From contig NZ_AP022560.1 in assembly GCF_010726085.1 (NCBI RefSeq), positions 2,294,001-2,358,000 on the forward strand: a DNA stretch of 64,000 nucleotides, written 5' to 3'. Below are positions 1-64,000 of this stretch, one piece after another. A model generated the notes under the pieces. That model saw nothing but the letters and a program-made list of their open reading frames with translations. It did not search any database and was not told the origin of the DNA. Numbering within the stretch: position 1 is the stretch's first letter; each line of letters opens with the position of its first letter. A program made the translations under genes and the position numbers. The DNA is from Mycolicibacterium moriokaense (GTDB lineage Bacteria > Actinomycetota > Actinomycetes > Mycobacteriales > Mycobacteriaceae).

Positions 1-360
1 ACCCTGGCGTGCGAGTACGCCAAGGTCCGTGAGCAGTACGGTGCGACGATCGGCTCGTATCAGGCGATCGGTCACCTGCTGGCCGAGAGTCTCGCACTTA
101 TCGAGGGATCGATCAGCGTGCTGCGCCACGCCGCGTGGGCCGTCGACGAACTGCCGAGCGCGGAGGCCATCGAAGTGGCGCGGGTGGCCAAGATCTACTG
201 TGCGCGTGCGGCATTGACCGTATGCGAGACGTCGATCCAGGTCCACGGCGGGATCGGCAACACCTGGGAATGCCTTGCCCACGTCTACCTACGGCGCGTG
301 TTGTCCGCTACCGAGGCGTGGCCCGTCAAGCTGGAGGAGCTGACCATTGGATTTCCGTGA
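1..360 (+). CDS. Acyl-CoA dehydrogenase, C-terminal part (5' end outside window)
   Basis: The open frame enters at base 1 and stops at TGA 358-360, giving 119 residues. It has the C-terminal acyl-CoA dehydrogenase helical domain: a V-R-E-Q-Y-G-A-T-I-G-S-Y-Q-A-I segment (flavin-contacting Arg/Gln region) and Q-V-H-G-G-I-G-N-T-W-E near the end. Such enzymes put an alpha,beta double bond into acyl-CoA using FAD. The next gene starts 14 bp before this stop and encodes another acyl-CoA dehydrogenase, so the two may form a heteromeric enzyme like mycobacterial FadE pairs. That pairing is inference. Confidence 0.9.
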   Translation, partial: TLACEYAKVREQYGATIGSYQAIGHLLAESLALIEGSISVLRHAAWAVDELPSAEAIEVARVAKIYCARAALTVCETSIQVHGGIGNTWECLAHVYLRRVLSATEAWPVKLEELTIGFP

Positions 361-1435
361 TTCCCCGGAGGAAGCCGCATTCCGGGAACGGTTGCGCGCC
401 TGGCTGATCGACCAGAAGGGCAAGTTCCCGACGTCGGGCGACGAGTACTGGGCCGCTCAGGGCGCCTGGCACCAGGCGCTGTACCAGGCCGGCTTCTTCG
501 GCACGTCATGGCCGAAGGAGTACGGGGGCCAGGATCTACCTCCGGTGTACGACGTCATCGTCGACGAGGAGATCGCCAAGGCGGGCGCCCCGGCGCGCCC
601 CAGCCTGGGGTATCTGGTCGTCGCGTTCGGCCATCACGGGAGCAAGGAACTGCAGCAACGCTTCCTGCCCGGCATGATCAACGGCACCGAGCGGTGGTGT
701 CAGGGCTTCTCGGAGCCCGGCGCGGGTTCCGATCTCGCCTCGCTGACCACGACGGCCACCCGCGACGGTGACGACTACGTGATCCACGGCCACAAGATCT
801 GGACCAGCTACTCCGATGTCGCCGACTGGTGTCTGCTGCTCGCGAGGACTGACAAGGATGTGCCGAAGCATCGAGGTATCTCCGCGTTCGTCGTCTCGAT
901 GCACCAACCCGGCGTCCAGCAGCGGCCGCTGAAGATGATCAGCGGCGTCACAAAGGAATTCGGTCAGGTGACCTTCGATGGCGCACGGGTGCCGGCCGAG
1001 AACCTGGTCGGCAGCCTCGGGGAGGGCTGGAAGCTCGCGATGACGGTCGTCAGCCATGAGCGCGAGCCGTCGACGCTGGGCTTTTCCGCGCGATACGGGA
1101 AACTGGTGCGCCAGTTGGCATCCCGGGTCGATGGCACGCCACCCGAAGAGTTGGCATGGGCATGGGTGCAGACCGAGATGCTGAGGTTACACGTGCGTAG
1201 ACGATTGTCCGAACAGCTCGACGGCATGACCCACGGGCCGCAGGGCTCGCTGGACAAGCTGCTGATGACCTGGGTCGAGCAGTCCGTCGGCCATGCGGCG
1301 CTGACTACCGTCGGCACCAGTGATCCCGAACTGTTCGGCGCCTATATGTACAGCCGCGCGCAGAGCGTGATGGGCGGAACGTCACAGATTCAGAAGAACA
1401 TCATCGCTTCGCGGATTCTCGGATTAGGAGTCTAG
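347..1435 (+). CDS. Acyl-CoA dehydrogenase
   Basis: 362 residues, slightly short for the family (about 380-400). A TTG start overlaps the upstream dehydrogenase by 14 bp, implying coupled translation. Family landmarks: QGFSEPGAGSDLASL near residue 122 (FAD/substrate region), K-I-W-T-S-Y-S near 150, and M-G-G-T-S-Q-I-Q-K-N at the C-terminus. It would oxidise an acyl-CoA to the enoyl-CoA, passing electrons to ETF. The stop is followed directly by the ATG of a crotonase, which would act on the product. The substrate is unknown. Confidence 0.9.
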   Translation: MDFRDSPEEAAFRERLRAWLIDQKGKFPTSGDEYWAAQGAWHQALYQAGFFGTSWPKEYGGQDLPPVYDVIVDEEIAKAGAPARPSLGYLVVAFGHHGSKELQQRFLPGMINGTERWCQGFSEPGAGSDLASLTTTATRDGDDYVIHGHKIWTSYSDVADWCLLLARTDKDVPKHRGISAFVVSMHQPGVQQRPLKMISGVTKEFGQVTFDGARVPAENLVGSLGEGWKLAMTVVSHEREPSTLGFSARYGKLVRQLASRVDGTPPEELAWAWVQTEMLRLHVRRRLSEQLDGMTHGPQGSLDKLLMTWVEQSVGHAALTTVGTSDPELFGAYMYSRAQSVMGGTSQIQKNIIASRILGLGV

Positions 1436-2203
1436 ATGTACGGAATGCCGGACGAGATCGATGTCAAGGCCGATGGTGGCCTGCGCATCATCACGCTCAA
1501 CCGCCCCGACGAACTCAATGCGGTCAACGACCCGTTGCATGTGGGGCTGGCCAAGATCTGGGAAGCGCTCAACGAGGACACCTCCGCGCGGGCCGCGGTG
1601 ATCACCGGTGCGGGACGGGCCTTTTCGGCCGGCGGCGACTTCAACTACCTCGACGAGCTGCGCAACGACGAAGCGCTGCGCCAGAAGACGATCAAGCACG
1701 GGCGTGACCTCGTCATCGGGATGGTGCGGTGCCGCATCCCGGTGATCGCGGCCGTCAATGGTCCGGCCGTCGGCCTGGGCTGCAGCCTGGCGGCGCTGTC
1801 GGACATCGTCTACATGGCCGAGAACGCATTCTTCGCCGATCCACACGTGTCGATCGGGTTGGTGGCCGCCGACGGTGGGCCGCTGGTGTGGCCGTCGCAG
1901 ATAAGTCTTTTGCACGCCAAGGAATTCGCGTTCACCGGGATTCGGATCAAGGCCGCGCGAGCGCTCGAGCTGGGGATGGCCAACCATGTCGTCGCCGATC
2001 CGCTGGCCGAGGCGATCGCGTGCGCGAAGAAGATCATGGAGTTGCCGCAGCAGGCGCTCGAGAGCACGAAGCGGTTGATGAACCTGCAACTCGAGAAGTC
2101 GGTGATGGCGTCGCTGGACTACGCGAACCTGTCCGAGTATGTGTCGTTCGGGACCGCCGACTTCAACAAGATCGTCGACGGGCTGATCGCGAAGGACAAG
2201 TAG
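1436..2203 (+). CDS. Enoyl-CoA hydratase/isomerase family protein
   Basis: 255 residues, usual crotonase length, with ATG directly after the preceding stop. Oxyanion-hole elements are A-F-S-A-G-G-D-F and G-P-A-V-G-L-G-C-S. Where rat crotonase has its two catalytic glutamates (GGGCE and FGQPE), this protein has Ser and His, so simple syn-hydration of a 2-enoyl-CoA is not assured. Isomerase, hydrolase or retro-aldol type chemistry is possible. It is the last gene of this operon and is followed by a terminator. Confidence 0.88.
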   Translation: MYGMPDEIDVKADGGLRIITLNRPDELNAVNDPLHVGLAKIWEALNEDTSARAAVITGAGRAFSAGGDFNYLDELRNDEALRQKTIKHGRDLVIGMVRCRIPVIAAVNGPAVGLGCSLAALSDIVYMAENAFFADPHVSIGLVAADGGPLVWPSQISLLHAKEFAFTGIRIKAARALELGMANHVVADPLAEAIACAKKIMELPQQALESTKRLMNLQLEKSVMASLDYANLSEYVSFGTADFNKIVDGLIAKDK

Positions 2204-2243
2204 CGGATTCCCTCGCGAGCCGGGCCCCGGCGAGCAGACGCCA

Positions 2244-2276
2244 ACACCCCCAATTTCGAGCAATTTTGGGGGTTTT
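2244..2276. terminator. Bidirectional intrinsic terminator
   Basis: ACCCCCAA (2246-2253) pairs with TTGGGGGT (2266-2273), followed by TTTT. It lies between convergent genes and could serve both strands. Just upstream, GCGAGCAGACG (2230-2240) is shared with the hairpins at 10456 and 21433. Confidence 0.75.
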
Positions 2277-2311
2277 CGCGTTCCCCAGCTTCGCGTGGGC
2301 CCAGCTCGCCG

Positions 2312-3058
2312 TTAAAAGGTGAGCTCTTCGGAGCGCTGGATGGTGCCGGTGATGCCGCCGGCGTCCTGCTGGGCCAGCCGCACCGCGGCGTCGGCCATGG
2401 CCTCCGGTGGCTCGACCATCTCCGGCGGGATCTCCATGCCGCCGCCTCCGGCCTGCCATCCCTCGGTGAGGACGACGCGCGACGGGCTCAGGCAGTTCAC
2501 GGCGATGTTGTCCGCCTTGAGGTCTGCGGCCAAACCGAGGTACAGCCGCTCGACCCCCGCCTTGGACACCCAGTAGGCATTGGCGCCGTGCTCGATCATG
2601 CCGACGCCGGTCGTGGTGATCGCCACCAGCGAACCGCCGCCGCGCGCTTTCACATGCGGTATGACGGCCTTCGTCACTAGGAAGACGCCGGTGAGGTTGA
2701 CGTTGAGGCACAACTGCCACCGCTTCAGCGGCGTTGACTCGATCGGGCCGAGCCACAGCACGCCGGCGTTCGCGATCAGGATGTCGATGCCGCCGAACTC
2801 CGAAACCGTTGCGGCGACGGCATTCTCGACCGACACCTCACTGGTGACGTCGCAGGGCACCGGTAGGGCCCGGCCGCCGGCCGAGGTGATGCGCTCGGCG
2901 ACGGCGTGAATCGTGCCGGGTACCTTGCCCTCCTGCTCCGAACGCGCCGCGACGGCGACCGCGGCACCCTCGCGGGCCAGCGCGGTGGCGATCGTCGCAC
3001 CGATACCGCGGCTGGCCCCGGCGACGAAGGCCACCTTGCCTTCCAGCGGTCCGCTCAC
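2312..3058 (-). CDS. SDR family NAD(P)-dependent oxidoreductase
   Basis: 248 residues, classical SDR length. Cofactor motif A-G-A-S-R-G-I-G at 13-20, N-A-G at 97-99, and Tyr162-x3-Lys166 (A-Y-W-V-S-K). The usual catalytic Ser region reads I-T-T-T, so Thr appears to replace Ser. The C-terminal region (M-E-I-P-P-E-M-V-E-P-P-E) is unlike typical SDR ends. The GTG start overlaps the stop of the upstream SDR by 4 bp, so the pair is co-transcribed. It likely oxidises or reduces a hydroxy/keto intermediate. Confidence 0.85.
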   Translation of the reverse strand: MSGPLEGKVAFVAGASRGIGATIATALAREGAAVAVAARSEQEGKVPGTIHAVAERITSAGGRALPVPCDVTSEVSVENAVAATVSEFGGIDILIANAGVLWLGPIESTPLKRWQLCLNVNLTGVFLVTKAVIPHVKARGGGSLVAITTTGVGMIEHGANAYWVSKAGVERLYLGLAADLKADNIAVNCLSPSRVVLTEGWQAGGGGMEIPPEMVEPPEAMADAAVRLAQQDAGGITGTIQRSEELTF

Positions 3059-3819
3059 TTCGGTGGGAACCGCAATGCTCCGTCGAGGCGAATGATTTCG
3101 CCGTTGAGGTAGTCGTTCTCGATGATGCTCTGCGCGAGCAGCGCGTATTCCGTCGACCGGCCCATCCGCTTCGGGAACGGCACCTGGGGTCCCCAGTACT
3201 GCTCGAGCTGGTCGGCGGCCTGGCCATACGCCGGCGTGTTGATGGTGCCGGGCGCGATGGTGACGACGCGGATGCCCAGCGGCGACAGGTCACGCGCGGC
3301 ATTGAGCGTCATACCGATGACGCCGCCCTTTGCGGCCGCGTAGGGGAGCTGGCCGATCTGTCCCTCGTAGCCGGCGATCGAGGCGGTGTTGACGATGACG
3401 CCGCGGGCGCCCTCCTCGAGCGGCTCGGTCTTGGCGATGGCCGCCGCGGTCAGCCGCATGATGTTGAACACCGCGGTGAGGTAATACTTGATCGTCGTCT
3501 CGAAGGCGTCCATGCCGAGCGGGGAGCCGTCCTTGCCGACCAGCCGACCACCGCCGGCGGGACCGCCGTGGGTGTCGACCGAGATCCGCAGCGGTCCGAG
3601 CGACTCCGCCTCGGCGATCGCGGCCAGCACTGACTCCTCGGAGGTGGCGTCGGTCGGCACGTAGCGGATTCCGAGCTCGGACTCCAGCTTCTTGCCCTTG
3701 TCGTCGCTGAGGTCTGCGACGACGACCTTGGCACCAGCACCGTGCAGGCGCCGGACCGTCGCCTCGCCGAGGCCGCCCGCACCTCCGACAACAATCGCCG
3801 AGCTACCTGCGATTTGCAT
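3055..3819 (-). CDS. SDR oxidoreductase, 3-hydroxyacyl-CoA dehydrogenase type-2-like
   Basis: 254 residues from an ATG preceded by AAGAAGGGG. An in-frame start at 3882 would cover the operator at 3857-3871, so 3819 is preferred. Cofactor motif V-G-G-A-G-G-L-G at 11-18, catalytic Ser147, Tyr160 and Lys164. Similarity is to HSD10/type-2 3-hydroxyacyl-CoA dehydrogenases (N-T-A-S-I-A-G-Y-E-G-Q-I-G-Q). The N-N-A-G motif is replaced by D-T-H-G-G. It is first in an SDR pair and is read divergently from the MeaB gene. Confidence 0.85.
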   Translation of the reverse strand: MQIAGSSAIVVGGAGGLGEATVRRLHGAGAKVVVADLSDDKGKKLESELGIRYVPTDATSEESVLAAIAEAESLGPLRISVDTHGGPAGGGRLVGKDGSPLGMDAFETTIKYYLTAVFNIMRLTAAAIAKTEPLEEGARGVIVNTASIAGYEGQIGQLPYAAAKGGVIGMTLNAARDLSPLGIRVVTIAPGTINTPAYGQAADQLEQYWGPQVPFPKRMGRSTEYALLAQSIIENDYLNGEIIRLDGALRFPPK

Positions 3820-3856
3820 GTGGTTCCCCTTCTTGCAACTGGCACTCTCGGACTGA

Positions 3857-3871
3857 GAGAATAACATTCTC
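3857..3871. promoter_or_regulatory. Palindromic operator GAGAAT-N3-ATTCTC
   Basis: Perfect 6-bp arms with a 3-bp spacer, between the divergent SDR pair (start 3819) and MeaB (start 3915). The same palindrome recurs at 12978, 44829 and 52715, with a GAGAAC/GTTCTC variant at 44019. Probable binding site of a TetR-type repressor. Confidence 0.7.
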
Positions 3872-3914
3872 ATGTGGTCCATGACAGAAATACCTGCTCC
3901 GTAAGCTGTACGGA

Positions 3915-4784
3915 ATGACCATCGACGAGCTCATCGAGGCGGCGCGCAGCGGGTCCACCCGTGCGGCCGGCCGACTGCTGAGCCTGGTCGAAAGTGCGCG
4001 GCGCGGTGAGGTGCTCGATGCGCTCGGTTCGGTGCCTACCCCACAGGTCATCGGGGTGACCGGCCCGCCGGGCGCGGGCAAGTCGACCACGGTCGGCGCA
4101 CTCGTCAGCGCGTACCGCGAACGGCAGATGCGCGTGGCGGTGCTCGCAGTGGATCCGTCGTCGCCCTACAGCGGGGGAGCGCTGCTGGGCGACAGGATTC
4201 GAATGGCCGCGCATATCAACGACTCCGACGTGCTTATTCGGTCGGTGGCGGCGCGCGGTCACCTCGGCGGATTGGCTGCCGCGGTGCCGGCCGCCATCAG
4301 GCTGCTGGCTGCGTTGTCCTACGACCTCGTCGTGTTGGAGACGGTCGGCGTCGGCCAGTCGGAGATCGAGATCGCCGCCATCGCGGACCCGACGATCGTG
4401 ATCCTCAATCCCGGTGCGGGCGATGCGGTTCAGGCGGCCAAGGCCGGCCTGCTCGAGGTCGCCGACATCGTGGTCGTCAACAAGGCCGATCGCGAGGGAG
4501 CGGATCAGACGGTGCGCGACCTCAAGGCTGAAACTAAGGCGCCGATCCTGAAACTCGTTGCCGCAGAAGGGCAAGGCATTCCCGAGCTGGTCGATGCCAT
4601 CGAGGTCCACCATCGCACCGACAGCCCGGAGCGCCGCATTGCACGCGCCCGCGCCCAGATCCTGTCGCTGGCGCAGACGCGATTGCGCAGTCATCCTGAG
4701 CTGGATCGCCTGGCAGAGCAGGTCGCCGACGGCGGGTCGGATCCCTACGCCGCCACCGAGCAGCTGTTCACCGCCGAGCCCTAG
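3915..4784 (+). CDS. meaB: MeaB/ArgK-type GTPase (acyl-CoA mutase chaperone)
   Basis: 289 residues; known MeaB proteins are about 320-330. Walker A G-P-P-G-A-G-K-S at 50-57, D-P-S-S-P-Y-S-G-G-A-L-L-G-D-R-I-R-M switch region, E-T-V-G-V-G-Q-S-E, and N-K-A-D base-recognition motif. These G-proteins load and protect B12-dependent methylmalonyl- or isobutyryl-CoA mutases. No mutase lies in this window, so the partner must be elsewhere. The stop shares bases with the convergent SnoaL-like gene, and the promoter shares the operator at 3857. Confidence 0.88.
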   Translation: MTIDELIEAARSGSTRAAGRLLSLVESARRGEVLDALGSVPTPQVIGVTGPPGAGKSTTVGALVSAYRERQMRVAVLAVDPSSPYSGGALLGDRIRMAAHINDSDVLIRSVAARGHLGGLAAAVPAAIRLLAALSYDLVVLETVGVGQSEIEIAAIADPTIVILNPGAGDAVQAAKAGLLEVADIVVVNKADREGADQTVRDLKAETKAPILKLVAAEGQGIPELVDAIEVHHRTDSPERRIARARAQILSLAQTRLRSHPELDRLAEQVADGGSDPYAATEQLFTAEP

Positions 4785-5245
4785 CCGATCGCGGGCACGT
4801 CGGTCGGAAACGGCTGCGTCGTCACTGTACCGTCGCTGTTCCGCATCAGCGCGTCGTAACGACGGTGCAGGATCAGCCACGCGTCGCCGTTGCGGGTGTA
4901 CTCGTCGTGATAGACGCCTGAGATGATCAGGTTGACACCCTCGGCGCGTTTGCCCGTCTCCTGGACGAACCATCGGCCCACGGCGCGTACGGGATTCGAT
5001 GAGTCAACGACGACCACCCCGGACATCATCGCCTGCAGAAAGACGTTCCAGCCGTCGAGCATCGCGGTGAAGAACGCGACCATCGCATCGCGACCTTCGA
5101 AGCGTCCCAATTCCGGTGAATACCAGGTGCCGTCGGCTGCGAATGTTTCCGCGACGCCGGCTGCGTCACGACGTGATGCAGCATCGGCATAGCGGTGGAC
5201 GAGGTTGCGGATCTCCTGGTCATCCGCGTTGTGCCGGAACGTCAT
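4781..5245 (-). CDS. SnoaL-like (NTF2-fold) polyketide-cyclase family protein
   Basis: 154 residues, one alpha+beta barrel domain. The N-terminal pattern (D-D-Q-E-I-R-N-L-V-H-R-Y-A-D-A, then F-A-A-D-G-T-W-Y) is typical of SnoaL_4-type proteins, which can be isomerases, dehydratases or ring-hydroxylating beta subunits. ATG 5245 overlaps the upstream TetR stop by 4 bp, so it is co-transcribed with that regulator. A specific reaction cannot be assigned. Confidence 0.8.
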   Translation of the reverse strand: MTFRHNADDQEIRNLVHRYADAASRRDAAGVAETFAADGTWYSPELGRFEGRDAMVAFFTAMLDGWNVFLQAMMSGVVVVDSSNPVRAVGRWFVQETGKRAEGVNLIISGVYHDEYTRNGDAWLILHRRYDALMRNSDGTVTTQPFPTDVPAIG

Positions 5246-5826
5246 TCGGGCAGGCCCAGCATGCGGCTGGTCATCTGCTTCAACTGGGTGCGCAGGGTAT
5301 CGCCGTCGACGTCGGCGAGCAGCGGGTGCATGACGGCGACGCTGATCGCACTCGAGAGCATCGCCGCGTGTAAGCGCGCCTCGACGCCGGCCTCCGTCCC
5401 GAGCAACGCGGCGTAAAGCCGCTCGATGAACCGCTGGAACGGTTGATACTCGGCCTGCAGGCGAATGATCACCGGATCGAACATCGGCACGCGAAACGCG
5501 TCGCGTCGGTCGATGGCCTGCTCGACCATCCGATCCAAAAGCACCGCGCGTGCCCGCACGGGATGGCCCTCGGCCTCGGCGGCTTCCAGCACATCTTCGA
5601 GCTTGCTCATCTCGCGCTCGGTGATCGCGATGACGATCTCTTCCTTGGTCTTGAACTGGCGGTACACGGCCGCCTTCGTCACACCCATCTCGTCGGCGAT
5701 CATCTGTAGCGACGTCCCGCTCACGCCGTGCTCGGCAATCAGCTTCAACGCCGCATCGAGGACGCGGGTCTGTGCTGCGGTACGGGTGATCTCGCTGAAC
5801 TTGAGGTCATCCTGCGTGGATGTCAC
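5242..5826 (-). CDS. TetR-family transcriptional regulator
   Basis: 194 residues from GTG 5826; the frame stays open to 5925, but that region holds an operator and a hairpin. The N-terminal helix-turn-helix reads T-S-L-Q-M-I-A-D-E-M-G-V-T-K-A-A-V-Y-R-Q-F, followed by an all-helical ligand domain. The partner gene is a SnoaL-like protein. AGTTGCCGATCGGCTA lies 22 bp upstream of the start and recurs twice before the membrane operon at 8023, so this regulator probably controls itself and that operon. Confidence 0.9.
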   Translation of the reverse strand: MTSTQDDLKFSEITRTAAQTRVLDAALKLIAEHGVSGTSLQMIADEMGVTKAAVYRQFKTKEEIVIAITEREMSKLEDVLEAAEAEGHPVRARAVLLDRMVEQAIDRRDAFRVPMFDPVIIRLQAEYQPFQRFIERLYAALLGTEAGVEARLHAAMLSSAISVAVMHPLLADVDGDTLRTQLKQMTSRMLGLPE

Positions 5827-5847
5827 AGCGTCGAGCCTAGTCGAGCC

Positions 5848-5863
5848 AGTTGCCGATCGGCTA
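5848..5863. promoter_or_regulatory. Operator AGTTGCCGATCGGCTA (copy 1)
   Basis: 16 bp with the core TGCCGATCGGCA-like palindrome, upstream of the TetR start at 5826. Identical sequence occurs at 7955-7970 and an extended perfect palindrome at 7978-7995. Confidence 0.65.
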
Positions 5864-5879
5864 CTCGCCCTTCTCCAGC

Positions 5880-5928
5880 GATTTGTGTGCGTTTCGGCGC
5901 GCTCACCGCTCGCGAACGCACACAAATC
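5880..5928. repeat. Palindromic hairpin element
   Basis: GATTTGTGTGCGTT (5880-5893) and AACGCACACAAATC (5915-5928) are perfect inverted repeats around a GC-rich centre. The right arm supplies the TGA stop (5927-5929) of the TetR gene transcribed leftward from 6589. There is no T-run, so it is more a repetitive element than a classical terminator, although it could end transcription. Confidence 0.7.
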
Positions 5929-6589
5929 ACTCAGGCGCGACGAGGACTGACTCGGCGAGCATTCGACGGCACCACCGGCGGTAGTCGTCGACGCTCCAGC
6001 CGTTGCGACGGGTGAGCCGCAGGTAGGTCTCGATACTGCAGACCACCGTGGTCGTCCCGACGAGTTCGTCGAAGGGGATATCGGCGCGAACCCACCCGCG
6101 GTTGCGAAACACCTCGAGTATCCGATGGGACTGGGAGTTGATGCTGACGAGTAGGTCGTTCAGGTACCGCTCGAGTTCGGGATCGGCGTTGGCGCCGCCA
6201 TACAGCGCGGGCGCCAAGGGGGCGGTACGCACGTGAACGTCGGTGACGGTGTCGACCACCAAGTCCAGCGCTTCGTCGAAATCCTCGTTGGCCAGCAAAT
6301 GGCGGCCCACGTCGAGGTTGAGCACGTTCTCTTCGCCGGCGACACCGAAACCGGCGTACTCGATCGCGGCGATCAGCAGCGCGGCTTTGGGGCCCTGACC
6401 CTGAACGGTTTCCGCGGAAACCCCCGCTGACGCCGCGATCTTCGCCAGGGTCGTGCGTGCATAACCGTCGGTGGCGAACAGCTCGGCCGCCGCAGCGAGA
6501 ATCCGGGACCGCGTCGCCTCGGCCTGTTGTTGGCGCAGCTCCGATCGATAGCGGCGAGGTTCACTTTTCGATATTGACTTGGGTGGCAC
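5927..6589 (-). CDS. TetR-family transcriptional regulator
   Basis: 220 residues from GTG 6589; a longer start at GTG 6637 is possible (236 residues) but would translate through a direct repeat that looks like an operator. The helix-turn-helix is T-L-A-K-I-A-A-S-A-G-V-S-A-E-T-V, with a C-terminal ligand domain of the TetR_C type. It is read divergently from the glycosyltransferase at 6641, which it probably controls. Its stop lies in a hairpin repeat. Confidence 0.85.
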   Translation of the reverse strand: MPPKSISKSEPRRYRSELRQQQAEATRSRILAAAAELFATDGYARTTLAKIAASAGVSAETVQGQGPKAALLIAAIEYAGFGVAGEENVLNLDVGRHLLANEDFDEALDLVVDTVTDVHVRTAPLAPALYGGANADPELERYLNDLLVSINSQSHRILEVFRNRGWVRADIPFDELVGTTTVVCSIETYLRLTRRNGWSVDDYRRWCRRMLAESVLVAPE

Positions 6590-6613
6590 AGTAATGAATA
6601 CTACATCACAGTA
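6587..6613. promoter_or_regulatory. Direct repeat CACAGTA, possible regulator site
   Basis: CACAGTA occurs at 6587-6593 and 6607-6613, 20 bp apart start to start (two helical turns), in the divergent TetR/glycosyltransferase promoter. It could be a TetR binding site. No perfect palindrome is present. Confidence 0.4.
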
Positions 6614-6640
6614 GGAATTCGCCGGGGAGCGGGGCACCCA

Positions 6641-7948
6641 GTGTCATCGATCCTGATCGTCGGGTTTTCTGCACACGGTCACGTGGCACCTCTGCTGGCC
6701 GCCGCCGAGAACTTCGTCAAACGCGGCGACGACGTCCGCTTCATCACCGGCGCACTGTTCGCCGACAAGGTTGCCGCCTCTGGTGCGACGTATATACCTG
6801 TGCATCCGGATGCCGACTTCGACGAGCAACCGCTGAACGAGCGATTTCCCGAACGCGCCGGACTTAAGGGGCGGAAGGCCATTGCCTTCGATATCGAGCA
6901 GGTCTTCGCCAAACCTGCCAAGCCCCAGTACGAAACGATCATCGCCGCGCTCGCAGTGCGCCCTGCCGACGTCGTCATCGCCGATATCGCTTCGCTCGGC
7001 GCCGCGTTCCTTCTCGGTCACCCACGTCCGGACCGGCCACCGGTGATCATGTGCGGAGTCATTCCGGTGGCTCTCGAGAGTCGCGACACCGCCCCCTACG
7101 GTATGGGACTGATGCCGGCCAGAATCGGGAACCGGGCACGAAATACGTTGCTGACAGCCATCTCTCGGCGCGTCCTGCGCGAGGGGTTTGCAGCCATCGA
7201 CGCCGCCCACCGACAGGTGCATGGCATCGACATGCCCTTCACGTTCATGGATTGGGGTCGGCACGCCGACGCCATCGCGCAGTTCTGTGTTCGGTCGTTC
7301 GACTACCCGATGTCCGACGCCCCGCGCAACCTCCACTTCATCGGGCCGCTGTCTCCGATGTGTTCGCAGACGCCGGTGCCGGACTGGTGGTCGGATCTCG
7401 ATGGAAGCCGACCCGTCATCCACGTCACGCAGGGGACGATCGCCAACAGCGACTACAGCCAAGCCATCGTGCCGACGCTGCGCGCCCTGGCTGACGAGGA
7501 CGTTCTCGTCGTGATCAGCACGGGTGGCCGACCCGTCGACACCCTCCCGCCGTTGCCTGCCAACGCGCGCGCGGCGACCTTCCTGCCCTACGACGAATTG
7601 CTGCCGCGCACTTCGGTTTTGGTGACCAACGGCGGATACGGCGGCGTTCAGTACGCCCTGCGATACGGCGTGCCGATCGTCGCGACCGGTGGTAAAGAGG
7701 ACAAGCCCGAGGTCGGCGCGCGCGTCGCATGGTCCGGTGTCGGGCGACGTCTCAAGACCGAACACCCGACGCCGAAGGCGATGCGCCGCAACATCCTCGC
7801 GGTTTTGAACGATCCGCGCTATCGCCAAGCCAGCAGGCGCATCGCGGTGGACATGGCCGCCGCGCCGGGGTTCGCCGGCCTGGCCGACATCGTCGACCGC
7901 CTCACCGGCAGACCCGCGACCGCAGGAGCCGAGACCGCCCAGCATTGA
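6641..7948 (+). CDS. GT1-family glycosyltransferase (MGT/UGT-like)
   Basis: 435 residues, GT-B fold. The N-terminal acceptor domain begins I-L-I-V-G-F-S-A-H-G-H-V-A-P-L, as in macrolide and glycopeptidolipid glycosyltransferases. The donor domain has H-V-T-Q-G-T-I and T-N-G-G-Y-G-G-V-Q-Y-A-L-R-Y-G-V-P-I-V-A, where many relatives have H-C-G-x-G-x. It should transfer a sugar from an NDP or dTDP donor to a lipid or small acceptor, acting in the cytosol. GTG start; divergent from a TetR gene. Confidence 0.85.
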   Translation: MSSILIVGFSAHGHVAPLLAAAENFVKRGDDVRFITGALFADKVAASGATYIPVHPDADFDEQPLNERFPERAGLKGRKAIAFDIEQVFAKPAKPQYETIIAALAVRPADVVIADIASLGAAFLLGHPRPDRPPVIMCGVIPVALESRDTAPYGMGLMPARIGNRARNTLLTAISRRVLREGFAAIDAAHRQVHGIDMPFTFMDWGRHADAIAQFCVRSFDYPMSDAPRNLHFIGPLSPMCSQTPVPDWWSDLDGSRPVIHVTQGTIANSDYSQAIVPTLRALADEDVLVVISTGGRPVDTLPPLPANARAATFLPYDELLPRTSVLVTNGGYGGVQYALRYGVPIVATGGKEDKPEVGARVAWSGVGRRLKTEHPTPKAMRRNILAVLNDPRYRQASRRIAVDMAAAPGFAGLADIVDRLTGRPATAGAETAQH

Positions 7949-7954
7949 CCGCCT

Positions 7955-7995
7955 AGTTGCCGATCGGCTACCGTGCGAGTTGCCGATCGGCAACT
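7955..7995. promoter_or_regulatory. Tandem operator copies 2 and 3
   Basis: AGTTGCCGATCGGCTA at 7955-7970 matches the site at 5848 exactly, and AGTTGCCGATCGGCAACT at 7978-7995 is a perfect 18-bp palindrome. Both lie in the 74 bp between the glycosyltransferase stop and the ATG at 8023, so they should cover the promoter of the membrane operon. Confidence 0.7.
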
Positions 7996-8022
7996 GAGGC
8001 GACGCATGGGATTGGGTCCACG

Positions 8023-8730
8023 ATGAAACGACGTGACGGCGAGTTGATCATGCTCTGGGCGTTGCCCGCGATGGTGATCATCTGGGTGTCGGCGTTCCTG
8101 CTGTTCCCCGGGTTCCTTCACCCGATGTCGCCGACCATGTCGGCCGAGGAGGTCGCCGGCTTCTACCGCGATGACACCGCGCGGATCCGTTACAGCATGA
8201 TCCTGTTCAACTGGTTCGGCGTCGGTCTGATCCCCACCGTCATCCTGTTGGCGATGCAGGTACGCAAGATGGCGCACCGGACGCCGATCCTGTCCTTCTG
8301 CCTCATCGCTTGCGCGGGTGGGCCGCCGACATTGTTTCTCATCGCGAACATGTTCTGGCTGCTGGGATCTTTCCGGCCCGAGCGTTCCCCCGAACTCACC
8401 CAGTTGCTCAACGACCTCGCGTGGGTCACGTTCACCGTCCTGGTGCCCTACCTCATCGCCCAGTGCCTGGTGTTGGCGCTGGCGATCTACTGGGATCGCC
8501 AAGACCAACCGGTGTTCCGGCCGTGGGTGGCACACTTCAACCTGCTCGTCGCGGCCGCGCTGGTGCCGGCGGCGTTCGGTGCGGTGACGTACGAGGGCCC
8601 GTTCGCATGGGATGGCGTGTTGTCGTTCTGGGTCAAGAACATCGCGATCGCCGTCTGGATCGTGGTGATGGGGGTTGTTCTCGCTCAGAACATTCGCCGC
8701 GAACGGGCGGAAGTTCCGGTCTCCGCATGA
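8023..8730 (+). CDS. Conserved integral membrane protein (six predicted TM segments)
   Basis: 235 residues from ATG 8023. An upstream in-frame start at 7957 would translate the operators and is rejected. Hydrophobic spans lie near 8-28, 60-79, 88-114, 134-156, 171-190 and 203-224. No known catalytic motif. It resembles the next gene product (shared F-A-W-x-G region before the last helix), suggesting ancient duplication. It is the first gene of an operon with cytochrome-oxidase subunit III/IV-like proteins, so a role in a membrane redox complex is possible. Confidence 0.8.
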   Translation: MKRRDGELIMLWALPAMVIIWVSAFLLFPGFLHPMSPTMSAEEVAGFYRDDTARIRYSMILFNWFGVGLIPTVILLAMQVRKMAHRTPILSFCLIACAGGPPTLFLIANMFWLLGSFRPERSPELTQLLNDLAWVTFTVLVPYLIAQCLVLALAIYWDRQDQPVFRPWVAHFNLLVAAALVPAAFGAVTYEGPFAWDGVLSFWVKNIAIAVWIVVMGVVLAQNIRRERAEVPVSA

Positions 8731-9554
8731 GCGCCCCGACGACCGAAGCGGCGCCGCCAAGCGATTCACGGCTGGGCCGTCTTGTCTGGAACATCCGCTA
8801 TCACCCCAAGCGCGAGTTGTGGTTCGCGTGGTGGGTGATGGTCGTCTTCTACCAGTTGTACGGTGTGCTGTTCTTCCTCGTGACGAGGGTGCAGCCACCG
8901 CCGAGCCCTGACTGGGACACGCCATTGGTGGTGCAGTGGTTCGCCGATCGCCACCTCGGCCTGCTCACCGGATTCGGCGTCGTGTTCCTGATCTCGGGGA
9001 TGTGTGCGCCGATGAATGCCCTACTCGCATATTCGATGTGGCGGATGTCGGTCAGTCGCGTCTTCGCGTACTCGTACCTGATCATGTATTCGCTCGCCGC
9101 CCTGCCCGGCATGCTTGTGATGGCGATCGCGATGACCGTCGGCGCACTGCGACCGGACCGGGACCCCGAACTGATCGTGTGGATGTATGACTTCGCGTTC
9201 CTGTCGTTCAGCGGAACGATGGGGGTCTTCCTGGTCGGTTCAGTGGTCTGGCTGGTGGCGATCCTGCTCGACAAGAACAACGTGTTTCCGAAGTGGTTCG
9301 CCTATCTGGGGCTGTGCAATGCGCTGACCGAAGTCGTCGTCGCACCGGCCTGGATTTTCCAGCGCGGCGCATTCGCGTGGAACGGTGCGATCGCGTGGTG
9401 GATCAACATGGTCGTATTCATCACCTACACCGCGGCGTTCATCGTGCTATTGCGAAAGATGATCGAGCGCGAGGATTTCTGCACCGGACCGCTGCCTGAC
9501 CTGCCACCCAAAGGTGTGGCCGAACCTGCCGAATCCGTGGAGACGATCCGATGA
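8727..9554 (+). CDS. Conserved integral membrane protein, paralogue of upstream gene
   Basis: 275 residues, ATGA overlap with the upstream stop. Hydrophobic spans lie near 32-52, 77-104, 113-139, 157-181, 192-211 and 225-243, with a charged cytosolic N-terminus (W-N-I-R-Y-H-P-K-R-E). The Q-R-G-A-F-A-W-N-G segment matches the upstream protein's Y-E-G-P-F-A-W-D-G. Function unknown. The tight operon suggests the two membrane proteins act together with the downstream oxidase-like subunits. Confidence 0.8.
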   Translation: MSAPTTEAAPPSDSRLGRLVWNIRYHPKRELWFAWWVMVVFYQLYGVLFFLVTRVQPPPSPDWDTPLVVQWFADRHLGLLTGFGVVFLISGMCAPMNALLAYSMWRMSVSRVFAYSYLIMYSLAALPGMLVMAIAMTVGALRPDRDPELIVWMYDFAFLSFSGTMGVFLVGSVVWLVAILLDKNNVFPKWFAYLGLCNALTEVVVAPAWIFQRGAFAWNGAIAWWINMVVFITYTAAFIVLLRKMIEREDFCTGPLPDLPPKGVAEPAESVETIR

Positions 9555-10147
9555 CCGACCTCGCTGACGCCGAGTCGAAACGGCTCGAAAACAAGCCGCA
9601 ACGGCGAGTGCCCGGTCAGCCGGACATGTGGTTGTTCGTGCTTTTCGAAGCTCTGCTGTTCACCGGCTACTTTTCCGTCTACCTGGCCCTGCGCACGCAG
9701 AACGAGGACCTCTTCCTGCGATCCCAGGCGGATCTGGACCTACGCATCGGAGTCTTCAACACCATCGTCCTGCTGACGAGTTCGTGGGCGATCGCCCGAT
9801 GCGTCCGCGCCGCGCGCGACGGGTTGCACCACACGGCGATGACCTACGCATACGTCACCGTCGGTCTCGGCGTCACGTTCGTGATCTCGAAGGTCGTCGA
9901 ATGGATCCTGGAAATCCGGATGGGGAACACGTTCACCAGCGATGAGTTCTTCCAGCACTACTTCTTCCTCACGTCACTGCACTGCATTCATGTATTGATC
10001 GGCTTCATCGTGCTGGGTGTGGTCGTCTATCAGTTGCGGAGTCCGGCGCGACGTTCCCAGGAGCTGGTCGAGACGGGTGCAACATATTGGCACACAGTGG
10101 ATTTCCTGTGGGTTCTCATCTTCGCAATGCTCTACGTCGTGAGGTGA
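9551..10147 (+). CDS. Cytochrome c oxidase subunit III / NorE-like protein
   Basis: 198 residues with about five TM helices. The N-terminal P-G-Q-P-D-M-W-L-F-V-L-F-E-A-L-L-F-T-G-Y segment, the L-T-S-L-H-C-I-H-V-L-I-G helix and the terminal Y-W-H-T-V-D-F-L-W-V-L-I-F helix are typical of heme-copper oxidase subunit III. Subunits I and II are absent from the operon, so it may be an orphan subunit as in NorE-type arrangements or assemble with an oxidase encoded elsewhere. ATGA overlap with the upstream gene. Confidence 0.85.
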   Translation: MTDLADAESKRLENKPQRRVPGQPDMWLFVLFEALLFTGYFSVYLALRTQNEDLFLRSQADLDLRIGVFNTIVLLTSSWAIARCVRAARDGLHHTAMTYAYVTVGLGVTFVISKVVEWILEIRMGNTFTSDEFFQHYFFLTSLHCIHVLIGFIVLGVVVYQLRSPARRSQELVETGATYWHTVDFLWVLIFAMLYVVR

Positions 10148-10150
10148 TCG

Positions 10151-10447
10151 GTGAGCAACACGTTCAACAAGAGGCTGCTGATCGTCTGGTCGATCCTGAC
10201 GATGTTGACGCTGGTTTACGTCTGGCTGGACAACTCTGCTGACGAGAAGGGCACACTGCACGCCAGCACCGTCGTCACCGTCAGTGCAATCGCGATCGCA
10301 CTGATCAAGGTGCGCATCATCTTCCGCGAGTTCATGGAGGTACGCCACTCTCCGGTGTGGCTGTGCCGCCTCACCGACGGTTGGGTGGTGCTCGTCGCCT
10401 CTTGCCTGCTGGGTAGCTACTTCATCGGCACAGCTGTCGCCGGCTGA
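10151..10447 (+). CDS. Cytochrome c oxidase subunit IV-like (NorF-like) small membrane protein
   Basis: 98 residues, GTG start 3 bp after the upstream stop. Three hydrophobic spans, near 8-26, 38-57 and 75-95, fit the prokaryotic COX4 family. It matches the usual subunit III-subunit IV gene order. It is the last gene of the operon and is followed by a strong terminator hairpin. Confidence 0.75.
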   Translation: MSNTFNKRLLIVWSILTMLTLVYVWLDNSADEKGTLHASTVVTVSAIAIALIKVRIIFREFMEVRHSPVWLCRLTDGWVVLVASCLLGSYFIGTAVAG

Positions 10448-10455
10448 CTTCTTCC

Positions 10456-10518
10456 CGCGAGCAGACGTGAACTCCCCCTTTTTCGTCGGCGTGTCGGGGG
10501 TTTTTGCGACTGCTCGCG
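10456..10518. terminator. Nested hairpin terminator with repeat-family ends
   Basis: Outer arms CGCGAGCAG (10456-10464) and CTGCTCGCG (10510-10518) enclose inner CCCCC (10473-10477) and GGGGG (10496-10500), which is followed by TTTTT. It separates convergent operons. GCGAGCAGACG at 10457 is shared with 2230 and, inverted, with 21477. Confidence 0.75.
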
Positions 10519-10519
10519 C

Positions 10520-12130
10520 CTAAGAGGTGACCCGCGCGGACACCGCCATCCCTGCGCGGTACCCGAAAACCATTGCGGGCCCCAGCGTCCCACCCGCGCC
10601 GCCGTAGGCCTTACCCGTCGCGCCCGCCATGGCGTTGCCCGCGGCGAACAGCCCCGGAATGGCCCCGCCGTTGACGTGCATCACGCGGCCGTCGCCGTCG
10701 GTGCGCGGTCCACCCTTGGTACCCATCGCGCCGACCGACACCGGGACGGCATAGTACGGTGGCGTGTCGATGGGGCCGAGGGTCTTCCCTGCGGGAGTAG
10801 CGGCCTTGTCGTCGCCCCAATATCCGTCGTAAGCGCTTGCGCCGCGGCCGAAATCGGGATCCTGCTCGTGGGCTACGTTCTCGTTCCACGCCGCGAGCGT
10901 CGCCGCCAGTCCGGCTGCGTCGATACCCGTCTTCTCGCCCAGCTCCGCCAAGTCAGCCGACGGGGCGAACCAGTCCGGCGCTTCCTCGCCAGGCAGGATC
11001 CCGAGGAACCCGTACCGCTTGAGGTGCTGCGAGTCGAAGACGATCCACGCGGGATCGTTGGCGTAACCCTGCTTGGGATCGAGGTAGTGGAACGGGCCCG
11101 CCATCGAGTTGTATTCGCCGGCCTCGTTGAGGAATCGCCGGCCCGCGCGGTTGACAATGATGCTTCTGGGCCTGGTGCGTTCGAGCCGAACACTGCGGCT
11201 GCGCGGCTGACCTTCGAACGTGTCGCCGGGCAGCTGGACGATCGGCACCCACCACGCCTCGCCCATGTTGGCCAGGTCTGCGCCGTGCGCCATGGCCATC
11301 CGCAAGCCGTCGCCGGTGTTGTTCGGCGGTGAGACCGCGCCGCGCATCGGGCCCCGCAGATACGCCTCGACCAACTTCGGGTCCCACTCGAACCCGCCCG
11401 TGCCCAGCACAACACCGCGATGCGCCCGGACATTGAACTCCCTGTCGCCCTGAATGATCCGGACGCCAGTGATTCCCAACGCGTCGGCGAAGAGCTCGAC
11501 GGCGCGGGCATTGGTCTGCGGGACCACCCCTCGGTCGAGCAATCCCTTCAACAGTCCGGCGATCAGGGCGGTGCCCGCCACGCAGTAGTCGCCCGATTCG
11601 TCGTCGACCGACGCATGGATGCGCGCGCGTGTCTCCGCGTCGATGCCGACGTTGCTGAAGTCGGCGGGAAACGACGTGATGCGTTCACTCCACTCGTCGA
11701 GCCTGGACCGGTCGAACGGTTTGGCGTTCAGCGAGCGGCCGCCCCCCGGACGTCCGCCGGGGAGTTCAGGCTTGTAGTCCGGAAAGCCCTCGGCCACCTC
11801 GAACTGCAATTCGCTGTGGGCCTCGACGAAATCGAGCATCTCCGGCCCGGTGCGAACGAACGTCTCCACCAGGTCGTCGTCCATATAACCGAGCGACTGC
11901 GCGCGCAGATAGCTCATTGCGTCCTCGACCGTGAGCTCTCCTTCTGCGGCGCGGTTGTGCGCGGGGATCCAGATGATGCCCCCGGAAACCGCTGTCGTGC
12001 CACCGACGGTCGCGGCCTTCTCGTACACCTCGACCGAGGCCCCGTTCACCGCGGCAGTGAGCGCTGACGTGAGCCCGGCGCCGCCGCTGCCGAGCACGAC
12101 CACATCGACCTCGTGATCCCAATTGGTCAC
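10520..12130 (-). CDS. FAD-dependent oxidoreductase, 3-ketosteroid-delta1-dehydrogenase-like
   Basis: 536 residues. The FAD dinucleotide fold is at the N-terminus (V-V-V-L-G-S-G-G-A-G-L), followed by a fumarate-reductase-like domain. The C-terminal P-P-Y-Y-A...M-G-T-K-G-G-P-R-T-D and G-G-A-G-G-T-L-G-P-A-M-V-F-G match the KstD family, where this Tyr region helps alpha,beta-dehydrogenation of ring ketones. A second, diverged homologue is at 16456. It stands in tandem with the IclR gene and divergent from the meta-cleavage operon. Confidence 0.85.
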   Translation of the reverse strand: MTNWDHEVDVVVLGSGGAGLTSALTAAVNGASVEVYEKAATVGGTTAVSGGIIWIPAHNRAAEGELTVEDAMSYLRAQSLGYMDDDLVETFVRTGPEMLDFVEAHSELQFEVAEGFPDYKPELPGGRPGGGRSLNAKPFDRSRLDEWSERITSFPADFSNVGIDAETRARIHASVDDESGDYCVAGTALIAGLLKGLLDRGVVPQTNARAVELFADALGITGVRIIQGDREFNVRAHRGVVLGTGGFEWDPKLVEAYLRGPMRGAVSPPNNTGDGLRMAMAHGADLANMGEAWWVPIVQLPGDTFEGQPRSRSVRLERTRPRSIIVNRAGRRFLNEAGEYNSMAGPFHYLDPKQGYANDPAWIVFDSQHLKRYGFLGILPGEEAPDWFAPSADLAELGEKTGIDAAGLAATLAAWNENVAHEQDPDFGRGASAYDGYWGDDKAATPAGKTLGPIDTPPYYAVPVSVGAMGTKGGPRTDGDGRVMHVNGGAIPGLFAAGNAMAGATGKAYGGAGGTLGPAMVFGYRAGMAVSARVTS

Positions 12131-12159
12131 GTGCTCAATCCTTTCGGCTGAGGCGATCC

Positions 12160-12900
12160 TCAGGACAGGATCGCGGACAGTTCGTTGGCCGCCTTGATCA
12201 CCGCGTCCTTACCGCGCATCACCACGTCCTCGCGATGGGAGATGAGGTTGATGCACGTCGGCGGTGACGGCGGCTGCCTGCGTACGGGAACGGCCAACCC
12301 GTAAGTGTTCGGCTCGATCTCACCGTGGGTGATGACCCAGCCCTGCTCGCGGGTCTGCGGGACGAGATCGCGTTCGCCGGGCCTCGGCGGCATGCTCGCC
12401 AGCAGCGCGATGCCGGCCGCACCCCGGTCCAGCGGGTAGCGGCTGCCCTCGTGAAAGGCGAGTTGGTAGTACACGTTTGTCGGCACGATGACCGCGATGG
12501 CCACCTGCTGGTCGCCCTCGGCCACGAGGAGCGACACCGTGTTGCCGAGTTCGTCTGCCAACGCACGCAGCGTCGGCAGACTCAACTGGCGCACATGGTT
12601 GTCGAATGACGCACCGAGCACCGCCAGCGCGGCGGCCGCCCGGTAGCGGCCGTCTTCACCCTTGGCCACGAGCCGATACGCCGACAGCGTGGAGAGCAAG
12701 CGGTACGCGATCGTCCGGTGCACGCCGATGTCGTCGGCGACCTGTTGTGCCGTCAGCCCCGACCGGGACGTCGCGACCAGCTGCAACGCGGCCAGACCGC
12801 GCGCCAATGTCTGCGAGCCGGGCGCACCGGTCGGCGCGGCATTGGCGCTGGCCCCGCCGACCGAATCAGACATCCGTCCCGTCCTGACTTTCCTTGACAT
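12160..12900 (-). CDS. IclR-family transcriptional regulator
   Basis: 246 residues (ATG 12900; ATG 12873 also possible). The N-terminal winged helix is L-A-R-G-L-A-A-L-Q-L-V...L-T-A-Q-Q-V-A-D-D-I-G-V-H-R-T-I-A-Y-R-L-L, with an IclR effector domain behind it. It is divergent from C-C hydrolase, hydroxylase and extradiol dioxygenase genes, mirroring the E. coli mhp system, where the IclR member MhpR activates the operon. Its effector is likely an aromatic or ring intermediate of this pathway. Confidence 0.88.
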   Translation of the reverse strand: MSRKVRTGRMSDSVGGASANAAPTGAPGSQTLARGLAALQLVATSRSGLTAQQVADDIGVHRTIAYRLLSTLSAYRLVAKGEDGRYRAAAALAVLGASFDNHVRQLSLPTLRALADELGNTVSLLVAEGDQQVAIAVIVPTNVYYQLAFHEGSRYPLDRGAAGIALLASMPPRPGERDLVPQTREQGWVITHGEIEPNTYGLAVPVRRQPPSPPTCINLISHREDVVMRGKDAVIKAANELSAILS

Positions 12901-12977
12901 CTACCGCTCAGGAGAGTGATGCTCTGACTATAGTGCACACATACGTGCGATAAATGAGCACAATGCTTACAAAATAC

Positions 12978-12992
12978 GAGAATTCAATTCTC
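12978..12992. promoter_or_regulatory. Palindromic operator GAGAAT-N3-ATTCTC
   Basis: Perfect copy ending 20 bp before the GTG of the C-C hydrolase; the flanking ACG/CGT extend it to a 19-bp palindrome (12976-12994). It indicates TetR-type control of the meta-cleavage operon in addition to the IclR regulator. GTGCAC/GTGCG-rich DNA at 12930-12960 may be the IclR site. Confidence 0.7.
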
Positions 12993-13012
12993 GTCGTCAA
13001 GAGAGGTGCCGA

Positions 13013-13906
13013 GTGCCGGAATCGTCCCGACAACTCGCAGACGCGGATTTCGAGAGTGTCTGGAGCGACCTCCAAGGCGTCGCGTTCTCGCAGGGGTACC
13101 TCGACGCGGGTGGAGTGCGCACGCGTTATCTCCACGCTGGCGATCCGGACAAGCCGGTGCTCGTCTTTCTGCACGGTTCGGGCGGGCACGCCGAGGCGTA
13201 CGTGCGAAACCTGGAGGCGCATGCCGAGCATTTCTCGACATGGTCGATCGACATGCTCGGGCACGGATATACGGACAAGCCCGGACATCCGTTGGAGGTG
13301 GAACACTATCTCTCCCATCTGATGGCGTTCCTCGACGCGATCGGTGCACAGCGCGCCCACATCAGTGGTGAGTCGCTCGGCGGCTGGGTGGCCGCGCGCG
13401 CCGCCGTCGACCATCCCGACCGGGTCGATCGACTTGTGCTCAACACCGCGGGCGGATCGCAGGCCGACCCTGAGGTGATGAAGCGCATCATCACGCTGTC
13501 GATGGCGGCCGCGGAAAACCCGACGTGGGAAACGGTCCAGGCGCGCATCAAGTGGTTGATGGCCGACAAGTCCAAGGATTACGACGATATCGTCGCCAGC
13601 CGCCAGCGGATCTACCGCCAGCCCGGATTCGCCGCCGCGATGAAAGACATCATGGCGCTGCAGGATCCGGAGATTCGTGCGCGAAACCTGCTCGGACCGA
13701 AGGAATACGGGTCGATCACCGCGCCCACGATGGTGGTGTGGACCAGCGATGACCCGACGGCCGACGTCGACGAGGGACGCCGAATCGCGTCGATGATCCC
13801 CAATGCCCGGTTCGAGCTGATGCCCGGCTGTGGGCACTGGCCACAGTACGAGGACCCCAAGACGTTCAACCGGCTGCACCTCGACTTCCTGCTGGGACGG
13901 CCATGA
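13013..13906 (+). CDS. Alpha/beta hydrolase, meta-cleavage-product (C-C bond) hydrolase-like
   Basis: 297 residues; GTG start with AGAGAGG upstream. Oxyanion segment F-L-H-G-S-G-G-H-A, nucleophile Ser121 in G-E-S-L-G-G, acidic residue in T-S-D-D-P-T, and terminal His in G-C-G-H-W-P-Q-Y-E. This pattern fits MhpC/BphD/HsaD hydrolases that split the 2-hydroxy-6-oxo-dienoate made by extradiol dioxygenases. ATGA overlap with the flavin hydroxylase and the nearby dioxygenase gene support that role. Confidence 0.85.
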
Positions 13907-15591
13907 GCGTCGAGCAGGTGGATGTCGTCATCGTCGGCGCCGGACCGTCGGGGCTGACGCTGGCGAACATCCTTGGGCTGCAGGGCGTCCGAACTCTCAT
14001 CGTCGAGGAGCGGGACACGCTCATCGATTATCCCCGTGGGGTCGGACTCGACGATGAGGCGCTGCGCACCTTCCAGTCCATCGGCCTGGTCGACCGCGTC
14101 CTGCCGCACACCGTGCCGAACCAGATCCTGCGCTTCTTCGACGCCAAACGCCGGCTGCTCGCCGAAATGGCGCCGCCCGACGCACGTTTCGGCTGGCCCA
14201 AGCGCAACGGCTTCGTCCAGCCGATGGTCGATGCGGAACTGTACGGCGGGTTGGAGCGATTCGACCACGTCGAGGTTCGGTGGGGGCACCGGATGGAGAG
14301 CTGCGTCGAAACCGGCGACGGCGTCACTGTCGGATTCGCCGACGGCAGGGATCCGGTGCACGCCCGCTACGTCGTCGGATGTGACGGCGGCCGCAGCGCC
14401 ACCCGCCGCTTGATGGGGGTGTCGTTCGACGGAACGACGTCCTCGACCCGCTGGCTGGTGGTCGACGTCGCGAACGATCCGCTCGGTCATCCGAACAGCG
14501 AAGTGGGAGCCGATCCCGCACGTCCTTACGTGTCGATCTCGATCGCGCACGGCATCCGACGTTTCGAGTTCCTCATCCACGACGACGAGTCCGACGAACT
14601 CGCCGATGATCCGGCGTTCGTCAGACGCATGCTCGCGCAGCGTGTTCCGCATCCCGATCGGGTCGACATGATCCGCCATCGCGTGTACACCCACCACTCG
14701 CGCATCGCGGGATCGTTTCGCAAGGGGCGCCTGTTGCTGGCCGGCGATGCCGCACACCTGATGCCGGTATGGCAGGGCCAGGGCTACAACAGCGGCATCC
14801 GGGACGCCGCCAACCTCGGGTGGAAGCTCGCCGCGGTGGTGAACGGCCAGGCCGGCGACGCCCTGCTGGACACCTACGACGTCGAGCGTCGCAAACATGC
14901 GCGCGCGATGATCGACCTGTCCACGATGGTGGGACGGGTCATCTCGCCGACCAACCGACGGGTGGCAGCCCTGCGCGACCGGGTGATTCACGGTGCGTCG
15001 CTCGTGCCGACCTTGAAGCGCTACGTGCTGGAGATGCGGTTCAAGCCCATGCCGCGTTATCAGCAGGGTGCGGTGTGCCATGCCGACTACAGCGCACCCA
15101 ACTCGCCGGCAGGCACCCTGTTCATCCAGCCCAGCGTCGACACCCGAACGGCACAGAACGTTCTGCTCGACGATGTCTTCGGCCCCGGCTTCGTGGTGCT
15201 GTGCTGGAGCAACAACCTGCGCGCCGTACTCGGCGACGAAGCGTTCAACCGCTGGAAAGCGTTGGGGGCCAGATTCGTCGAGGCGCGGCCCATGACGCAG
15301 CTGCAGTGGCCCGGCCACGATGACCCCGACGTGGTCGTCGTCGGCGACCGTACCGGCGCGCTGAAGTCCTGGTTCGACGTCTACACCGATTCTGTGTTGT
15401 TCGTGCGGCCCGACCGCTGCATCGCAGGTGCCTGCATCGCGCAGCGCGCGCCTGAAATGAGCGAATCGCTTTTCGGCGTCCTCTGTCTCACCCAGGAAGG
15501 AGGCTCGAGTTCTCATGGCGACACTGGCCCTGTGCTGCATGTCGCACAGTCCGCTACTGAACCTTCCGGGACCGTCACAGGATCTTCTTGA
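13903..15591 (+). CDS. FAD-dependent aromatic hydroxylase, MhpA-like
   Basis: 562 residues. FAD motif [10 protein letters not shown] near 9-18, and the second FAD motif [17 protein letters not shown] around 284-300, as in group A flavoprotein monooxygenases such as 3-(3-hydroxyphenyl)propionate hydroxylase. It would ortho-hydroxylate a phenolic ring to give a catechol. The end is unusual: the reading frame runs 77 nt into the dioxygenase gene, and its last 25 residues are low-complexity and unlike the family. Confidence 0.85.
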
Positions 15592-16459
15592 CGACATCGA
15601 GTCGGCCCTGGCGGCGGCGCGCGGCTTCGTCGCCGACTTCGATCCCGAACTCGTCGTGGTGTTCTCACCCGACCACTACAACGGGTTCTTCTACCGGACC
15701 ATGCCGCCATTCTGCATCGGCACCGCCGCGCAGGGTGTCGGCGACTACGGCACGTACGCGGGCCCGTTGAACGTGGCGTCCGATATCGCCGCCGACTGTG
15801 CGCGGGCAGTGCTCGAATCGGGGGTGGACGTGGCGCTTTCGGCCAGCATGGACGTCGACCACGGGACGGTGCAGCCGCTGCAGAACCTGTTCGGCGAGGC
15901 GACGTCGAAGCCGATCATCCCGATCTTCATCAACTCGGTCGCCACCCCGCTCGGACCGCTGCGGCGCGTCCGGGCACTCGGCGCCGCTGTGGGCACGTAC
16001 CTGGCGACACTGGGCAAGCGGGTGCTCGTCGTGGGATCCGGTGGCCTGTCGCACGATCCGCCGGTGCCGACGCTGGCCACCGCTCCGCCTGCGGCGCTGG
16101 GGCGCATCGTCCACGGCGAACCGATGACACCGGAGCAGCGGCAGGCGAGGCAGGTGGCGGTGATGGATGCGGCGCAGGCCTTTGCGCACGGCGACAGCCC
16201 ACTGCAACCGCTGAACCCCGACTGGGACCGGGCGTTCCTGGAGTTGGTCGATTCGAATCGCCTGAGCGACGTGGATGGTTGGTCCAACAGCTGGATCGAG
16301 CAGCAGGCCGGCCACTCTGCACACGAGATCCGCACGTGGGTAGCGGCATTCGGGGCGCTGGCCGCCCACGGTCGCTATGAGACGGGAAACCGGTTCTACC
16401 GCGCGGCACCCGAGTTGATCGCCGGCTTCGCCGTCAGGACGGCGGTGTGCAACCCATGA
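15515..16459 (+). CDS. mhpB: 3-(2,3-dihydroxyphenyl)propionate 1,2-dioxygenase-like (LigB-type extradiol)
   Basis: 314 residues, the MhpB length. ATG 15515 has GAAGGAGG upstream. N-terminal [16 protein letters not shown] near 53, His116 in M-D-V-D-H-G-T, and His180 in G-G-L-S-H-D-P-P correspond to the catalytic histidines 115 and 179 of E. coli MhpB. It cleaves a catechol ring with Fe(II) and O2. The substrate may be larger than dihydroxyphenylpropionate, given the KstD-like and LLM neighbours. Confidence 0.9.
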
Positions 16460-18225
16460 CCACCGATTTCGACCACACCGTCGACGTGCTCGTCATCGGC
16501 TCCGGCGGCGGTGGCATGACCGCGGCGCTGGCTGCCGATGCGTTCGGTCTCGACACCCTGGTAGTCGAGAAGTCGCCGCAGTTCGGCGGTTCCACCGCGC
16601 TGTCAGGCGGTGGCATCTGGGTGCCGGGAGCGCCGTCGCAGCGTGCAGCGGGCTATGCGCCTGACCCGGACGGGGTGTTCGAATATCTCAAGCACATCAC
16701 CGGCGGTCTGGTGAGCGATGCCAGGTTGCGCAAGTACGTCGACAGCGCGCCGGAGATGATGGAGTTCCTCGAGAAGCGCAGCCGGTGGTTCGAGTTCGTC
16801 TGGAAACCCGGCTACGCCGACTACTACCCGGAGCTGCCGGGCGGTTCGGAACTCGGCAGCACGATCAACGTGCCGGCGATCGACCTACGCAAGCTGGGCG
16901 ATGAGGAGAAGAACCTGCTGCAGCCGTTGGCCCTGGCGCCCCGGGGAATCTGGTTCGCTCCCAAGGACCTTCGGCTGTTCTACCAGGTGCGTCAGAACTG
17001 GCGCGGCAAGGCTGTCCTAGTGAAGCTGATCTGGCGTATGTTCCGGGCACGTGTGTTCGGTGACCGGATGGCCGCGATCGGCCAGTCACTGGCGGCGAGG
17101 ATGCGACTGGCGCTCAAGGAGCGGAACATCCCGCTGTGGCTGAGTTCGCCGATGACTGAACTCATCACCGACGTCGATGGGAAAGTGACCGGTGCGGTGC
17201 TCGAGCGTGAGGGTCGCCAGCTGCGCATCGGTGCGCGGCACGGTGTCATTCTCGCGTCCGGCGGGTTCGATCACGACATGGAGTGGCGCAGGCAGCATCT
17301 GCCGGTGCTCGAGAAGGACTGGAGTTTCGGCAATCCCGCATCGATGGGTGACGGGATCCGGGCGGGGGAGAAGGTCGGTGGTTCGACTGATCTGCTGGAC
17401 GAGGCGTGGTGGTTTCCCGCCATGTGTTGGCCCGACGGCAGGCTGCAGTTCATGCTCAACGAGCGCATGATGCCGTCGCAGTTCGTGGTCAACGGCGAGG
17501 GCAAGCGGTTCATCAACGAAGCCGCGCCGTACATGGATTTCGCGCACGCGATGATCGAGGGCCAGAACTCCGGTGTCACCCATATCCCGTGCTGGCTCAT
17601 CACCGATATCCGCTCGTTCCACCGCTACGTAGTCGGCGGGCATCTGCCGATTCCCAAGGTGCCCTTCGCGCCGGTGCCGACGGGATGGAAGGTGTCGAAG
17701 GCATGGTTGGAGTCGGGGATCGTGTTCGAGGCCAACAGCTTCGAGGAGCTGGCCACGAAGATCGGCGTTCCGCCCGCGCAGCTTCGCGCGACCGCCGACC
17801 GCTTCAACGAACTTGCTCGTCAAGGTCACGACGACGACTTCTTCCGCGGCGACTCCGCCTACGACAACTACTACGGCGATCCGACCCTGCCCAACCCCAA
17901 CCTGTACCCGCTACAGAAACCGCCGTACTACGCGTTCCAGATCATCCTCGGCGACCTCGGCACCTCAGGCGGGTTGCGAACCGACGAGCACGCCCGCGTG
18001 CTGCGGTCCGACGACAGCGTCGTAACAGGGTTGTACGCCGTCGGCAACACCTCGGCCGCGGTGATGGGACGCAGTTATGCGGGCGCGGGCGCCACCATCG
18101 GGCCGGCGATGACCTTCGGATACGTGGCGGCCAAGCACATCGCAGATCAGTTGCCCGACAAAGCCGTTCAGTCGGGCGCCCAGACCGATTCGACACTCGA
18201 TTCAGATCGAAAGGTAACCAAATGA
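16456..18225 (+). CDS. FAD-dependent oxidoreductase, KstD-like (second copy)
   Basis: 589 residues from ATG 16456 (ATGA overlap with mhpB; GTG 16447 is also in frame). FAD fold [12 protein letters not shown]-terminal P-P-Y-Y-A-F-Q...[11 protein letters not shown] and [19 protein letters not shown] are hallmarks of 3-oxosteroid delta1-dehydrogenases. It carries an extra internal region (about 150-220) absent from the copy at 10520. It likely desaturates a cyclic ketone, perhaps before aromatic ring hydroxylation. Confidence 0.87.
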
Positions 18226-19559
18226 AGATCTCGCTGTTCTACGAATTCCCGCTGCCGCGGCCGTGGAGTGAGGACGACGAGCACAAGCTGTTCCAGGACG
18301 GCCTCGATGAGGTCGAGGCCGCCGACAAGGCCGGCTTCTCCACGGTGTGGCTCACCGAGCACCACTTCCTCGAGGAGTACTGCCACTCGACCGCACCCGA
18401 GATCTTCCTGTCCGCGGCGAGCCAGCGCACCAAGGATATTCGGCTCGGCTTCGGCATCATGCATCTGCCGCCGGCGGTCAATCACCCCGCCCGTGTGGCC
18501 GAGCGTGTCGCGACCCTCGACCTGATCTCTAACGGCCGGGTCGAATTCGGCACGGGTGAGTCATCCTCGGTGGGCGAGCTGGGCGGCTTCGGCATCGACG
18601 CCGCCGACAAGCGCAAGATGTGGGAGGAGGCACTGGAGGTCTCGATCCGCTGTATGATCGAGGAGCCGTTCACCGGCTTCAAGGGCGAGCACATCGAGAT
18701 GCCTCCGCGCAACGTCGTCCCCAAGCCGCTGCAGAAGCCGCATCCGCCGGTATGGGTCGCGTGCACGCGGCCCGCTTCGGTGTCGATGGCCGCGCAAAAG
18801 GGCCTCGGTGCACTGAGTTTCGCCTACACCGGCCCCGGCCCACTCGCTGAGCGGGTGCAAGGGTATTACAAGGAGTTCGAGGAGACCGCCGCTCCGGTGG
18901 TTCCGCAGCCGAACCCGAACATCCTGGCCATCGGAGGCGACCTGTCGATGATGCTGGCCAAGACCGACGAGCAGGCCATCAAGCGGCTCGGCAAGGGCGG
19001 CGGGTTCTTCGCGTTCGGGATCATGCACTACTACATGACCGGTATGCACATACCCGGCCGGACGGGAGTCTGGCAGCGTCACCTGGAGGAGTGTGAGAAG
19101 GATCCGTCCTTGGTCTACGGTCCCGGTCGTGGGCCGATCGGCAGCCCGGCCACCGTGCGCGAATTCCTGCGCGGCTACGAAGACAGCGGCGTCGACGAAC
19201 TGATACTGCTCCTGACCCCGCGCCGTCACGAGGAGACGATGGAGTCCATCGAGATGATGGGCAAGGAGGTGCTGCCCGAGTTCATCGAACGCCATGAGAA
19301 GGCCGCCGCCGAAAAGGCCAAGCGGATGGAACCCATCCTGGAGAAGGCCGAGGCACGCAGGCCGGTGTCCAACGTTCCCGAGTTCGATGAGACCTACGCG
19401 TTCGGCGGGCTGCCCACCGGCCGGGAGAACTACACAGCCAATGAGGTCTCCCTGGCGATGGACGAGATGAACGCGGGTATCGAGGCGGCCGCGGCGAAGC
19501 TCAAATCGGGAGAGGGGTGGACGAGCAGGAACCCCGCCGCGGACGCGAGGAGCGAATGA
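18222..19559 (+). CDS. LLM-class flavin-dependent oxidoreductase
   Basis: 445 residues, longer than most luciferase-like monooxygenases (330-400) because of a helical, charged C-terminal tail (about 350-445). The bacterial-luciferase TIM barrel begins [15 protein letters not shown] and G-T-G-E-S-S-S match the flavin-binding family pattern. ATGA overlap with the KstD-like gene. It may act as a Baeyer-Villiger-type or ring monooxygenase using reduced flavin supplied elsewhere; no reductase is nearby. Confidence 0.82.
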   Translation: MKISLFYEFPLPRPWSEDDEHKLFQDGLDEVEAADKAGFSTVWLTEHHFLEEYCHSTAPEIFLSAASQRTKDIRLGFGIMHLPPAVNHPARVAERVATLDLISNGRVEFGTGESSSVGELGGFGIDAADKRKMWEEALEVSIRCMIEEPFTGFKGEHIEMPPRNVVPKPLQKPHPPVWVACTRPASVSMAAQKGLGALSFAYTGPGPLAERVQGYYKEFEETAAPVVPQPNPNILAIGGDLSMMLAKTDEQAIKRLGKGGGFFAFGIMHYYMTGMHIPGRTGVWQRHLEECEKDPSLVYGPGRGPIGSPATVREFLRGYEDSGVDELILLLTPRRHEETMESIEMMGKEVLPEFIERHEKAAAEKAKRMEPILEKAEARRPVSNVPEFDETYAFGGLPTGRENYTANEVSLAMDEMNAGIEAAAAKLKSGEGWTSRNPAADARSE

Positions 19560-19600
19560 CGGGGGCGGACGCGGCGAGCGCGAAGGGCACTGAATGACCC

Positions 19601-20419
19601 ATGGGTCGGATTGACGAGCTGTGGCGCTATGACGGTCGTCGCGCCGTAGTCAGCGGATGCGCGTCGGGCATCGGCGCCGAAGTGGCGCGACAGCTCACCG
19701 ACCTCGGCGCCGAGGTGGTCGGTCTCGATATCCGGGAACCCGATTTCGACATCGGTGAGTTCATCGCTCTGGACCTCTACGATCCGGAGTCGATCGACGC
19801 GGCGGCCGCATCGATCGGCGGCCGCGTCGACGCCCTGTTCAACATCGCCGGGGTGTCGTCGGGCATCAAGGACCCGCTGCGGGTGGTCACCGTCAACTTC
19901 CTGGGAACCCGTCGGTTCGCCGAGGCGTTGGTGCCGTCGATGCCTGCCGGGTCGGCCATCGCCTGCGTCTCCTCGCTGGCGGCGTCGGCCTATCGGCAGA
20001 ACGCTGCGGTCACCGCGGGCCTGGTCGACACCGAGACCATGGCCGAGGGAATCGAATGGTGTGAACGACATCCCGATGCCGTCGCCGAAGGCGGCGGCTA
20101 CCGGCTGTCCAAGGAGGCGATCATCCTGTACGCGATGGCGAACGTGGTGGCACTGGGCGCCAAGGGGATTCGCATCAACTGCACCGCACCGGGCGTCACC
20201 GATACACCGATCCTCGACCAGCTGCGGTCGGCGTACGGCCAGGAGTTCCTGGATTCCTTCCACACTCCGCTCGGCCGCGCCGCGACACCCGACGAACAGG
20301 CCAGCGTCTTGGTCTTCCTGAACAGCAAGGCAGCCAGTTACATTACCGGACAGGTGATCTGGGTGGACGGCGGTGCCATCGGCGAGACGGATCTCGCCGA
20401 CTGGGTGTCGCGACGATGA
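19601..20419 (+). CDS. SDR family oxidoreductase, 3-alpha-hydroxysteroid-dehydrogenase-like
   Basis: 272 residues. Cofactor motif S-G-C-A-S-G-I-G near 18-25, N-I-A-G, S-S-L-A-A-S, and Tyr-x3-Lys in G-G-Y-R-L-S-K-E-A. The long insertion before the Tyr (T-A-G-L-V-D-T-E-T-M-A-E-G-I-E-W) is seen in Comamonas-type 3-alpha-hydroxysteroid/coniferyl alcohol dehydrogenases. It likely oxidises a secondary alcohol on the cluster substrate. A 41-bp gap separates it from the LLM gene. Confidence 0.83.
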   Translation: MGRIDELWRYDGRRAVVSGCASGIGAEVARQLTDLGAEVVGLDIREPDFDIGEFIALDLYDPESIDAAAASIGGRVDALFNIAGVSSGIKDPLRVVTVNFLGTRRFAEALVPSMPAGSAIACVSSLAASAYRQNAAVTAGLVDTETMAEGIEWCERHPDAVAEGGGYRLSKEAIILYAMANVVALGAKGIRINCTAPGVTDTPILDQLRSAYGQEFLDSFHTPLGRAATPDEQASVLVFLNSKAASYITGQVIWVDGGAIGETDLADWVSRR

Positions 20420-20429
20420 GAGGCGAACT

Positions 20430-21419
20430 ATGGCCAGCATGAACGACTTCCGCCGGGTCGCCGACGACGTGCGCAACTGGGGCCGTTGGGGTGACGCCGA
20501 CGAGCTGGGCACGCTCAACTTCATCACCAGCGAGAAGGTCCAGCAGGCGGCCGGTCTGGTCAAGCACGGCAAGGTCTTTCCGCTCGGAGTGGACTTCGGC
20601 TCCTCCGGGCCACAGGGTGCATTCCACTTCCGGCAGAACCCGCTACACGTGATGACCATCGACGGCGGCGACGCCAGCACCCTGGCCCAGTATGGTCCGT
20701 CATGGCTGAAGAATCCGGCGGCGACCCAGCTCAGCGAGTTCGCGGTCAGTGGCCCGATGCGGTTCAACGACGACGTGATCATCATGCCGCTGCAGGCCGC
20801 GACCCAGTGGGACGCCCTGTCGCATGTGTACTACGAGGACCAGCTCTACAACGGTTTCCCGGCGAGCTCGGTGACCAGCCTTGGCGCCTTCCACTGCGGC
20901 ATCGACAAGGTCGACAGCAAGGGCATTACGTCACGCGGCGTCCTGCTCGACATCGTCCGCCTGCGCGGCGTCGAGACGTTCTGCGATCTCGGTGATCCCA
21001 TCACGCCTGCCGAACTCGATGAGGCCGCTCGCAACCAAGGCGTCACCGTCGAACGCGGCGATATCGTCCTGGTCAAAACCGGTTGGTGGACAAGGTTTCT
21101 GCAAACCGGCGACGGTGGCGAACCGGGTGCGGGTCTGGATTGGACGTGCGCGTCGTGGATGCACGATCACGAGATCGCCGCGATCGCGGCCGACAACCTG
21201 ATGGTGGAGAACCCGGTGTCGGGCGTCGACGAGGCCTTCCTGCCCATGCACATGCTGTGTCTACGCGATATGGGGCTGATGCTCGGGGAATATTGGGATC
21301 TGACGGCACTCGCCGCCGACTGCGCGGCCGACGGTGTCTACGAATTCCAGCTCATCGCACCACCGTTGCGGGTGACCGGCGCCGTCGGCTCACCGATCAA
21401 TCCGATCGCCATCAAGTAG
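20430..21419 (+). CDS. Cyclase-family metal hydrolase (kynurenine-formamidase-like)
   Basis: 329 residues from ATG 20430 (ATG 20439 is also possible); GAGAGG lies upstream. The metal-binding H-x-G-T-H-x-D-x-x-x-H signature is reduced here to T-Q-W-D-A-L-S-H, as in the large bacterial cyclase-family subgroup. The I-S-S/T-S-R-G-V-L-L-D motif is present. Relatives hydrolyse amides or lactones. In this cluster it may open a lactone made by the LLM enzyme, which is inference only. Confidence 0.8.
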   Translation: MASMNDFRRVADDVRNWGRWGDADELGTLNFITSEKVQQAAGLVKHGKVFPLGVDFGSSGPQGAFHFRQNPLHVMTIDGGDASTLAQYGPSWLKNPAATQLSEFAVSGPMRFNDDVIIMPLQAATQWDALSHVYYEDQLYNGFPASSVTSLGAFHCGIDKVDSKGITSRGVLLDIVRLRGVETFCDLGDPITPAELDEAARNQGVTVERGDIVLVKTGWWTRFLQTGDGGEPGAGLDWTCASWMHDHEIAAIAADNLMVENPVSGVDEAFLPMHMLCLRDMGLMLGEYWDLTALAADCAADGVYEFQLIAPPLRVTGAVGSPINPIAIK

Positions 21420-21427
21420 GGGGTCAG

Positions 21428-22321
21428 GTGAACAGACGCAAAGAGCACGAAGATGCCGACGTGTCGGGGCAATTTGCGTCTGCTCGCACAGAAAGAAAGA
21501 ACATTCTGGTCGACGGTCTGGTCACGGGGTATCTCGAAGCGGGACAGGGTGATCCGGTCGTCCTGCTGCACGGCGGCGAGTTCGGCGTCAACGCCGAGAT
21601 CGCCTGGGAGAACAACATCGACGCACTCGCTCAACGGCATCGCGTGCTGGCCCTGGAGATGCTGGGGTTCGGCGAGTCCGCGAAGGTGATCGACTTCAAC
21701 GACGGCCGCGGCATGCGGATCCGTCACATCGCGCGGTTCTGCGAAGCGGTCGGCGTCGAATCGGCTCACTTCGTCGGGAATTCGATGGGCGCGGTCAACC
21801 TCTTCGTCGACTCGACCTCGGAGTCGCCGGTGCTGCCGGTGCGCAGCATGGTGATGATCTGCGGCGGAGGCGAGATCCAACGCAACGAGCACTCGGCCGC
21901 CCTCTACGACTACGACGCCACCGTCGACGGAATGCGCAGGATCGTGGAGGCCCTCTTCTACGATTCGTCCTATCCTGCGGACGACGAGTATGTGCAGCGG
22001 CGATACCAGTCGAGCATCGCCCCCGGGGCCTGGGAAGCGCTGGCGGCAGCGAGGTTTCGCCGACCCGGTCTCGAACCACCGCCCCTGCCGTCGAGCAAGC
22101 GCGCCTACGACCGCATCACGGTGCCGACGCTGGTGGTCGAGGGCGGCGGCGACAAGCTGTTGCCGCGAGGCTGGGCGGCCGAGATCGCCGGCCAAATCGC
22201 CTCCGGCCGTTCGGCGGTGATCCCCGATGCGGGACACTGCCCACAGATCGAACAACCGGCGGCGGTCAACGACCTACTTCTGGACTTCCTGGCCGAGCAG
22301 CGCGAAGGAGCGGCGACATGA
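21428..22321 (+). CDS. Alpha/beta hydrolase
   Basis: 297 residues from GTG 21428 (AGGGGGT upstream); GTG 21461 is an alternative. The core begins I-L-V-D-G-L-V-T-G-Y-L-E-A-G, then L-L-H-G-G, nucleophile Ser in V-G-N-S-M-G, and His in D-A-G-H-C-P-Q-I-E. It resembles meta-cleavage and lactone hydrolases. The first 18 or so codons are made of a palindromic repeat (21433-21482), so the N-terminus may be an accidental extension. ATGA overlap with the following SDR. Confidence 0.82.
   Translation: MNRRKEHEDADVSGQFASARTERKNILVDGLVTGYLEAGQGDPVVLLHGGEFGVNAEIAWENNIDALAQRHRVLALEMLGFGESAKVIDFNDGRGMRIRHIARFCEAVGVESAHFVGNSMGAVNLFVDSTSESPVLPVRSMVMICGGGEIQRNEHSAALYDYDATVDGMRRIVEALFYDSSYPADDEYVQRRYQSSIAPGAWEALAAARFRRPGLEPPPLPSSKRAYDRITVPTLVVEGGGDKLLPRGWAAEIAGQIASGRSAVIPDAGHCPQIEQPAAVNDLLLDFLAEQREGAAT
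21433..21482. repeat. Palindromic repeat in the 5' end of a hydrolase gene
   Basis: CAGACGCAAA (21433-21442) and TTTGCGTCTG (21473-21482) are perfect inverted arms. The right side continues CGTCTGCTCGC (21477-21487), the reverse complement of the GCGAGCAGACG found at 2230 and 10457. It is the same repeat family, here within or directly before a coding region. Confidence 0.7.
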
Positions 22322-23130
22322 CAGACGAATTGGCCGGCAAGGTCGCGATCGTCACTGGCGGCGCGTCCGGCCTCGGCGAGGGTCTGGCACGCCGATTCGC
22401 CGCCGAGGGCGCCAAGGTGTTGATTGGCGATGTCGACGTCGAGAGCGGTGTGGCGCTCGCGGCGGACATCGGCGTCAACGCGCACTTCGTCGAGGCCGAT
22501 GTATCCGATATCGAGCAGGTGAGCGGGCTCGTGTCGACGGCGGTCGACCGCTTCGGTGGCCTGCACGTCATGGTCAACAACGCAGGAGTGTCGGGCACGA
22601 TGCACCGGCACTTCCTCGACGACGACTTCGCGGACTTCCACAAGGTGATGGCCATCAACGTGCTCGCGGTGATGGCGGGGACACGCGACGCCGCCCGGCA
22701 CATGTCCAAACACGGCGGCGGCTCGATCATCAACCTCACGTCGATCGGCGGCATCCAGGCCGGCGGCGGAGTGATGACCTACCGGGCGTCCAAGGCCGCC
22801 GTCATCCAGTTCACCAAGTCCGCGGCAATCGAGCTGGCGCACTACGAGATCCGGGTGAATGCCATCGCACCCGGCAACATCCGCACGGCAATCGTGCGCA
22901 AGTCGGCGGCAGGGGAGGACCTCGAGAAGCTCGAGCAGTTCGAGGCCAAGATCCGTGAGCAGATGCGCAACGACCGTCCGCTCAAACGCGAAGGCACCAT
23001 GGAGGACGTCGCCGAAGCGGCGCTCTACTTCGCGACGGATCGCTCGCGCTATGTCACCGGGACTGTGCTGCCCGTCGACGGCGGCACGGTGGCGGGCAAG
23101 GTGATCGCGCGTAAGCCGAAAAGCGACTAG
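22318..23130 (+). CDS. SDR family NAD(P)-dependent oxidoreductase
   Basis: 270 residues. T-G-G-A-S-G-L-G near 13-20, N-N-A-G, S-I-G-G, and Y-R-A-S-K as the Tyr-x3-Lys pair; C-terminal V-L-P-V-D-G-G. It is last in the meta-cleavage operon, and its stop shares bases with the convergent hydrolase gene. Probably a secondary-alcohol dehydrogenase of the pathway; substrate unknown. Confidence 0.87.
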   Translation: MTDELAGKVAIVTGGASGLGEGLARRFAAEGAKVLIGDVDVESGVALAADIGVNAHFVEADVSDIEQVSGLVSTAVDRFGGLHVMVNNAGVSGTMHRHFLDDDFADFHKVMAINVLAVMAGTRDAARHMSKHGGGSIINLTSIGGIQAGGGVMTYRASKAAVIQFTKSAAIELAHYEIRVNAIAPGNIRTAIVRKSAAGEDLEKLEQFEAKIREQMRNDRPLKREGTMEDVAEAALYFATDRSRYVTGTVLPVDGGTVAGKVIARKPKSD

Positions 23131-23849
23131 CGGCCGTCGTCCACCCGATCGATGTGTTCGCAGACCAGTCGGGGGTATCGGCCGCGGTCGGGACGGAAGA
23201 TGTCGTGGGGCGAATCGTTGAACTCGACGAGACGTGCGTCCGGAAACAGCATCCGGTAGCGCGACCACTGCTCATCGCCGACGAGGAAGCGTTCGCTGCT
23301 GCGCACGGCCAGCAGCGGAAGTTGCTGTCGGGCAAGGGGTTCCCATAACGATCGCAACTGCGCGGCTCCGAACGTCTTGTTAGCGGCATCCTCGTCGAGC
23401 CGCTCGCTGACCGGGGTCCCGCGCCAGCGGCCGCCGAGCAGGCGGCGCGAGATCTCGGGCGTCAGCACCTTCTCCTCGGGCACGTAGTCGCCGATCGCGA
23501 TCGACCGGACCCGCTCGACGTTGTCGATCGCCCACATCAGCGCATAGGTCGTGCCCCTGGAGAACGTCACTACGTGCACCGGGCCGTCGGTGACGGCGTC
23601 CACCACCGCCCCGATGTCGGTGCTCAACGTCGGGGCGTCGTAACCCGCCGCCGGCGCACCGCTTCGGCCGTGCCCCCTGAGGTCGATGACGACGGTCCTG
23701 CGGCCGAACAGCGTCAGGATTTCGGCGTAGTCGTCGGCGACACATGTCATGCCCGGCACGAACACGACCGGCGCGCCGCGATCGTCACCGCCGGAGTCGA
23801 GGTAGTGAATGCGCGCGTCGCCGTTGTGGATGAACCGCGAATCAGCCAT
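23127..23849 (-). CDS. Alpha/beta hydrolase
   Basis: 240 residues, compact. V-F-V-P-G-M-T oxyanion region; the nucleophile elbow reads T-F-S-R-G-T, lacking the usual first Gly (G-x-S-x-G); the C-terminal His is in D-S-P-H-D-I-F. It is monocistronic, convergent with the SDR (shared stop bases) and divergent from the TetR gene at 23954, with a palindrome at 23906-23927 between them. A carboxylesterase, C-C hydrolase or haloperoxidase-like role is possible. Confidence 0.8.
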   Translation of the reverse strand: MADSRFIHNGDARIHYLDSGGDDRGAPVVFVPGMTCVADDYAEILTLFGRRTVVIDLRGHGRSGAPAAGYDAPTLSTDIGAVVDAVTDGPVHVVTFSRGTTYALMWAIDNVERVRSIAIGDYVPEEKVLTPEISRRLLGGRWRGTPVSERLDEDAANKTFGAAQLRSLWEPLARQQLPLLAVRSSERFLVGDEQWSRYRMLFPDARLVEFNDSPHDIFRPDRGRYPRLVCEHIDRVDDGR

Positions 23850-23905
23850 GGTCCCGGGGACTCTATGCGTCCGCGGGCGAGATCGGCGCGAAAGGTTCCA
23901 AAAAT

Positions 23906-23927
23906 TTAAATCAGTCGCTTGACTTAA
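23906..23927. promoter_or_regulatory. Palindrome TTAAATCA-N6-TGACTTAA
   Basis: Arms match at 7 of 8 positions, in an AT-rich island between the divergent hydrolase (23849) and TetR (23954) genes. Likely TetR autoregulatory operator for the downstream P450 operon. Confidence 0.55.
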
Positions 23928-23953
23928 CTGCTGTGACGGGGTTCACTGAGCGG

Positions 23954-24610
23954 GTGACCACAGCCAGCAGGCCTGTTCGCACCGAGCGGGCCTCCATCAC
24001 CCGCGAAGCGATCCTGGCCGCGGCCGAGCGGCTGTTCGCCGAACACGGGGTTTACGCCGTGTCCAACCGGCAGGTCAGCGAGGCGGCCGGGCAGGGCAAC
24101 AACGCCGCGGTCGGCTACCACTTCGGCACCAAGGCGGACCTCGTCCGTGCCATCGAACAGAAGCACCGGGTGTCGATCGAGCGACTGTTGGCCCGCATGG
24201 TGGCCGACACCGGCGATTCCACGGAACTGCGCGACTGGATCGCATGCATGGTGTGCTCGCTCACCGAGCATCTCGATCAGCTCGGCAACCCGACGTGGTA
24301 CGCGCGCTTCGCAGCTCAGGCGCTGGCCGACCCCGCGTACCACAAGATCGTCGTGAAGGACGCCCTCGCATCGCCGTCGCTCGTTGCGGTCGTCGATCGC
24401 ATCACGCGCTGTCTGCCGGACCTGCCGGTCACCGTCGTCATGGAGCGCAACATCATGGTGCGCAACCTGATGATGCACACGTGTGCAGATTTCGAGCGAG
24501 CATTCGCCGAGGGCACGGCGATGCCCCGTACCACCTGGCGCTCGGTGGCCACAGGTCTCATCGACGCGATCGTCGGGCTGTGGCAGGCGCCGATCACGGA
24601 GCAGCCGTGA
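23954..24610 (+). CDS. TetR-family transcriptional regulator
   Basis: 218 residues from GTG 23954; GTG 23933 is also in frame but abuts the palindrome and has no ribosome site. The helix-turn-helix lies in A-V-S-N-R-Q-V-S-E-A-A-G-Q-G-N-N-A-A-V-G-Y-H-F, a form common in catabolic TetR proteins. Its stop overlaps the ferredoxin start (GTGA), so the regulator is the first gene of the P450 operon and probably represses it. Confidence 0.87.
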   Translation: MTTASRPVRTERASITREAILAAAERLFAEHGVYAVSNRQVSEAAGQGNNAAVGYHFGTKADLVRAIEQKHRVSIERLLARMVADTGDSTELRDWIACMVCSLTEHLDQLGNPTWYARFAAQALADPAYHKIVVKDALASPSLVAVVDRITRCLPDLPVTVVMERNIMVRNLMMHTCADFERAFAEGTAMPRTTWRSVATGLIDAIVGLWQAPITEQP

Positions 24611-24801
24611 AGGTCAGCGTCGACCAGGACAAGTGCGTGTCCTCGGGGATGTGCGTCATGAACGCCGGCGAGGTGTTCGACCAGCGCGACGACGACGGCG
24701 TCGTGGTGCTGTTGATCGACGAGCCCTGTCCCGACCTGGCCGAGGAAACCCGAAAGGCGGCCGCGGCGTGCCCTGCCCTGGCCATCCACATCGAGGAATG
24801 A
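24607..24801 (+). CDS. 3Fe-4S-type ferredoxin, P450 partner
   Basis: 64 residues. Cysteine pattern C-V-S-S-G-M-C near 10-16 and C-P at about 55-56 (A-A-A-A-C-P-A-L-A-I); one position of the 4Fe-4S set is not Cys, as usual for actinobacterial P450 ferredoxins. It supplies electrons to the P450 encoded 10 bp downstream. GTG start overlaps the TetR stop. No ferredoxin reductase gene is in the window, so a shared cellular one must be used. Confidence 0.88.
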   Translation: MKVSVDQDKCVSSGMCVMNAGEVFDQRDDDGVVVLLIDEPCPDLAEETRKAAAACPALAIHIEE

Positions 24802-24811
24802 CGGAGATTTG

Positions 24812-26047
24812 ATGTCAGAGACCCTTGCCGCAGAACAGGTTTCGGCCGATGTTCCCGAGTATCCGATGGAACGTGATGCGCGGTGCCCGTTCGCGCCTCC
24901 GCCGCCGGTTCTCGAGATGGGCGAGTCCAAGCCGCTGTCGCGAGTGCGGATCTGGAACGGCACCACACCGTGGCTGATCACCGGGCACGAGGTGGCGCGG
25001 GCGCTGTTCTCGGATTCGCGCGTCAGTGTCGACGACCGTCGCGAGGGCTTCCCGCACTGGAACGAGCACATGCTCTCCACGGTGTACAAGCGGCCACGGT
25101 CGGTGTTCACCTCGGATGCCGAGGAGCACACCAGGTTCCGCCGGATGCTGTCCAAGCCGTTCACGTTCAAACGTGTCGAGGGCCTGCGCACCGCCATCCA
25201 GGAGGTCACCGATCAGTGCATCGACGAGATCCTCGCGGGCCCGCAACCCGCTGACATCGTCGCGAAACTCGCACTGCCCGTGCCAACCAAGGTGATCAGC
25301 GAGATGCTCGGCGTCCCCTACGAGGACCATGAGTTCTTCCAGCACCACGCCAACGTCGGACTGGCCCGGTACGCCACCGCCGAAGAGGGCCAGAAGGGGG
25401 CGATGAGCCTCCACAAGTACCTCATCGACCTGGTCGAGACGAAGATGGAGCAGCCGTCCGAGGATGCCGTCTCCGACCTGGCCGAGCGGGTGACCGCAGG
25501 CGAGATCAGCGTCAAGGAGGCCGCCCAGTTGGGCACCGGTCTGTTGATCGCCGGCCACGAGACGACCGCGAACATGATCGGCATCGGCGTGCTCGCCCTG
25601 CTCGAGAACCCCGAACAGGCTGCGCTCCTTCGTAATTCCAACGATCCGAAGTTCATCGCAAACGCCGTCGAAGAGCTGATGCGCTATCTGTCGATCATCC
25701 AGAACGGCCAGCGCCGGGTGGCGATCGAGGACATCGAGATCGCCGGCGAGACGATTCGCGCGGGCGAGGGCATCATCATCGACCTCGCGCCGGCGAACTG
25801 GGACGCGGCCGCGTACCCGGAACCCGACAAACTCGACTTCACCCGAGATGCCGGCCAGCAGCTGGGCTTCGGGTATGGCAGGCATCAGTGCGTCGGGCAG
25901 CAGCTCGCGCGCGCCGAACTGCAGATCGTGTTCCACACGCTGCTGCGTCGCATCCCGACGCTCGCGCTGGCGATCCCGTTCGACGAGGTGCCCTTCAAGC
26001 ACGACCGCCTCGCCTACGGCGTCTACGAACTTCCGGTGACCTGGTAG
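24812..26047 (+). CDS. Cytochrome P450, CYP105-like
   Basis: 411 residues. The N-terminal Y-P-M-E-R-D-A-R-C-P-F-A-P-P-P resembles CYP105 family starts. I-helix A-G-H-E-T-T, K-helix E-E-L-M-R, and heme loop F-G-Y-G-R-H-Q-C-V-G with the thiolate Cys. It would hydroxylate the operon substrate with electrons from the adjacent ferredoxin. The family assignment is by resemblance only. The following genes suggest the product is then hydrolysed and CoA-activated. Confidence 0.9.
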   Translation: MSETLAAEQVSADVPEYPMERDARCPFAPPPPVLEMGESKPLSRVRIWNGTTPWLITGHEVARALFSDSRVSVDDRREGFPHWNEHMLSTVYKRPRSVFTSDAEEHTRFRRMLSKPFTFKRVEGLRTAIQEVTDQCIDEILAGPQPADIVAKLALPVPTKVISEMLGVPYEDHEFFQHHANVGLARYATAEEGQKGAMSLHKYLIDLVETKMEQPSEDAVSDLAERVTAGEISVKEAAQLGTGLLIAGHETTANMIGIGVLALLENPEQAALLRNSNDPKFIANAVEELMRYLSIIQNGQRRVAIEDIEIAGETIRAGEGIIIDLAPANWDAAAYPEPDKLDFTRDAGQQLGFGYGRHQCVGQQLARAELQIVFHTLLRRIPTLALAIPFDEVPFKHDRLAYGVYELPVTW

Positions 26048-26088
26048 TCACCGAGCCCTTGGCCCACAGCCCGATTGGAGTACCAACG

Positions 26089-27264
26089 ATGTCCACCCCA
26101 ACAGTGCAGAGCACTCTCTACCCACCCGAGGGCTTCGGCGCACCCAAGTACCGGCAGGGCCACTCGACCGGCACCGTGGTAGGGCTTCCCGCGGGCACTG
26201 AGATCTTCTCCGCCGACAACCACATCTCGGTCGCCGACGACATCTTCTACGACCGCTTCCCCGAGGAACTCAAGGGAGCGGCGCCGCGCATCTGGTACGA
26301 GGACGGGGCGTACATGGTCGGCATGAGGGGCAGGGCGTGGACCGGTGGGGACTTCGGCCGCGTTCTCATGCAGTACGACGACCTCGCCGGCGCCGCCTCG
26401 AACAACATCGAGGCACGCATCCGCGAACTCAAAGAGGACGGTATCGACAAGGAACTCGCGTTTCCGAACGCGGTGCTGGCGCTGTTCCACTATCCCGACA
26501 AGGCCCTGCGCGAGCGGGTGTTCCGGATCTACAACGAACACATCGCCGATCTGCAGGAGCGCTCAAAGGGGCACTTCTACGGCGTCGGGTTGATCAACTG
26601 GTGGGACCCGAAGGGCACCAGGAGCACTCTGGAGGAGCTGAAGTCGCTGGGGCTCAGGACGTTCCTGCTGCCGCTCAACCCTGGTAAGGACGACGAGGGC
26701 AACATCTACGACTACGGCAGCACCGACATGGACGCCGTCTGGGACGAGATCGAGGAGGCCGGGCTGCCGGTCAGCCACCACATAGGCGAGACGCCGCCGA
26801 AGACTCCGTGCCAGAACAACAGTGTCGTGGTCGGCATGATGGTCAACGTCGACTCGTTCCGCGAACAGTTCGCCAAGTACGTGTTCTCCGGAATCCTGGA
26901 CCGGCATCCGAAGCTGCGCATCGGCTGGTTCGAAGGCGGGATCGCCTGGGTGCCAACGGCGCTGCAGGACGCCGAGCACATGCTGGCCTCCTACCGGCAC
27001 ATGTTCAACCACGAACTCGAGCACCCGATCAACCATTACTGGGCCGACCACATGTGCGCCTCGTTCATGGTCGATCCGCTCGGTCTGCAGCTCGTCGACC
27101 GCATCGGCGTCGACAACGTGATGTGGTCGTCGGACTACCCGCACAACGAGAGCACGTTCGGCTATTCCGAAAAGTCGCTGGCGTCGGTCGTGGAGACGGT
27201 GGGCCCGGAGAACGCGGTGAAGATCGTCAGCACCAACATCAAGAACTTCCTGGGTGTCTCGTGA
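26089..27264 (+). CDS. Amidohydrolase family 2 (ACMSD-like) protein
   Basis: 391 residues, TIM barrel. The strand-1 metal region is S-A-D-N-H-I-S-V (one His where classic members have H-x-H), and the late Asp is in S-S-D-Y-P-H-N-E-S-T. Relatives act as decarboxylases or hydrolases; mycobacteria carry many uncharacterised members. It follows the P450 by 41 bp, and its stop overlaps the M24 gene start. A decarboxylation or C-C/C-N hydrolysis step is possible. Confidence 0.84.
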   Translation: MSTPTVQSTLYPPEGFGAPKYRQGHSTGTVVGLPAGTEIFSADNHISVADDIFYDRFPEELKGAAPRIWYEDGAYMVGMRGRAWTGGDFGRVLMQYDDLAGAASNNIEARIRELKEDGIDKELAFPNAVLALFHYPDKALRERVFRIYNEHIADLQERSKGHFYGVGLINWWDPKGTRSTLEELKSLGLRTFLLPLNPGKDDEGNIYDYGSTDMDAVWDEIEEAGLPVSHHIGETPPKTPCQNNSVVVGMMVNVDSFREQFAKYVFSGILDRHPKLRIGWFEGGIAWVPTALQDAEHMLASYRHMFNHELEHPINHYWADHMCASFMVDPLGLQLVDRIGVDNVMWSSDYPHNESTFGYSEKSLASVVETVGPENAVKIVSTNIKNFLGVS

Positions 27265-28502
27265 CGACATTCGCCTCCGGCTCCGCACTGCTCGACATCC
27301 CCGACCTACCGGATCGCGCCAGGATGTACCGCGAATGCGGTGCCCGGCTGCGAGACGCCATGACGGACAAGGGCGTCGACGTCCTCGTGCTGCTCGGCAA
27401 CGGGAACGTGGTGTACGCGACGGGCGCAAGCTGGCCGCTGCTGGACGCCGGCCTGTCGCACGTCGAGCGACCGATCGCGGTCGTTCTCGCCGACGACGAG
27501 CATCCGCACCTCTACATGCCGTTCCGTGAGGGCAGCTCCTTCGATTCCGAACTGCCCGACGATCATGTCCACGGCCCGCTCTACCTCGAATTCGACGAGG
27601 GCGTCGACCATTTCGGGAAGGTGCTGGCCGAACTGGTACCTGCAGGTGCCTCGATCGCGGTCGACGAACTGACCGGTGCGATGCGCAGGGCGTCGGACCG
27701 GCTGTTCCCTGGCGGCCCACCGTCGGACGCCGCGCAGGTGGTCGGTCCGGCCAAACTCGTCAAGACCGTCGATCAGATATCAGCGATCCGAAAGGCCTGC
27801 CGCATCACCGAAGAGGCCGTCGTCGACGTGCAGCGTTCGCTCGCCCCCGGCGTGCGGCAGATCGACCTGTCGGCCGCATTCGTCAGGCGCGCTTTCGAAC
27901 TCGGCGCGACGGCCAACATGCTTGAGGCCATCTGGCAGGTGATGCCGACAACCAAGAACAGCGGTTCGGTCTGGACCACCACCGGTGATCTGGCGCTGCC
28001 GCTGCTGACAACCGAGAAGGAACTGGCGAAGGGCGATGTGCTCTGGACCGACGTCAGCATCACCTACGAGGGGTACTGCTCCGACTTCGGCCGTACCTGG
28101 CTGGTGGGCGAGAAGCCGACGCCGCGCCAACAGGCCCAGTTCCACAAATGGCGCGAGATCCTCGACGCGGTCCTCGCAGTCACCAAGGCGGGAGCGACGT
28201 CTGGTGATCTCGCGCGGGCGGCCGTCGCAGCCAACGGCGGTGCGAAACCGTGGCTTCCACACTTCTACCTGGGTCACGGCATCGGCACCAACGCGGCCGA
28301 GATGCCGATGATCGGAACGGATCTGGGCCAGGAGTTCGACGACAACTTCGTCTTCCCGGCGGGCATGGCGCTCGTGCTCGAGCCCGTCGTCTGGGAGGAC
28401 GGCACCGGCGGTTACCGCAGCGAGGAGATCGTGATCATCACCGAAGACGGGTATCAGTCCATCACCGACTATCCCTACGCGCCGTACGGGGTGGCCTCGT
28501 GA
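27261..28502 (+). CDS. M24 (pita-bread fold) metalloenzyme, Xaa-Pro peptidase-like
   Basis: 413 residues: N-terminal creatinase-like domain (1-165) and a C-terminal M24 domain. All five metal ligands are visible: Asp264, Asp275 (C-S-D-F-G-R-T-W), His339 (L-G-H-G-I-G-T), Glu374 and Glu388. It is the only such intact copy here. M24 folds also carry out non-peptidase chemistry, as in creatinase and DddP, so in this catabolic operon a peptidase role is doubtful. GTGA overlaps with genes on both sides. Confidence 0.85.
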   Translation: MTTFASGSALLDIPDLPDRARMYRECGARLRDAMTDKGVDVLVLLGNGNVVYATGASWPLLDAGLSHVERPIAVVLADDEHPHLYMPFREGSSFDSELPDDHVHGPLYLEFDEGVDHFGKVLAELVPAGASIAVDELTGAMRRASDRLFPGGPPSDAAQVVGPAKLVKTVDQISAIRKACRITEEAVVDVQRSLAPGVRQIDLSAAFVRRAFELGATANMLEAIWQVMPTTKNSGSVWTTTGDLALPLLTTEKELAKGDVLWTDVSITYEGYCSDFGRTWLVGEKPTPRQQAQFHKWREILDAVLAVTKAGATSGDLARAAVAANGGAKPWLPHFYLGHGIGTNAAEMPMIGTDLGQEFDDNFVFPAGMALVLEPVVWEDGTGGYRSEEIVIITEDGYQSITDYPYAPYGVAS

Positions 28503-29635
28503 GCGACGAGATCCTGCCCGACGATCCGGCTCTGCGCACCAGCCGCCGTGAGCGTGCACTGGCTCAGATGGAGGCCAACGACCTCGACGTCCTCGTACTC
28601 GGACGGCAGGCCAATGTCCGTTATGTGACCGGGGCTCCGCAGCTGTGGGTGGCCGGCACCCGTCCGTTCGCGCCGATCTGCGTGGTGGTCCGGGCGACCG
28701 GCGAGATCCACCTCAACAGCAGCTGGGATGAGGGCATGCCCGAGGAGATCGGGCACGATCATCTGTACGGCCTGGCGTGGAACCCGATGACGCTCATCGA
28801 GGTCCTGAAGAACATCACGGGCGCCGCCGAGGCCAAACGCGTCGGAACCGACGCGCTCTCACCGACATTCGGCCAGCTGCTGCCGATGGCGTTCCCCAAC
28901 GCCGAACTCGTCGACGGTGAGGTCGCGATGCGCGCCGCGCGCCGGATCAAGACCGCCGAGGAGATCCGTGCGCTGCGCGGTGCTCTCAAGGTCGCGGAGG
29001 ACGGCCTGGCGGCCGCGGTCGCCGAACTCGCGCAGGGCGTCACCGAGCAGGCGCTGACGGGCGTGATGCTGGAGGCGATGGCTGCAGGCGGCGTCAGCAC
29101 ATCGGCGACGCAGGACGGCGCGTGGATAACGCCGCGCGAGCAGTCGTGGCGGGTGGGCAAGCGCGACCGCAAGGTTGCCGATGGCGACCTGGTGGCCTTC
29201 GCGGCCGGCGCGCTGGCCGACGGTTACGTCGGCGAGGTCGGACGCACCTGGCCGGTGGGCAATGTGAAGGGCGCCGACGCCCTGTTCGGGCGTTCGAACC
29301 GACTGTGGGACAGGCTGGTTGCGGCATGCCAGCCCGGAGCGCTTGCCAGCGATCTGTTCGCCGCGTACGACGCCGCGGGTGAGCCGTTGCCCCCGATGCC
29401 GGTCGCGCACGGTCTCGGCCTCGGGTTCGATCCGCCGGTGATCTCTCCAGATCTGGCGAAGACGTCGGCCGATGAGCGCCTGGACCCGGGCTCGGTGCTG
29501 GCCGTTACGACCTACGTGTGGGAAGCCGGCGTCGGTGCGGTGTTCCGCCGCGATGCCGTGCTGGTCACCGACTCCGGACCCGAGGTGCTCACCGCGAGCC
29601 CATCGCCGGCACAGGCCGCCGCCGGAATCAGCTGA
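28499..29635 (+). CDS. Degenerate M24-fold protein (metal site lost)
   Basis: 378 residues, same two-domain layout as the upstream protein, GTGA overlap. Aligning motifs by eye, the metal ligands become Ala235, Glu246 (V-G-E-V-G-R-T-W), His304 (A-H-G-L-G-L-G), Thr337 and Asp352; at most one classical ligand survives. It is therefore probably not an active dinuclear metallopeptidase. It may be a structural partner of the intact M24 protein or catalyse metal-free chemistry. Confidence 0.8.
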   Translation: MSDEILPDDPALRTSRRERALAQMEANDLDVLVLGRQANVRYVTGAPQLWVAGTRPFAPICVVVRATGEIHLNSSWDEGMPEEIGHDHLYGLAWNPMTLIEVLKNITGAAEAKRVGTDALSPTFGQLLPMAFPNAELVDGEVAMRAARRIKTAEEIRALRGALKVAEDGLAAAVAELAQGVTEQALTGVMLEAMAAGGVSTSATQDGAWITPREQSWRVGKRDRKVADGDLVAFAAGALADGYVGEVGRTWPVGNVKGADALFGRSNRLWDRLVAACQPGALASDLFAAYDAAGEPLPPMPVAHGLGLGFDPPVISPDLAKTSADERLDPGSVLAVTTYVWEAGVGAVFRRDAVLVTDSGPEVLTASPSPAQAAAGIS

Positions 29636-29644
29636 GGAGAATCA

Positions 29645-30613
29645 ATGTCTGAGAACGGAAGTCGGCCGTCCCCCGAAGAGCTGATCGTCTACGAGAAGGA
29701 CCCGAAGACCAAGATCGCGACGATCACCTTCAACCGTCCCGAGTACCTGAACGCGCCGACGTCGTTGGCGCGGCTGCGCTACGCCGATCTGCTGCGCGCG
29801 GCGACCGTCGACAACGACGTCAAGGTCGTCGTCATCCGTGGCGTCGGCGACAACCTCGGCAGCGGGGCCGACCTCCCGGAGTTCATGGAGGGCTACGACA
29901 ACACCGACCTGCGGCTCGCGGAGTTGCGTCTCGAGGACGAGGGCGTCGGCGACGTGAAGTATCCGCCTGCGGGCACCTTCCGCAGCGGTGCGACGATCAG
30001 CGCGTGGTACGCCAACGTGCAGGCGGGTAACCGCCCGTTGCAGGAGCTGAAGAAGATCAGCATCGTCGAGGCCAAGGGCTACTGCTACGGCTGGCACTTC
30101 TACCAGTGTGCCGACGCCGATCTCGTGATCTCGTCCGACGACGCCCTGTTCGGTCATCCGTCGTTCCGTTACTACGGGTGGGGACCGCGGATGTGGACGT
30201 GGATCCAGATGATGGGGCTGCGCAAGTTTCAGGAGATGGTCTTCACCGGACGGCCGTTCACCGCCGCCGAGATGTACGACTGCAACTTCCTCAACAAGGT
30301 GGTGCCGCGCGATCAGCTTGAGGCCGAGGTCGAGAAGTACGCCATGGCGTGTGCGCGTAACCGGCCCGTCGACACCGTCTTCCAGCAGAAGATCTTCTTC
30401 GAGGTCTACAAGCAGCACCAGGGCGAGTACATGGGCAGCCTGTTGTCCGCGTTCTTCGAATCCATGGGAAGCGGTGTGGCCAACGACGATACGGATGACC
30501 TCGACATGATGGAGGCCATCGACAGCGGATTGGCGGGTGCCGTCAACGACAACGACAGCAAGTTCCCGCCGGACTTCCGGCTGAGCAAGTCGAACCGCAA
30601 GAAGGACAAGTAA
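29645..30613 (+). CDS. Enoyl-CoA hydratase/isomerase family protein, long form
   Basis: 322 residues, about 60 more than usual, with an insertion around 85-130 and a charged C-terminal tail (S-K-S-N-R-K-K-D-K). ATG with GAGGAGA upstream. The oxyanion loop is N-L-G-S-G-A-D-L; the second loop G-Y-C-Y-G-W-H-F-Y-Q-C-A-D-A-D-L lacks the usual GGGxE glutamate. It likely acts on the CoA ester produced by the next gene, but hydration is not certain. Confidence 0.82.
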   Translation: MSENGSRPSPEELIVYEKDPKTKIATITFNRPEYLNAPTSLARLRYADLLRAATVDNDVKVVVIRGVGDNLGSGADLPEFMEGYDNTDLRLAELRLEDEGVGDVKYPPAGTFRSGATISAWYANVQAGNRPLQELKKISIVEAKGYCYGWHFYQCADADLVISSDDALFGHPSFRYYGWGPRMWTWIQMMGLRKFQEMVFTGRPFTAAEMYDCNFLNKVVPRDQLEAEVEKYAMACARNRPVDTVFQQKIFFEVYKQHQGEYMGSLLSAFFESMGSGVANDDTDDLDMMEAIDSGLAGAVNDNDSKFPPDFRLSKSNRKKDK

Positions 30614-30639
30614 CAGACGGCGCGCACGCGAGGAACACA

Positions 30640-33072
30640 ATGGTTAACGCGCCGCTGAACGGCTACACCGTCGTCGATCTGTCCGTCGGCATCGCGGGTG
30701 CCTACTGCACCAAGCTGCTGGCCGACGCCGGCGCCACGGTCATCAAAGTCGAACCGCCCGAAGGTGATCCACTGCGCCGGTGGTCGGCGTCAGGCGCCGA
30801 GATCGCGCCGGGTGGCGACGGTGCGTTGTTCAGCTTTCTGGCCTGTTCGAAGCACAGCGTGGTGGCCGACCCGGAGTCCGACCTCGACTACGTCAACGCG
30901 TTGCTCGGCAGCGCCGATGCCGTCGTCTGGTCGCGTGGTTCGAACGTCGCGGAGCACGTCGTGTTCACCCCCGCCGCGGTCCGGTCGGCGCACCCCCACC
31001 TGACCGTCACATCGATCACGCCGTTCGGGTTGGACGGCCCCTGGGCAGAGTGTCCCGCAACGGAATTCACGCTGCAGGCGTGGTCCGGGGGGATCGTCGG
31101 CCTCGGCCGTGGTTCGGCCGACCGCGCGCCGGTCTACGTCGGCGGACAGGTTGGTGAATACCTCGCCGGGGCGTACGCCAGCGCCGCGACGCTGGCCTCG
31201 CGATTGCGGGGTGGCGCGGAACTGGTCGACGTGTCGATGCTCGAGACCCAGATCCTCGGCCTCACGTACTACCCGGTGGCCTACTACGAGATGCTCGGCA
31301 GGCCGTGGCGGGATGCGCGGCGGCTGACTGTGCCGGGTATCGCCCGCGCCAAGGACGGCCTGATCGACATCGGCTGCGGCACCGCGCAGCAGTGGTTCGA
31401 CCTGTGCGCCATGACCGGCCATCAGGACTGGATCGACGAGGACTCGCCGCTGTCCATCACGGAGCAGGCCACCGAGAAGGCCGACGAGCTCTACGCGTGG
31501 GTCGACAGTCACACGGTCGACGAGATCAGGGACCTGGCGACCGCGTTCCGGATCCCGAACGCCCCGGTCGCCAACGGGGCCAACATCATCGGACTCGACC
31601 ACTTCGTCGAACGCGGGTCTTTCGTATCGAACCCCCGCGACGGTTTCGACCAGCCCGGCCCGCCCTATCGGACGACGCCGGCGCTGCTCGACGCGCCAGG
31701 GCCCGCGCCCCGGCTGGGCGAACACACCGACTTGTATCGCCGAAATAGCATTCCGGGTCGCGAAATCGGTGATCCAGCGACCCGGAATGCTATCTCGGCG
31801 AGGACGGGGTTGCCGTTCGATGGGTTGCGCGTACTCGACATGACGACCTTCTGGGCGGGGCCGTCGTGCACACACATCCTCGCGATGCTCGGCGCCGAGG
31901 TCATCCACGTCGAGTCGACGCGACGACCCGACGGCACCCGGCTGATCGCGGGCATACCGGTCACCGAGGAGCTGTGGTGGGAGAAGTCGCCGATCTTCTC
32001 GGGGCTCAACACCAACAAGAAGGGGTTGACGCTCGACCTGCAGAGCGACGCCGGCCATGACCTGCTGAATCGGTTCATCGCCACCTGCGACGTGATCGTC
32101 GAGAACTTCACCCCACGAGTCGTGGACCAGATCGGACTCGATTTCGCTGCCGTGCAGGCCATCCGGCCCGACGTCGTGATGCTGCGGATGCCCGGATTCG
32201 GGCTCGACGGTCCGTGGCGCGACAATCCCGCCTTCGCCTACGTGATCGAGGCGGCGTCCGGGATCAGTTGGGTGACCGGCTATCCCGACCGCAACCCGTA
32301 CGAGCCCTATTCGGTCGGTGACCCGAACGCCGGCATCCACGCGCTGAATGCGCTGCTGATCGCCCTGGAACATCGGCGTCGCACCGGGCAGGGCGTGCTC
32401 GTCGAGGCCGCGATGGTCGATGCCGCGATCAACGTCGCCGCCGAACAGGTCATCGAGTACTCCGCCTACGGTGCGCTGCTGGAGCGCGACGGCAACCGGG
32501 GGCCGACCGCGGCACCGCAGAACCTGTACCGCACCAACGAGATCGACGAGTTCGGCCGCGCGGACTGCTGGGTCGCAGTCGCTGTGGCAACCGACGAGCA
32601 GTGGGTTGGCCTGTCGGAGGCCGTCGAGCGCCCCGACTGGGCGGCCGACCCCGAGTTGAGCACCGCCGCCGGCAGGCGTGCAGGTCACGACGCCATCGAC
32701 GGATATCTCGCCGTGTGGTGTGCGGATCGCACCGGCGACGAGATCGTCGCCGCGCTGTGGGAGCACGGTGTGCCGGTGGCCAAGGTCTTGCAGCCGCACC
32801 GCCAGACCGAGATTCCCCAGCTGGCCGCCCGCGGCTTCTTCGAGGACGTCGGGCATCCGGTCAACGCCCGTACGCCGCACAGCACGCTGCCGTTCCGGAT
32901 GTCGCGTGGTCCGGAGCGCGTCCACGTCGAGCCAGCCCCGCTGCTCGGCCAGCACAACCACGAACTGTTGGCCGAACTCGGGCTGACCGCCGACGAGATC
33001 GCCGACCTCGAGGCCGGGGGCGTGATCGGCAATGCCCCGGCGATGGGGCCAAGCAAGGCGAAAACGGGCTAG
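30640..33072 (+). CDS. Tandem CaiB/BaiF-type (family III) CoA transferase
   Basis: 810 residues, two family III CoA-transferase domains (about 1-366 and 388-800). The catalytic Asp that carries the enzyme-CoA intermediate appears in domain 2 as Asp561 (V-G-D-P-N-A-G); in domain 1 the matching site is Glu173 (V-G-E-Y-L-A-G), so domain 1 may be inactive or structural. Residues 367-387 are encoded by a 63-bp palindrome, exactly 21 codons in frame. It would activate a carboxylate by CoA exchange within the P450 operon. Confidence 0.85.
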   Translation: MVNAPLNGYTVVDLSVGIAGAYCTKLLADAGATVIKVEPPEGDPLRRWSASGAEIAPGGDGALFSFLACSKHSVVADPESDLDYVNALLGSADAVVWSRGSNVAEHVVFTPAAVRSAHPHLTVTSITPFGLDGPWAECPATEFTLQAWSGGIVGLGRGSADRAPVYVGGQVGEYLAGAYASAATLASRLRGGAELVDVSMLETQILGLTYYPVAYYEMLGRPWRDARRLTVPGIARAKDGLIDIGCGTAQQWFDLCAMTGHQDWIDEDSPLSITEQATEKADELYAWVDSHTVDEIRDLATAFRIPNAPVANGANIIGLDHFVERGSFVSNPRDGFDQPGPPYRTTPALLDAPGPAPRLGEHTDLYRRNSIPGREIGDPATRNAISARTGLPFDGLRVLDMTTFWAGPSCTHILAMLGAEVIHVESTRRPDGTRLIAGIPVTEELWWEKSPIFSGLNTNKKGLTLDLQSDAGHDLLNRFIATCDVIVENFTPRVVDQIGLDFAAVQAIRPDVVMLRMPGFGLDGPWRDNPAFAYVIEAASGISWVTGYPDRNPYEPYSVGDPNAGIHALNALLIALEHRRRTGQGVLVEAAMVDAAINVAAEQVIEYSAYGALLERDGNRGPTAAPQNLYRTNEIDEFGRADCWVAVAVATDEQWVGLSEAVERPDWAADPELSTAAGRRAGHDAIDGYLAVWCADRTGDEIVAALWEHGVPVAKVLQPHRQTEIPQLAARGFFEDVGHPVNARTPHSTLPFRMSRGPERVHVEPAPLLGQHNHELLAELGLTADEIADLEAGGVIGNAPAMGPSKAKTG
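31738..31800. repeat. 63-bp palindromic element inside a coding region
   Basis: 24-bp arms (31738-31761 and 31777-31800) pair with one mismatch around a 15-nt loop; the core arm is ATAGCATTCCGGGTCGC. It contributes 21 in-frame codons at the junction of two CoA-transferase domains. It resembles in size the intergenic hairpins at 5880, 54259 and 59917 but has a different sequence. Confidence 0.8.
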
Positions 33073-33081
33073 CCTCGACCG

Positions 33082-33879
33082 ATGGCTATCGATCCGTCCA
33101 ACATCCTGCTGACCGACCGTGTCGCGGTGGTGACCGGCGGGGGAGCAGGGATCGGGCGCGGCGTCGCGGCGGGACTCGCGGCATTCGGGGCCTCGGTGGC
33201 CATCTGGGAACGTGATCCCGACACCTGCGCATCGGCTGCCGAAAGTATTGGCGCACTGGGGATCGTCGTCGATGTCCGCGACAGCGAGCAGGTCGACGCG
33301 GCGCTGCAGCGCACCGTTGACGAACTCGGCGAGGTGTCGATCCTGGTCAACAACGCGGGCGGTACCTTCAAGGCGCCGCTGCTGGAGACCAGCGAGAACG
33401 GCTGGGATGCGCTGTACCGGAGCAACCTTCGTCATGTGCTGCTGTGCACCCAGCGGATCGCCAAGCGGCTGGTCGCGGCAGGCCTCGGCGGCAGCGTCAT
33501 CAACGTGACGTCGATCGAGGGAGTGCGGGCAGCGCCGGGCTTTGCGGCATACGCGGCGGCGAAGGCCGGCGTCATCAACTTCACCAAGACCGCCGCACTG
33601 GAATTCGCGCCGCACGACATCCGAGTCAACGCACTGGCTCCGGACCTGACCGTCACCGAGGGGCTCATGCAGCTGTCGCCTGGGCTCGACCCGGCGAATC
33701 AGCGGATGATTCCGATGGGCCGAGCCGGCCATGTCGACGAAATCGCCAGCGTCGCAGTCTTTCTCGCGTCCCACATGTCGGGCTACATCACCGGGCAGAC
33801 GATCCACGTCGACGGGGGTACACAAGCGTCGTGCGGCTGGTATCACCACCCGGAGACCGGCGAGTATCAGCTGGGGTAG
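33082..33879 (+). CDS. SDR family oxidoreductase
   Basis: 265 residues. T-G-G-G-A-G-I-G near 19-26, N-N-A-G-G, S-I-E-G, and Y-A-A-A-K; C-terminal I-H-V-D-G-G-T. It starts 9 bp after the CoA-transferase stop and is the last gene of the P450 operon. It probably oxidises a hydroxyl made by the P450 or crotonase. The tail Y-H-H-P-E-T-G-E-Y is unusual for the family. Confidence 0.86.
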   Translation: MAIDPSNILLTDRVAVVTGGGAGIGRGVAAGLAAFGASVAIWERDPDTCASAAESIGALGIVVDVRDSEQVDAALQRTVDELGEVSILVNNAGGTFKAPLLETSENGWDALYRSNLRHVLLCTQRIAKRLVAAGLGGSVINVTSIEGVRAAPGFAAYAAAKAGVINFTKTAALEFAPHDIRVNALAPDLTVTEGLMQLSPGLDPANQRMIPMGRAGHVDEIASVAVFLASHMSGYITGQTIHVDGGTQASCGWYHHPETGEYQLG

Positions 33880-33901
33880 CGCTTATCGGGTTGATCGCAC
33901 G

Positions 33902-34729
33902 CTAGTGCGTCCAGCCTTCGGCGATCTGGTCCTCGAAGGCGCGGTCGATGCGCTCGAACCTGCGCTGGATCGACGCCCGCGCGGCCTGGTGCGGAACGAT
34001 GTAGAGCCGATTGGCCAGGATCGCATCGGCCGTCAGGCGTGCGACGTCCTCCGCCCGCACCTCCGGATCGGTCGAGTCCATCGGCAGTTCCTGAGCGGAC
34101 GACGACGGTGGTCCGTAGTCCGAGCTCCTGACGCGTTCACTGTTGGCCATCAAATCGGTCGCCACGATCATCGGACAGAGCACCGAGACTCCGATGCCAT
34201 TGGCCCGCACCTCGCGTTGCAGCGTCTCGGCCAGCGCGACGACGCCGTACTTCGCCACGCAATACGGACCGAGCCCCACATTCGGGATCAGCCCGGCGAA
34301 CGACGACGTGAACACGATGTGGCTGTCGTCCTCCTGCGCGATCAGCCGGGGCAGGAACGCCTCGACGCCATGGATCGGGCCCCACAGATCGACGTCGATC
34401 ACGAAGCGCCAGTCGTCGTGGCTGGTGTCGACTATCGAACCGGCATACGCGATACCGGCGTTGTTGAACACCACGTGCACAGTGCCGAACACGTTGAAGG
34501 CCTCGTCGGCGAGGTGCACGACATCGTCGAGCTTGCGGGTGTCGCATACCACGCCGTGCGCGTCGACCCCGTCGCCGCGCAGCGTCGAAACCGCGTCGTC
34601 CAGCGCGGTCTCGTTGATATCGGCCAACATCAGGCGCGCGCCGCGTCGGGCGAACTCCTTCGCGGCGGCCAAGCCGATTCCGCTGGCTCCTCCGGTGATG
34701 ACTGCGTTGCGCCCTTGGTAGTGGTCCAC
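33902..34729 (-). CDS. SDR family oxidoreductase
   Basis: 275 residues from GTG 34729. T-G-G-A-S-G-I-G near 12-19, N-N-A-G, S-S-F-A-G, and Y-C-V-A-K; long C-terminal extension with P-H-Q-A-A-R-A-S-I-Q-R-R-F as in cis-retinol/acyl-reductase-like SDRs. It is convergent with the P450 operon and lies 18 bp downstream of the epimerase gene on the same strand, so the two are probably one transcript. Confidence 0.85.
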   Translation of the reverse strand: MDHYQGRNAVITGGASGIGLAAAKEFARRGARLMLADINETALDDAVSTLRGDGVDAHGVVCDTRKLDDVVHLADEAFNVFGTVHVVFNNAGIAYAGSIVDTSHDDWRFVIDVDLWGPIHGVEAFLPRLIAQEDDSHIVFTSSFAGLIPNVGLGPYCVAKYGVVALAETLQREVRANGIGVSVLCPMIVATDLMANSERVRSSDYGPPSSSAQELPMDSTDPEVRAEDVARLTADAILANRLYIVPHQAARASIQRRFERIDRAFEDQIAEGWTH

Positions 34730-34747
34730 GGCGCGAACACTATGCGG

Positions 34748-35824
34748 TCAGGCGGAGTCGGTCGGGCGAATCCACGTGGGATCGCCCAAATGGGTGCGGA
34801 TCGCGCCCCACGGATCGGCGTACTGTCCCGGTGCCTTCCAGTACACCCCGCGCCGTTTCATCACCGCACGCACGATCGGCGTGATGAGGCCCGCCGGATA
34901 ACGCTTCCATCCGAAGACGTCGGCGAGTTCGGCCATCATGTCGGACCACGAGTAGTGCTGGAACTGCAGTGCTTCCTGCGCGCGGGTGGTGTCCATCCAG
35001 TCGGTCACGAACCAGTCCGTCGCGCTCGAGGGGTCACCGAGTCGCCCCGGTGCGAACGCGCCGGGCATCCCCAACGCCGCGACGAGGTTCGAGGAGAGGT
35101 CGCCGTAGCAGGTCCGGTGCGAGTCGTCGCCGGCGATCAGGAGGATCTCGTGCGCGACGTCCGCGGTGGTCGCCGCCGCGCAGGCCCACGCGACGTCTCG
35201 GACGTCGACGGTCTGCACCCGGTTGTCGCTCGGCAGCGCACTTTGGAACACCATGGCGTCGGCGCTGAGCGGCAGCGCCGACAGATCGCTTGTGAGCACG
35301 CCGCCGAACCGCAGCACCACCCATTCCAGGCTCGACGATTGCACGATCTCTTCGGCCTCCGCTTTGGTGCCGCTATAGATGTCGCAGGGCCGCATCGGGT
35401 CGTCCGCGGTCAGCGGCGACGGAGTCAGATGCGGGTTGCGGGGGCCGAACACCGCATTGCTGGACGCGTGCACGAACCGGGGCGGGTTCGGTTGCGCCTC
35501 GGCGATGCGGACCAGCGTCGCGGTCGCGTCGACGTTGACTCGACGCGCCACCTTGGGGATTCGATAGATTGCGGGGGCGATGATCGCCGCCAGGTGGATG
35601 ATCGCGGTCGGGGCGATCTCGGACACCAGGTGCTGGACCTGATCGGCGTCGGTGAGGTCGGCCCAGCGGAACTCGGCGCCGGCGGGAAGTTTCGCCGCGG
35701 TCTTGCGGTTGGCCGGCGTATCGAGATCGGCGGCGATGACCCGCCGACCGTCGGCGGCGAGGCGGCGCACGGTTGCGGAGCCAACCAGGCCGAAGCCGCC
35801 CGTGACGAGCACAGCGTCCGACAT
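34748..35824 (-). CDS. NAD-dependent epimerase/dehydratase family protein
   Basis: 358 residues from ATG 35824; ATG 35851 is also in frame. T-G-G-F-G-L-V-G near the start binds NAD(P); D-I-Y-S-G-T-K-A-E supplies Tyr-x3-Lys. Extended SDRs of this type act on sugar nucleotides or on 3-beta-hydroxysteroids, and no feature decides between them. It is divergent from the acyltransferase gene. A single ATTCTC half-site lies at 35850-35855. Confidence 0.83.
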   Translation of the reverse strand: MSDAVLVTGGFGLVGSATVRRLAADGRRVIAADLDTPANRKTAAKLPAGAEFRWADLTDADQVQHLVSEIAPTAIIHLAAIIAPAIYRIPKVARRVNVDATATLVRIAEAQPNPPRFVHASSNAVFGPRNPHLTPSPLTADDPMRPCDIYSGTKAEAEEIVQSSSLEWVVLRFGGVLTSDLSALPLSADAMVFQSALPSDNRVQTVDVRDVAWACAAATTADVAHEILLIAGDDSHRTCYGDLSSNLVAALGMPGAFAPGRLGDPSSATDWFVTDWMDTTRAQEALQFQHYSWSDMMAELADVFGWKRYPAGLITPIVRAVMKRRGVYWKAPGQYADPWGAIRTHLGDPTWIRPTDSA

Positions 35825-35925
35825 TTGGCCCCCAACCTGCGGATATGACATTCTCTTTTTACGAAAGTAGCATACTCGGATCACCGGCTTGGTAGCCGGC
35901 CGCGAGAAGTGGGAACACGGACGCC

Positions 35926-36729
35926 ATGAGCAACGGGGTGGACAAGCCAGAGGTCGCCAAATGGGATCCCGGGTTCACCCGGCAGATCGTCAACCGGGTC
36001 GGCCCACTCATCAAGCGCTATTTCCGCGCTGAGGTGCGCGATCTGGATCGGATGCCCGCAGCAGGCGGCGCACTCGTCGTCTCCAACCACTCCGGCGGCA
36101 TGTTCACCCCCGACGTGCTGGTCTTCGCGCCCGAGTTCTACAAGCGGTTCGGCTTCGACCGTCCGGTCTACACACTCGGCCACGACGCGATCTTCGTCGG
36201 CCCGGTCGGGGACCTACTGCGTCGGGCGGGCGTCATCGAGGCGAATCGGGACAACGCCGCCCAGGCACTGCGCGACGGTGCCCTCGTGTTGGTGTTCCCA
36301 GGAGGCGACTACGACGCGTACCGCCCGACCTTCACCGAGAACGTCGTCGACTTCAACGGCCGTAAGGGCTACGTCAGGACGGCGATCGACGCCGGGGTGC
36401 CGATCGTGCCGATGGTCTCGATCGGTGCGCAGGAAACCCAACTGTTCCTCGCCCGCGGCGACTCGCTCGCCCGGCGAATAGGGCTCAACCGGCTGCGGGC
36501 CGACATTCTGCCGATCAGCGTCGGCTTTCCATTCGGTGTCTCGGTGTTCTTCCCGCCGAACGTGCCGTTGCCGTCGAAGGTCGTCACCCGGGTGCTCGAC
36601 CCCATCGATATCGCGGCCGAGTTCGGGGACGACCCCGACATCGACATGGTCGATCTGCATGTCCGGGCCGTGATGCAGGAGGCGCTCGACGAACTCGCCC
36701 GCGAACGCCGCTTTCCTGTGCTTGGCTGA
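35926..36729 (+). CDS. Lysophospholipid/DGAT2-type acyltransferase
   Basis: 267 residues, PlsC-like fold. The acyltransferase block I motif appears as N-H-S-G-G-M-F-T-P-D, and the second block as F-P-G-G-D-Y-D-A-Y-R-P, as in the MGAT/DGAT2-like branch in mycobacteria. It transfers an acyl chain to a glycerolipid or related alcohol at the membrane. An acyl-CoA ligase follows 6 bp downstream and a WS/DGAT is convergent, suggesting local lipid storage or fatty-acid activation. Confidence 0.83.
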   Translation: MSNGVDKPEVAKWDPGFTRQIVNRVGPLIKRYFRAEVRDLDRMPAAGGALVVSNHSGGMFTPDVLVFAPEFYKRFGFDRPVYTLGHDAIFVGPVGDLLRRAGVIEANRDNAAQALRDGALVLVFPGGDYDAYRPTFTENVVDFNGRKGYVRTAIDAGVPIVPMVSIGAQETQLFLARGDSLARRIGLNRLRADILPISVGFPFGVSVFFPPNVPLPSKVVTRVLDPIDIAAEFGDDPDIDMVDLHVRAVMQEALDELARERRFPVLG

Positions 36730-36735
36730 CGCATC

Positions 36736-38328
36736 GTGGCCGACTCTCTAGGACTCCTGCAGACTCTCTGGCGCGCACGACTGATCGCCCCGATGCGTCC
36801 GGACCGCTATCTGCGCATGGGCGCGGCGGTGCGCAGGGCCGGGATGACCGCCACCGTGGGATTCGCCACGGCTGCACAGCGCTGCCCCGACCGCCCCGGG
36901 CTGATCGACGAGCGCGGCACGTTGACGTGGCGCGAGCTCGACGACCGCTGCGACGCGTTGGCCGCCGCACTCCAAGAGGTCGGGCCCCCGAAAACCATTG
37001 CGGTGATGTGCCGTAACCACCGCGGATTCATCGAGGCGCTGGTCGGTTCCAACCGGATCGGCTCGGACGTGCTACTCCTCAACACATCCTTCGCGGGCCC
37101 CGCGTTGGCGGAGGTCGTCGAACGCGAGGGCGCCGACGCCGTGATCTACGACGAGGAGTTCACCGCGATCGTCGACCGGGCGCTCGAGGGCAGGCCCGAC
37201 ACCACACGCATCCTGGCCTGGACCGATCGCACCGACGTCGCGCTGACCGTGGACAACTTGATCGAACGCCACCACGGCCAACGGCCCAAGCCCAGCGAGC
37301 GCAAGAGCGACATCATTCTGCTCACCTCGGGGACGACGGGAACGCCCAAGGGTGCCAAGCGTTCTGCGGGCAGCGGCGGTACGGGTGACCTGAAGGCGGT
37401 GCTCGACCGCACGCCGTGGCGCGCCGAGGAGCCGATCGTCATCGTCGCGCCGATGTTCCACGCGTGGGGCTTCTCGCAGTTGTTGTTCGCGGCGCTGCTG
37501 GCCTGTCCGATCGTCACGCGGCGCAAGTTCGATCCCGAGGCGACGCTGGACCTGATCGACCGTTACCAGGCGACGGGCCTCGCGGTGGTCCCGGTGATGT
37601 TCGACCGCATCATGGATCTGCCCGACGAGGTGCGCAACCGCTACAGCGCCAAGTCGTTACGCTTCGCCACGGCATCGGGATCGCGGATGCGCCCCGATGT
37701 GGTCATCAAGTTCATGGATCAGTTCGGTGACGTGATCTACAACAACTACAACGCCACCGAGGCTGGAATGATCGCGACCGCGACACCGCAGGATCTTCGC
37801 GCGGCGCCCGACACCGCCGGAAAACCCGCTGACGGCACCGAGATCCGAATCTTCGACCAGGACTTCAACGAGGTGCCCACCGGCGAGGTCGGGCAGATCT
37901 TCGTTCGCAGCGGCACCCTGTTCGACGGGTACACCACCGGCACGACCAAGGATTTCCACGACGGCTTCATGGCCTCGGGGGATATGGGTTACCTCGACGC
38001 GGCCGGCCGACTGTTTGTGGTGGGCCGCGACGACGAGATGATCGTCTCCGGTGGCGAGAACGTGTACCCGATCGAGGTCGAGAAGACGCTGGCGGCGCAC
38101 GCCGACGTGGCCGAGGCCGCGGTTCTCGGAGTGGACGACGAGCAGTACGGGCAGCGGCTCGTCGCGTTCGTCGTGCTCGAGCCGGGTGCGTCGACCACAC
38201 CGGAGGAGCTCAAGCAGCACGTACGGGAGAACCTCGCGAATTACAAAGTGCCGCGCGAGATCACGGTGCTCGACGAGTTGCCGCGCGGCAGCACCGGAAA
38301 GATCCTGCGCAACGAACTGCGCCCGTGA
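36736..38328 (+). CDS. Acyl-CoA synthetase (AMP-forming, FadD type)
   Basis: 530 residues, GTG start 6 bp after the acyltransferase stop. AMP-binding motif L-T-S-G-T-T-G-T-P-K-G, A4-like N-Y-N-A-T-E, G-D-M-G-Y-L-D-A-A-G-R-L-F-V-V-G-R-D-D-E-M-I-V-S-G-G hinge, and catalytic Lys in P-R-G-S-T-G-K-I-L-R-N-E-L. It activates a carboxylic acid with ATP and CoA. Mycobacterial FadD members of this form often act on long-chain or steroid-derived acids. Confidence 0.9.
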   Translation: MADSLGLLQTLWRARLIAPMRPDRYLRMGAAVRRAGMTATVGFATAAQRCPDRPGLIDERGTLTWRELDDRCDALAAALQEVGPPKTIAVMCRNHRGFIEALVGSNRIGSDVLLLNTSFAGPALAEVVEREGADAVIYDEEFTAIVDRALEGRPDTTRILAWTDRTDVALTVDNLIERHHGQRPKPSERKSDIILLTSGTTGTPKGAKRSAGSGGTGDLKAVLDRTPWRAEEPIVIVAPMFHAWGFSQLLFAALLACPIVTRRKFDPEATLDLIDRYQATGLAVVPVMFDRIMDLPDEVRNRYSAKSLRFATASGSRMRPDVVIKFMDQFGDVIYNNYNATEAGMIATATPQDLRAAPDTAGKPADGTEIRIFDQDFNEVPTGEVGQIFVRSGTLFDGYTTGTTKDFHDGFMASGDMGYLDAAGRLFVVGRDDEMIVSGGENVYPIEVEKTLAAHADVAEAAVLGVDDEQYGQRLVAFVVLEPGASTTPEELKQHVRENLANYKVPREITVLDELPRGSTGKILRNELRP

Positions 38329-38329
38329 C

Positions 38330-39763
38330 CTAGCTGGCCGCGGGTGCGGGCGCCATCGCGGTGTCGACGGTGCGCAGTCGTGGCAGGCCGGCGGCCGACC
38401 GGATTTCGGCCAGCCCGTGGATCATCGCGTCGGTCGCCTCATGGATATCGTCGAACGTCTGATCGTCGGACAGTATGGAGATGTCCACCTGGTCGACGTA
38501 GCTCCACACCGTCATGTTGAAGGCGCTGCCCGCCGAGAGCACGCCGATCGAGTAGATCTCGCTGACCGGCGCGCCGCCGATGTGGCCACGCTCGCGCGGA
38601 CCGGGAACGCTGGACACCGCGACGTTCATGAGCCTGTTGTGCGCGGCGCGCTTGGCCTGCCAGCGCAGCACCGCCGGGGTCAGCGGCGGCGGCAGGTACT
38701 CCATCAGCTGACCCTGCAGCTTCGGCCCGAGAAGTTCGTAGTTCTCCTTCGCGCGCGCCGTCGACAACGAGGTCAGCCGCACCCGCTCGAGCGGATCGTC
38801 GATGTGGACGGGCAAGGACACCGACAGTCCGCCGATCTCGTTGCCTGTCACGCGATCCGGTGACAGGTCGGTGCTGACGGGCACCGATGCGATCAACGGT
38901 TGGTCGGCACGGCCGTCGTAGCGCAGGAGCAGTTCGCGGAGGCCACCGGCTGCGGTGGCCAGCACTATGTCGTTGAACGTGACGTCCAGCCGCTTGGCCG
39001 TCTCCTTGACATCGGCCAGCGACAGCGACGCGGTGGCGAACGTTCGCCCCGGGGAGATGACATGGTTGAGGAACGTCGGTGGGGTCTGGAACATCTTCGC
39101 CAGATCGGGATGGTCGCTGCGTTGTTTCGCGCGGCGCCGCAGCCGGGCGGCTCCCTCGGCTGCATCGCGCGCCAGTCGTGGCAGCGCGGCGACGTGTGCG
39201 ACGTGGTCGCGCATCGCTTCCTTGACCAACTCGTTCGGCGACGGCGGTTCGCACGTGGCGTAGGCGTCACGTTCGTCTTGCGCCGATCCCGTGAGGTCCA
39301 TCAGTCGGGCGAGCAGATTGGCCGACGCCACCCCGTCGGCCAGGGTGTGGTGCACCTTGCCGATGAGCGCGAAACGGTCGTCGGCCATGCCCTCGGCGAA
39401 GTGGAACTCCCACAACGGCCGCGTGCGGTCCAGCGGTGTGCTCGCGATCCGGCCGATCACCTGATCGAGTTCGCGGCGGCCGCCGGGCGCGGGCACCTCC
39501 ACGCGGCGCAGGTGATAGTCGAGGTCGACCGGGCAGTCCTCCAACCACATCGGGTGATGCAGTTTCAGTGGGATGTCGACCAGCCGGTACCGCAGCGGGT
39601 CGAGCAGGTGCAGCCGCCGGGCGATGGTCCATCGGAAGACATCGAAGGTGAACTCGCCGTCATAGTCGGCCGCGTGGACGATCGCCACCTTCAGGGTGTG
39701 GGTGTGGAGATTCGGCGTCTCGCTGTACAACAGCATCGCGTCCATGCCATTGAGTCGCTTCAC
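38330..39763 (-). CDS. Wax ester synthase/diacylglycerol acyltransferase (WS/DGAT)
   Basis: 477 residues from GTG 39763 (V-K-R-L-N-G-M-D-A-M-L-L-Y-S-E-T-P, the family's usual start, with a G-rich ribosome site); ATG 39811 would add 16 residues. Catalytic H-H-T-L-A-D-G is the family HHxxxDG motif; a C-terminal DUF1298-type domain contains S-S-V-P-G-P. It esterifies fatty acyl-CoA to diacylglycerol or alcohols for storage lipid. It is convergent with the FadD gene. Confidence 0.9.
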   Translation of the reverse strand: MKRLNGMDAMLLYSETPNLHTHTLKVAIVHAADYDGEFTFDVFRWTIARRLHLLDPLRYRLVDIPLKLHHPMWLEDCPVDLDYHLRRVEVPAPGGRRELDQVIGRIASTPLDRTRPLWEFHFAEGMADDRFALIGKVHHTLADGVASANLLARLMDLTGSAQDERDAYATCEPPSPNELVKEAMRDHVAHVAALPRLARDAAEGAARLRRRAKQRSDHPDLAKMFQTPPTFLNHVISPGRTFATASLSLADVKETAKRLDVTFNDIVLATAAGGLRELLLRYDGRADQPLIASVPVSTDLSPDRVTGNEIGGLSVSLPVHIDDPLERVRLTSLSTARAKENYELLGPKLQGQLMEYLPPPLTPAVLRWQAKRAAHNRLMNVAVSSVPGPRERGHIGGAPVSEIYSIGVLSAGSAFNMTVWSYVDQVDISILSDDQTFDDIHEATDAMIHGLAEIRSAAGLPRLRTVDTAMAPAPAAS

Positions 39764-39854
39764 ATCCCACCCCACCCCTTCGGCCGGGTCGACCCGCGCC
39801 GTGGGGTCCATGCAACCACCGTCCGCCCATGATCGGGGGCTTTCCGCGAATGAC

Positions 39855-40940
39855 CTATGCGCTGATCGCGTCCAGCGCCGCGCGCGTCTCCAGATCGATG
39901 AACGCCGCCGAATACCGCTGCGCCAGCGTGACCGAGATGGCCGCGCTCTGCCAGGCATCGCCGCCCGACGACGTCGCCATCCAGATGGCCAGCCCGTGGG
40001 CGACTGACGCGCGGTAGCGCAGCCACACCTCGTCGGCGCTCGGCATCTCATCGGCGGGCAGCGCGAGCGCGTTGCGGTACTCCTCGAGCAGGTCGCGCTC
40101 GGCCGTGCGGCGGTCCTCGATGGTCAGCGCGCCCTGCAGAAAGTAACCGAGGTCCAGCGACCAGTTGCCCCGGCGGGCCATCTGCCAGTCGAGGAACCCG
40201 ACTTTGTCGCCGGGGGAGTCGTCGGGCAGCACATAGGTGTTGCCGATGTGGGGATCGCCGTGCAGCAACGTCTGCACAGAGGTGGTGAGGGTGCCGATGT
40301 AGCGCGCCCAGATGTCGACGAAGAGCTCGGTTCCGCTGAGCGCGAGAATCTCCGGCGCCACGGTGTCGCCCAGCCGTTCATGGGCGATGTGCAACGGCGC
40401 GTATTGCATGCCCTCGAATGCGACGAACGGCTCGAGCCAGCCCAGCGCGGGATCGGCGGTCACGCGTTCGCCCCAGAACCGACTGTGCATCCTGGCCAGG
40501 CCGCGGACTCCGCTGGCCGCCTGGTCGATCGTCAGCGGCCGGGTCGAGTCGCGCGGATCGGCGCCGCGCGCGACGACATCCTCCATGATCATCACGAAGT
40601 CCGAGCGATCTTCATCGATGAGCGCGGTGTAGACGGTCGGATGATCGAGCGGTAACTCGACGCCGCAGGTGAACAGCCGCGGCTCGTGATAGAGCCCGCT
40701 GGTCAATGCGACGAGCTCGGCATGGTCGGGGTCGACCGCCTTGGCGAACACCGTCGCAGGCCCCGAGCCCTCCGCGTACGTCAGCGCCAGGCGCGCACGC
40801 CGGTTGGTGCCGTCGTCGCGCAGTGCGACGCGCACATCGTCGACGACGGCACCCGGATGGTGACGCGACAGCGCCACCGTCATCCAGTCCGGGGTGATGT
40901 CATCCCAGCCGCGCGGCAGCGACAGCTCCGCGACAGTCAC
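39855..40940 (-). CDS. Aminoglycoside-phosphotransferase/ecdysteroid-kinase-like protein
   Basis: 361 residues from GTG 40940, 11 bp after the SDR stop. Kinase-like fold with catalytic loop L-L-H-G-D-P-H-I-G-N-T-Y-V and metal loop G-F-L-D-W-Q-M. Relatives phosphorylate hydroxyls on small molecules. It is co-transcribed with a mycofactocin-type SDR and a P450, so it might phosphorylate an alcohol of that pathway. Antibiotic resistance is unlikely from context. The downstream WS/DGAT may share the transcript. Confidence 0.82.
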   Translation of the reverse strand: MTVAELSLPRGWDDITPDWMTVALSRHHPGAVVDDVRVALRDDGTNRRARLALTYAEGSGPATVFAKAVDPDHAELVALTSGLYHEPRLFTCGVELPLDHPTVYTALIDEDRSDFVMIMEDVVARGADPRDSTRPLTIDQAASGVRGLARMHSRFWGERVTADPALGWLEPFVAFEGMQYAPLHIAHERLGDTVAPEILALSGTELFVDIWARYIGTLTTSVQTLLHGDPHIGNTYVLPDDSPGDKVGFLDWQMARRGNWSLDLGYFLQGALTIEDRRTAERDLLEEYRNALALPADEMPSADEVWLRYRASVAHGLAIWMATSSGGDAWQSAAISVTLAQRYSAAFIDLETRAALDAISA

Positions 40941-40951
40941 TGTGGGATGCC

Positions 40952-41791
40952 CTACTTCAGGCAGCTGCCGCCATCGACCGGCAGCGTCACGCCGGTGATG
41001 TAGCGCGCCTCGTCGGACGCCAGGAACAGCACCGCGTTGGCGATGTCCTCGGGCTCGACCCAACCGATCGGCAGCGTGTGCATCAGCTGTCCGACGACCT
41101 TCATGTCGTCCGGGCCCGGGTTCTCCAGGTCGGGACGGAACAGCTTCATGGTCGGCTCGTTCATGAACAGCGGAGTGTTCACGTTCGTCGGATGCACCGA
41201 GTTTACGCGGATGTTCTGCGCGCCCAGTTCGACGGCGAAGGTCCGCATCAGGCCCACCACACCGTGTTTGGCGGCGACGTAGTGGCCGGTGTGCGGGTAG
41301 GCCTTCAGGCCGCCGACCGAACTGGTCAGGATGATCGAGCCGCCGCGACCGCCGGCAAGGATATGCGGCACACCGGCTTTCACGGTCTTCCACACACCGC
41401 CGAGATTGACGTCGATCATTGCGGTCCAGTCGGTTTCGCTGGTCTTGTCCAGCGTCTGACCGCCGTTACCGATGCCCGCGTTGGCGACGATGATGTCGAG
41501 CCGACTCAACTGCTCGACGCCCGTGTCGACCGCCGCCTTCAAGGCGTCGTAATCGCGGACGTCGACCTCGGCGGTGTAGATGCGGCGGTTGTGGCCCTTC
41601 ACCAGATCCGCAGTCTCGGCCAGATCCTCGGGCGTCGACGGCTCGATCAACTCGACGGTGTCGACCTTCTTGCAGATGTCGACGGCGATGATGTCGGCGC
41701 CCTCCTGCGCCAACCGCACCGCATGCGCACGGCCCTGTCCACGCGCCGCGCCGGTGATGAACGCGACCTTGCCCTCTACACGACCTGCCAT
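40952..41791 (-). CDS. Mycofactocin-coupled SDR oxidoreductase
   Basis: 279 residues from ATG 41791 with AGAAGGA upstream. T-G-A-A-R-G-Q-G-R-A-H-A, the insertion after strand 2 (D-I-C-K-K-V-D...E-D-L-A-E-T-A-D-L-V), S-S-V-G-G-L, and Y-V-A-A-K-H are typical of mycofactocin-associated SDRs, which hold non-exchangeable NAD and re-oxidise it with mycofactocin. It oxidises an alcohol. It is about 85% similar by eye to the SDR at 60893. Follows the P450 by 37 bp. Confidence 0.87.
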   Translation of the reverse strand: MAGRVEGKVAFITGAARGQGRAHAVRLAQEGADIIAVDICKKVDTVELIEPSTPEDLAETADLVKGHNRRIYTAEVDVRDYDALKAAVDTGVEQLSRLDIIVANAGIGNGGQTLDKTSETDWTAMIDVNLGGVWKTVKAGVPHILAGGRGGSIILTSSVGGLKAYPHTGHYVAAKHGVVGLMRTFAVELGAQNIRVNSVHPTNVNTPLFMNEPTMKLFRPDLENPGPDDMKVVGQLMHTLPIGWVEPEDIANAVLFLASDEARYITGVTLPVDGGSCLK

Positions 41792-41828
41792 GTCTTTCAG
41801 TCCTTCTGGTGTTGTTGGGTCATCTGAT

Positions 41829-43025
41829 TCAGGAAACGAAGGTCGGCATGGCTTCCCAGCCACGGACCGCCGTCGTCGGAGACGGACGCACGTTCGCCCA
41901 GTCGACCTCCCACGTCGGGAACCGTTTGAGGATCTCCTCGAGGGCGATGCGGCCCTCCAAGCGCGCCAATGCATTACCCATGCAGAAGTGCGTACCTGCG
42001 CCGAATGTCAAGTGCGAGTGCTGCTCTCGATGGATGTCGAAGATGTCACCATCCGGCGGGAAGCGGCGGTGGTCCCGGTTGGCAGCGCCGACTAGAAGCA
42101 GCATCGCGCTTCCCTCCGGCACGGTTTGGCCGTGGTGCTCGGTGTCGCGTGCGACGTATCGCGCCATCTGCAGTGCCGGTGGCTCCCAACGCAGGATCTC
42201 TTCGATCGCCTGTGGAATCAGAGCCGGGTTCTCCACGAGTTCGCGGCGCTGGTCGGGATAGTCGGCCAAGGTCTTGCCCGCCCAGCCGATCAGCCGCGTG
42301 GTGGTCTCGGCTCCGGCGGTGGCTATCACCGTGAGGTACATGAGCAGCTCGTCGCGGCGCAGCCGTCGCACCGTGCCTGTCTCGTCGGTGAATTCGGCGT
42401 TGAGCAGGTCGGTCATGATGTCGTCGGAGGGATGCTCCGCGCGGTAGTCGATGAACTCGGCGAACACCTCACCGGACGCCATCAGTGTCTGCTCTCCCTG
42501 GAGCGTGGCTTCGCCGTGGTCGGTCACCCGCCGTTGGTCTTCCTCCGGGATGCCGAGCAGCATTCCGATGACGCGCATCGGCATCTGCTCGCCGAGGTCG
42601 TTGACGAAGTCGAACTTGCCCGTGCCGATCAACGGGTCGAGGCAACGGGAGGTGAACTCGCGGATCTGCGGCTCGAGCGCGGCTACCTTGCGCGGCGTGA
42701 ACATCCGCGACAACAGATTGCGCTGGATGTTGTGCAGCGGCGGATCTTCGAAAATCAGTGTGCCGGGCGGGATCTCCATCCCCGACTTGATGATCTCGAG
42801 CAGCGCGCCCTTGCCGGAGATGAACGTCTCGTGATCGATCAGCGCCTTGTTGACGTCCTCGTAGCGACTCAACGCATAGAAGTCGTGCTTGTCGTTGTAA
42901 TACAGGGGTGCTTCTTCGCGGATGCGGGCGAACACCCGGTACGGGTTCATATTGAGTTCGACGCTGTACGGGTCGTAATACAACTCGTCCGTTTGGACGT
43001 CGGAGTTCTCGGCACTGATCGTCAC
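41829..43025 (-). CDS. Cytochrome P450
   Basis: 398 residues from GTG 43025. I-helix A-G-A-E-T-T-T-R, K-helix E-E-I-L-R, and heme loop F-G-A-G-T-H-F-C-M-G with the Cys thiolate. It has no adjacent ferredoxin. The gene order P450, mycofactocin SDR, kinase-like protein suggests hydroxylation followed by alcohol oxidation. An imperfect copy of the GAGAAT palindrome lies at 43154-43168, about 130 bp upstream of the start. Confidence 0.9.
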   Translation of the reverse strand: MTISAENSDVQTDELYYDPYSVELNMNPYRVFARIREEAPLYYNDKHDFYALSRYEDVNKALIDHETFISGKGALLEIIKSGMEIPPGTLIFEDPPLHNIQRNLLSRMFTPRKVAALEPQIREFTSRCLDPLIGTGKFDFVNDLGEQMPMRVIGMLLGIPEEDQRRVTDHGEATLQGEQTLMASGEVFAEFIDYRAEHPSDDIMTDLLNAEFTDETGTVRRLRRDELLMYLTVIATAGAETTTRLIGWAGKTLADYPDQRRELVENPALIPQAIEEILRWEPPALQMARYVARDTEHHGQTVPEGSAMLLLVGAANRDHRRFPPDGDIFDIHREQHSHLTFGAGTHFCMGNALARLEGRIALEEILKRFPTWEVDWANVRPSPTTAVRGWEAMPTFVS

Positions 43026-43153
43026 GGGGTCGCCTCTCGCTGGACCAGGGATGTGTAAGACAAATGGCTGTCTTTTGTCTCACAACTCTGGCATCGGCGA
43101 CTCAATGGTGTCAACAACAGACTCGTTTCGGGCAATTTATACTCTCCGCTTAA

Positions 43154-43168
43154 CAGAATCTGCTTCTC
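43154..43168. promoter_or_regulatory. Imperfect GAGAAT-N3-ATTCTC-like site
   Basis: CAGAATCTGCTTCTC differs from the consensus at two arm positions. It lies upstream of the P450 (start 43025) and touches the 3' end of the thioesterase gene. Weaker than the other copies. Confidence 0.4.
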
Positions 43169-43988
43169 AATCCCGTTTGGCGAAGCGCACGAGAGCCTCC
43201 TGGCCATAGGAGGCGACCAGGACGCCGTCGCGGGTGAGCACGTCGCCACGACCGAAGCTGCGGCCGTGCGCCAGCAGGGGACTGTGCTGACGCAACAGCA
43301 GCCAGTCGTCGGTGCGGAACGGCCGGTGGAACCACACGGTGTGGGAGGTGACCGCGGACGCGAAGGTCGTGCCATTGCCGCGCTGGTCAGCGCCCTCGAT
43401 CGGGCGCAGCGCGGTACCGATCAACGTCAGGTCCGTGGCATAAGCAGCCAGCGCCGGCGCCAGCGCGGCGTCGACATTCGGGGTGCGCATCCATACCTCG
43501 AACTGCGGGGGGCCGACGGTCGGGTCGTTGAGATCGACCGCCGCTCGCGTCTCCCACGGGATCAGGTCGAGCGGGATCTCGTACTCGGGGCCGAGCACCG
43601 GCCCGACCTCCTCGACCTCCTGGTGTTCGGGACCATCTTCGAGGACGTGCATGCTGATCGACGCGGTCGCGATGACGCCGCGACTCGGTTGCGTCGCAGT
43701 GATCGTGACCGCACCGAACGACTTGCCCTCATGGGCACGAACGGCCTGATAACGGACCGGTTCGGCGGCCCGGCCCTCGCGGGTGAACACCGTGTGCAGC
43801 GATTTGACCGCTTTATCCGGGCAGGTCAGCGAGGCGATCTGGAGAAGTTGGCCAAGGAGTTGGCCGCCGAATACCCGGTAGTACTCCAGCTGTTGATTGC
43901 GGCCCTCGTACTCGGCCGTTTCACCGTTTTGGGTCGACGGACCGGGGATGTCCAGACAGCGGAGCAGATCGATCCAGAGATCGGGCAC
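43167..43988 (-). CDS. Acyl-CoA thioesterase, TesB family (double hotdog)
   Basis: 273 residues from GTG 43988. N-terminal hotdog with V-F-G-G-Q-L-L-G-Q-L-L-Q and the H-T-V-F-T-R-E-G-R segment; C-terminal hotdog with S-H-T-V-W-F-H-R-P-F-R-T-D-D-W-L-L, which carries the family's substrate-pocket region. It would release free acid and CoA during beta-oxidation or regulate CoA supply. Operator-like palindromes at 44008-44033 lie just before the start. Confidence 0.88.
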   Translation of the reverse strand: MPDLWIDLLRCLDIPGPSTQNGETAEYEGRNQQLEYYRVFGGQLLGQLLQIASLTCPDKAVKSLHTVFTREGRAAEPVRYQAVRAHEGKSFGAVTITATQPSRGVIATASISMHVLEDGPEHQEVEEVGPVLGPEYEIPLDLIPWETRAAVDLNDPTVGPPQFEVWMRTPNVDAALAPALAAYATDLTLIGTALRPIEGADQRGNGTTFASAVTSHTVWFHRPFRTDDWLLLRQHSPLLAHGRSFGRGDVLTRDGVLVASYGQEALVRFAKRD

Positions 43989-44007
43989 TCGCCCAGTGTA
44001 AGTCAGA

Positions 44008-44033
44008 TTCTCGTCGACGAGAACGAAGTTCTC
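44008..44033. promoter_or_regulatory. Overlapping operator palindromes
   Basis: TTCTCGTCGACGAGAA (44008-44023) is a perfect 16-bp palindrome and overlaps GAGAACGAAGTTCTC (44019-44033), a variant of GAGAAT-N3-ATTCTC. Three half-sites stand within 27 bp, 20 bp upstream of the thioesterase start. Confidence 0.65.
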
Positions 44034-44046
44034 GACTTGATTGGAG

Positions 44047-44772
44047 CTAGCTGGCGGCGAATCCGTGGGCGCAGAAGTCCCAGAGTTCTTCGGCGGTGAT
44101 CGGATGCGACGCCGCGTCCGTGGAGTCCTCGCCGGCGGATTGCGCCGCGTTGAACATCACGGTCTGCATCGTCATGGCCGCCATCCGCTTCGGGTTGATG
44201 CCTTCCCGCAGCTGACCTGCGGCGCTGGCCTCTTCCATGAGCTCGGTCAGCAGAGCCAACAGAGGCGCGTGGGCGATCTTCACCTCGGACGGATGCGAGA
44301 CCAGAAGTCGAGGAGCGAAGTCGGTGAACAATGGCCGCTTGGCGGTGGGATCCGGCCGCGACGACTCGAACAGCAGCTGAATGGCTACCTTCAGGCGCTC
44401 GATCGGCTCATCAGGGCCGCTCGTGGCCGCGCGGATCTGGTCCGCAGAGCGGGCGAGGGCATCTTCGAACAGCGCCAGCAGCAGCTCGTGTTTACCGTCG
44501 AACTGCAGGTAGAAGCTTCGCAGCGACTGGCGCGAGCGGTCGACGACCTCTTGGACGGTGAAGTCGGTGCTGCCCTTCTCGATGATGATCGCCTGGGCGG
44601 CATCGAGGAATCTCTGGACGCGTTGCGCGGCCCGGAGCTTCGCGGTTTTGATCGATCGCTCGACCGCGCGCTGCTTCCAGGCGGGCTCTTCGCTGGGGAT
44701 GGTCACGGGCGGCTCGGATGCTGCCCGACTTGGGAGAACATGGACTGACTGTACCGGAGAACGCCTTGCCAT
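44047..44772 (-). CDS. TetR-family transcriptional regulator, candidate master regulator
   Basis: 241 residues from ATG 44772; GTG 44706 (219 residues) is also plausible. The helix-turn-helix is F-T-V-Q-E-V-V-D-R-S-R-Q-S-L-R-S-F-Y-L-Q-F, preceded by a basic N-terminal arm. It lies divergent from an acyl-CoA dehydrogenase, with a perfect GAGAAT-N3-ATTCTC copy between them, and another variant copy beyond its 3' end. It is the best candidate to bind this palindrome across the window; ligand unknown, probably an acyl-CoA or pathway intermediate. Confidence 0.86.
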   Translation of the reverse strand: MARRSPVQSVHVLPSRAASEPPVTIPSEEPAWKQRAVERSIKTAKLRAAQRVQRFLDAAQAIIIEKGSTDFTVQEVVDRSRQSLRSFYLQFDGKHELLLALFEDALARSADQIRAATSGPDEPIERLKVAIQLLFESSRPDPTAKRPLFTDFAPRLLVSHPSEVKIAHAPLLALLTELMEEASAAGQLREGINPKRMAAMTMQTVMFNAAQSAGEDSTDAASHPITAEELWDFCAHGFAAS

Positions 44773-44828
44773 TGCGGTCCTCGACCCCCTCGCGGCCAAC
44801 GTGTCAGAGATTGTAACTTTCTCACTTG

Positions 44829-44843
44829 GAGAATAGTATTCTC
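44829..44843. promoter_or_regulatory. Palindromic operator GAGAAT-N3-ATTCTC
   Basis: Perfect copy in the 131-bp divergent promoter between the TetR gene and the acyl-CoA dehydrogenase at 44904. It is consistent with autoregulation. Confidence 0.72.
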
Positions 44844-44903
44844 GTTTTACTGATAACAGTAGTCATACCAAAAATTTGATCCGTGCTCGTTTGAGGAGCG
44901 CCG

Positions 44904-46079
44904 TTGCAGCTGACCTTCGACGCCGACGTCGAGGCCTTCCGTGCGGAGTTCATCGCCTTTCTGGACGAGCATCTGCCCACGGACCTCGAGGCGCTGGACC
45001 GTTCGCGCTCCAGCAGCGATGTTCCGGAGTGGGCGCGGCGCTGGCAGCGGCTGATGTTCGACAACGGCTGGCTGATGCCGGGCTATCCGCCCGAGTTCGG
45101 GGGCCGCAAGGCCACCATCCTCCAGCAGTACGTCCACCAGGAGGAACTGGCACGTCGCAGGGCCTATCTCACCTTCAACCCGCAGGGCGTCGGCATCATC
45201 TCCGCGTCGCTGATCTCGTTCGGTACCCCCGAGCAGCAGCAGCGCTGGGCCGTCCCCATCCTGCGCGCCGAGATGACGGCGTCGCTGGGGATGAGTGAGC
45301 CGGGTGCGGGATCCGACCTCGCATCCCTGCGCACCCGCGCCGAACTCGACGGCGACGAGTTCGTGGTCAACGGGCAGAAGGTGTGGACCTCCGGCGCCCA
45401 TGACGCCGATGTCCTTCTGACATTCGTTCGCACTGATCCGAATGCCCCCAAGCACAAAGGCATCAGCGTGCTGATGATCCCGACGGACCTGCCCGGTGTG
45501 GTGCGACGTCCCTTCGCCTCGGTATGCGATGCCGACGACCTGGATTTCAACGAGGTCTTCTTCAACGATGTCCGCGTGCCCGCCGAGAACCTCGTCGGCC
45601 CACTGAACGGGGGCTGGCAGGTGGCCAACGGGTCCCTGGGCCACGAGCGGAACATGTTGTGGCTCAGCTATGCCGACCGTTTGCAGGAACTCATCGAAGA
45701 TTTCCACCCGGCCAGCCCGCTCGACCGTGACCGCTACGCCAGGCTCGTCATGGACAACCAGGCTCTCCGCCTGCTCGGCTCGGTGGCGCTGGCCCGCGCC
45801 GCGCGCGGCGACGAGGACGCCGCGGCACTTTCCGTTCTCAAGCTCTTCGGCTCCGAAGCATCGCAATCGGCGACCGAGTACGCGCTCTCCGCCGCGGGCG
45901 CCGATGGCCTGAACTGGCCGGGTTTCTCCGGGCCCTACAGCGCGCAACACCTCGACCTCTACCGGAGCGCCTGGTTCGAGCGATACGTCAGGACGTTCGG
46001 CGGCACCATCGCCGGCGGCACCTCGGAGATTCAACGCAACATCATCGCCCAGCGACTGCTGGGCCTTCCCCGCAATTAG
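44904..46079 (+). CDS. Acyl-CoA dehydrogenase
   Basis: 391 residues, TTG start with GAGGAG upstream. M-S-E-P-G-A-G-S-D-L-A-S-L near 131-143, K-V-W-T-S-G-A, and the C-terminal F-G-G-T-I-A-G-G-T-S-E-I-Q-R-N. It is first in a two-gene operon with a crotonase and is likely controlled by the palindrome at 44829. It oxidises an acyl-CoA to enoyl-CoA; substrate unknown. Confidence 0.9.
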   Translation: MQLTFDADVEAFRAEFIAFLDEHLPTDLEALDRSRSSSDVPEWARRWQRLMFDNGWLMPGYPPEFGGRKATILQQYVHQEELARRRAYLTFNPQGVGIISASLISFGTPEQQQRWAVPILRAEMTASLGMSEPGAGSDLASLRTRAELDGDEFVVNGQKVWTSGAHDADVLLTFVRTDPNAPKHKGISVLMIPTDLPGVVRRPFASVCDADDLDFNEVFFNDVRVPAENLVGPLNGGWQVANGSLGHERNMLWLSYADRLQELIEDFHPASPLDRDRYARLVMDNQALRLLGSVALARAARGDEDAAALSVLKLFGSEASQSATEYALSAAGADGLNWPGFSGPYSAQHLDLYRSAWFERYVRTFGGTIAGGTSEIQRNIIAQRLLGLPRN

Positions 46080-46087
46080 GAACAACC

Positions 46088-46870
46088 GTGTACATCGAAT
46101 ACGAAGTCGCCGACAAGATCGCCACCATCACCCTGAACCGGCCCGAGGCCGCCAACGCACAGAACACCGAGTTCCTCGACGAGTTGGACTCCGCGTGGAC
46201 GCGGGCCGCGGAGGACAACGATGTCGCGGTGATCATCCTGCGCGCCAACGGAAAACACTTCTCGGCCGGACACGATCTGCGCGGCGGCGGACCCATCCCC
46301 GACAAGATCACGCTCGAGTTCCTCATCCAGCACGAGCACCGGCGCTACCTCGAATACACGCTTAAATGGCGCAACGTGCCCAAGCCGTCGATCGCTGCCG
46401 TGCAGGGCCGCTGCATCTCCGGTGGCCTGCTGCTGTGCTGGCCGTGCGATCTCATCGTCGCCGCCGATGACGCGTTGTTCTCTGACCCGGTGGTGCTGAT
46501 GGGTATCGGTGGCGTCGAATACCACGGCCACACCTGGGAACTGGGGCCGCGTAAGGCCAAGGAGATCCTGTTCACGGGTCGGGCGATGACGGCCGATGAG
46601 GTCGCGAGCACCGGAATGGTCAACCGGGTGGTGCCGCGCGACCAACTCGATTCCGAGACCAGGGCATTGGCCGAACAGATCGCCAAGATGCCGAGTTTTG
46701 CGCTGCGCCAAGCCAAACGGGCCGTCAACCAGACTCTCGACGTGCAGGGCTTCTACGCGGCCATCCAATCGGTGTTCGACATCCACCAGACCGGCCACGG
46801 CAACGCGCTGAGCGTGAGCGGCTGGCCGGTGCTGGTGAACCTCGACGATATGAAGGCGAATATCCAGTAG
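46088..46870 (+). CDS. Enoyl-CoA hydratase/isomerase family protein
   Basis: 260 residues, GTG start 8 bp after the dehydrogenase stop. Oxyanion loop H-F-S-A-G-H-D-L and G-R-C-I-S-G-G-L-L-L-C-W-P-C-D-L; both glutamates of classic crotonase are replaced (Leu, Val), so the reaction may not be simple hydration. It is convergent with the acyl-CoA dehydrogenase pair, leaving a 3-bp gap. Confidence 0.87.
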   Translation: MYIEYEVADKIATITLNRPEAANAQNTEFLDELDSAWTRAAEDNDVAVIILRANGKHFSAGHDLRGGGPIPDKITLEFLIQHEHRRYLEYTLKWRNVPKPSIAAVQGRCISGGLLLCWPCDLIVAADDALFSDPVVLMGIGGVEYHGHTWELGPRKAKEILFTGRAMTADEVASTGMVNRVVPRDQLDSETRALAEQIAKMPSFALRQAKRAVNQTLDVQGFYAAIQSVFDIHQTGHGNALSVSGWPVLVNLDDMKANIQ

Positions 46871-46873
46871 TCG

Positions 46874-47671
46874 CTAGAGATGGGCGAGGCGGGGGACCGA
46901 GCCGCGGGCTCGCAGCCCTGCCCCGGCCCTGCGCGTGAGTTCCTTTGAGCTGCCGAGCAACCCGTCGAGAACCAGCGCGCGCTCGATGTGGTGGTGCAGT
47001 TCATGCTCGGCGGTGAAGCCGATGCCTGCCAGCACCTGCTGGCAGTGTTTGGCCGCGGTCAACGCGGCCTTACCGGCGGCGGCCTTGCCCAACAGCGCGG
47101 TCAGGTCGGGGTTGTCGTCGCCGGGCAGCGCCAGCGTCGCCTCCGCACCTTCGATCGCCACCAGCGTCTCGGCCAGTTTGTGACGGATCGCCTGAAAGGA
47201 TGCGATCGGCTTACCGAACTGCACCCGGTCCAGCGCGTGTTGGCGGGCCAGCGACAGCATCGCCCGTGCCGAGCCGACGAGCCACCAGCCGACCGCGCGA
47301 CGGGCGTCGGGCAGCCGTGGATGACCGCCCTCCTCGACCCGTCGCAACGGCAACCCGCCGAGCGCGGAGCTTTCATCAGCCGTGGCGTAGTCCCACACCA
47401 CCCAGCCTCCGCCCGCATAGGGGAGTGCGGGGGTAGCGCCCTCGTCGGGGCTGGAGGCCAGCAGCACCACGTCGTTGAGAACAGAAGCGTGCGCACCTGT
47501 TTCGCCGAGTAGGCGGAACACCAGGGGTATCGCCACCTCGGACATGTCAGACAGCATCTCGGCCCAGCCGAGCTCGGCGAGTGCGGCGTCGAGTTCGACG
47601 CCGGACGTCGACAGCATCGTCTTGCGCAGGCCGTCTTCGAGCAGGTCGAGTGATTCGTCGTCCACGATCAC
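46874..47671 (-). CDS. Short acyl-CoA dehydrogenase-like subunit
   Basis: 265 residues, much shorter than a full dehydrogenase. It keeps the C-terminal domain (D-R-V-Q-F-G-K-P-I-A-S-F-Q-A-I-R, then Q-Q-V-L-A-G-I-G-F-T-A-E-H-E-L-H) but lacks the E-P-G-x-G-S-D region. Such proteins pair with a full-length partner in mycobacterial alpha2beta2 FadE complexes acting on bulky CoA esters. GTGA overlap with the upstream full-length gene supports that. Confidence 0.84.
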   Translation of the reverse strand: MIVDDESLDLLEDGLRKTMLSTSGVELDAALAELGWAEMLSDMSEVAIPLVFRLLGETGAHASVLNDVVLLASSPDEGATPALPYAGGGWVVWDYATADESSALGGLPLRRVEEGGHPRLPDARRAVGWWLVGSARAMLSLARQHALDRVQFGKPIASFQAIRHKLAETLVAIEGAEATLALPGDDNPDLTALLGKAAAGKAALTAAKHCQQVLAGIGFTAEHELHHHIERALVLDGLLGSSKELTRRAGAGLRARGSVPRLAHL

Positions 47672-48801
47672 TCCTTCCCGAGGTCCAGCAGGCGGCGGGC
47701 GATGATGTTGCGTTGCACCTCGGCGGTGCCGCCGTAGATGGTGGCCGCCCGGGAATAGAGGTATTCGGTGCGCCAGTCGGTGTCGTCGAGCTCGATGACA
47801 CCGGGCAGCAGATCGCGCACGGTGTCGTAGAGCTGTTGTTCGGCACCGGCTAACAGCACCTTGTCGATCGACGTGTCCGCGCCCAGCTTGTTGCCATCGG
47901 CCAGCCGAAGCTGCGTGGCTCGCGACCGGCAGCGCAACGTGTGTAGGGCCAGATATGTCTCGCCCAATTCCGAATCTGCGGCCTGGCCAAGGCTTTTGAC
48001 TTCACCGACCAGCGAGTCCAAGCGTGAGTAGAGGTAGGCGATGCGCTGCCAGAAGCACGTCGAGCGCTCGTAGGGCAGCAAGTCCATCGCGACCTGCCAA
48101 CCGTCGCCGGGGTTTCCGAGCATCCGGTCGGCGGGCACCACCACGTCGTCGAAGTAGACCTCACAGAACTCGTCGACGCCATGCATCGTGCGCAATGGGC
48201 GGACATCGACGCCCGGACTGTCCACGTCGATGAAGAAGGCGGTGATCCCCGAATGTCCTGGCCCCGTTCGGGTGAGCAGGACACACCGCTTTGCGTACTG
48301 CGCGAAGCTGGTCCACACCTTCTGGCCGTTGATCACCCACTCGTCACCACGCTGTTCGGCGCGGGTGGTCAACGACGCCAGATCGCTGCCCGAGCCCGGC
48401 TCGGAGAACCCTTGGCACCACGTCTCCTGGCCCGACAGCAGGCGCGGCACCATCTCCGCGGCGAGTTCGGGTCGGGCGTAGTCGATCATCGTCGGGGTCA
48501 GCACCTCGAGCATGGAGTACGGACCGGGATCGTCGAGCCGGCGGCCGACGACCTCCTCGCCGACGATGGCGCGCAGGATCATCGGCCCGCCGAGGCCGCC
48601 CGCGGATTCCGGCCAGCCCCACCGCATCCAGCCCGCGTCGTAGAGCTCGCGCAGCACGCGGGCGTGCTGCGCGTGCTTGGCGTCCAGCGAGTGGTCACCG
48701 GGCGGCGGGGCCAGGTCGTGGCTGTCGAGCCACGCGACCAACTGCGAGCGGAACTCGGCGACTGTCGCGAACTCGGTGCCAGCGGTCAGTTCGCTGGTCA
48801 T
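47668..48801 (-). CDS. Acyl-CoA dehydrogenase
   Basis: 377 residues. C-Q-G-F-S-E-P-G-S-G-S-D-L-A-S-L near 129-144, K-V-W-T-S-F-A, and I-Y-G-G-T-A-E-V-Q-R-N at the C-terminus. ATGA overlap with the SnoaL-like gene upstream and GTGA overlap with the short dehydrogenase downstream. The two dehydrogenases probably form one heteromeric enzyme for a cyclic or branched acyl-CoA. Confidence 0.9.
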   Translation of the reverse strand: MTSELTAGTEFATVAEFRSQLVAWLDSHDLAPPPGDHSLDAKHAQHARVLRELYDAGWMRWGWPESAGGLGGPMILRAIVGEEVVGRRLDDPGPYSMLEVLTPTMIDYARPELAAEMVPRLLSGQETWCQGFSEPGSGSDLASLTTRAEQRGDEWVINGQKVWTSFAQYAKRCVLLTRTGPGHSGITAFFIDVDSPGVDVRPLRTMHGVDEFCEVYFDDVVVPADRMLGNPGDGWQVAMDLLPYERSTCFWQRIAYLYSRLDSLVGEVKSLGQAADSELGETYLALHTLRCRSRATQLRLADGNKLGADTSIDKVLLAGAEQQLYDTVRDLLPGVIELDDTDWRTEYLYSRAATIYGGTAEVQRNIIARRLLDLGKE

Positions 48802-49256
48802 CCGGCCTCCGGCCGGCCGATCGCGTGTGGTCGCCCCGAATCATGGTCTCCGCTGCGCCGGATGAACGTCATGGCGCGGGTTTTCAGCCGCCACCCGTCG
48901 TCGGTGCGGACATAGGTGTCGTTGTAGTAGCCGATGCGCATGTCGTGTTTGGAGTGCTCGATGAAGCACAGCGGCTGTGTGCCGGTGGCCTTGTCGGGAT
49001 CGGCGTCATCGAAGGTCACCAGGGATGTGCCCGTCATGAACAGTCCCTTTGGGGCGGCCTCGACGAGCTCTGGAAAGCGCGCCAACGTGTACGTGGAGCC
49101 GAACGCGCTGTACGTGCCGTCCGGCGTGAACACCGAGATCAGTCCGTCGATGTCGCCTTGGGTGATCGTGACCGCATACCTGGCGAGCAGCTGCTGGATC
49201 TCGACGAGATCGTCCGTTCGTGGTGGGGCCGCAGGCCGACTATTGCTTGGCGTCAT
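48798..49256 (-). CDS. SnoaL-like (NTF2-fold) protein
   Basis: 152 residues; the N-terminal helix and strand pattern (I-Q-Q-L-L-A-R-Y-A-V-T-I-T-Q-G-D-I-D-G-L, F-T-P-D-G-T-Y-S) is typical of SnoaL_4. It may act as an isomerase, dehydratase or small ring-hydroxylating beta-like subunit. Its start overlaps the upstream amidohydrolase end by 17 bp, so it belongs to the long leftward Rieske operon. Confidence 0.8.
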   Translation of the reverse strand: MTPSNSRPAAPPRTDDLVEIQQLLARYAVTITQGDIDGLISVFTPDGTYSAFGSTYTLARFPELVEAAPKGLFMTGTSLVTFDDADPDKATGTQPLCFIEHSKHDMRIGYYNDTYVRTDDGWRLKTRAMTFIRRSGDHDSGRPHAIGRPEAG

Positions 49257-50466
49257 TCTTGAAGACCTTACCGCCCTTCATTACAAAACTTACATTCCGT
49301 GTAACGGTGATATCCGCCAGCGGATCGCCGGGTACGGCGATGATGTCTGCCAGGTAGCCCTCGGCGATGCGGCCGAGGTCCGATCTGTCGATCAGGTCCG
49401 CGGCGACGACCGTGGCCGCCCGCAGCACCGCGTCGGCAGGCATGCCCCAGTCGACCAGCGTGACGAGTTCATCGGCATTTTTTCCGTGCGGGATCGCTGG
49501 GGCGTCGGAGCCGACCGCGATCTTCGCCCCGGCCTCATACGCCGCCTGGATGGACGTACGCGCCTTCGGGAACATCTCGGCGGCCTTGTCCTGCAACTCC
49601 TTTGGAGCTCTGGACACGTCCATCGCCTCGGCCAGTCGGCGGGTGGTGACCAGGAACCGGTCGTTGTCCACCAGCATCTTGATGGCCTCGTCGTCCATCA
49701 GGAAGCCGTGCTCGATGCAGTCGATACCGCACGCCACAGCGTGTTTGACGGCCTCCGCGCCGTGGGTGTGCGCGGCGACCTTCAGGCCGCGACGGTGTGC
49801 CTCGTCGACGATCGCCCGCAGTTCGTCGTCCGAATAGTGTTGTGCCCCAGCCTCACCGGTCAGCGACATCACTCCGCCGGACACGCACACCTTGATCACC
49901 TGGGCGCCGTGCTTGATCTGGTAACGGACGGCCTTGCGGACTTCGTCGACGCCGTTGGCGATGCCCTCCTCGACCGTCAACTCGAGCGCACCGGGCATGA
50001 ACGCGGCGAACATCGTCGGGTCGAGATGCCCGCCGGTCGGGGTGATCGCGTGACCCGCGGGCACAATCCGCGGACCGTCGATCCATCCGGCGTCGATGGC
50101 CCTGCCGAGCGAGACGTCGAGGAGGTAACCGCCTGTCTTGATGAACAATCCGAGGTTGCGCACCGTGGTGAACCCCGCGCGCAGTGTGCGCCTCGCATTA
50201 CCGACGGCACGCAGCACGCGGATCGCGGGATCGTCCTGCACCTGGGACAGGCCCGGGGTCTCACCCCGCCCGCCCATCAGGAGGTTGACCTCCATGTCCA
50301 TCAGGCCAGGCAGCAGGATGGCGTCCCCGAGATCGATGACCTGATCGTCGGGACCTGCCGCCCCGCCGACGCCGACGATCCGATCGTCTTCGATGAGAAC
50401 GATTCCCGGTCGGACGATCTCGCCGGCGTCGACGTCGAGTAGACCCGCGGCCTTGAGGGTCAGCAC
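49240..50466 (-). CDS. Amidohydrolase, imidazolonepropionase-like, with altered first metal motif
   Basis: 408 residues from GTG 50466, 2 bp after the upstream stop. The composite beta-domain plus TIM barrel includes V-K-V-C-V-S-G-G (carboxylated Lys region), A-A-H-T-H-G, I-E-H-G-F, and G-S-D-A-P-A-I-P-H-G. The usual strand-1 H-x-H is E59-V-N61 (L-M-D-M-E-V-N), so the alpha-metal ligands differ from classic members. It could hydrolyse a cyclic amide or lactone, or act with one metal. Confidence 0.83.
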   Translation of the reverse strand: MLTLKAAGLLDVDAGEIVRPGIVLIEDDRIVGVGGAAGPDDQVIDLGDAILLPGLMDMEVNLLMGGRGETPGLSQVQDDPAIRVLRAVGNARRTLRAGFTTVRNLGLFIKTGGYLLDVSLGRAIDAGWIDGPRIVPAGHAITPTGGHLDPTMFAAFMPGALELTVEEGIANGVDEVRKAVRYQIKHGAQVIKVCVSGGVMSLTGEAGAQHYSDDELRAIVDEAHRRGLKVAAHTHGAEAVKHAVACGIDCIEHGFLMDDEAIKMLVDNDRFLVTTRRLAEAMDVSRAPKELQDKAAEMFPKARTSIQAAYEAGAKIAVGSDAPAIPHGKNADELVTLVDWGMPADAVLRAATVVAADLIDRSDLGRIAEGYLADIIAVPGDPLADITVTRNVSFVMKGGKVFKNDAKQ

Positions 50467-50468
50467 GG

Positions 50469-50798
50469 TCAGACCACCGGCTCCTTGATACAGGTGATGT
50501 AGGTGGCGCCGCTGTCGAGCACGCGGGGCTGCTTCCACACCTCGATGGGGAACGACACGTTGACCAGCGACTGCATCATGTGAATGAGAGCCTTTGCATC
50601 GTCGGGCATTCCGTCCAGCGGGAACCTGGCATCGCAGTATTCCATGACTGCCTCCAGGCGCGGAAAGGCTGCGTCGTAGAACTCCTGCAACTCCTCCATG
50701 GAGGAGGCCAGTCGCTTCTGATAGCGGTCTTCCTCGTTGGGCAGGCACCAATCGGTGAAGCGTTCCAGGTCGGCGAACTCTGGTGGCAACTTAGGCAT
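50469..50798 (-). CDS. Small conserved protein of unknown function linked to Rieske oxygenase
   Basis: 109 residues from ATG 50798, overlapping the Rieske stop by 8 bp. It is acidic and mostly helical by eye (E-D-R-Y-Q-K-R-L-A-S-S-M-E-E-L-Q-E-F), with two Cys (W-C-L-P and Y-C-D-A) but no signal peptide, TM helix or metal motif. I do not recognise the family. Its position between the oxygenase and an amidohydrolase suggests a dedicated accessory or enzyme of that step. Confidence 0.75.
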   Translation of the reverse strand: MPKLPPEFADLERFTDWCLPNEEDRYQKRLASSMEELQEFYDAAFPRLEAVMEYCDARFPLDGMPDDAKALIHMMQSLVNVSFPIEVWKQPRVLDSGATYITCIKEPVV

Positions 50799-52146
50799 TG
50801 ATGGCGTCCTTCTTGCTGGCGTTCGACGTGGCGTGACCATTGGCGTCACCGTTGGTATCGCCGTTGGTCAGGCCCTTTTCCTTCTTGTACGCGTTGACGT
50901 AATCCCATGCCGTCTTGTGCAGGTGACGCAGCAGAATCTCCTGATCGCACAACGGGAAGTCGGTGACGACCCGGGTGCCGATCTGTGTCTGGGTGGCCTC
51001 CAGCGTGTTGGCGTCCTGGAACGCATACTCCTTGAACGTGACCGCCGCGAGCTCGTGGGCGAGCCGTTCGCGGGTGTTGGTGGCCGGCACGAAGTACAGG
51101 GTGCACTCGAAGATGTGCTTGTCCACATCGGTAGGCCAGTAGTGGTAGGTGAGGTACCAGCCCGGCGCCCACAGCAGCAGGGTGAAGTTGGGAAAGAACT
51201 CGAACGAGTCCTGACCCCACGCGTGGTGGCGCGACGGGTTGACCGCCGGTGGCAACTCGTCGGGCAGGATGCCCTTGATCTTCGGCCGGTCCCACGGGCC
51301 GAACAGCCCGCTGTGCAGCACCCGCTCGATCGGCTTGACCATGTTCTCGTCCTTCGGCGGGCTCATGCCGCCCCAGGACGAGATCATCGAGTGCTGACCT
51401 TTGATGTCGTAGTGCAGCGCCTCGAAACCGTAGCTCGCGAGCTTCTCGGCTTCCTCCTTGACCGCCTGCTTCATGTGCAGGATCGGCGCGTGGTAGAACT
51501 CGACGAACGCGTCGATGAACAGCTTCCAGTTGGCGTTGACTTCGGCTCGGTAGCTGTAGGTTTCGGTCATCTCATGGAAGGGATAGCCCTCCAGACCCTT
51601 CGCGAATTCACCGAGATAGTCGGTCAACGGCTCGGCGTCGTTGTCGAAGTTGATGAAGATGAAGCCTTCCCACACCTCGCAGCGCACGGGCACCAGTCCG
51701 TAGTCGCCCTTGTCGAGGTCGAAGAACTCGTCCTCCTGCTGCACGAAGGTGAGGTCACCCTCGAGGCTGTAGCGCCAGGCGTGGTACTTGCAGGTGAACT
51801 GACGGCAGGTGCCCGACACCTCGTCACCCGGATAGTCGTTCCACACCAGCTTGTTTCCGCGGTGGCGGCACAGGTTGTAGAAGGCGCGAACCTTCTCCTG
51901 CTTGTCCTTGACGATGATGACCGACGTGCCCTTGCCGGCGGACGGCATCTCCTTGGTGAAGTAGCTGCCCTTCTTGGGGAGTCGCTCCACGCGTCCGACG
52001 TTGAGCCAGCACTTGCGGAAGATGGCCTGCTGTTCGAGCTTCCACTGCTCGGGATCGATCGAATCGGTGTAATCGACCGGCGCCGTTCCCAGTTCGGGCC
52101 AGTTCTCAGTCCAACTGCCCGCCGCCGGCTTGGGGAAAAATGCCAC
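50791..52146 (-). CDS. Rieske non-heme iron oxygenase, alpha subunit
   Basis: 451 residues from GTG 52146 (AGAGAGG upstream); a longer frame to 52224 is not needed. Rieske cluster C-R-H-R-G-N ... C-K-Y-H-A-W (2Fe-2S) and mononuclear Fe region N-W-K-L-F-I-D-A-F-V-E-F-Y-H-A-P-I-L-H. It would hydroxylate a ring or side chain. No ferredoxin or reductase gene is adjacent. The C-terminal tail has three 12-bp-repeat N-G units (D-T-N-G-D-A-N-G-H), probably a disordered extension. Confidence 0.92.
   Translation of the reverse strand: MAFFPKPAAGSWTENWPELGTAPVDYTDSIDPEQWKLEQQAIFRKCWLNVGRVERLPKKGSYFTKEMPSAGKGTSVIIVKDKQEKVRAFYNLCRHRGNKLVWNDYPGDEVSGTCRQFTCKYHAWRYSLEGDLTFVQQEDEFFDLDKGDYGLVPVRCEVWEGFIFINFDNDAEPLTDYLGEFAKGLEGYPFHEMTETYSYRAEVNANWKLFIDAFVEFYHAPILHMKQAVKEEAEKLASYGFEALHYDIKGQHSMISSWGGMSPPKDENMVKPIERVLHSGLFGPWDRPKIKGILPDELPPAVNPSRHHAWGQDSFEFFPNFTLLLWAPGWYLTYHYWPTDVDKHIFECTLYFVPATNTRERLAHELAAVTFKEYAFQDANTLEATQTQIGTRVVTDFPLCDQEILLRHLHKTAWDYVNAYKKEKGLTNGDTNGDANGHATSNASKKDAINA
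50838..50873. repeat. 3 x 12-bp tandem repeat in Rieske gene tail
   Basis: CCATTGGCGTCA, CCGTTGGTATCG and CCGTTGGTCAGG follow one another and encode the Asn-Gly-rich C-terminus of the Rieske protein on the minus strand. Copy number could vary between strains. Confidence 0.6.
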
Positions 52147-52153
52147 GGTTTGT

Positions 52154-52693
52154 CTACCTCTCTGCGTGTTCTTCTGCGTCGGGTTCGACACCGAACGTGT
52201 TGATAGCCATGGCGAGTGCGCCATAGCAGCCGATGGTGAAGACGAGATCCATCCGTTGGCGCTCGTCGAGGTGCTCCGAGAGCGCCGCCCAGGTGGCGTC
52301 GGAGATCACCGAGTCGTCCTCGAGCTCATCCACGGCCGCGATGACCGCGCGGTCGAGTGCGTCGGCCGCCTCACCGCGCTGGATACCCTCGATGACCTCG
52401 GGGGTCAGGCCCGCCTCGCCGCCCATGCGGACGTGGTGGCGCCATTCGTACTCGCAGTGGCGCCGGTGGGCGACGCGCAGCACCGCCAGCTCGCGCAACC
52501 GTTCCGGCAGCGTCGACCCGTAGAGCAAGTGGAAGTTGAAGCGCAGGAACGCCCGGGTCAGCTTGGGGTGGCGGACGAGTGTCGCGACGAGGTTGCCCGC
52601 GGCCTCCGGGTTGCGGCGCTCGATCGGCATGTTCGACAGCGCACGGTCGACGGCGTCATCCCACTGGTCAGCGGGGAGCGGCGAGACACGCAC
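52154..52693 (-). CDS. Carboxymuconolactone decarboxylase (AhpD-like) family protein
   Basis: 179 residues from GTG 52693, preceded by GAGAGGAAG. The frame continues to 52741 but that extension would translate the operator at 52715-52729. The CMD fold shows L-R-E-L-A-V-L-R-V-A and E-Y-E-W-R-H-H; there is no C-x-x-C redox pair, so it is not a peroxidase of AhpD type. Relatives act on muconolactone-like lactones or in fatty acid and steroid operons. It heads the leftward Rieske operon. Confidence 0.84.
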   Translation of the reverse strand: MRVSPLPADQWDDAVDRALSNMPIERRNPEAAGNLVATLVRHPKLTRAFLRFNFHLLYGSTLPERLRELAVLRVAHRRHCEYEWRHHVRMGGEAGLTPEVIEGIQRGEAADALDRAVIAAVDELEDDSVISDATWAALSEHLDERQRMDLVFTIGCYGALAMAINTFGVEPDAEEHAER

Positions 52694-52714
52694 CGACGGC
52701 TTCCTCTCGTTCAC

Positions 52715-52729
52715 GAGAATTAGATTCTC
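52715..52729. promoter_or_regulatory. Palindromic operator GAGAAT-N3-ATTCTC
   Basis: Perfect copy (spacer TAG) 22 bp upstream of the CMD start and about 225 bp before the amidohydrolase at 52954. The 260-bp divergent region also has TTCTC (52861) facing GAGAA (52873) across seven bases. Confidence 0.72.
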
Positions 52730-52953
52730 ATATTTCGCCAATAGATTTCCACCTTTCCTTCAGATGGTCAATCCCGAACGTCGGATGTGCCGGTCAGCGA
52801 GCTGTCACTTAGCGCCAACGGTGCAGCAAGAAGGCCATGCGGACGCTTTCGGACATTGATTCTCGCCGCAAGAGAAGCTAGTTTCCTGAGATAGAGAACA
52901 CCACTGGGCAACTAGTGTCGGTGCCATCACAGGTTTCGACGGAGGGAACAGGC

Positions 52954-54249
52954 ATGAACAAAGAAGACATGATCCTGATCAGCGTTGATGATCACATCGT
53001 CGAACCGCCTGACATGTTCAAGAATCATCTGCCGAAGAAGTACCTCGACGAGGCGCCGCGGTTGGTGCACAACCCCGATGGGTCGGACACCTGGCAGTTC
53101 CGCGACGTCGTCATCCCGAACGTCGCGTTGAACGCGGTGGCCGGCCGGCCCAAGGAGGAGTACGGCCTGGAGCCGCAGGGTCTCGACGAGATCCGGCCGG
53201 GCTGCTGGCAGGTCGACGAGCGGGTCAAGGACATGAACGCCGGCGGCATTCTCGGCTCGATGTGCTTCCCGTCGTTCCCCGGTTTCGCCGGGCGACTGTT
53301 CGCCACCGAGGACCCGGAGTTCTCCTTGGCTCTGGTGCAGGCCTACAACGACTGGCACGTCGAGGAGTGGTGCGGGGCGTACCCGGCGCGGTTCATCCCG
53401 ATGACGCTGCCGGTGATCTGGGATCCGGAGGCCTGCGCCAAGGAGATCCGCCGCAACGCGGCGCGCGGTGTGCACTCGCTGACGTTCACCGAGAACCCTT
53501 CGGCGATGGGCTATCCCAGCTTCCACGACTTCGACCACTGGAAGCCGATGTGGGACGCGCTCGTCGACACCGAGACCGTGCTCAACGTGCACATCGGGTC
53601 GTCGGGTCGGCTGGCGATCACCGCCCCGGACGCGCCGATGGACGTGATGATCACCCTGCAGCCGATGAACATCGTGCAGGCCGCCGCGGACCTGCTGTGG
53701 TCTCGGCCGATCAAGGAGTACCCGACGCTGAAGATCGCGTTGTCCGAGGGCGGCACCGGCTGGATTCCGTATTTCCTGGAGCGGGTGGACCGCACCTATG
53801 AGATGCACTCGACGTGGACGGGCCAGGACTTCAAGGGCAAGCTGCCTTCCGAGGTGTTCCGGGATCACTTCCTGACCTGCTTCATCGCCGACCCGGTGGG
53901 GGTGACGACACGTCATCAGATCGGCGTCGAGAACATCTGCTGGGAAGCCGACTACCCGCACAGCGACTCGATGTGGCCCGGTGCGCCCGAGCAGCTCGAT
54001 GAGGTGCTGAAGGCCAACAACGTGCCCGACGACGAGATCAACAAGATGACCTACGAGAACGCCATGCGGTGGTACCACTGGGATCCGTTCACCCATATGA
54101 CCAAGGAGCAGGCGACCGTCGGCGCGCTGCGCAAGGCGGCCGAGGGTCACGACGTGTCCATCCAGGCGCTGTCGAAGAAGGAGAAGACCGGCGCCACGTT
54201 CGGTGACTTCGCGGCCAAGGCCAAGGAATTGACGGGCAACAAAGACTGA
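52954..54249 (+). CDS. Amidohydrolase family 2 protein
   Basis: 431 residues from ATG 52954 with GGAGGGA upstream. The N-terminal S-V-D-D-H-I-V-E-P-P-D is the mycobacterial form of the strand-1 metal site; a late Asp lies in W-E-A-D-Y-P-H-S-D-S. It is larger than the homologue at 26089, with a Lys-rich C-terminal tail (S-K-K-E-K-T-G...K-A-K-E-L). It is divergent from the Rieske operon and likely co-regulated with it. Decarboxylation or hydrolysis of a ring product is plausible. Confidence 0.85.
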   Translation: MNKEDMILISVDDHIVEPPDMFKNHLPKKYLDEAPRLVHNPDGSDTWQFRDVVIPNVALNAVAGRPKEEYGLEPQGLDEIRPGCWQVDERVKDMNAGGILGSMCFPSFPGFAGRLFATEDPEFSLALVQAYNDWHVEEWCGAYPARFIPMTLPVIWDPEACAKEIRRNAARGVHSLTFTENPSAMGYPSFHDFDHWKPMWDALVDTETVLNVHIGSSGRLAITAPDAPMDVMITLQPMNIVQAAADLLWSRPIKEYPTLKIALSEGGTGWIPYFLERVDRTYEMHSTWTGQDFKGKLPSEVFRDHFLTCFIADPVGVTTRHQIGVENICWEADYPHSDSMWPGAPEQLDEVLKANNVPDDEINKMTYENAMRWYHWDPFTHMTKEQATVGALRKAAEGHDVSIQALSKKEKTGATFGDFAAKAKELTGNKD

Positions 54250-54258
54250 GTCCCCACA

Positions 54259-54311
54259 GCGATTTCGGCGTGCCAGGTAACGCTCAGCGAGACTTAGCAC
54301 GCCGAAATCGC
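54259..54311. repeat. Palindromic repeat family A, copy 1
   Basis: GCGATTTCGGCGTGC (54259-54273) and GCACGCCGAAATCGC (54297-54311) are perfect 15-bp arms. The core also contains a CGCTCAGCGAGA segment shared with copies at 59917 and 63872. It lies between the amidohydrolase and an acyl-CoA dehydrogenase in the same direction, and lacks a T-run. Confidence 0.78.
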
Positions 54312-54331
54312 CATGCAATAGAGGAGAGCAC

Positions 54332-55510
54332 GTGTCCGGCGGTATGAGTTTCGAGCTGAGCGAGGATCAGCAGACCATTCGTCAGGCCGTCGCCGAGCTG
54401 TGCAGCAAGTTCGACGACGAGTACTGGATGCGGAAAGACCTTGCGCACGAATTCCCGCAGGAGTTCTACGACGCGATCGCCTCCGGCGGGTGGTTGGGCA
54501 TGACCATCCCCGAGGAGTACGGCGGACACGGGTTGGGCATCACCGAGGCCACGCTGCTACTCGAGGAGGTCGCGCGGTCCGGCGCGGCGATGAACGGCGC
54601 CAGCGCCATCCACCTGACCATCTTCGGCATGCAGCCCGTCGTCAAGCACGGCTCCGACGAACTGAAGGCCGCAACGCTGCCGCGCATCGTCAACGGCGAT
54701 CTGCACGTCTGCTTCGGCGTCACCGAACCGACTGCCGGGCTGGACACCTCGCGTATCACGACGTTCGCGAAGCGCGAGGGGGACAAGTACCGGATCAACG
54801 GCCGCAAGGTGTGGATCTCCAAAGCGCAGGAGTCCGAGAAGATCCTGCTGCTCACCCGGACCACGCCGTACGACCAGGTCACCAAGAAGACCGACGGCAT
54901 GACGCTGTTCCTGACGGATCTGAACCGCGACCACGTCGACATCCGGCCGATCAAGAAGATGGGCCGCAACGCCGTCAGCAGCAACGAGGTGTTCATCGAC
55001 GATCTCGTCGTCCCCGTCGGCGATCGGGTCGGCGAGGAAGGCAAGGGGTTCAAGTACATCCTCGACGGGTTGAACCCGGAGCGGATGCTGATCGCCGCCG
55101 AAGCGCTGGGAATCGGACGCGTCGCACTCGAGAAGGCCGTCAAGTACGGCAACGAGCGCGTGGTGTTCAACCGGCCCATCGGCATGAACCAGGGACTGCA
55201 ATTCCCGCTCGCGGATTCCCTTGCCCGCCTTGACGCGGCTGAGCTCGTGCTGCGCAAGGCCACGTGGCTCTACGACAACGGCAAGCCCTGCGGGCGCGAG
55301 GCCAACACCGCCAAATACCTTTGTGCCGACGCCGGTTTCGGCGCCGCCGATCGCGCTCTGCAGCTGCACGGCGGCATGGGCTACTCCGAGGAGTACCACG
55401 TCTCACGGTATTTCCGCGAGTCGCGGCTGATGAAGATCGCGCCCGTCAGCCAGGAGATGATCCTGAACTTCCTCGGCGAGCACGTTCTCGGAATGCCGAG
55501 AAGCTACTGA
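54332..55510 (+). CDS. Acyl-CoA dehydrogenase
   Basis: 392 residues, GTG start with GAGGAGA upstream; ATG 54344 is an alternative. It has F-G-V-T-E-P-T-A-G-L-D-T-S-R in place of the usual E-P-G-x-G-S-D, K-V-W-I-S-K-A, and R-A-L-Q-L-H-G-G-M-G-Y-S-E-E-Y-H with a Glu in the usual base region. It starts a rightward beta-oxidation operon (CoA transferase, crotonase, thiolase, dehydrogenase). The end is followed by the remnant of an SDR gene. Confidence 0.88.
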   Translation: MSGGMSFELSEDQQTIRQAVAELCSKFDDEYWMRKDLAHEFPQEFYDAIASGGWLGMTIPEEYGGHGLGITEATLLLEEVARSGAAMNGASAIHLTIFGMQPVVKHGSDELKAATLPRIVNGDLHVCFGVTEPTAGLDTSRITTFAKREGDKYRINGRKVWISKAQESEKILLLTRTTPYDQVTKKTDGMTLFLTDLNRDHVDIRPIKKMGRNAVSSNEVFIDDLVVPVGDRVGEEGKGFKYILDGLNPERMLIAAEALGIGRVALEKAVKYGNERVVFNRPIGMNQGLQFPLADSLARLDAAELVLRKATWLYDNGKPCGREANTAKYLCADAGFGAADRALQLHGGMGYSEEYHVSRYFRESRLMKIAPVSQEMILNFLGEHVLGMPRSY

Positions 55511-55560
55511 TGGTCCTAACCGGGCATCTGTTGCCGGTCGACGGCGGAATGGTTATGTAG
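55510..55560 (+). pseudogene. Remnant C-terminus of an SDR gene
   Basis: The 16-residue frame M-V-L-T-G-H-L-L-P-V-D-G-G-M-V-M ends in TAG and matches the last strand of classical SDRs (V-T-G-x-x-L-P-V-D-G-G). Nothing upstream belongs to an SDR; the preceding acyl-CoA dehydrogenase ends at its overlapping TGA. It is most likely a scar of a deleted gene. Confidence 0.6.
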
Positions 55561-55564
55561 TCAC

Positions 55565-56779
55565 ATGAATGCGCCGTTGGCGGGCGTGACCGTCGTAGCG
55601 ATGGAGCAGGCCGTTGCCGCTCCGATGTGCACCCGCGTGCTCGCCGACTTCGGTGCCCGCGTGATCAAAGTGGAGAACCCCAATGGCGGCGACTTCGCTC
55701 GCGCCTACGACGACGTCGTCAACGGTCCCGGCGGGATGGCCGCACACTTCGTGTGGTGTAACCGCGGCAAGGAGTCGGTCACTCTCAACACGAAATCGCC
55801 GGAGGGGCTGGACCTGCTGCACCGGCTTCTCGACCGCGCCGACGCCTTCGTATCGAATCTCGCGCCGGGATCGACGGCCAGGATGGGAATCTCGGCGGCC
55901 GATCTGGCGGTCCGTCACCCCAATGTCATCCCCGTCGAGATCGACGGTTACGGCCCCGGCGGTCCGATCTCGCACAAGCGCGCGTATGACCTTCTGGTGC
56001 AGGCGGAGTCGGGCTCATGTGCCGTCACCGGCTACCCGGGTATGCCTGCCAAACCCGGGCCTGCGGTCGCCGACTTCACGACGGGCCTGTACGCCGCGAT
56101 CTCCATTCTGGCGCTGTTGTTCGCGCGGGGGAGACGCCACGACGGTGCCGCGGCCCCCGCGGTCGAACTGAGCCTGTTCGACGTGATGACCGATGTCATG
56201 GGTTACGCGCTGACCTACACCCAGCATTCGGGCATCGACCAGGAGCCTCTCGGCGTCGGCTCACCCGCGGTTGCGCCCTACGGGGCATACCCGACCCGTG
56301 ACGGTCAGACCGTGGTGCTGGGGACGACGAACGACCGCGAATGGCAGCGCGTCGCCCGCGAGATCATCGACCGGCCCGACCTCGCCGACGATCGACGCTT
56401 CGCCACCAATCCGGGGCGTTGCGAACACCGGGAGATCCTCGACGAGGCCATCCGATCCTGGTGTGCCCAGTACGATCTGGCCGAGATTCAGAAGATCGCC
56501 GACGCTGCGGGCATCGGCAATTCCCGCTACAACCTGCCCAGCGAGGTCGTCGCGCACCCGCACCTGACCGCGCGCGATCGGTGGCGCACGGTGGCCACGC
56601 CGGTGGGCGACATCCAGGCGCTGCGGCCGCCGCCGGTCATCAGCGGGTTCGAACAGCCGATGGGCGCGATACCCGGGCTCGGCGAGCACACCGACGCCGT
56701 CCTGAGCGAATTGGGTTTGACCGCAGAGGAACTCAGTCGGCTACGGGCCGACGGCGTGATCGGACCGGCATACCCGTGA
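55565..56779 (+). CDS. CaiB/BaiF-type (family III) CoA transferase
   Basis: 404 residues, standard single-domain length. N-terminal G-V-T-V-V-A-M-E-Q-A-V-A-A-P-M-C-T-R and R-V-I-K-V-E-N-P-N-G-G-D; catalytic Asp170 in V-A-D-F-T-T-G. It transfers CoA from a donor thioester to a carboxylate. Its stop overlaps the crotonase start by 4 bp. The first codons come just after the SDR remnant. Confidence 0.9.
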   Translation: MNAPLAGVTVVAMEQAVAAPMCTRVLADFGARVIKVENPNGGDFARAYDDVVNGPGGMAAHFVWCNRGKESVTLNTKSPEGLDLLHRLLDRADAFVSNLAPGSTARMGISAADLAVRHPNVIPVEIDGYGPGGPISHKRAYDLLVQAESGSCAVTGYPGMPAKPGPAVADFTTGLYAAISILALLFARGRRHDGAAAPAVELSLFDVMTDVMGYALTYTQHSGIDQEPLGVGSPAVAPYGAYPTRDGQTVVLGTTNDREWQRVAREIIDRPDLADDRRFATNPGRCEHREILDEAIRSWCAQYDLAEIQKIADAAGIGNSRYNLPSEVVAHPHLTARDRWRTVATPVGDIQALRPPPVISGFEQPMGAIPGLGEHTDAVLSELGLTAEELSRLRADGVIGPAYP

Positions 56780-57573
56780 GCGAAGACCAGGTGCTGTTGC
56801 GCGAGGACCGCGACGGGGTCCGCACGCTGACGCTGAACCGGCCCGACCGCAAGAACGCGATCAACGCGCAGTTGTGGGAGGAGCTGGCCGACGCCCTACG
56901 CGCCGCCGCGCGAGACACCGAGTTGCGCGCGTTGGTGATCACAGGTGCGGGCGGGGCGTTCTGCTCCGGCGCCGACATCTCCACGGGTGAGGACATCCAT
57001 CCGCGGCACAAGCTGCGCCGGCTGACCGAGGTGGCGCTCGCGCTGCATGAGCTGACTGTCCCGACGATTGCGAAGGTGAACGGCGTGGCCGTCGGCGCGG
57101 GCTGGAACCTGGCGCTCGGCTGCGACCTCGTCGTCGCGACGCCCGAGTCGCGGTTCTGCCAGATCTTCTCCAAGCGCGGCTTGTCGGTCGATCTCGGCGG
57201 GTCCTGGCTGCTGCCCAAGCTCGTGGGCCTGCAGCAGGCCAAACGGCTGGTGCTACTGGCCGACATGATCGACGCGGAGGAGGCGCGGTCGATGGGCCTC
57301 GTCACCTGGGTCAAGGCGGCCGACGAGATCGACGGGTTCGTCGCCGACCTCGCGGGCCGTCTCGCCGCAGGCCCGCCCGTCGCGCTGGCGCAGAGCAAGG
57401 CCCTGCTCAACGACGGCGCCAACGCGACACTGCGCGAAGCGCTCGCCAACGAGGCCCGAGCGCAACCGGGAAATTTCGCCACTGCAGACTCAACGGAGGC
57501 GTATGCCGCATTCGCGCAGAAGCGCGATGCGACGTTCACCGGCCAATGGGCAGTACCAAGATCGGAGAAGTGA
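56776..57573 (+). CDS. Enoyl-CoA hydratase/isomerase, PaaG-like
   Basis: 265 residues, GTGA overlap. Oxyanion loop A-F-C-S-G-A-D-I and G-V-A-V-G-A-G-W-N-L-A; Asp139 in S-V-D-L-G-G-S-W-L-L-P matches the isomerase-type catalytic Asp seen in PaaG-like enzymes, while the hydratase glutamates are absent. It may shift a double bond in an enoyl-CoA or oxepin-like intermediate before thiolysis by the next gene. Confidence 0.86.
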   Translation: MSEDQVLLREDRDGVRTLTLNRPDRKNAINAQLWEELADALRAAARDTELRALVITGAGGAFCSGADISTGEDIHPRHKLRRLTEVALALHELTVPTIAKVNGVAVGAGWNLALGCDLVVATPESRFCQIFSKRGLSVDLGGSWLLPKLVGLQQAKRLVLLADMIDAEEARSMGLVTWVKAADEIDGFVADLAGRLAAGPPVALAQSKALLNDGANATLREALANEARAQPGNFATADSTEAYAAFAQKRDATFTGQWAVPRSEK

Positions 57574-57575
57574 AG

Positions 57576-58721
57576 ATGCGCGAAGCAGTCATCGTCGAGG
57601 CGGTGCGCACCCCCGTCGGGAAGCGCAACGGCGGACTGTCGGAGATTCACGCCGCAGACCTGTCCGCGATCGTCCTCAACGCGCTGATGGAGCGGGCCGG
57701 GGTGGACCCCGAGATCGTCGACGACGTGGTGTGGGGCTGCGTCTCACAGGTGGGCGATCAGTCCAGCAACATCGGCCGCTATTCGGTGCTGGCGGCGGGC
57801 TGGCCCGAGCACATCCCCGGTACGACGGTCAACCGCGCCTGCGGTTCGAGCCAGCAGGCACTCGACTTCGCGGTGCAGGCGGTGATGTCGGGTCAGCAGG
57901 ACGTCGTCGTCGCGGGTGGCGTCGAGGTGATGAGCCGGGTGCCGCTGGGGGCGGCCCGTTCCACCGGCATGCCGTACGGCCCCAAAGTCCTTGAGCGGTA
58001 TGGCGATTTCTCGTTCAACCAGGGCATCTCCGCGGAGATGATCGCTCAGAAGTGGGGCTTCTCGCGGACCCGGCTCGACGAGTACTCGGTGCGCTCCCAT
58101 GAGCTGGCGGCGGCCGCACAGGACAGCGGCGCGTTCGAGACCCAGATCATGCCCGTCTTCACCGACGGCGAGCCCGTCGTCGCCGACGAAGGGGTGCGGC
58201 GGGGGACCACCGTCGAGAAGCTGGCCGGACTCAAGCCGGCGTTCAAGGAGGACGGCGTCATCCACGCGGGTAACTCGTCGCAGATCTCCGACGGCGCCGC
58301 CGCGCTTTTGGTGATGGCCGCCGAGAATGCCCTGGCGATGGGACTGCGGCCGATCGCCAGCTATCGCGCCGGTGCGGTCACCGGGGCCGACCCGGTGCTG
58401 ATGCTGACGGGTCCGATTCCCGCCACCGAGAAGGTGCTGCACAAGGCGGGCGTCACGCTCGACGAAGTCGGTGTCTTCGAGGTCAACGAAGCGTTCGCGC
58501 CGGTGCCGTTGGCCTGGCTGGCCGAAACGGGCGCCGATGAGGCGAAACTCAACCCGCTCGGCGGGGCGATCGCGCTCGGTCATCCGCTCGGGGCCTCGGG
58601 GGCGGTGCTGATGACGCGCATGCTCAACCACATGCGCGACAACGGAATTCGCTTCGGGCTGCAGACCATGTGCGAGGGCGGCGGCACCGCCAACGCCACG
58701 CTGGTAGAACTCATCGCGTAG
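57576..58721 (+). CDS. Acetyl-CoA acetyltransferase / 3-ketoacyl-CoA thiolase
   Basis: 381 residues from ATG 57576, with GGAGAAG upstream. Nucleophilic Cys89 in N-R-A-C-G-S-S-Q-Q-A-L, N-E-A-F-A-P-V, G-H-P-L-G-A-S-G-A, and the terminal M-C-E-G-G-G-T-A-N-A with the second catalytic Cys. It cleaves 3-oxoacyl-CoA to acetyl- or propionyl-CoA and a shortened acyl-CoA, completing a beta-oxidation set in this operon. Confidence 0.92.
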   Translation: MREAVIVEAVRTPVGKRNGGLSEIHAADLSAIVLNALMERAGVDPEIVDDVVWGCVSQVGDQSSNIGRYSVLAAGWPEHIPGTTVNRACGSSQQALDFAVQAVMSGQQDVVVAGGVEVMSRVPLGAARSTGMPYGPKVLERYGDFSFNQGISAEMIAQKWGFSRTRLDEYSVRSHELAAAAQDSGAFETQIMPVFTDGEPVVADEGVRRGTTVEKLAGLKPAFKEDGVIHAGNSSQISDGAAALLVMAAENALAMGLRPIASYRAGAVTGADPVLMLTGPIPATEKVLHKAGVTLDEVGVFEVNEAFAPVPLAWLAETGADEAKLNPLGGAIALGHPLGASGAVLMTRMLNHMRDNGIRFGLQTMCEGGGTANATLVELIA

Positions 58722-58761
58722 CGATGGAAGCAGAACTCACTACATAGATCGGACATATCGC

Positions 58762-59910
58762 GTGCGCAGAGACCTGTTCACCGAAGACCACGAAGCCTTC
58801 CGCGAGTTGGCCCGCCATTTCGTCGAGAAGGAGGTGGTTCCGCACTACCCGGAGTGGGAGAAGGGCGGACGCATGCCTCGCGACGTCTTCAAGCACATGG
58901 GCTCGCTCGGCATGCTCGGAATGGCCATCCCCGAGGAGTACGGCGGTGGTGGTGCACCCGATTACCGCTACAACGTGGTCTTGCAGGAGGAGGCGGCGCG
59001 GGCGCTGGTGACGCTGTCGACGGTGCGCACGCAGCTCGAGGTGATCCTGCCGTACTTCCTGCACTACGCGAACGAGGAACAGCGCAAGCGCTGGTTCCCC
59101 GGACTGGCCGCGGGCACGCTGCTGACCGCCGTCGCGATGACCGAACCCGGTACCGGGTCCGACCTGGCCGGCATGCGCACCAGCGCGGTGCGCGACGGTG
59201 ACGACTGGATCCTCAACGGCGCCAAGACCTTCATCACCGGCGGCATGCAGGCCGACCTGGTGATCGTCGTGGCGCGCACGTCGACCGACCCGGATAACCG
59301 GCGAAAAGGGTTGACGCTGTTCGTCGTCGAGGACGGCATGCCCGGGTTCACCCGTGGTCGTGAGCTGGAGAAGATGGGCTGCAAGGTCCAGGACACCGCG
59401 GAGCTGTCGTTCGTCGACGTCCGCGTGCCGAACGCCAACGTCCTGGGTGAAGTTGGCGAGGCGTTCGGCTACCTCGGCCACAACCTGCCGCAGGAACGGC
59501 TCACGGTGGCCGTCGGATCGGTGGCGCAGGCACGTTCAGCGATAGCGGCGGCGATCGACTACACCAAGAACCGCAAGGCATTCGGCACCCCGGTGGCGTC
59601 GTTCCAGAACACGAAGTTCGAGCTGGCGGCCTGCTCGACTGAGGTCGAGGCGGCCCAGGCGATGCTCGACCGGGCGGTGTCGCTGCACGTCGAGGGTGAG
59701 CTGTCGGCCGCCGACGCCGCCCGGGTGAAGCTGTTCTGCACCGAGATGCAGCAGCGCGTGGTGGACCGCTGCCTGCAGCTGTTCGGCGGATACGGCTACA
59801 TGATGGAGTATCCGATCGCGCGGCTCTATACCGATGCGCGCGTGGCCCGGATCTATGCGGGTACCAGCGAGGTGATGAAGGTGATCATCGCCAAGTCACT
59901 CGGCCTTTGA
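58762..59910 (+). CDS. Acyl-CoA dehydrogenase
   Basis: 382 residues, GTG start 40 bp after the thiolase stop. A-M-T-E-P-G-T-G-S-D-L-A-G-M near 127-140, K-T-F-I-T-G-G, R-K-A-F-G-T-P-V-A-S-F-Q, and R-I-Y-A-G-T-S-E-V-M-K, with a Y-G-Y-M-M-E-Y region near the C-terminus, fit long- or medium-chain acyl-CoA dehydrogenases. The operon ends here with a palindromic repeat. Confidence 0.92.
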   Translation: MRRDLFTEDHEAFRELARHFVEKEVVPHYPEWEKGGRMPRDVFKHMGSLGMLGMAIPEEYGGGGAPDYRYNVVLQEEAARALVTLSTVRTQLEVILPYFLHYANEEQRKRWFPGLAAGTLLTAVAMTEPGTGSDLAGMRTSAVRDGDDWILNGAKTFITGGMQADLVIVVARTSTDPDNRRKGLTLFVVEDGMPGFTRGRELEKMGCKVQDTAELSFVDVRVPNANVLGEVGEAFGYLGHNLPQERLTVAVGSVAQARSAIAAAIDYTKNRKAFGTPVASFQNTKFELAACSTEVEAAQAMLDRAVSLHVEGELSAADAARVKLFCTEMQQRVVDRCLQLFGGYGYMMEYPIARLYTDARVARIYAGTSEVMKVIIAKSLGL

Positions 59911-59916
59911 GTTTGC

Positions 59917-59965
59917 GATTTCGGCGTGCTGAGTCTCGCTGAGCGAGACCAAGCACGCCGAAATC
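59917..59965. repeat. Palindromic repeat family A, copy 2
   Basis: GATTTCGGCGTGCT (59917-59930) pairs with AGCACGCCGAAATC (59952-59965), and GTCTCGCT (59933-59940) with AGCGAGAC (59942-59949), so almost the whole element folds. The right arm contains the TGA stop (59964-59966) of the leftward LLM gene. Confidence 0.82.
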
Positions 59966-60887
59966 ACTGGGGGAGCTGGGGTTTGACGTCCTCGATCACC
60001 CATTGCGCATAGTCGAGGTACTCGTCGACACCCGAAACGGGTGGGAGCGGTACCGCACTGACGGTCACGCCCTGTTCGCCGAGCCAACTCAACTCGTCCA
60101 CGATCTCGGCCGCGCTCATTCCCGGGCGGGCGTGGGGATCTTCGCGTGCCACGTGACCCTCGCCGACCCGATTCGTGCCTAGACCGTGCATCACATCGAA
60201 GGGCCGGCCGTCGTAGGTCGGCTGAGACTTGATGAAGTCGATGCGCTCGGCGATCTGCTCGGGTGGAGTCAAAAACGACCACCACCCCGTCGCGTACTTC
60301 GCCGCCCTGCGCAACGCGGCATCGGCGTCGCCGCCTATCCAGATGGGCAGGTGTGGCTTCTGAATTGGCTTGGGCTCGAACGCGATGTCGTCGAACGAGA
60401 CGTACTTGCCCTCGAAACTCGGGAAATCGCTCGTCCACAATTCGACGATCGCCGCCAGGTACTCGTCGGCGATGCGGCCACGCTCATGGAATGGGACGCC
60501 GAGCAGGTCGAACTCCCCCTGGAGCCAGCCCACGCCGAACGTGACCATCATCCTGCCGCTGCTCATCCAGTCGGCGGTGGCGAGTGCCTTGGCGAGGACG
60601 ATCGGATGTTGCAGCGGCAGCACCGTGATACAGGAGTTGAGCGCTATCCGTTCGGTCGCCCCGGCGAGGTATGCCTGGGCCACAGTGGATTGCAGATAAT
60701 GCGGCCCGGACAATTCGACGTGCTCACGCGGGATCACGAAGTGCTCTGGGACGGCGATCATGTCGTATCCCCACTCGTCGGCGCACTTGGCCATCCGAGT
60801 CTGGTCGGAGCCGGTGACGGACGCCTCCCACGGCTGCGACATCGCTGGGAGCCGCAGCATGTGGGGGAGATTGAAGACGAGCTTCAC
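59964..60887 (-). CDS. LLM-class F420-dependent oxidoreductase
   Basis: 307 residues from GTG 60887. TIM barrel beginning M-K-L-V-F-N-L-P; V-P-E-H-F-V-I-P, F-G-V-G-W-L-Q-G-E-F and P-I-W-I-G-G are typical of the actinobacterial F420-dependent LLM group. It is followed 5 bp downstream on the map by the SDR gene start region (SDR stop 60893), so SDR and LLM form one leftward operon. Likely reduces or oxidises a hydride-accepting intermediate. Confidence 0.85.
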   Translation of the reverse strand: MKLVFNLPHMLRLPAMSQPWEASVTGSDQTRMAKCADEWGYDMIAVPEHFVIPREHVELSGPHYLQSTVAQAYLAGATERIALNSCITVLPLQHPIVLAKALATADWMSSGRMMVTFGVGWLQGEFDLLGVPFHERGRIADEYLAAIVELWTSDFPSFEGKYVSFDDIAFEPKPIQKPHLPIWIGGDADAALRRAAKYATGWWSFLTPPEQIAERIDFIKSQPTYDGRPFDVMHGLGTNRVGEGHVAREDPHARPGMSAAEIVDELSWLGEQGVTVSAVPLPPVSGVDEYLDYAQWVIEDVKPQLPQ

Positions 60888-60892
60888 ACGCG

Positions 60893-61732
60893 CTACTTAA
60901 GCATGCTTCCCGCATCGACCGTGACGGGAAGGCCCGTGATGTAACGGGATTCGTCGGAGGCCAGGAACAGCACCGCATTGCTGACATCGACCGGCTCGAC
61001 CCAACCGACGGGAAGCACGTGCATGAACTGCGCGGCGACGGCGAGGTCGTCGGGGCCCGGGTTCTCCAGATCCGGACGGAAGAGCTTCATCGTGCCCTCG
61101 TTCATGAACAGCGGTGTGTTCACATTGGTGGGGCAGACGGCGTTGACGCGGATCGAGTGTTGTCCGAGTTCGACGGCGAACGTGCGCATCAGGCCGATCA
61201 CGCCGTGCTTGGCGGCGATGTAGTGACCGGTGTGGGGATACGCCTTCAGGCCGCCCACCGAGCTGGTGAGGATGATCGAACCGCCCCGGCCTCCCGACAA
61301 CAGATGGGGGACAGCGGCTTTCACGGTCTTCCAGACACCCGCCAGGTTGACGTCGATCATGTCGGTCCAGTCGTCTTCGCTGGTCTTGTCCAGCGTCGCC
61401 CCGCCGTTGCCGATGCCCGCGTTGGCGACGACGATGTCCAAGCGTCCGAGTTGTTCGACGCCGCTGTCGACGACGGACTTGAGCGCGTCATAGTCACGCA
61501 CGTCGACCTCGGCGGTGACGATGCGTCGGTTCAGGTTTTTCACCAGATCGGCGGTCTCGGCCAGATCGTCGGGAGTCGCGGCGGGGATATCGGTCTGGCT
61601 GCTGATTCGCTTGCACACGTCGACCGCGATGATGTCGGCGCCCTCCTCGGCGAGCCGCACCGCGTGACTACGGCCCTGACCACGTGCCGCGCCGCTGATG
61701 AACGCGACCTTCCCCTCGACTCGCCCACCCAT
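60893..61732 (-). CDS. Mycofactocin-coupled SDR oxidoreductase (second copy)
   Basis: 279 residues from ATG 61732, with GCGAGGTGG upstream. It has the same signatures as the SDR at 40952 (G-R-V-E-G-K-V-A-F-I-S-G-A-A-R-G-Q-G, long insertion, Y-I-A-A-K-H, V-E-P-V-D-V-S-N). It differs mainly at residues 45-60 and at its C-terminus. A TetR-like half palindrome at 61761-61777 lies 28 bp upstream. It likely oxidises an alcohol, with mycofactocin as electron acceptor. Confidence 0.87.
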   Translation of the reverse strand: MGGRVEGKVAFISGAARGQGRSHAVRLAEEGADIIAVDVCKRISSQTDIPAATPDDLAETADLVKNLNRRIVTAEVDVRDYDALKSVVDSGVEQLGRLDIVVANAGIGNGGATLDKTSEDDWTDMIDVNLAGVWKTVKAAVPHLLSGGRGGSIILTSSVGGLKAYPHTGHYIAAKHGVIGLMRTFAVELGQHSIRVNAVCPTNVNTPLFMNEGTMKLFRPDLENPGPDDLAVAAQFMHVLPVGWVEPVDVSNAVLFLASDESRYITGLPVTVDAGSMLK

Positions 61733-61760
61733 GTCGCCACCTCGCTTAGTTAGATCAGAA

Positions 61761-61777
61761 TTTGTCGATCGATCAGG
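61761..61777. promoter_or_regulatory. Partial TGATCGATCGA-type operator
   Basis: TTTGTCGATCGATCAGG shares TTTG and CGATCGATCA with the perfect palindrome at 62533 and lies between the SDR start (61732) and the TetR gene end (61849). Confidence 0.5.
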
Positions 61778-61848
61778 AGCGTGGCACTGATCCCGACGGG
61801 TGTCAACCATCAATCCGCCCGCCCGCGAACACGGACGGGTGCGGAGGA

Positions 61849-62463
61849 CTAGGTTCGCGCCGTCGGCGGTGCGGCTACGCCCTGCGGATCGGTCAGCAGA
61901 TTCATCCAGCGCTCCATGAACGCACGCATCTGGTCGTGGCCGAGCGTGACGCCGACCGTGTCCTCGTTGCAGAGGCTGCGCGCGATCTGTGCGATGAGCA
62001 TCGAGACAGCGATCGGTGGGTAGTCGTCGAGGTCGACGCCCTTGGCGCGCAGTGCGACCGTCACCGCCGCGGTCTCGATGTCCCGTACCCGCTCCGCGTA
62101 CGCCTTCAGTTCCGTGCGAATTGCCTTGCGGTGGTTGGCCAGGGCCATGAATTCGGTGTTCAGGCCGGTCATCCGGGAATCGCTGTTGATCAGCCACAGC
62201 GTGTGCAAGGGATCGTCGTCGGTAAGCGCGGCGCGCATGTTCTCCAACGAGGCTTCGGCGCCGGAGCGCAGCACCTCCACGAAGAGGTCGTCCATCGTGG
62301 GGAAGTAGTAGTAGACCAGCGCCTGTTTGACGCCGGCCTCGGTGGCTACCCGGCGAGAGGTCGCCGCCGCGTAGCCTTCGTCGCGCATGATCTTCGCGGT
62401 CGCCTCGATGAGGCGCTGCCGTGCGCCGGTGTCAGCGGGCTTGCGGGTCTTGGAACCAGGCAT
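61849..62463 (-). CDS. TetR-family transcriptional regulator
   Basis: 204 residues from ATG 62463. The helix-turn-helix is A-A-T-S-R-R-V-A-T-E-A-G-V-K-Q-A-L-V-Y-Y-Y-F, preceded by a Lys/Arg-rich arm. It is divergent from the P450 gene, with a perfect 18-bp palindrome between them, and upstream of the mycofactocin-type SDR on the same strand. It probably represses itself, the P450 and the SDR-LLM operon. Confidence 0.88.
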   Translation of the reverse strand: MPGSKTRKPADTGARQRLIEATAKIMRDEGYAAATSRRVATEAGVKQALVYYYFPTMDDLFVEVLRSGAEASLENMRAALTDDDPLHTLWLINSDSRMTGLNTEFMALANHRKAIRTELKAYAERVRDIETAAVTVALRAKGVDLDDYPPIAVSMLIAQIARSLCNEDTVGVTLGHDQMRAFMERWMNLLTDPQGVAAPPTART

Positions 62464-62532
62464 TCAGCGGCCCCCAGCTCGATTGCTTGACCGGGTTTCG
62501 CGGTCCATGGTACGCATGTCGCATATTATCAG

Positions 62533-62550
62533 TTTGATCGATCGATCAAA
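62533..62550. promoter_or_regulatory. Perfect palindrome TTTGATCGATCGATCAAA
   Basis: 18 bp, flanked by AT-rich sequence, between the divergent TetR (62463) and P450 (62585) genes. Strong candidate TetR operator. Confidence 0.72.
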
Positions 62551-62584
62551 TATTGCTCCGGACTTCAGAGGGAGACCGATACGC

Positions 62585-63868
62585 ATGACTGATCTCGCGT
62601 CTGTCGACTACTTCTCCGACCAGGCGATCAGTCAGGACCCCTACGAGTACTGGGATTACCTGCGCTCGCAAGGTCCGGTGTTCAGGGAGCCGAACTACGG
62701 CGTCGTCGCCGTGACGGGCTATCGGGAAGTGATGGCCGCGTTCAAGGATCACGAGTCGTTCTCCGCCGTGAACGCCATCGGGGGACCGTTCCCACCGTTG
62801 CCGTTCACCCCGGAGGGTGACGACATCTCCGAGCAGATCGAGGCGCACCGTCACCTGTTTCCGATCTACGAGCACATGGTCGTGATGGATCCGCCTGCCC
62901 ATGAGCGGGCTCGGTCACTGCTCGCCAAGCTGCTCACCCCGCGGCGGTTGAAGGAGAACGAGGACTACATATGGCAGCTGGCCGACACCCAGCTCGATCA
63001 CGTCATCTCTGCCGGTCGCTGCGAGTTCCTCTCGGAGTACGCGAAACCCTTTGCCACGTCGGCGATCATCGACCTGCTCGGGGTTCCGGAGGAGGATCGA
63101 CCGGAGTTCCTCGCGGCGCTGGGCGCCGAGCGGCCCGACGGTTCGCGCGTGGGAGCTCTCGACGGCGAGCCGGTCGGTTCCGACCCGCTGCAGTACCTCG
63201 ACGACAAGTTCGCCGGATATCTCGCCGAGCGTCGCCGCGAACCGCGTAATGACGTCCTCTCGGGGATGGCCACCGCCGTCTATCCCGACGGTTCGACGCC
63301 GGAGCTGATGGAGGTGGTCAAGCCGGCGACGTTCCTGTTCGCCGCCGGACAGGAGACCGTCACCAAGCTGCTGAGCGCGGCGGTGCAGGTGCTCGGCGAC
63401 CGGCCGGAGTACCAGCAGCTGCTCCGCGAGCAGCCGGACCGGATTCCGGCGTTCATCGAGGAATCGTTGCGCATGCACTCCCCGACGAAGGTCGACTTCC
63501 GGCTGGTCCGCAAGACCACCACGCTCGGAGGGGTGCACCTGCCGGCGGGCACCGTGGTGATGCTCTGCCTCGGGGCCGCCAACCGCGATCCGGAGAAGTT
63601 CGAGGATCCTCACGAGTTCCGACCGGACCGTAAGAACGTGCGTGAACACATCGCGTTCGGCCGCGGCATCCACACCTGCGCCGGAGCCCCGTTGGCCCGC
63701 GTCGAGGGACGGATCACCGTCCAACGGCTGCTCGACCGCACCCGCAACATCGCCATCGACGAGGCCGCGCACGGCCCCGTAGGCGAGCGTCGGTATGCGT
63801 ACGAACCCACCTTCCTGCTGCGCGGCCTCACCGAACTGCACATCGAATTCACCCCTGCGACCAGCTGA
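62585..63868 (+). CDS. Cytochrome P450
   Basis: 427 residues from ATG 62585, AGGGAGACCG upstream; an earlier in-frame start would translate the operator. I-helix F-A-A-G-Q-E-T-V, K-helix E-E-S-L-R, heme loop F-G-R-G-I-H-T-C-A-G with Cys thiolate. No ferredoxin gene is adjacent. It shares control with the mycofactocin-type SDR, suggesting hydroxylation followed by alcohol oxidation. Family number cannot be given from sequence alone. Confidence 0.9.
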   Translation: MTDLASVDYFSDQAISQDPYEYWDYLRSQGPVFREPNYGVVAVTGYREVMAAFKDHESFSAVNAIGGPFPPLPFTPEGDDISEQIEAHRHLFPIYEHMVVMDPPAHERARSLLAKLLTPRRLKENEDYIWQLADTQLDHVISAGRCEFLSEYAKPFATSAIIDLLGVPEEDRPEFLAALGAERPDGSRVGALDGEPVGSDPLQYLDDKFAGYLAERRREPRNDVLSGMATAVYPDGSTPELMEVVKPATFLFAAGQETVTKLLSAAVQVLGDRPEYQQLLREQPDRIPAFIEESLRMHSPTKVDFRLVRKTTTLGGVHLPAGTVVMLCLGAANRDPEKFEDPHEFRPDRKNVREHIAFGRGIHTCAGAPLARVEGRITVQRLLDRTRNIAIDEAAHGPVGERRYAYEPTFLLRGLTELHIEFTPATS

Positions 63869-63871
63869 CCT

Positions 63872-63923
63872 GGCGATTCGGCGTGCTGGGTCACGCTGAG
63901 CGAGACCAGCCACGCCCAAGTCA
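63872..63923. repeat. Palindromic repeat family A, decayed copy 3
   Basis: GGCGATTCGGCGTGCT and GTCACGCTGAGCGAGACCA match the copy at 59917, but the right arm reads CCACGCCCAAGTCAC, with several mismatches. It lies 3 bp after the P450 stop. Confidence 0.65.
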
Positions 63924-63961
63924 CAAAGGCAATTTCGATGAGACCCTTGTCACAGCAGACA

Positions 63962-63989
63962 AACCTACCTACTGTGTGTTCACTAGGTT
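63962..63989. promoter_or_regulatory. Possible operator AACCTA-N16-TAGGTT
   Basis: A short inverted repeat in an AT-richer stretch after the last gene, near the end of the window. It may belong to the promoter of a gene beyond 64000. Confidence 0.25.
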
Positions 63990-64000
63990 GGTTCAACGAA

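Follow-up and report, generated by a model that had tools for sequence, protein, structure and literature searches.

We found that a palindrome of the form GAGAAY-N3-RTTCTC is clustered in a single catabolic gene island of about 145 kb, that it co-occurs with a TetR-family regulator across the family, that it precedes the same target genes in other genera, and that it overlaps predicted promoter elements at some of its sites. From these observations we infer binding, repression, the kind of effector and the kind of substrate. The palindrome would be the operator of the TetR encoded at 44047-44772 (minus strand); a TetR dimer on the operator would cover the -10 or -35 element of the island promoters and repress them, its own divergent promoter included; and its release would be brought about by an intermediate of the pathway, probably an acyl-CoA thioester. 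The island would most likely degrade a cyclic isoprenoid or steroid-like acid. We consider this explanation as a whole to be very probable.

Positions are given relative to the window, the 64-kb stretch of DNA that was analyzed (2,294,001-2,358,000 of the genome). The initial annotation of the window had listed perfect or near-perfect copies at five places, and all five are present: GAGAAYNNNRTTCTC has five perfect matches, starting at 3857, 12978, 44019, 44829 and 52715, compared to 0.03 expected from dinucleotide shuffles (none of 100 shuffles reached five). It had proposed a genome-wide search as a check, and this search showed that the motif is neither common nor genic. There are nine perfect copies of GAGAAYNNNRTTCTC on the one contig of 6,225,779 bases, all inside 2,292,083-2,432,766 (141 kb) and all between called genes, and the reversed-pattern control gave none. 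The four perfect copies outside the window lie at window-relative positions -1917, 87724, 103263 and 138752.

Mismatched copies were less informative. With one mismatch there were 41 further genomic places compared to 7 in the control, and this class is weakly concentrated at the island since three of the 41 (103139, 116489 and 141535) lie inside it or no more than 3 kb away. When up to two mismatches were tolerated, 15 matches were counted in the window compared to 5.6 expected, so that most of this class is noise. The nine perfect and three one-mismatch island sites are all intergenic by our own gene calls, which cover 94% of the 200 kb around; longer in-frame ORFs would cover the sites at 3857 (ORF 3055-3882) and 52715 (ORF 52154-52741). 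In an alignment of 70 sites, 84% of half-sites had T at position 6 and there was little conservation outside the motif, the invariant arms being a product of pattern selection.

The putative operators, to which no strand is assigned, lie at the starts of diverse catabolic genes. GAGAATAACATTCTC (3857..3871) separates an SDR oxidoreductase (3055..3819, minus) from a MeaB-type GTPase (3915..4784, plus). GAGAATTCAATTCTC (12978..12992) lies between an IclR-family regulator gene (12160..12873, minus) and an mhp-type meta-cleavage operon (plus); the divergent IclR gene at this site was absent from the initial annotation. GAGAACGAAGTTCTC (44019..44033) is upstream of an acyl-CoA thioesterase II-like gene (43167..43988, minus), and GAGAATAGTATTCTC (44829..44843) occupies the divergent promoter region of the TetR gene and an acyl-CoA dehydrogenase gene (44904..46079, plus), which is followed by a member of the enoyl-CoA hydratase/isomerase family (46088..46870, plus). 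GAGAATTAGATTCTC (52715..52729) lies between the Rieske operon (49240..52693, minus), consisting of CMD (52154-52693), a Rieske oxygenase (50791-52146), a small ORF and an amidohydrolase, and an Amidohydro_2 hydrolase gene (52954..54249, plus). At the edge of the window, the AMP ligase gene that comes after the site at -1917 is followed by genes for an acyl-CoA dehydrogenase and an enoyl-CoA hydratase (347..2203, plus). The imperfect copy that had been reported at 43154 is also present: CAGAATCTGCTTCTC (43154..43168), a putative operator with two mismatches, lies upstream of a cytochrome P450 gene (41829..43025, minus) and shares two bases with the stop codon of the thioesterase gene.

The TetR protein itself (44047..44772, minus; alternative start at 44706) has the features of its family. 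TetR_N (PF00440) was present on all 120 listed homologues in precomputed annotation and the fold model was essentially all-helical, as is found in members of the TetR family, while TetR-family NCBIfam matches of the protein were all below cut-off. The DNA-binding region is 95% identical compared to 71% for the rest of the protein (nine genomes, eight genera). The fold model (pLDDT 73) matched YvdT, FadR, AibR and KstR2 at a TM of about 0.5; being mediocre, it offers a hint of an acyl-CoA effector and no more. A search for relatives of the protein in a plasmid collection gave no match at E 1e-20.

The TetR locus was compared between species genomes in the 80 best-matching of 379 loci. Their titles all name Mycobacterium, Mycolicibacterium or Mycobacteriaceae, and because the best 80 are the closest relatives this comparison is one of conservation within one genus. 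Among these best 80, every locus had a perfect site upstream of the region matching the TetR, at a distance of 44-56 bp. The thioesterase-side site just downstream of TetR (near 44019) was perfect in 54, had one mismatch in nine and was neither in 17. Of the 76 loci reaching at least 6.7 kb upstream of TetR, 71 carried another perfect site on that side at a distance of more than 1 kb, mostly near the place of 52715. A copy with up to two mismatches lay 1-2.2 kb after the start of the matched region in 42 of the 80, and among eight loci viewed individually, six (L086-L090 and L092) had an imperfect copy 1625-1634 bp after that start.

A 12-codon mini-ORF (44741-44703) has a stop codon that overlaps the GTG at 44706, and this overlap reads GTGA in 75 of the 80 loci, ATGA in one and neither in the other four. 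In the 77 loci with TGA at this place, the most variable positions were mostly wobble positions of the TetR frame and not of the mini-ORF. In mycobacteria, therefore, these codons more likely encode the N-terminus of a 241-residue TetR than a conserved mini-ORF. Two genomes (G174 and G250) have stops in this N-terminal frame, and so the TetR start may differ in them.

To assess the association of the TetR with the palindrome, we counted sites in a sample of 301 genomes of the family, taking as a TetR orthologue any best match with E below 1e-69. The 77 genomes with an orthologue had a mean of 8.0 sites compared to 1.26 in the 224 without one, and at least six sites occurred in 65/77 compared to 5/224 (Fisher P 4e-47, a value that overstates independence as the genomes are related). 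At least one site was present in 212 genomes of the sample. In the window's genus 28 of the 29 sampled genomes had the TetR, with 6-12 sites each, and the one without it had a single site; in other genera of the family the TetR was present in 49 of 272. Eleven of the 77 TetR-bearing genomes had three sites or fewer, which counts against the reading as one regulon. Four TetR-less genomes had 6-8 sites each, 28 sites in total, on different contigs or far apart.

These counts also bear on which protein reads the motif. The IclR-family protein (12160-12873) could be the reader and the TetR merely one of its targets, given that its gene adjoins the site at 12978 and that it matches the PcaR/PcaU/PobR-type IclR model, weakly and below cut-off. 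However, matches to this protein at E 1e-40 occurred in 42 of the 301 genomes, at 78-100% identity in the 28 TetR-bearing genomes of the window's genus and at 42-48% in 14 others, so that close orthologues (at least 78% identity) were found in that genus only. Among the 49 TetR-bearing genomes of other genera, 44 had no IclR match at E 1e-40, while 37 have at least six sites; conversely, nine genomes with an IclR match and no TetR orthologue had 0-2 sites. On this co-occurrence evidence we rejected the IclR protein, and we regard it as extremely unlikely to be the reader.

Another TetR might share the operator and be the main regulator. One candidate is the TetR_N protein encoded at 5242-5826, also inside the window, and another would be a paralogue from a different part of the genome. 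Matches at 29-33% identity were found among the remaining TetR proteins of the genome, one of which is encoded near a one-mismatch site at 1,904,431. Of these proteins, however, only that encoded at 44047-44772 has perfect sites on both flanks, and the sites co-occur with it across genomes. We consider a different main TetR very unlikely.

The initial annotation had suggested that the window may hold one regulon with the TetR at 44047-44772 as candidate regulator. This proposal held up in the genome-wide clustering, in the co-occurrence, in the upstream copies at all of the best 80 of 379 loci, and in the conservation of targets elsewhere. As in other TetR catabolic regulons, one palindrome stands at several operons and at the promoter of the regulator and is conserved together with the regulator. 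By these comparisons the TetR is almost certainly the reader of the palindrome.

We compared targets in regions fetched from eight genomes, each of a different genus and one of the same genus as the window, and examined the 62 sites in these regions (17 of 79 lay outside and were left out); a match here is the top tblastn hit and not an orthologue called reciprocally. Fifty-nine of the 62 sites face the start of a homologue of an island gene within 450 bp, two of these at under 50% identity, and three face no island homologue; these two and three sites count against the regulon. The best match was a site-bearing island gene for 56 of 83 island-homologous genes with a site compared to 41 of 565 without, and the difference persisted when the same-genus genome was omitted (43/68 compared to 40/425, P 1.3e-21). 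The TetR itself was a target in all eight genomes; the AMP ligase at -1837, the SDR at 3055, the acyl-CoA dehydrogenase at 103323 and the amidohydrolase at 138789 were each targets in seven, CMD (52154) in six and the thioesterase (43167) in five. Gene order is rearranged between genera, yet the sites precede homologues of the same genes. In five of the seven other genera (G250, G045, G259, G123 and G095), the gene on the other side of the site shared with TetR has its best match at 103323 and not at 44904.

A motif that arose by chance, or a structural repeat without any protein reader, is contradicted by the counts in window and genome, by the upstream copies at 80/80 TetR loci (best 80 of 379), by the co-occurrence and by the conserved targets. 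With 0.03 copies expected in the window and none for the reversed control genome-wide, we rejected a chance origin, and the probability that the motif has no reader is negligible.

The set of site-bearing genes varies between genera, and the mhp-type operon is an example. It has a site in the same-genus genome G197 too, and the regions fetched from the other seven genomes contained no gene with this best match. Because of this distribution, the mhp-type operon looks like a later recruit to the regulon.

The position of the motif within promoters suggests how the TetR would act; the promoter scan was run without a chance control, and the overlaps are to be read as predictions. At 44829 the motif holds a predicted -10 element for the acyl-CoA dehydrogenase gene (TAGTAT, 17 bp after TTGTAA), and the same register is seen at 138752 (TTGTTA-17-TAAGAT) and 3857 (CTGGCA-17-TAACAT). 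A predicted -10 overlaps the motif at 103263 and 116489 and a predicted -35 overlaps it at 44019. In the TetR direction, TACAAT lies 13 bp beyond the 44829 motif and would place the motif on the -35. We found no -10/-35 pair for the facing gene at 12978 (plus), 52715 (minus) or 87724, and none overlapping the motif at -1917 or 141535. Overlap with predicted promoter elements, as seen at several sites, makes repression likely, and the arrangement fits repression combined with autoregulation.

It could be speculated that the TetR is instead an activator, or that it acts at some sites only and a second factor controls the rest. Both the five of 12 island sites that lack an overlapping -10/-35 pair and the variation in site-bearing genes between genera would agree with such a role; however, a motif over the -10 is the usual place of a repressor, and at 44829, 138752 and 3857 the motif covers the predicted -10 in one register. 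We find this possibility unlikely and favor repression by the TetR.

What the island may degrade was considered from the 60-odd proteins that were scanned. The mhp-type operon (plus) encodes an MhpC/HsaD-like C-C hydrolase (13013..13906; below the HsaD cut-off), an MhpA-type 3-(3-hydroxyphenyl)propionate hydroxylase (13903..15591; NF004828, 1117 bits, cut-off 853), MhpB, a LigB-type 3-carboxyethylcatechol 2,3-dioxygenase (15515..16459; NF009910, 535 bits, cut-off 291; 8k04), and a KstD-like flavoprotein (16447..18225). The last matches the FAD-binding protein subfamily NF009473 (1102 bits, cut-off 837) and the 3-oxosteroid 1-dehydrogenase 7p18 (8.5e-120), and KstD equivalog models were below their cut-offs for it. 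Elsewhere the island encodes four P450s, one of them closest to CYP150A6, five Amidohydro_2 proteins, Rieske oxygenases, acyl-CoA dehydrogenases, hydratases, AMP ligases and a double CoA-transferase III protein. A DUF35-thiolase fusion has its best known-structure matches in the lipid-transfer protein and ChsH2 chains of 6ok1, which we take to be a steroid side-chain aldolase pair. As substrate clues, PDB searches of the island proteins gave enzyme classes only. The enzyme set (CoA ligases, acyl-CoA dehydrogenases, hydratases, P450s, Rieske oxygenases, amidohydrolases, the KstD-like flavoprotein and the mhp-type module) makes a cyclic isoprenoid or steroid-like acid the most likely substrate as judged from the predicted proteins.

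For a large gene island, the analysis proposes a regulator and its operator together with a list of targets. Deletion of tetR should turn on the pathway even if the substrate is not known, and this makes substrate discovery and use of the island's P450s and Rieske oxygenases directly testable. In a broader interpretation, to which we give an even chance, the TetR would head, as master repressor, a third large program of ring degradation in the Mycobacteriaceae beside those of KstR and KstR2, with a steroid-like or terpenoid substrate, and the window's genus would have added the mhp-type module and the KstD-like enzyme to a shared regulon of older origin.

The initial annotation had distinguished the palindrome from the KstR operator, and rightly so. 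Neither TNNAACNNGTTNNA nor ANCAAGNNCTTGNT, which we take to be the KstR and KstR2 operator patterns, respectively, has any match in the 200 kb around, and we therefore rejected control of the island by KstR or KstR2. The TetR was also rejected as a KstR orthologue (NF033703, 19.3 bits compared to a cut-off of 280). KstR operators have AGAAC-like half-sites resembling those of the palindrome, with a spacer of 2 compared to 3 here. The acyl-CoA-responsive TetR repressors FadR and AibR are among the nearest folds (about 15-21% identity, TM about 0.5), and their operators and pathways differ from those described here.

The nearest published comparison in the accessible text is "motif X" of Mycobacterium sp. 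VKM Ac-1817D, attributed to the Rv0767c orthologue G155_05115 (PMC6593523). Like the palindrome described here, it is a predicted palindromic TetR operator of a mycobacterium; it was identified from expression and sequence and lies before P450 and dehydrogenase genes. By locus tags, the neighbors of G155_05115 are P450 and steroid-isomerase genes (PMC6593523), whereas those of our TetR encode an acyl-CoA dehydrogenase and a thioesterase, and Rv0767c sites are reported to be rich in GAC/GTC (PMC10312376), unlike the palindrome; judged by neighbors and trinucleotide preference in the accessible parts of these sources, the two regulons may be distinct. A survey of mycobacterial TetR proteins, as far as its accessible text goes, gives motif logos for 30 regulators, which it names after their M. 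tuberculosis loci (PMC4482099). The motif letters returned nothing mycobacterial in the open literature searched, and no description of the motif or of such a regulon was found there; the suggestion that the regulon is undescribed thus applies to that open literature.

The proposed regulon has its closest parallels in KstR and KstR2. KstR, like the TetR, is a TetR-family regulator of a many-operon lipid-catabolic regulon in mycobacteria, in its case that of cholesterol catabolism according to the accessible text of PMC1995591 and PMC3068626. KstR2, which in the accessible text of PMC6593523 controls the rings C/D regulon with HIP-CoA as effector, likewise belongs to the TetR family and has CoA-ligase and acyl-CoA dehydrogenase targets, and its structure is among the fold matches of our TetR. 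The TetR regulon proposed here therefore joins a known kind, the TetR catabolic regulons such as those of KstR and KstR2.

Two positions are possible for the start of the TetR regulator (window 44047-44772, minus strand). A 12-codon ORF at 44703-44741 (minus strand) ends in a stop that shares bases with the start codon at 44706, and this ORF was retained in 76 of the 80 best loci among the 379 found with the TetR. Despite this retention, variation across the same stretch tracks the TetR reading frame in the loci compared, and therefore both 44772 and 44706 are possible. The true start may be either one, and its position may differ from genus to genus.

Second and third TetR copies (57-68% identity) occur in several sampled genomes of genus g23, including G174, G229, G277, G283, and G289; three genomes of the window's own genus (G187, G246, and G285) each carry two copies of about 76-77% identity. 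These extra copies are possibly duplicated islands. A distant TetR paralogue (29% identity) in the window's own genome, G000:C1:1903604-1904445, adjoins a one-mismatch copy of the palindrome GAGAAY-N3-RTTCTC.

Within the window, a second TetR_N protein (5242-5826, minus strand) adjoins a SnoaL-like gene and lies 1.4 kb from the palindrome at 3857. Catabolic genes surround both a protein with an EryCIII-like glycosyltransferase domain (6641-7948) and a COX3-like protein (9551-10147). An 810-residue protein (30640-33072) has two matches to CoA-transferase family III.

Beyond the window, the island encodes a DUF35 (ChsH2-like) domain fused to a lipid-transfer-protein-like thiolase (L016:15643-17286, window-relative 95643-97286, minus strand). 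In the best-matching structure, 6ok1, the DUF35 and thiolase counterparts are two separate chains.
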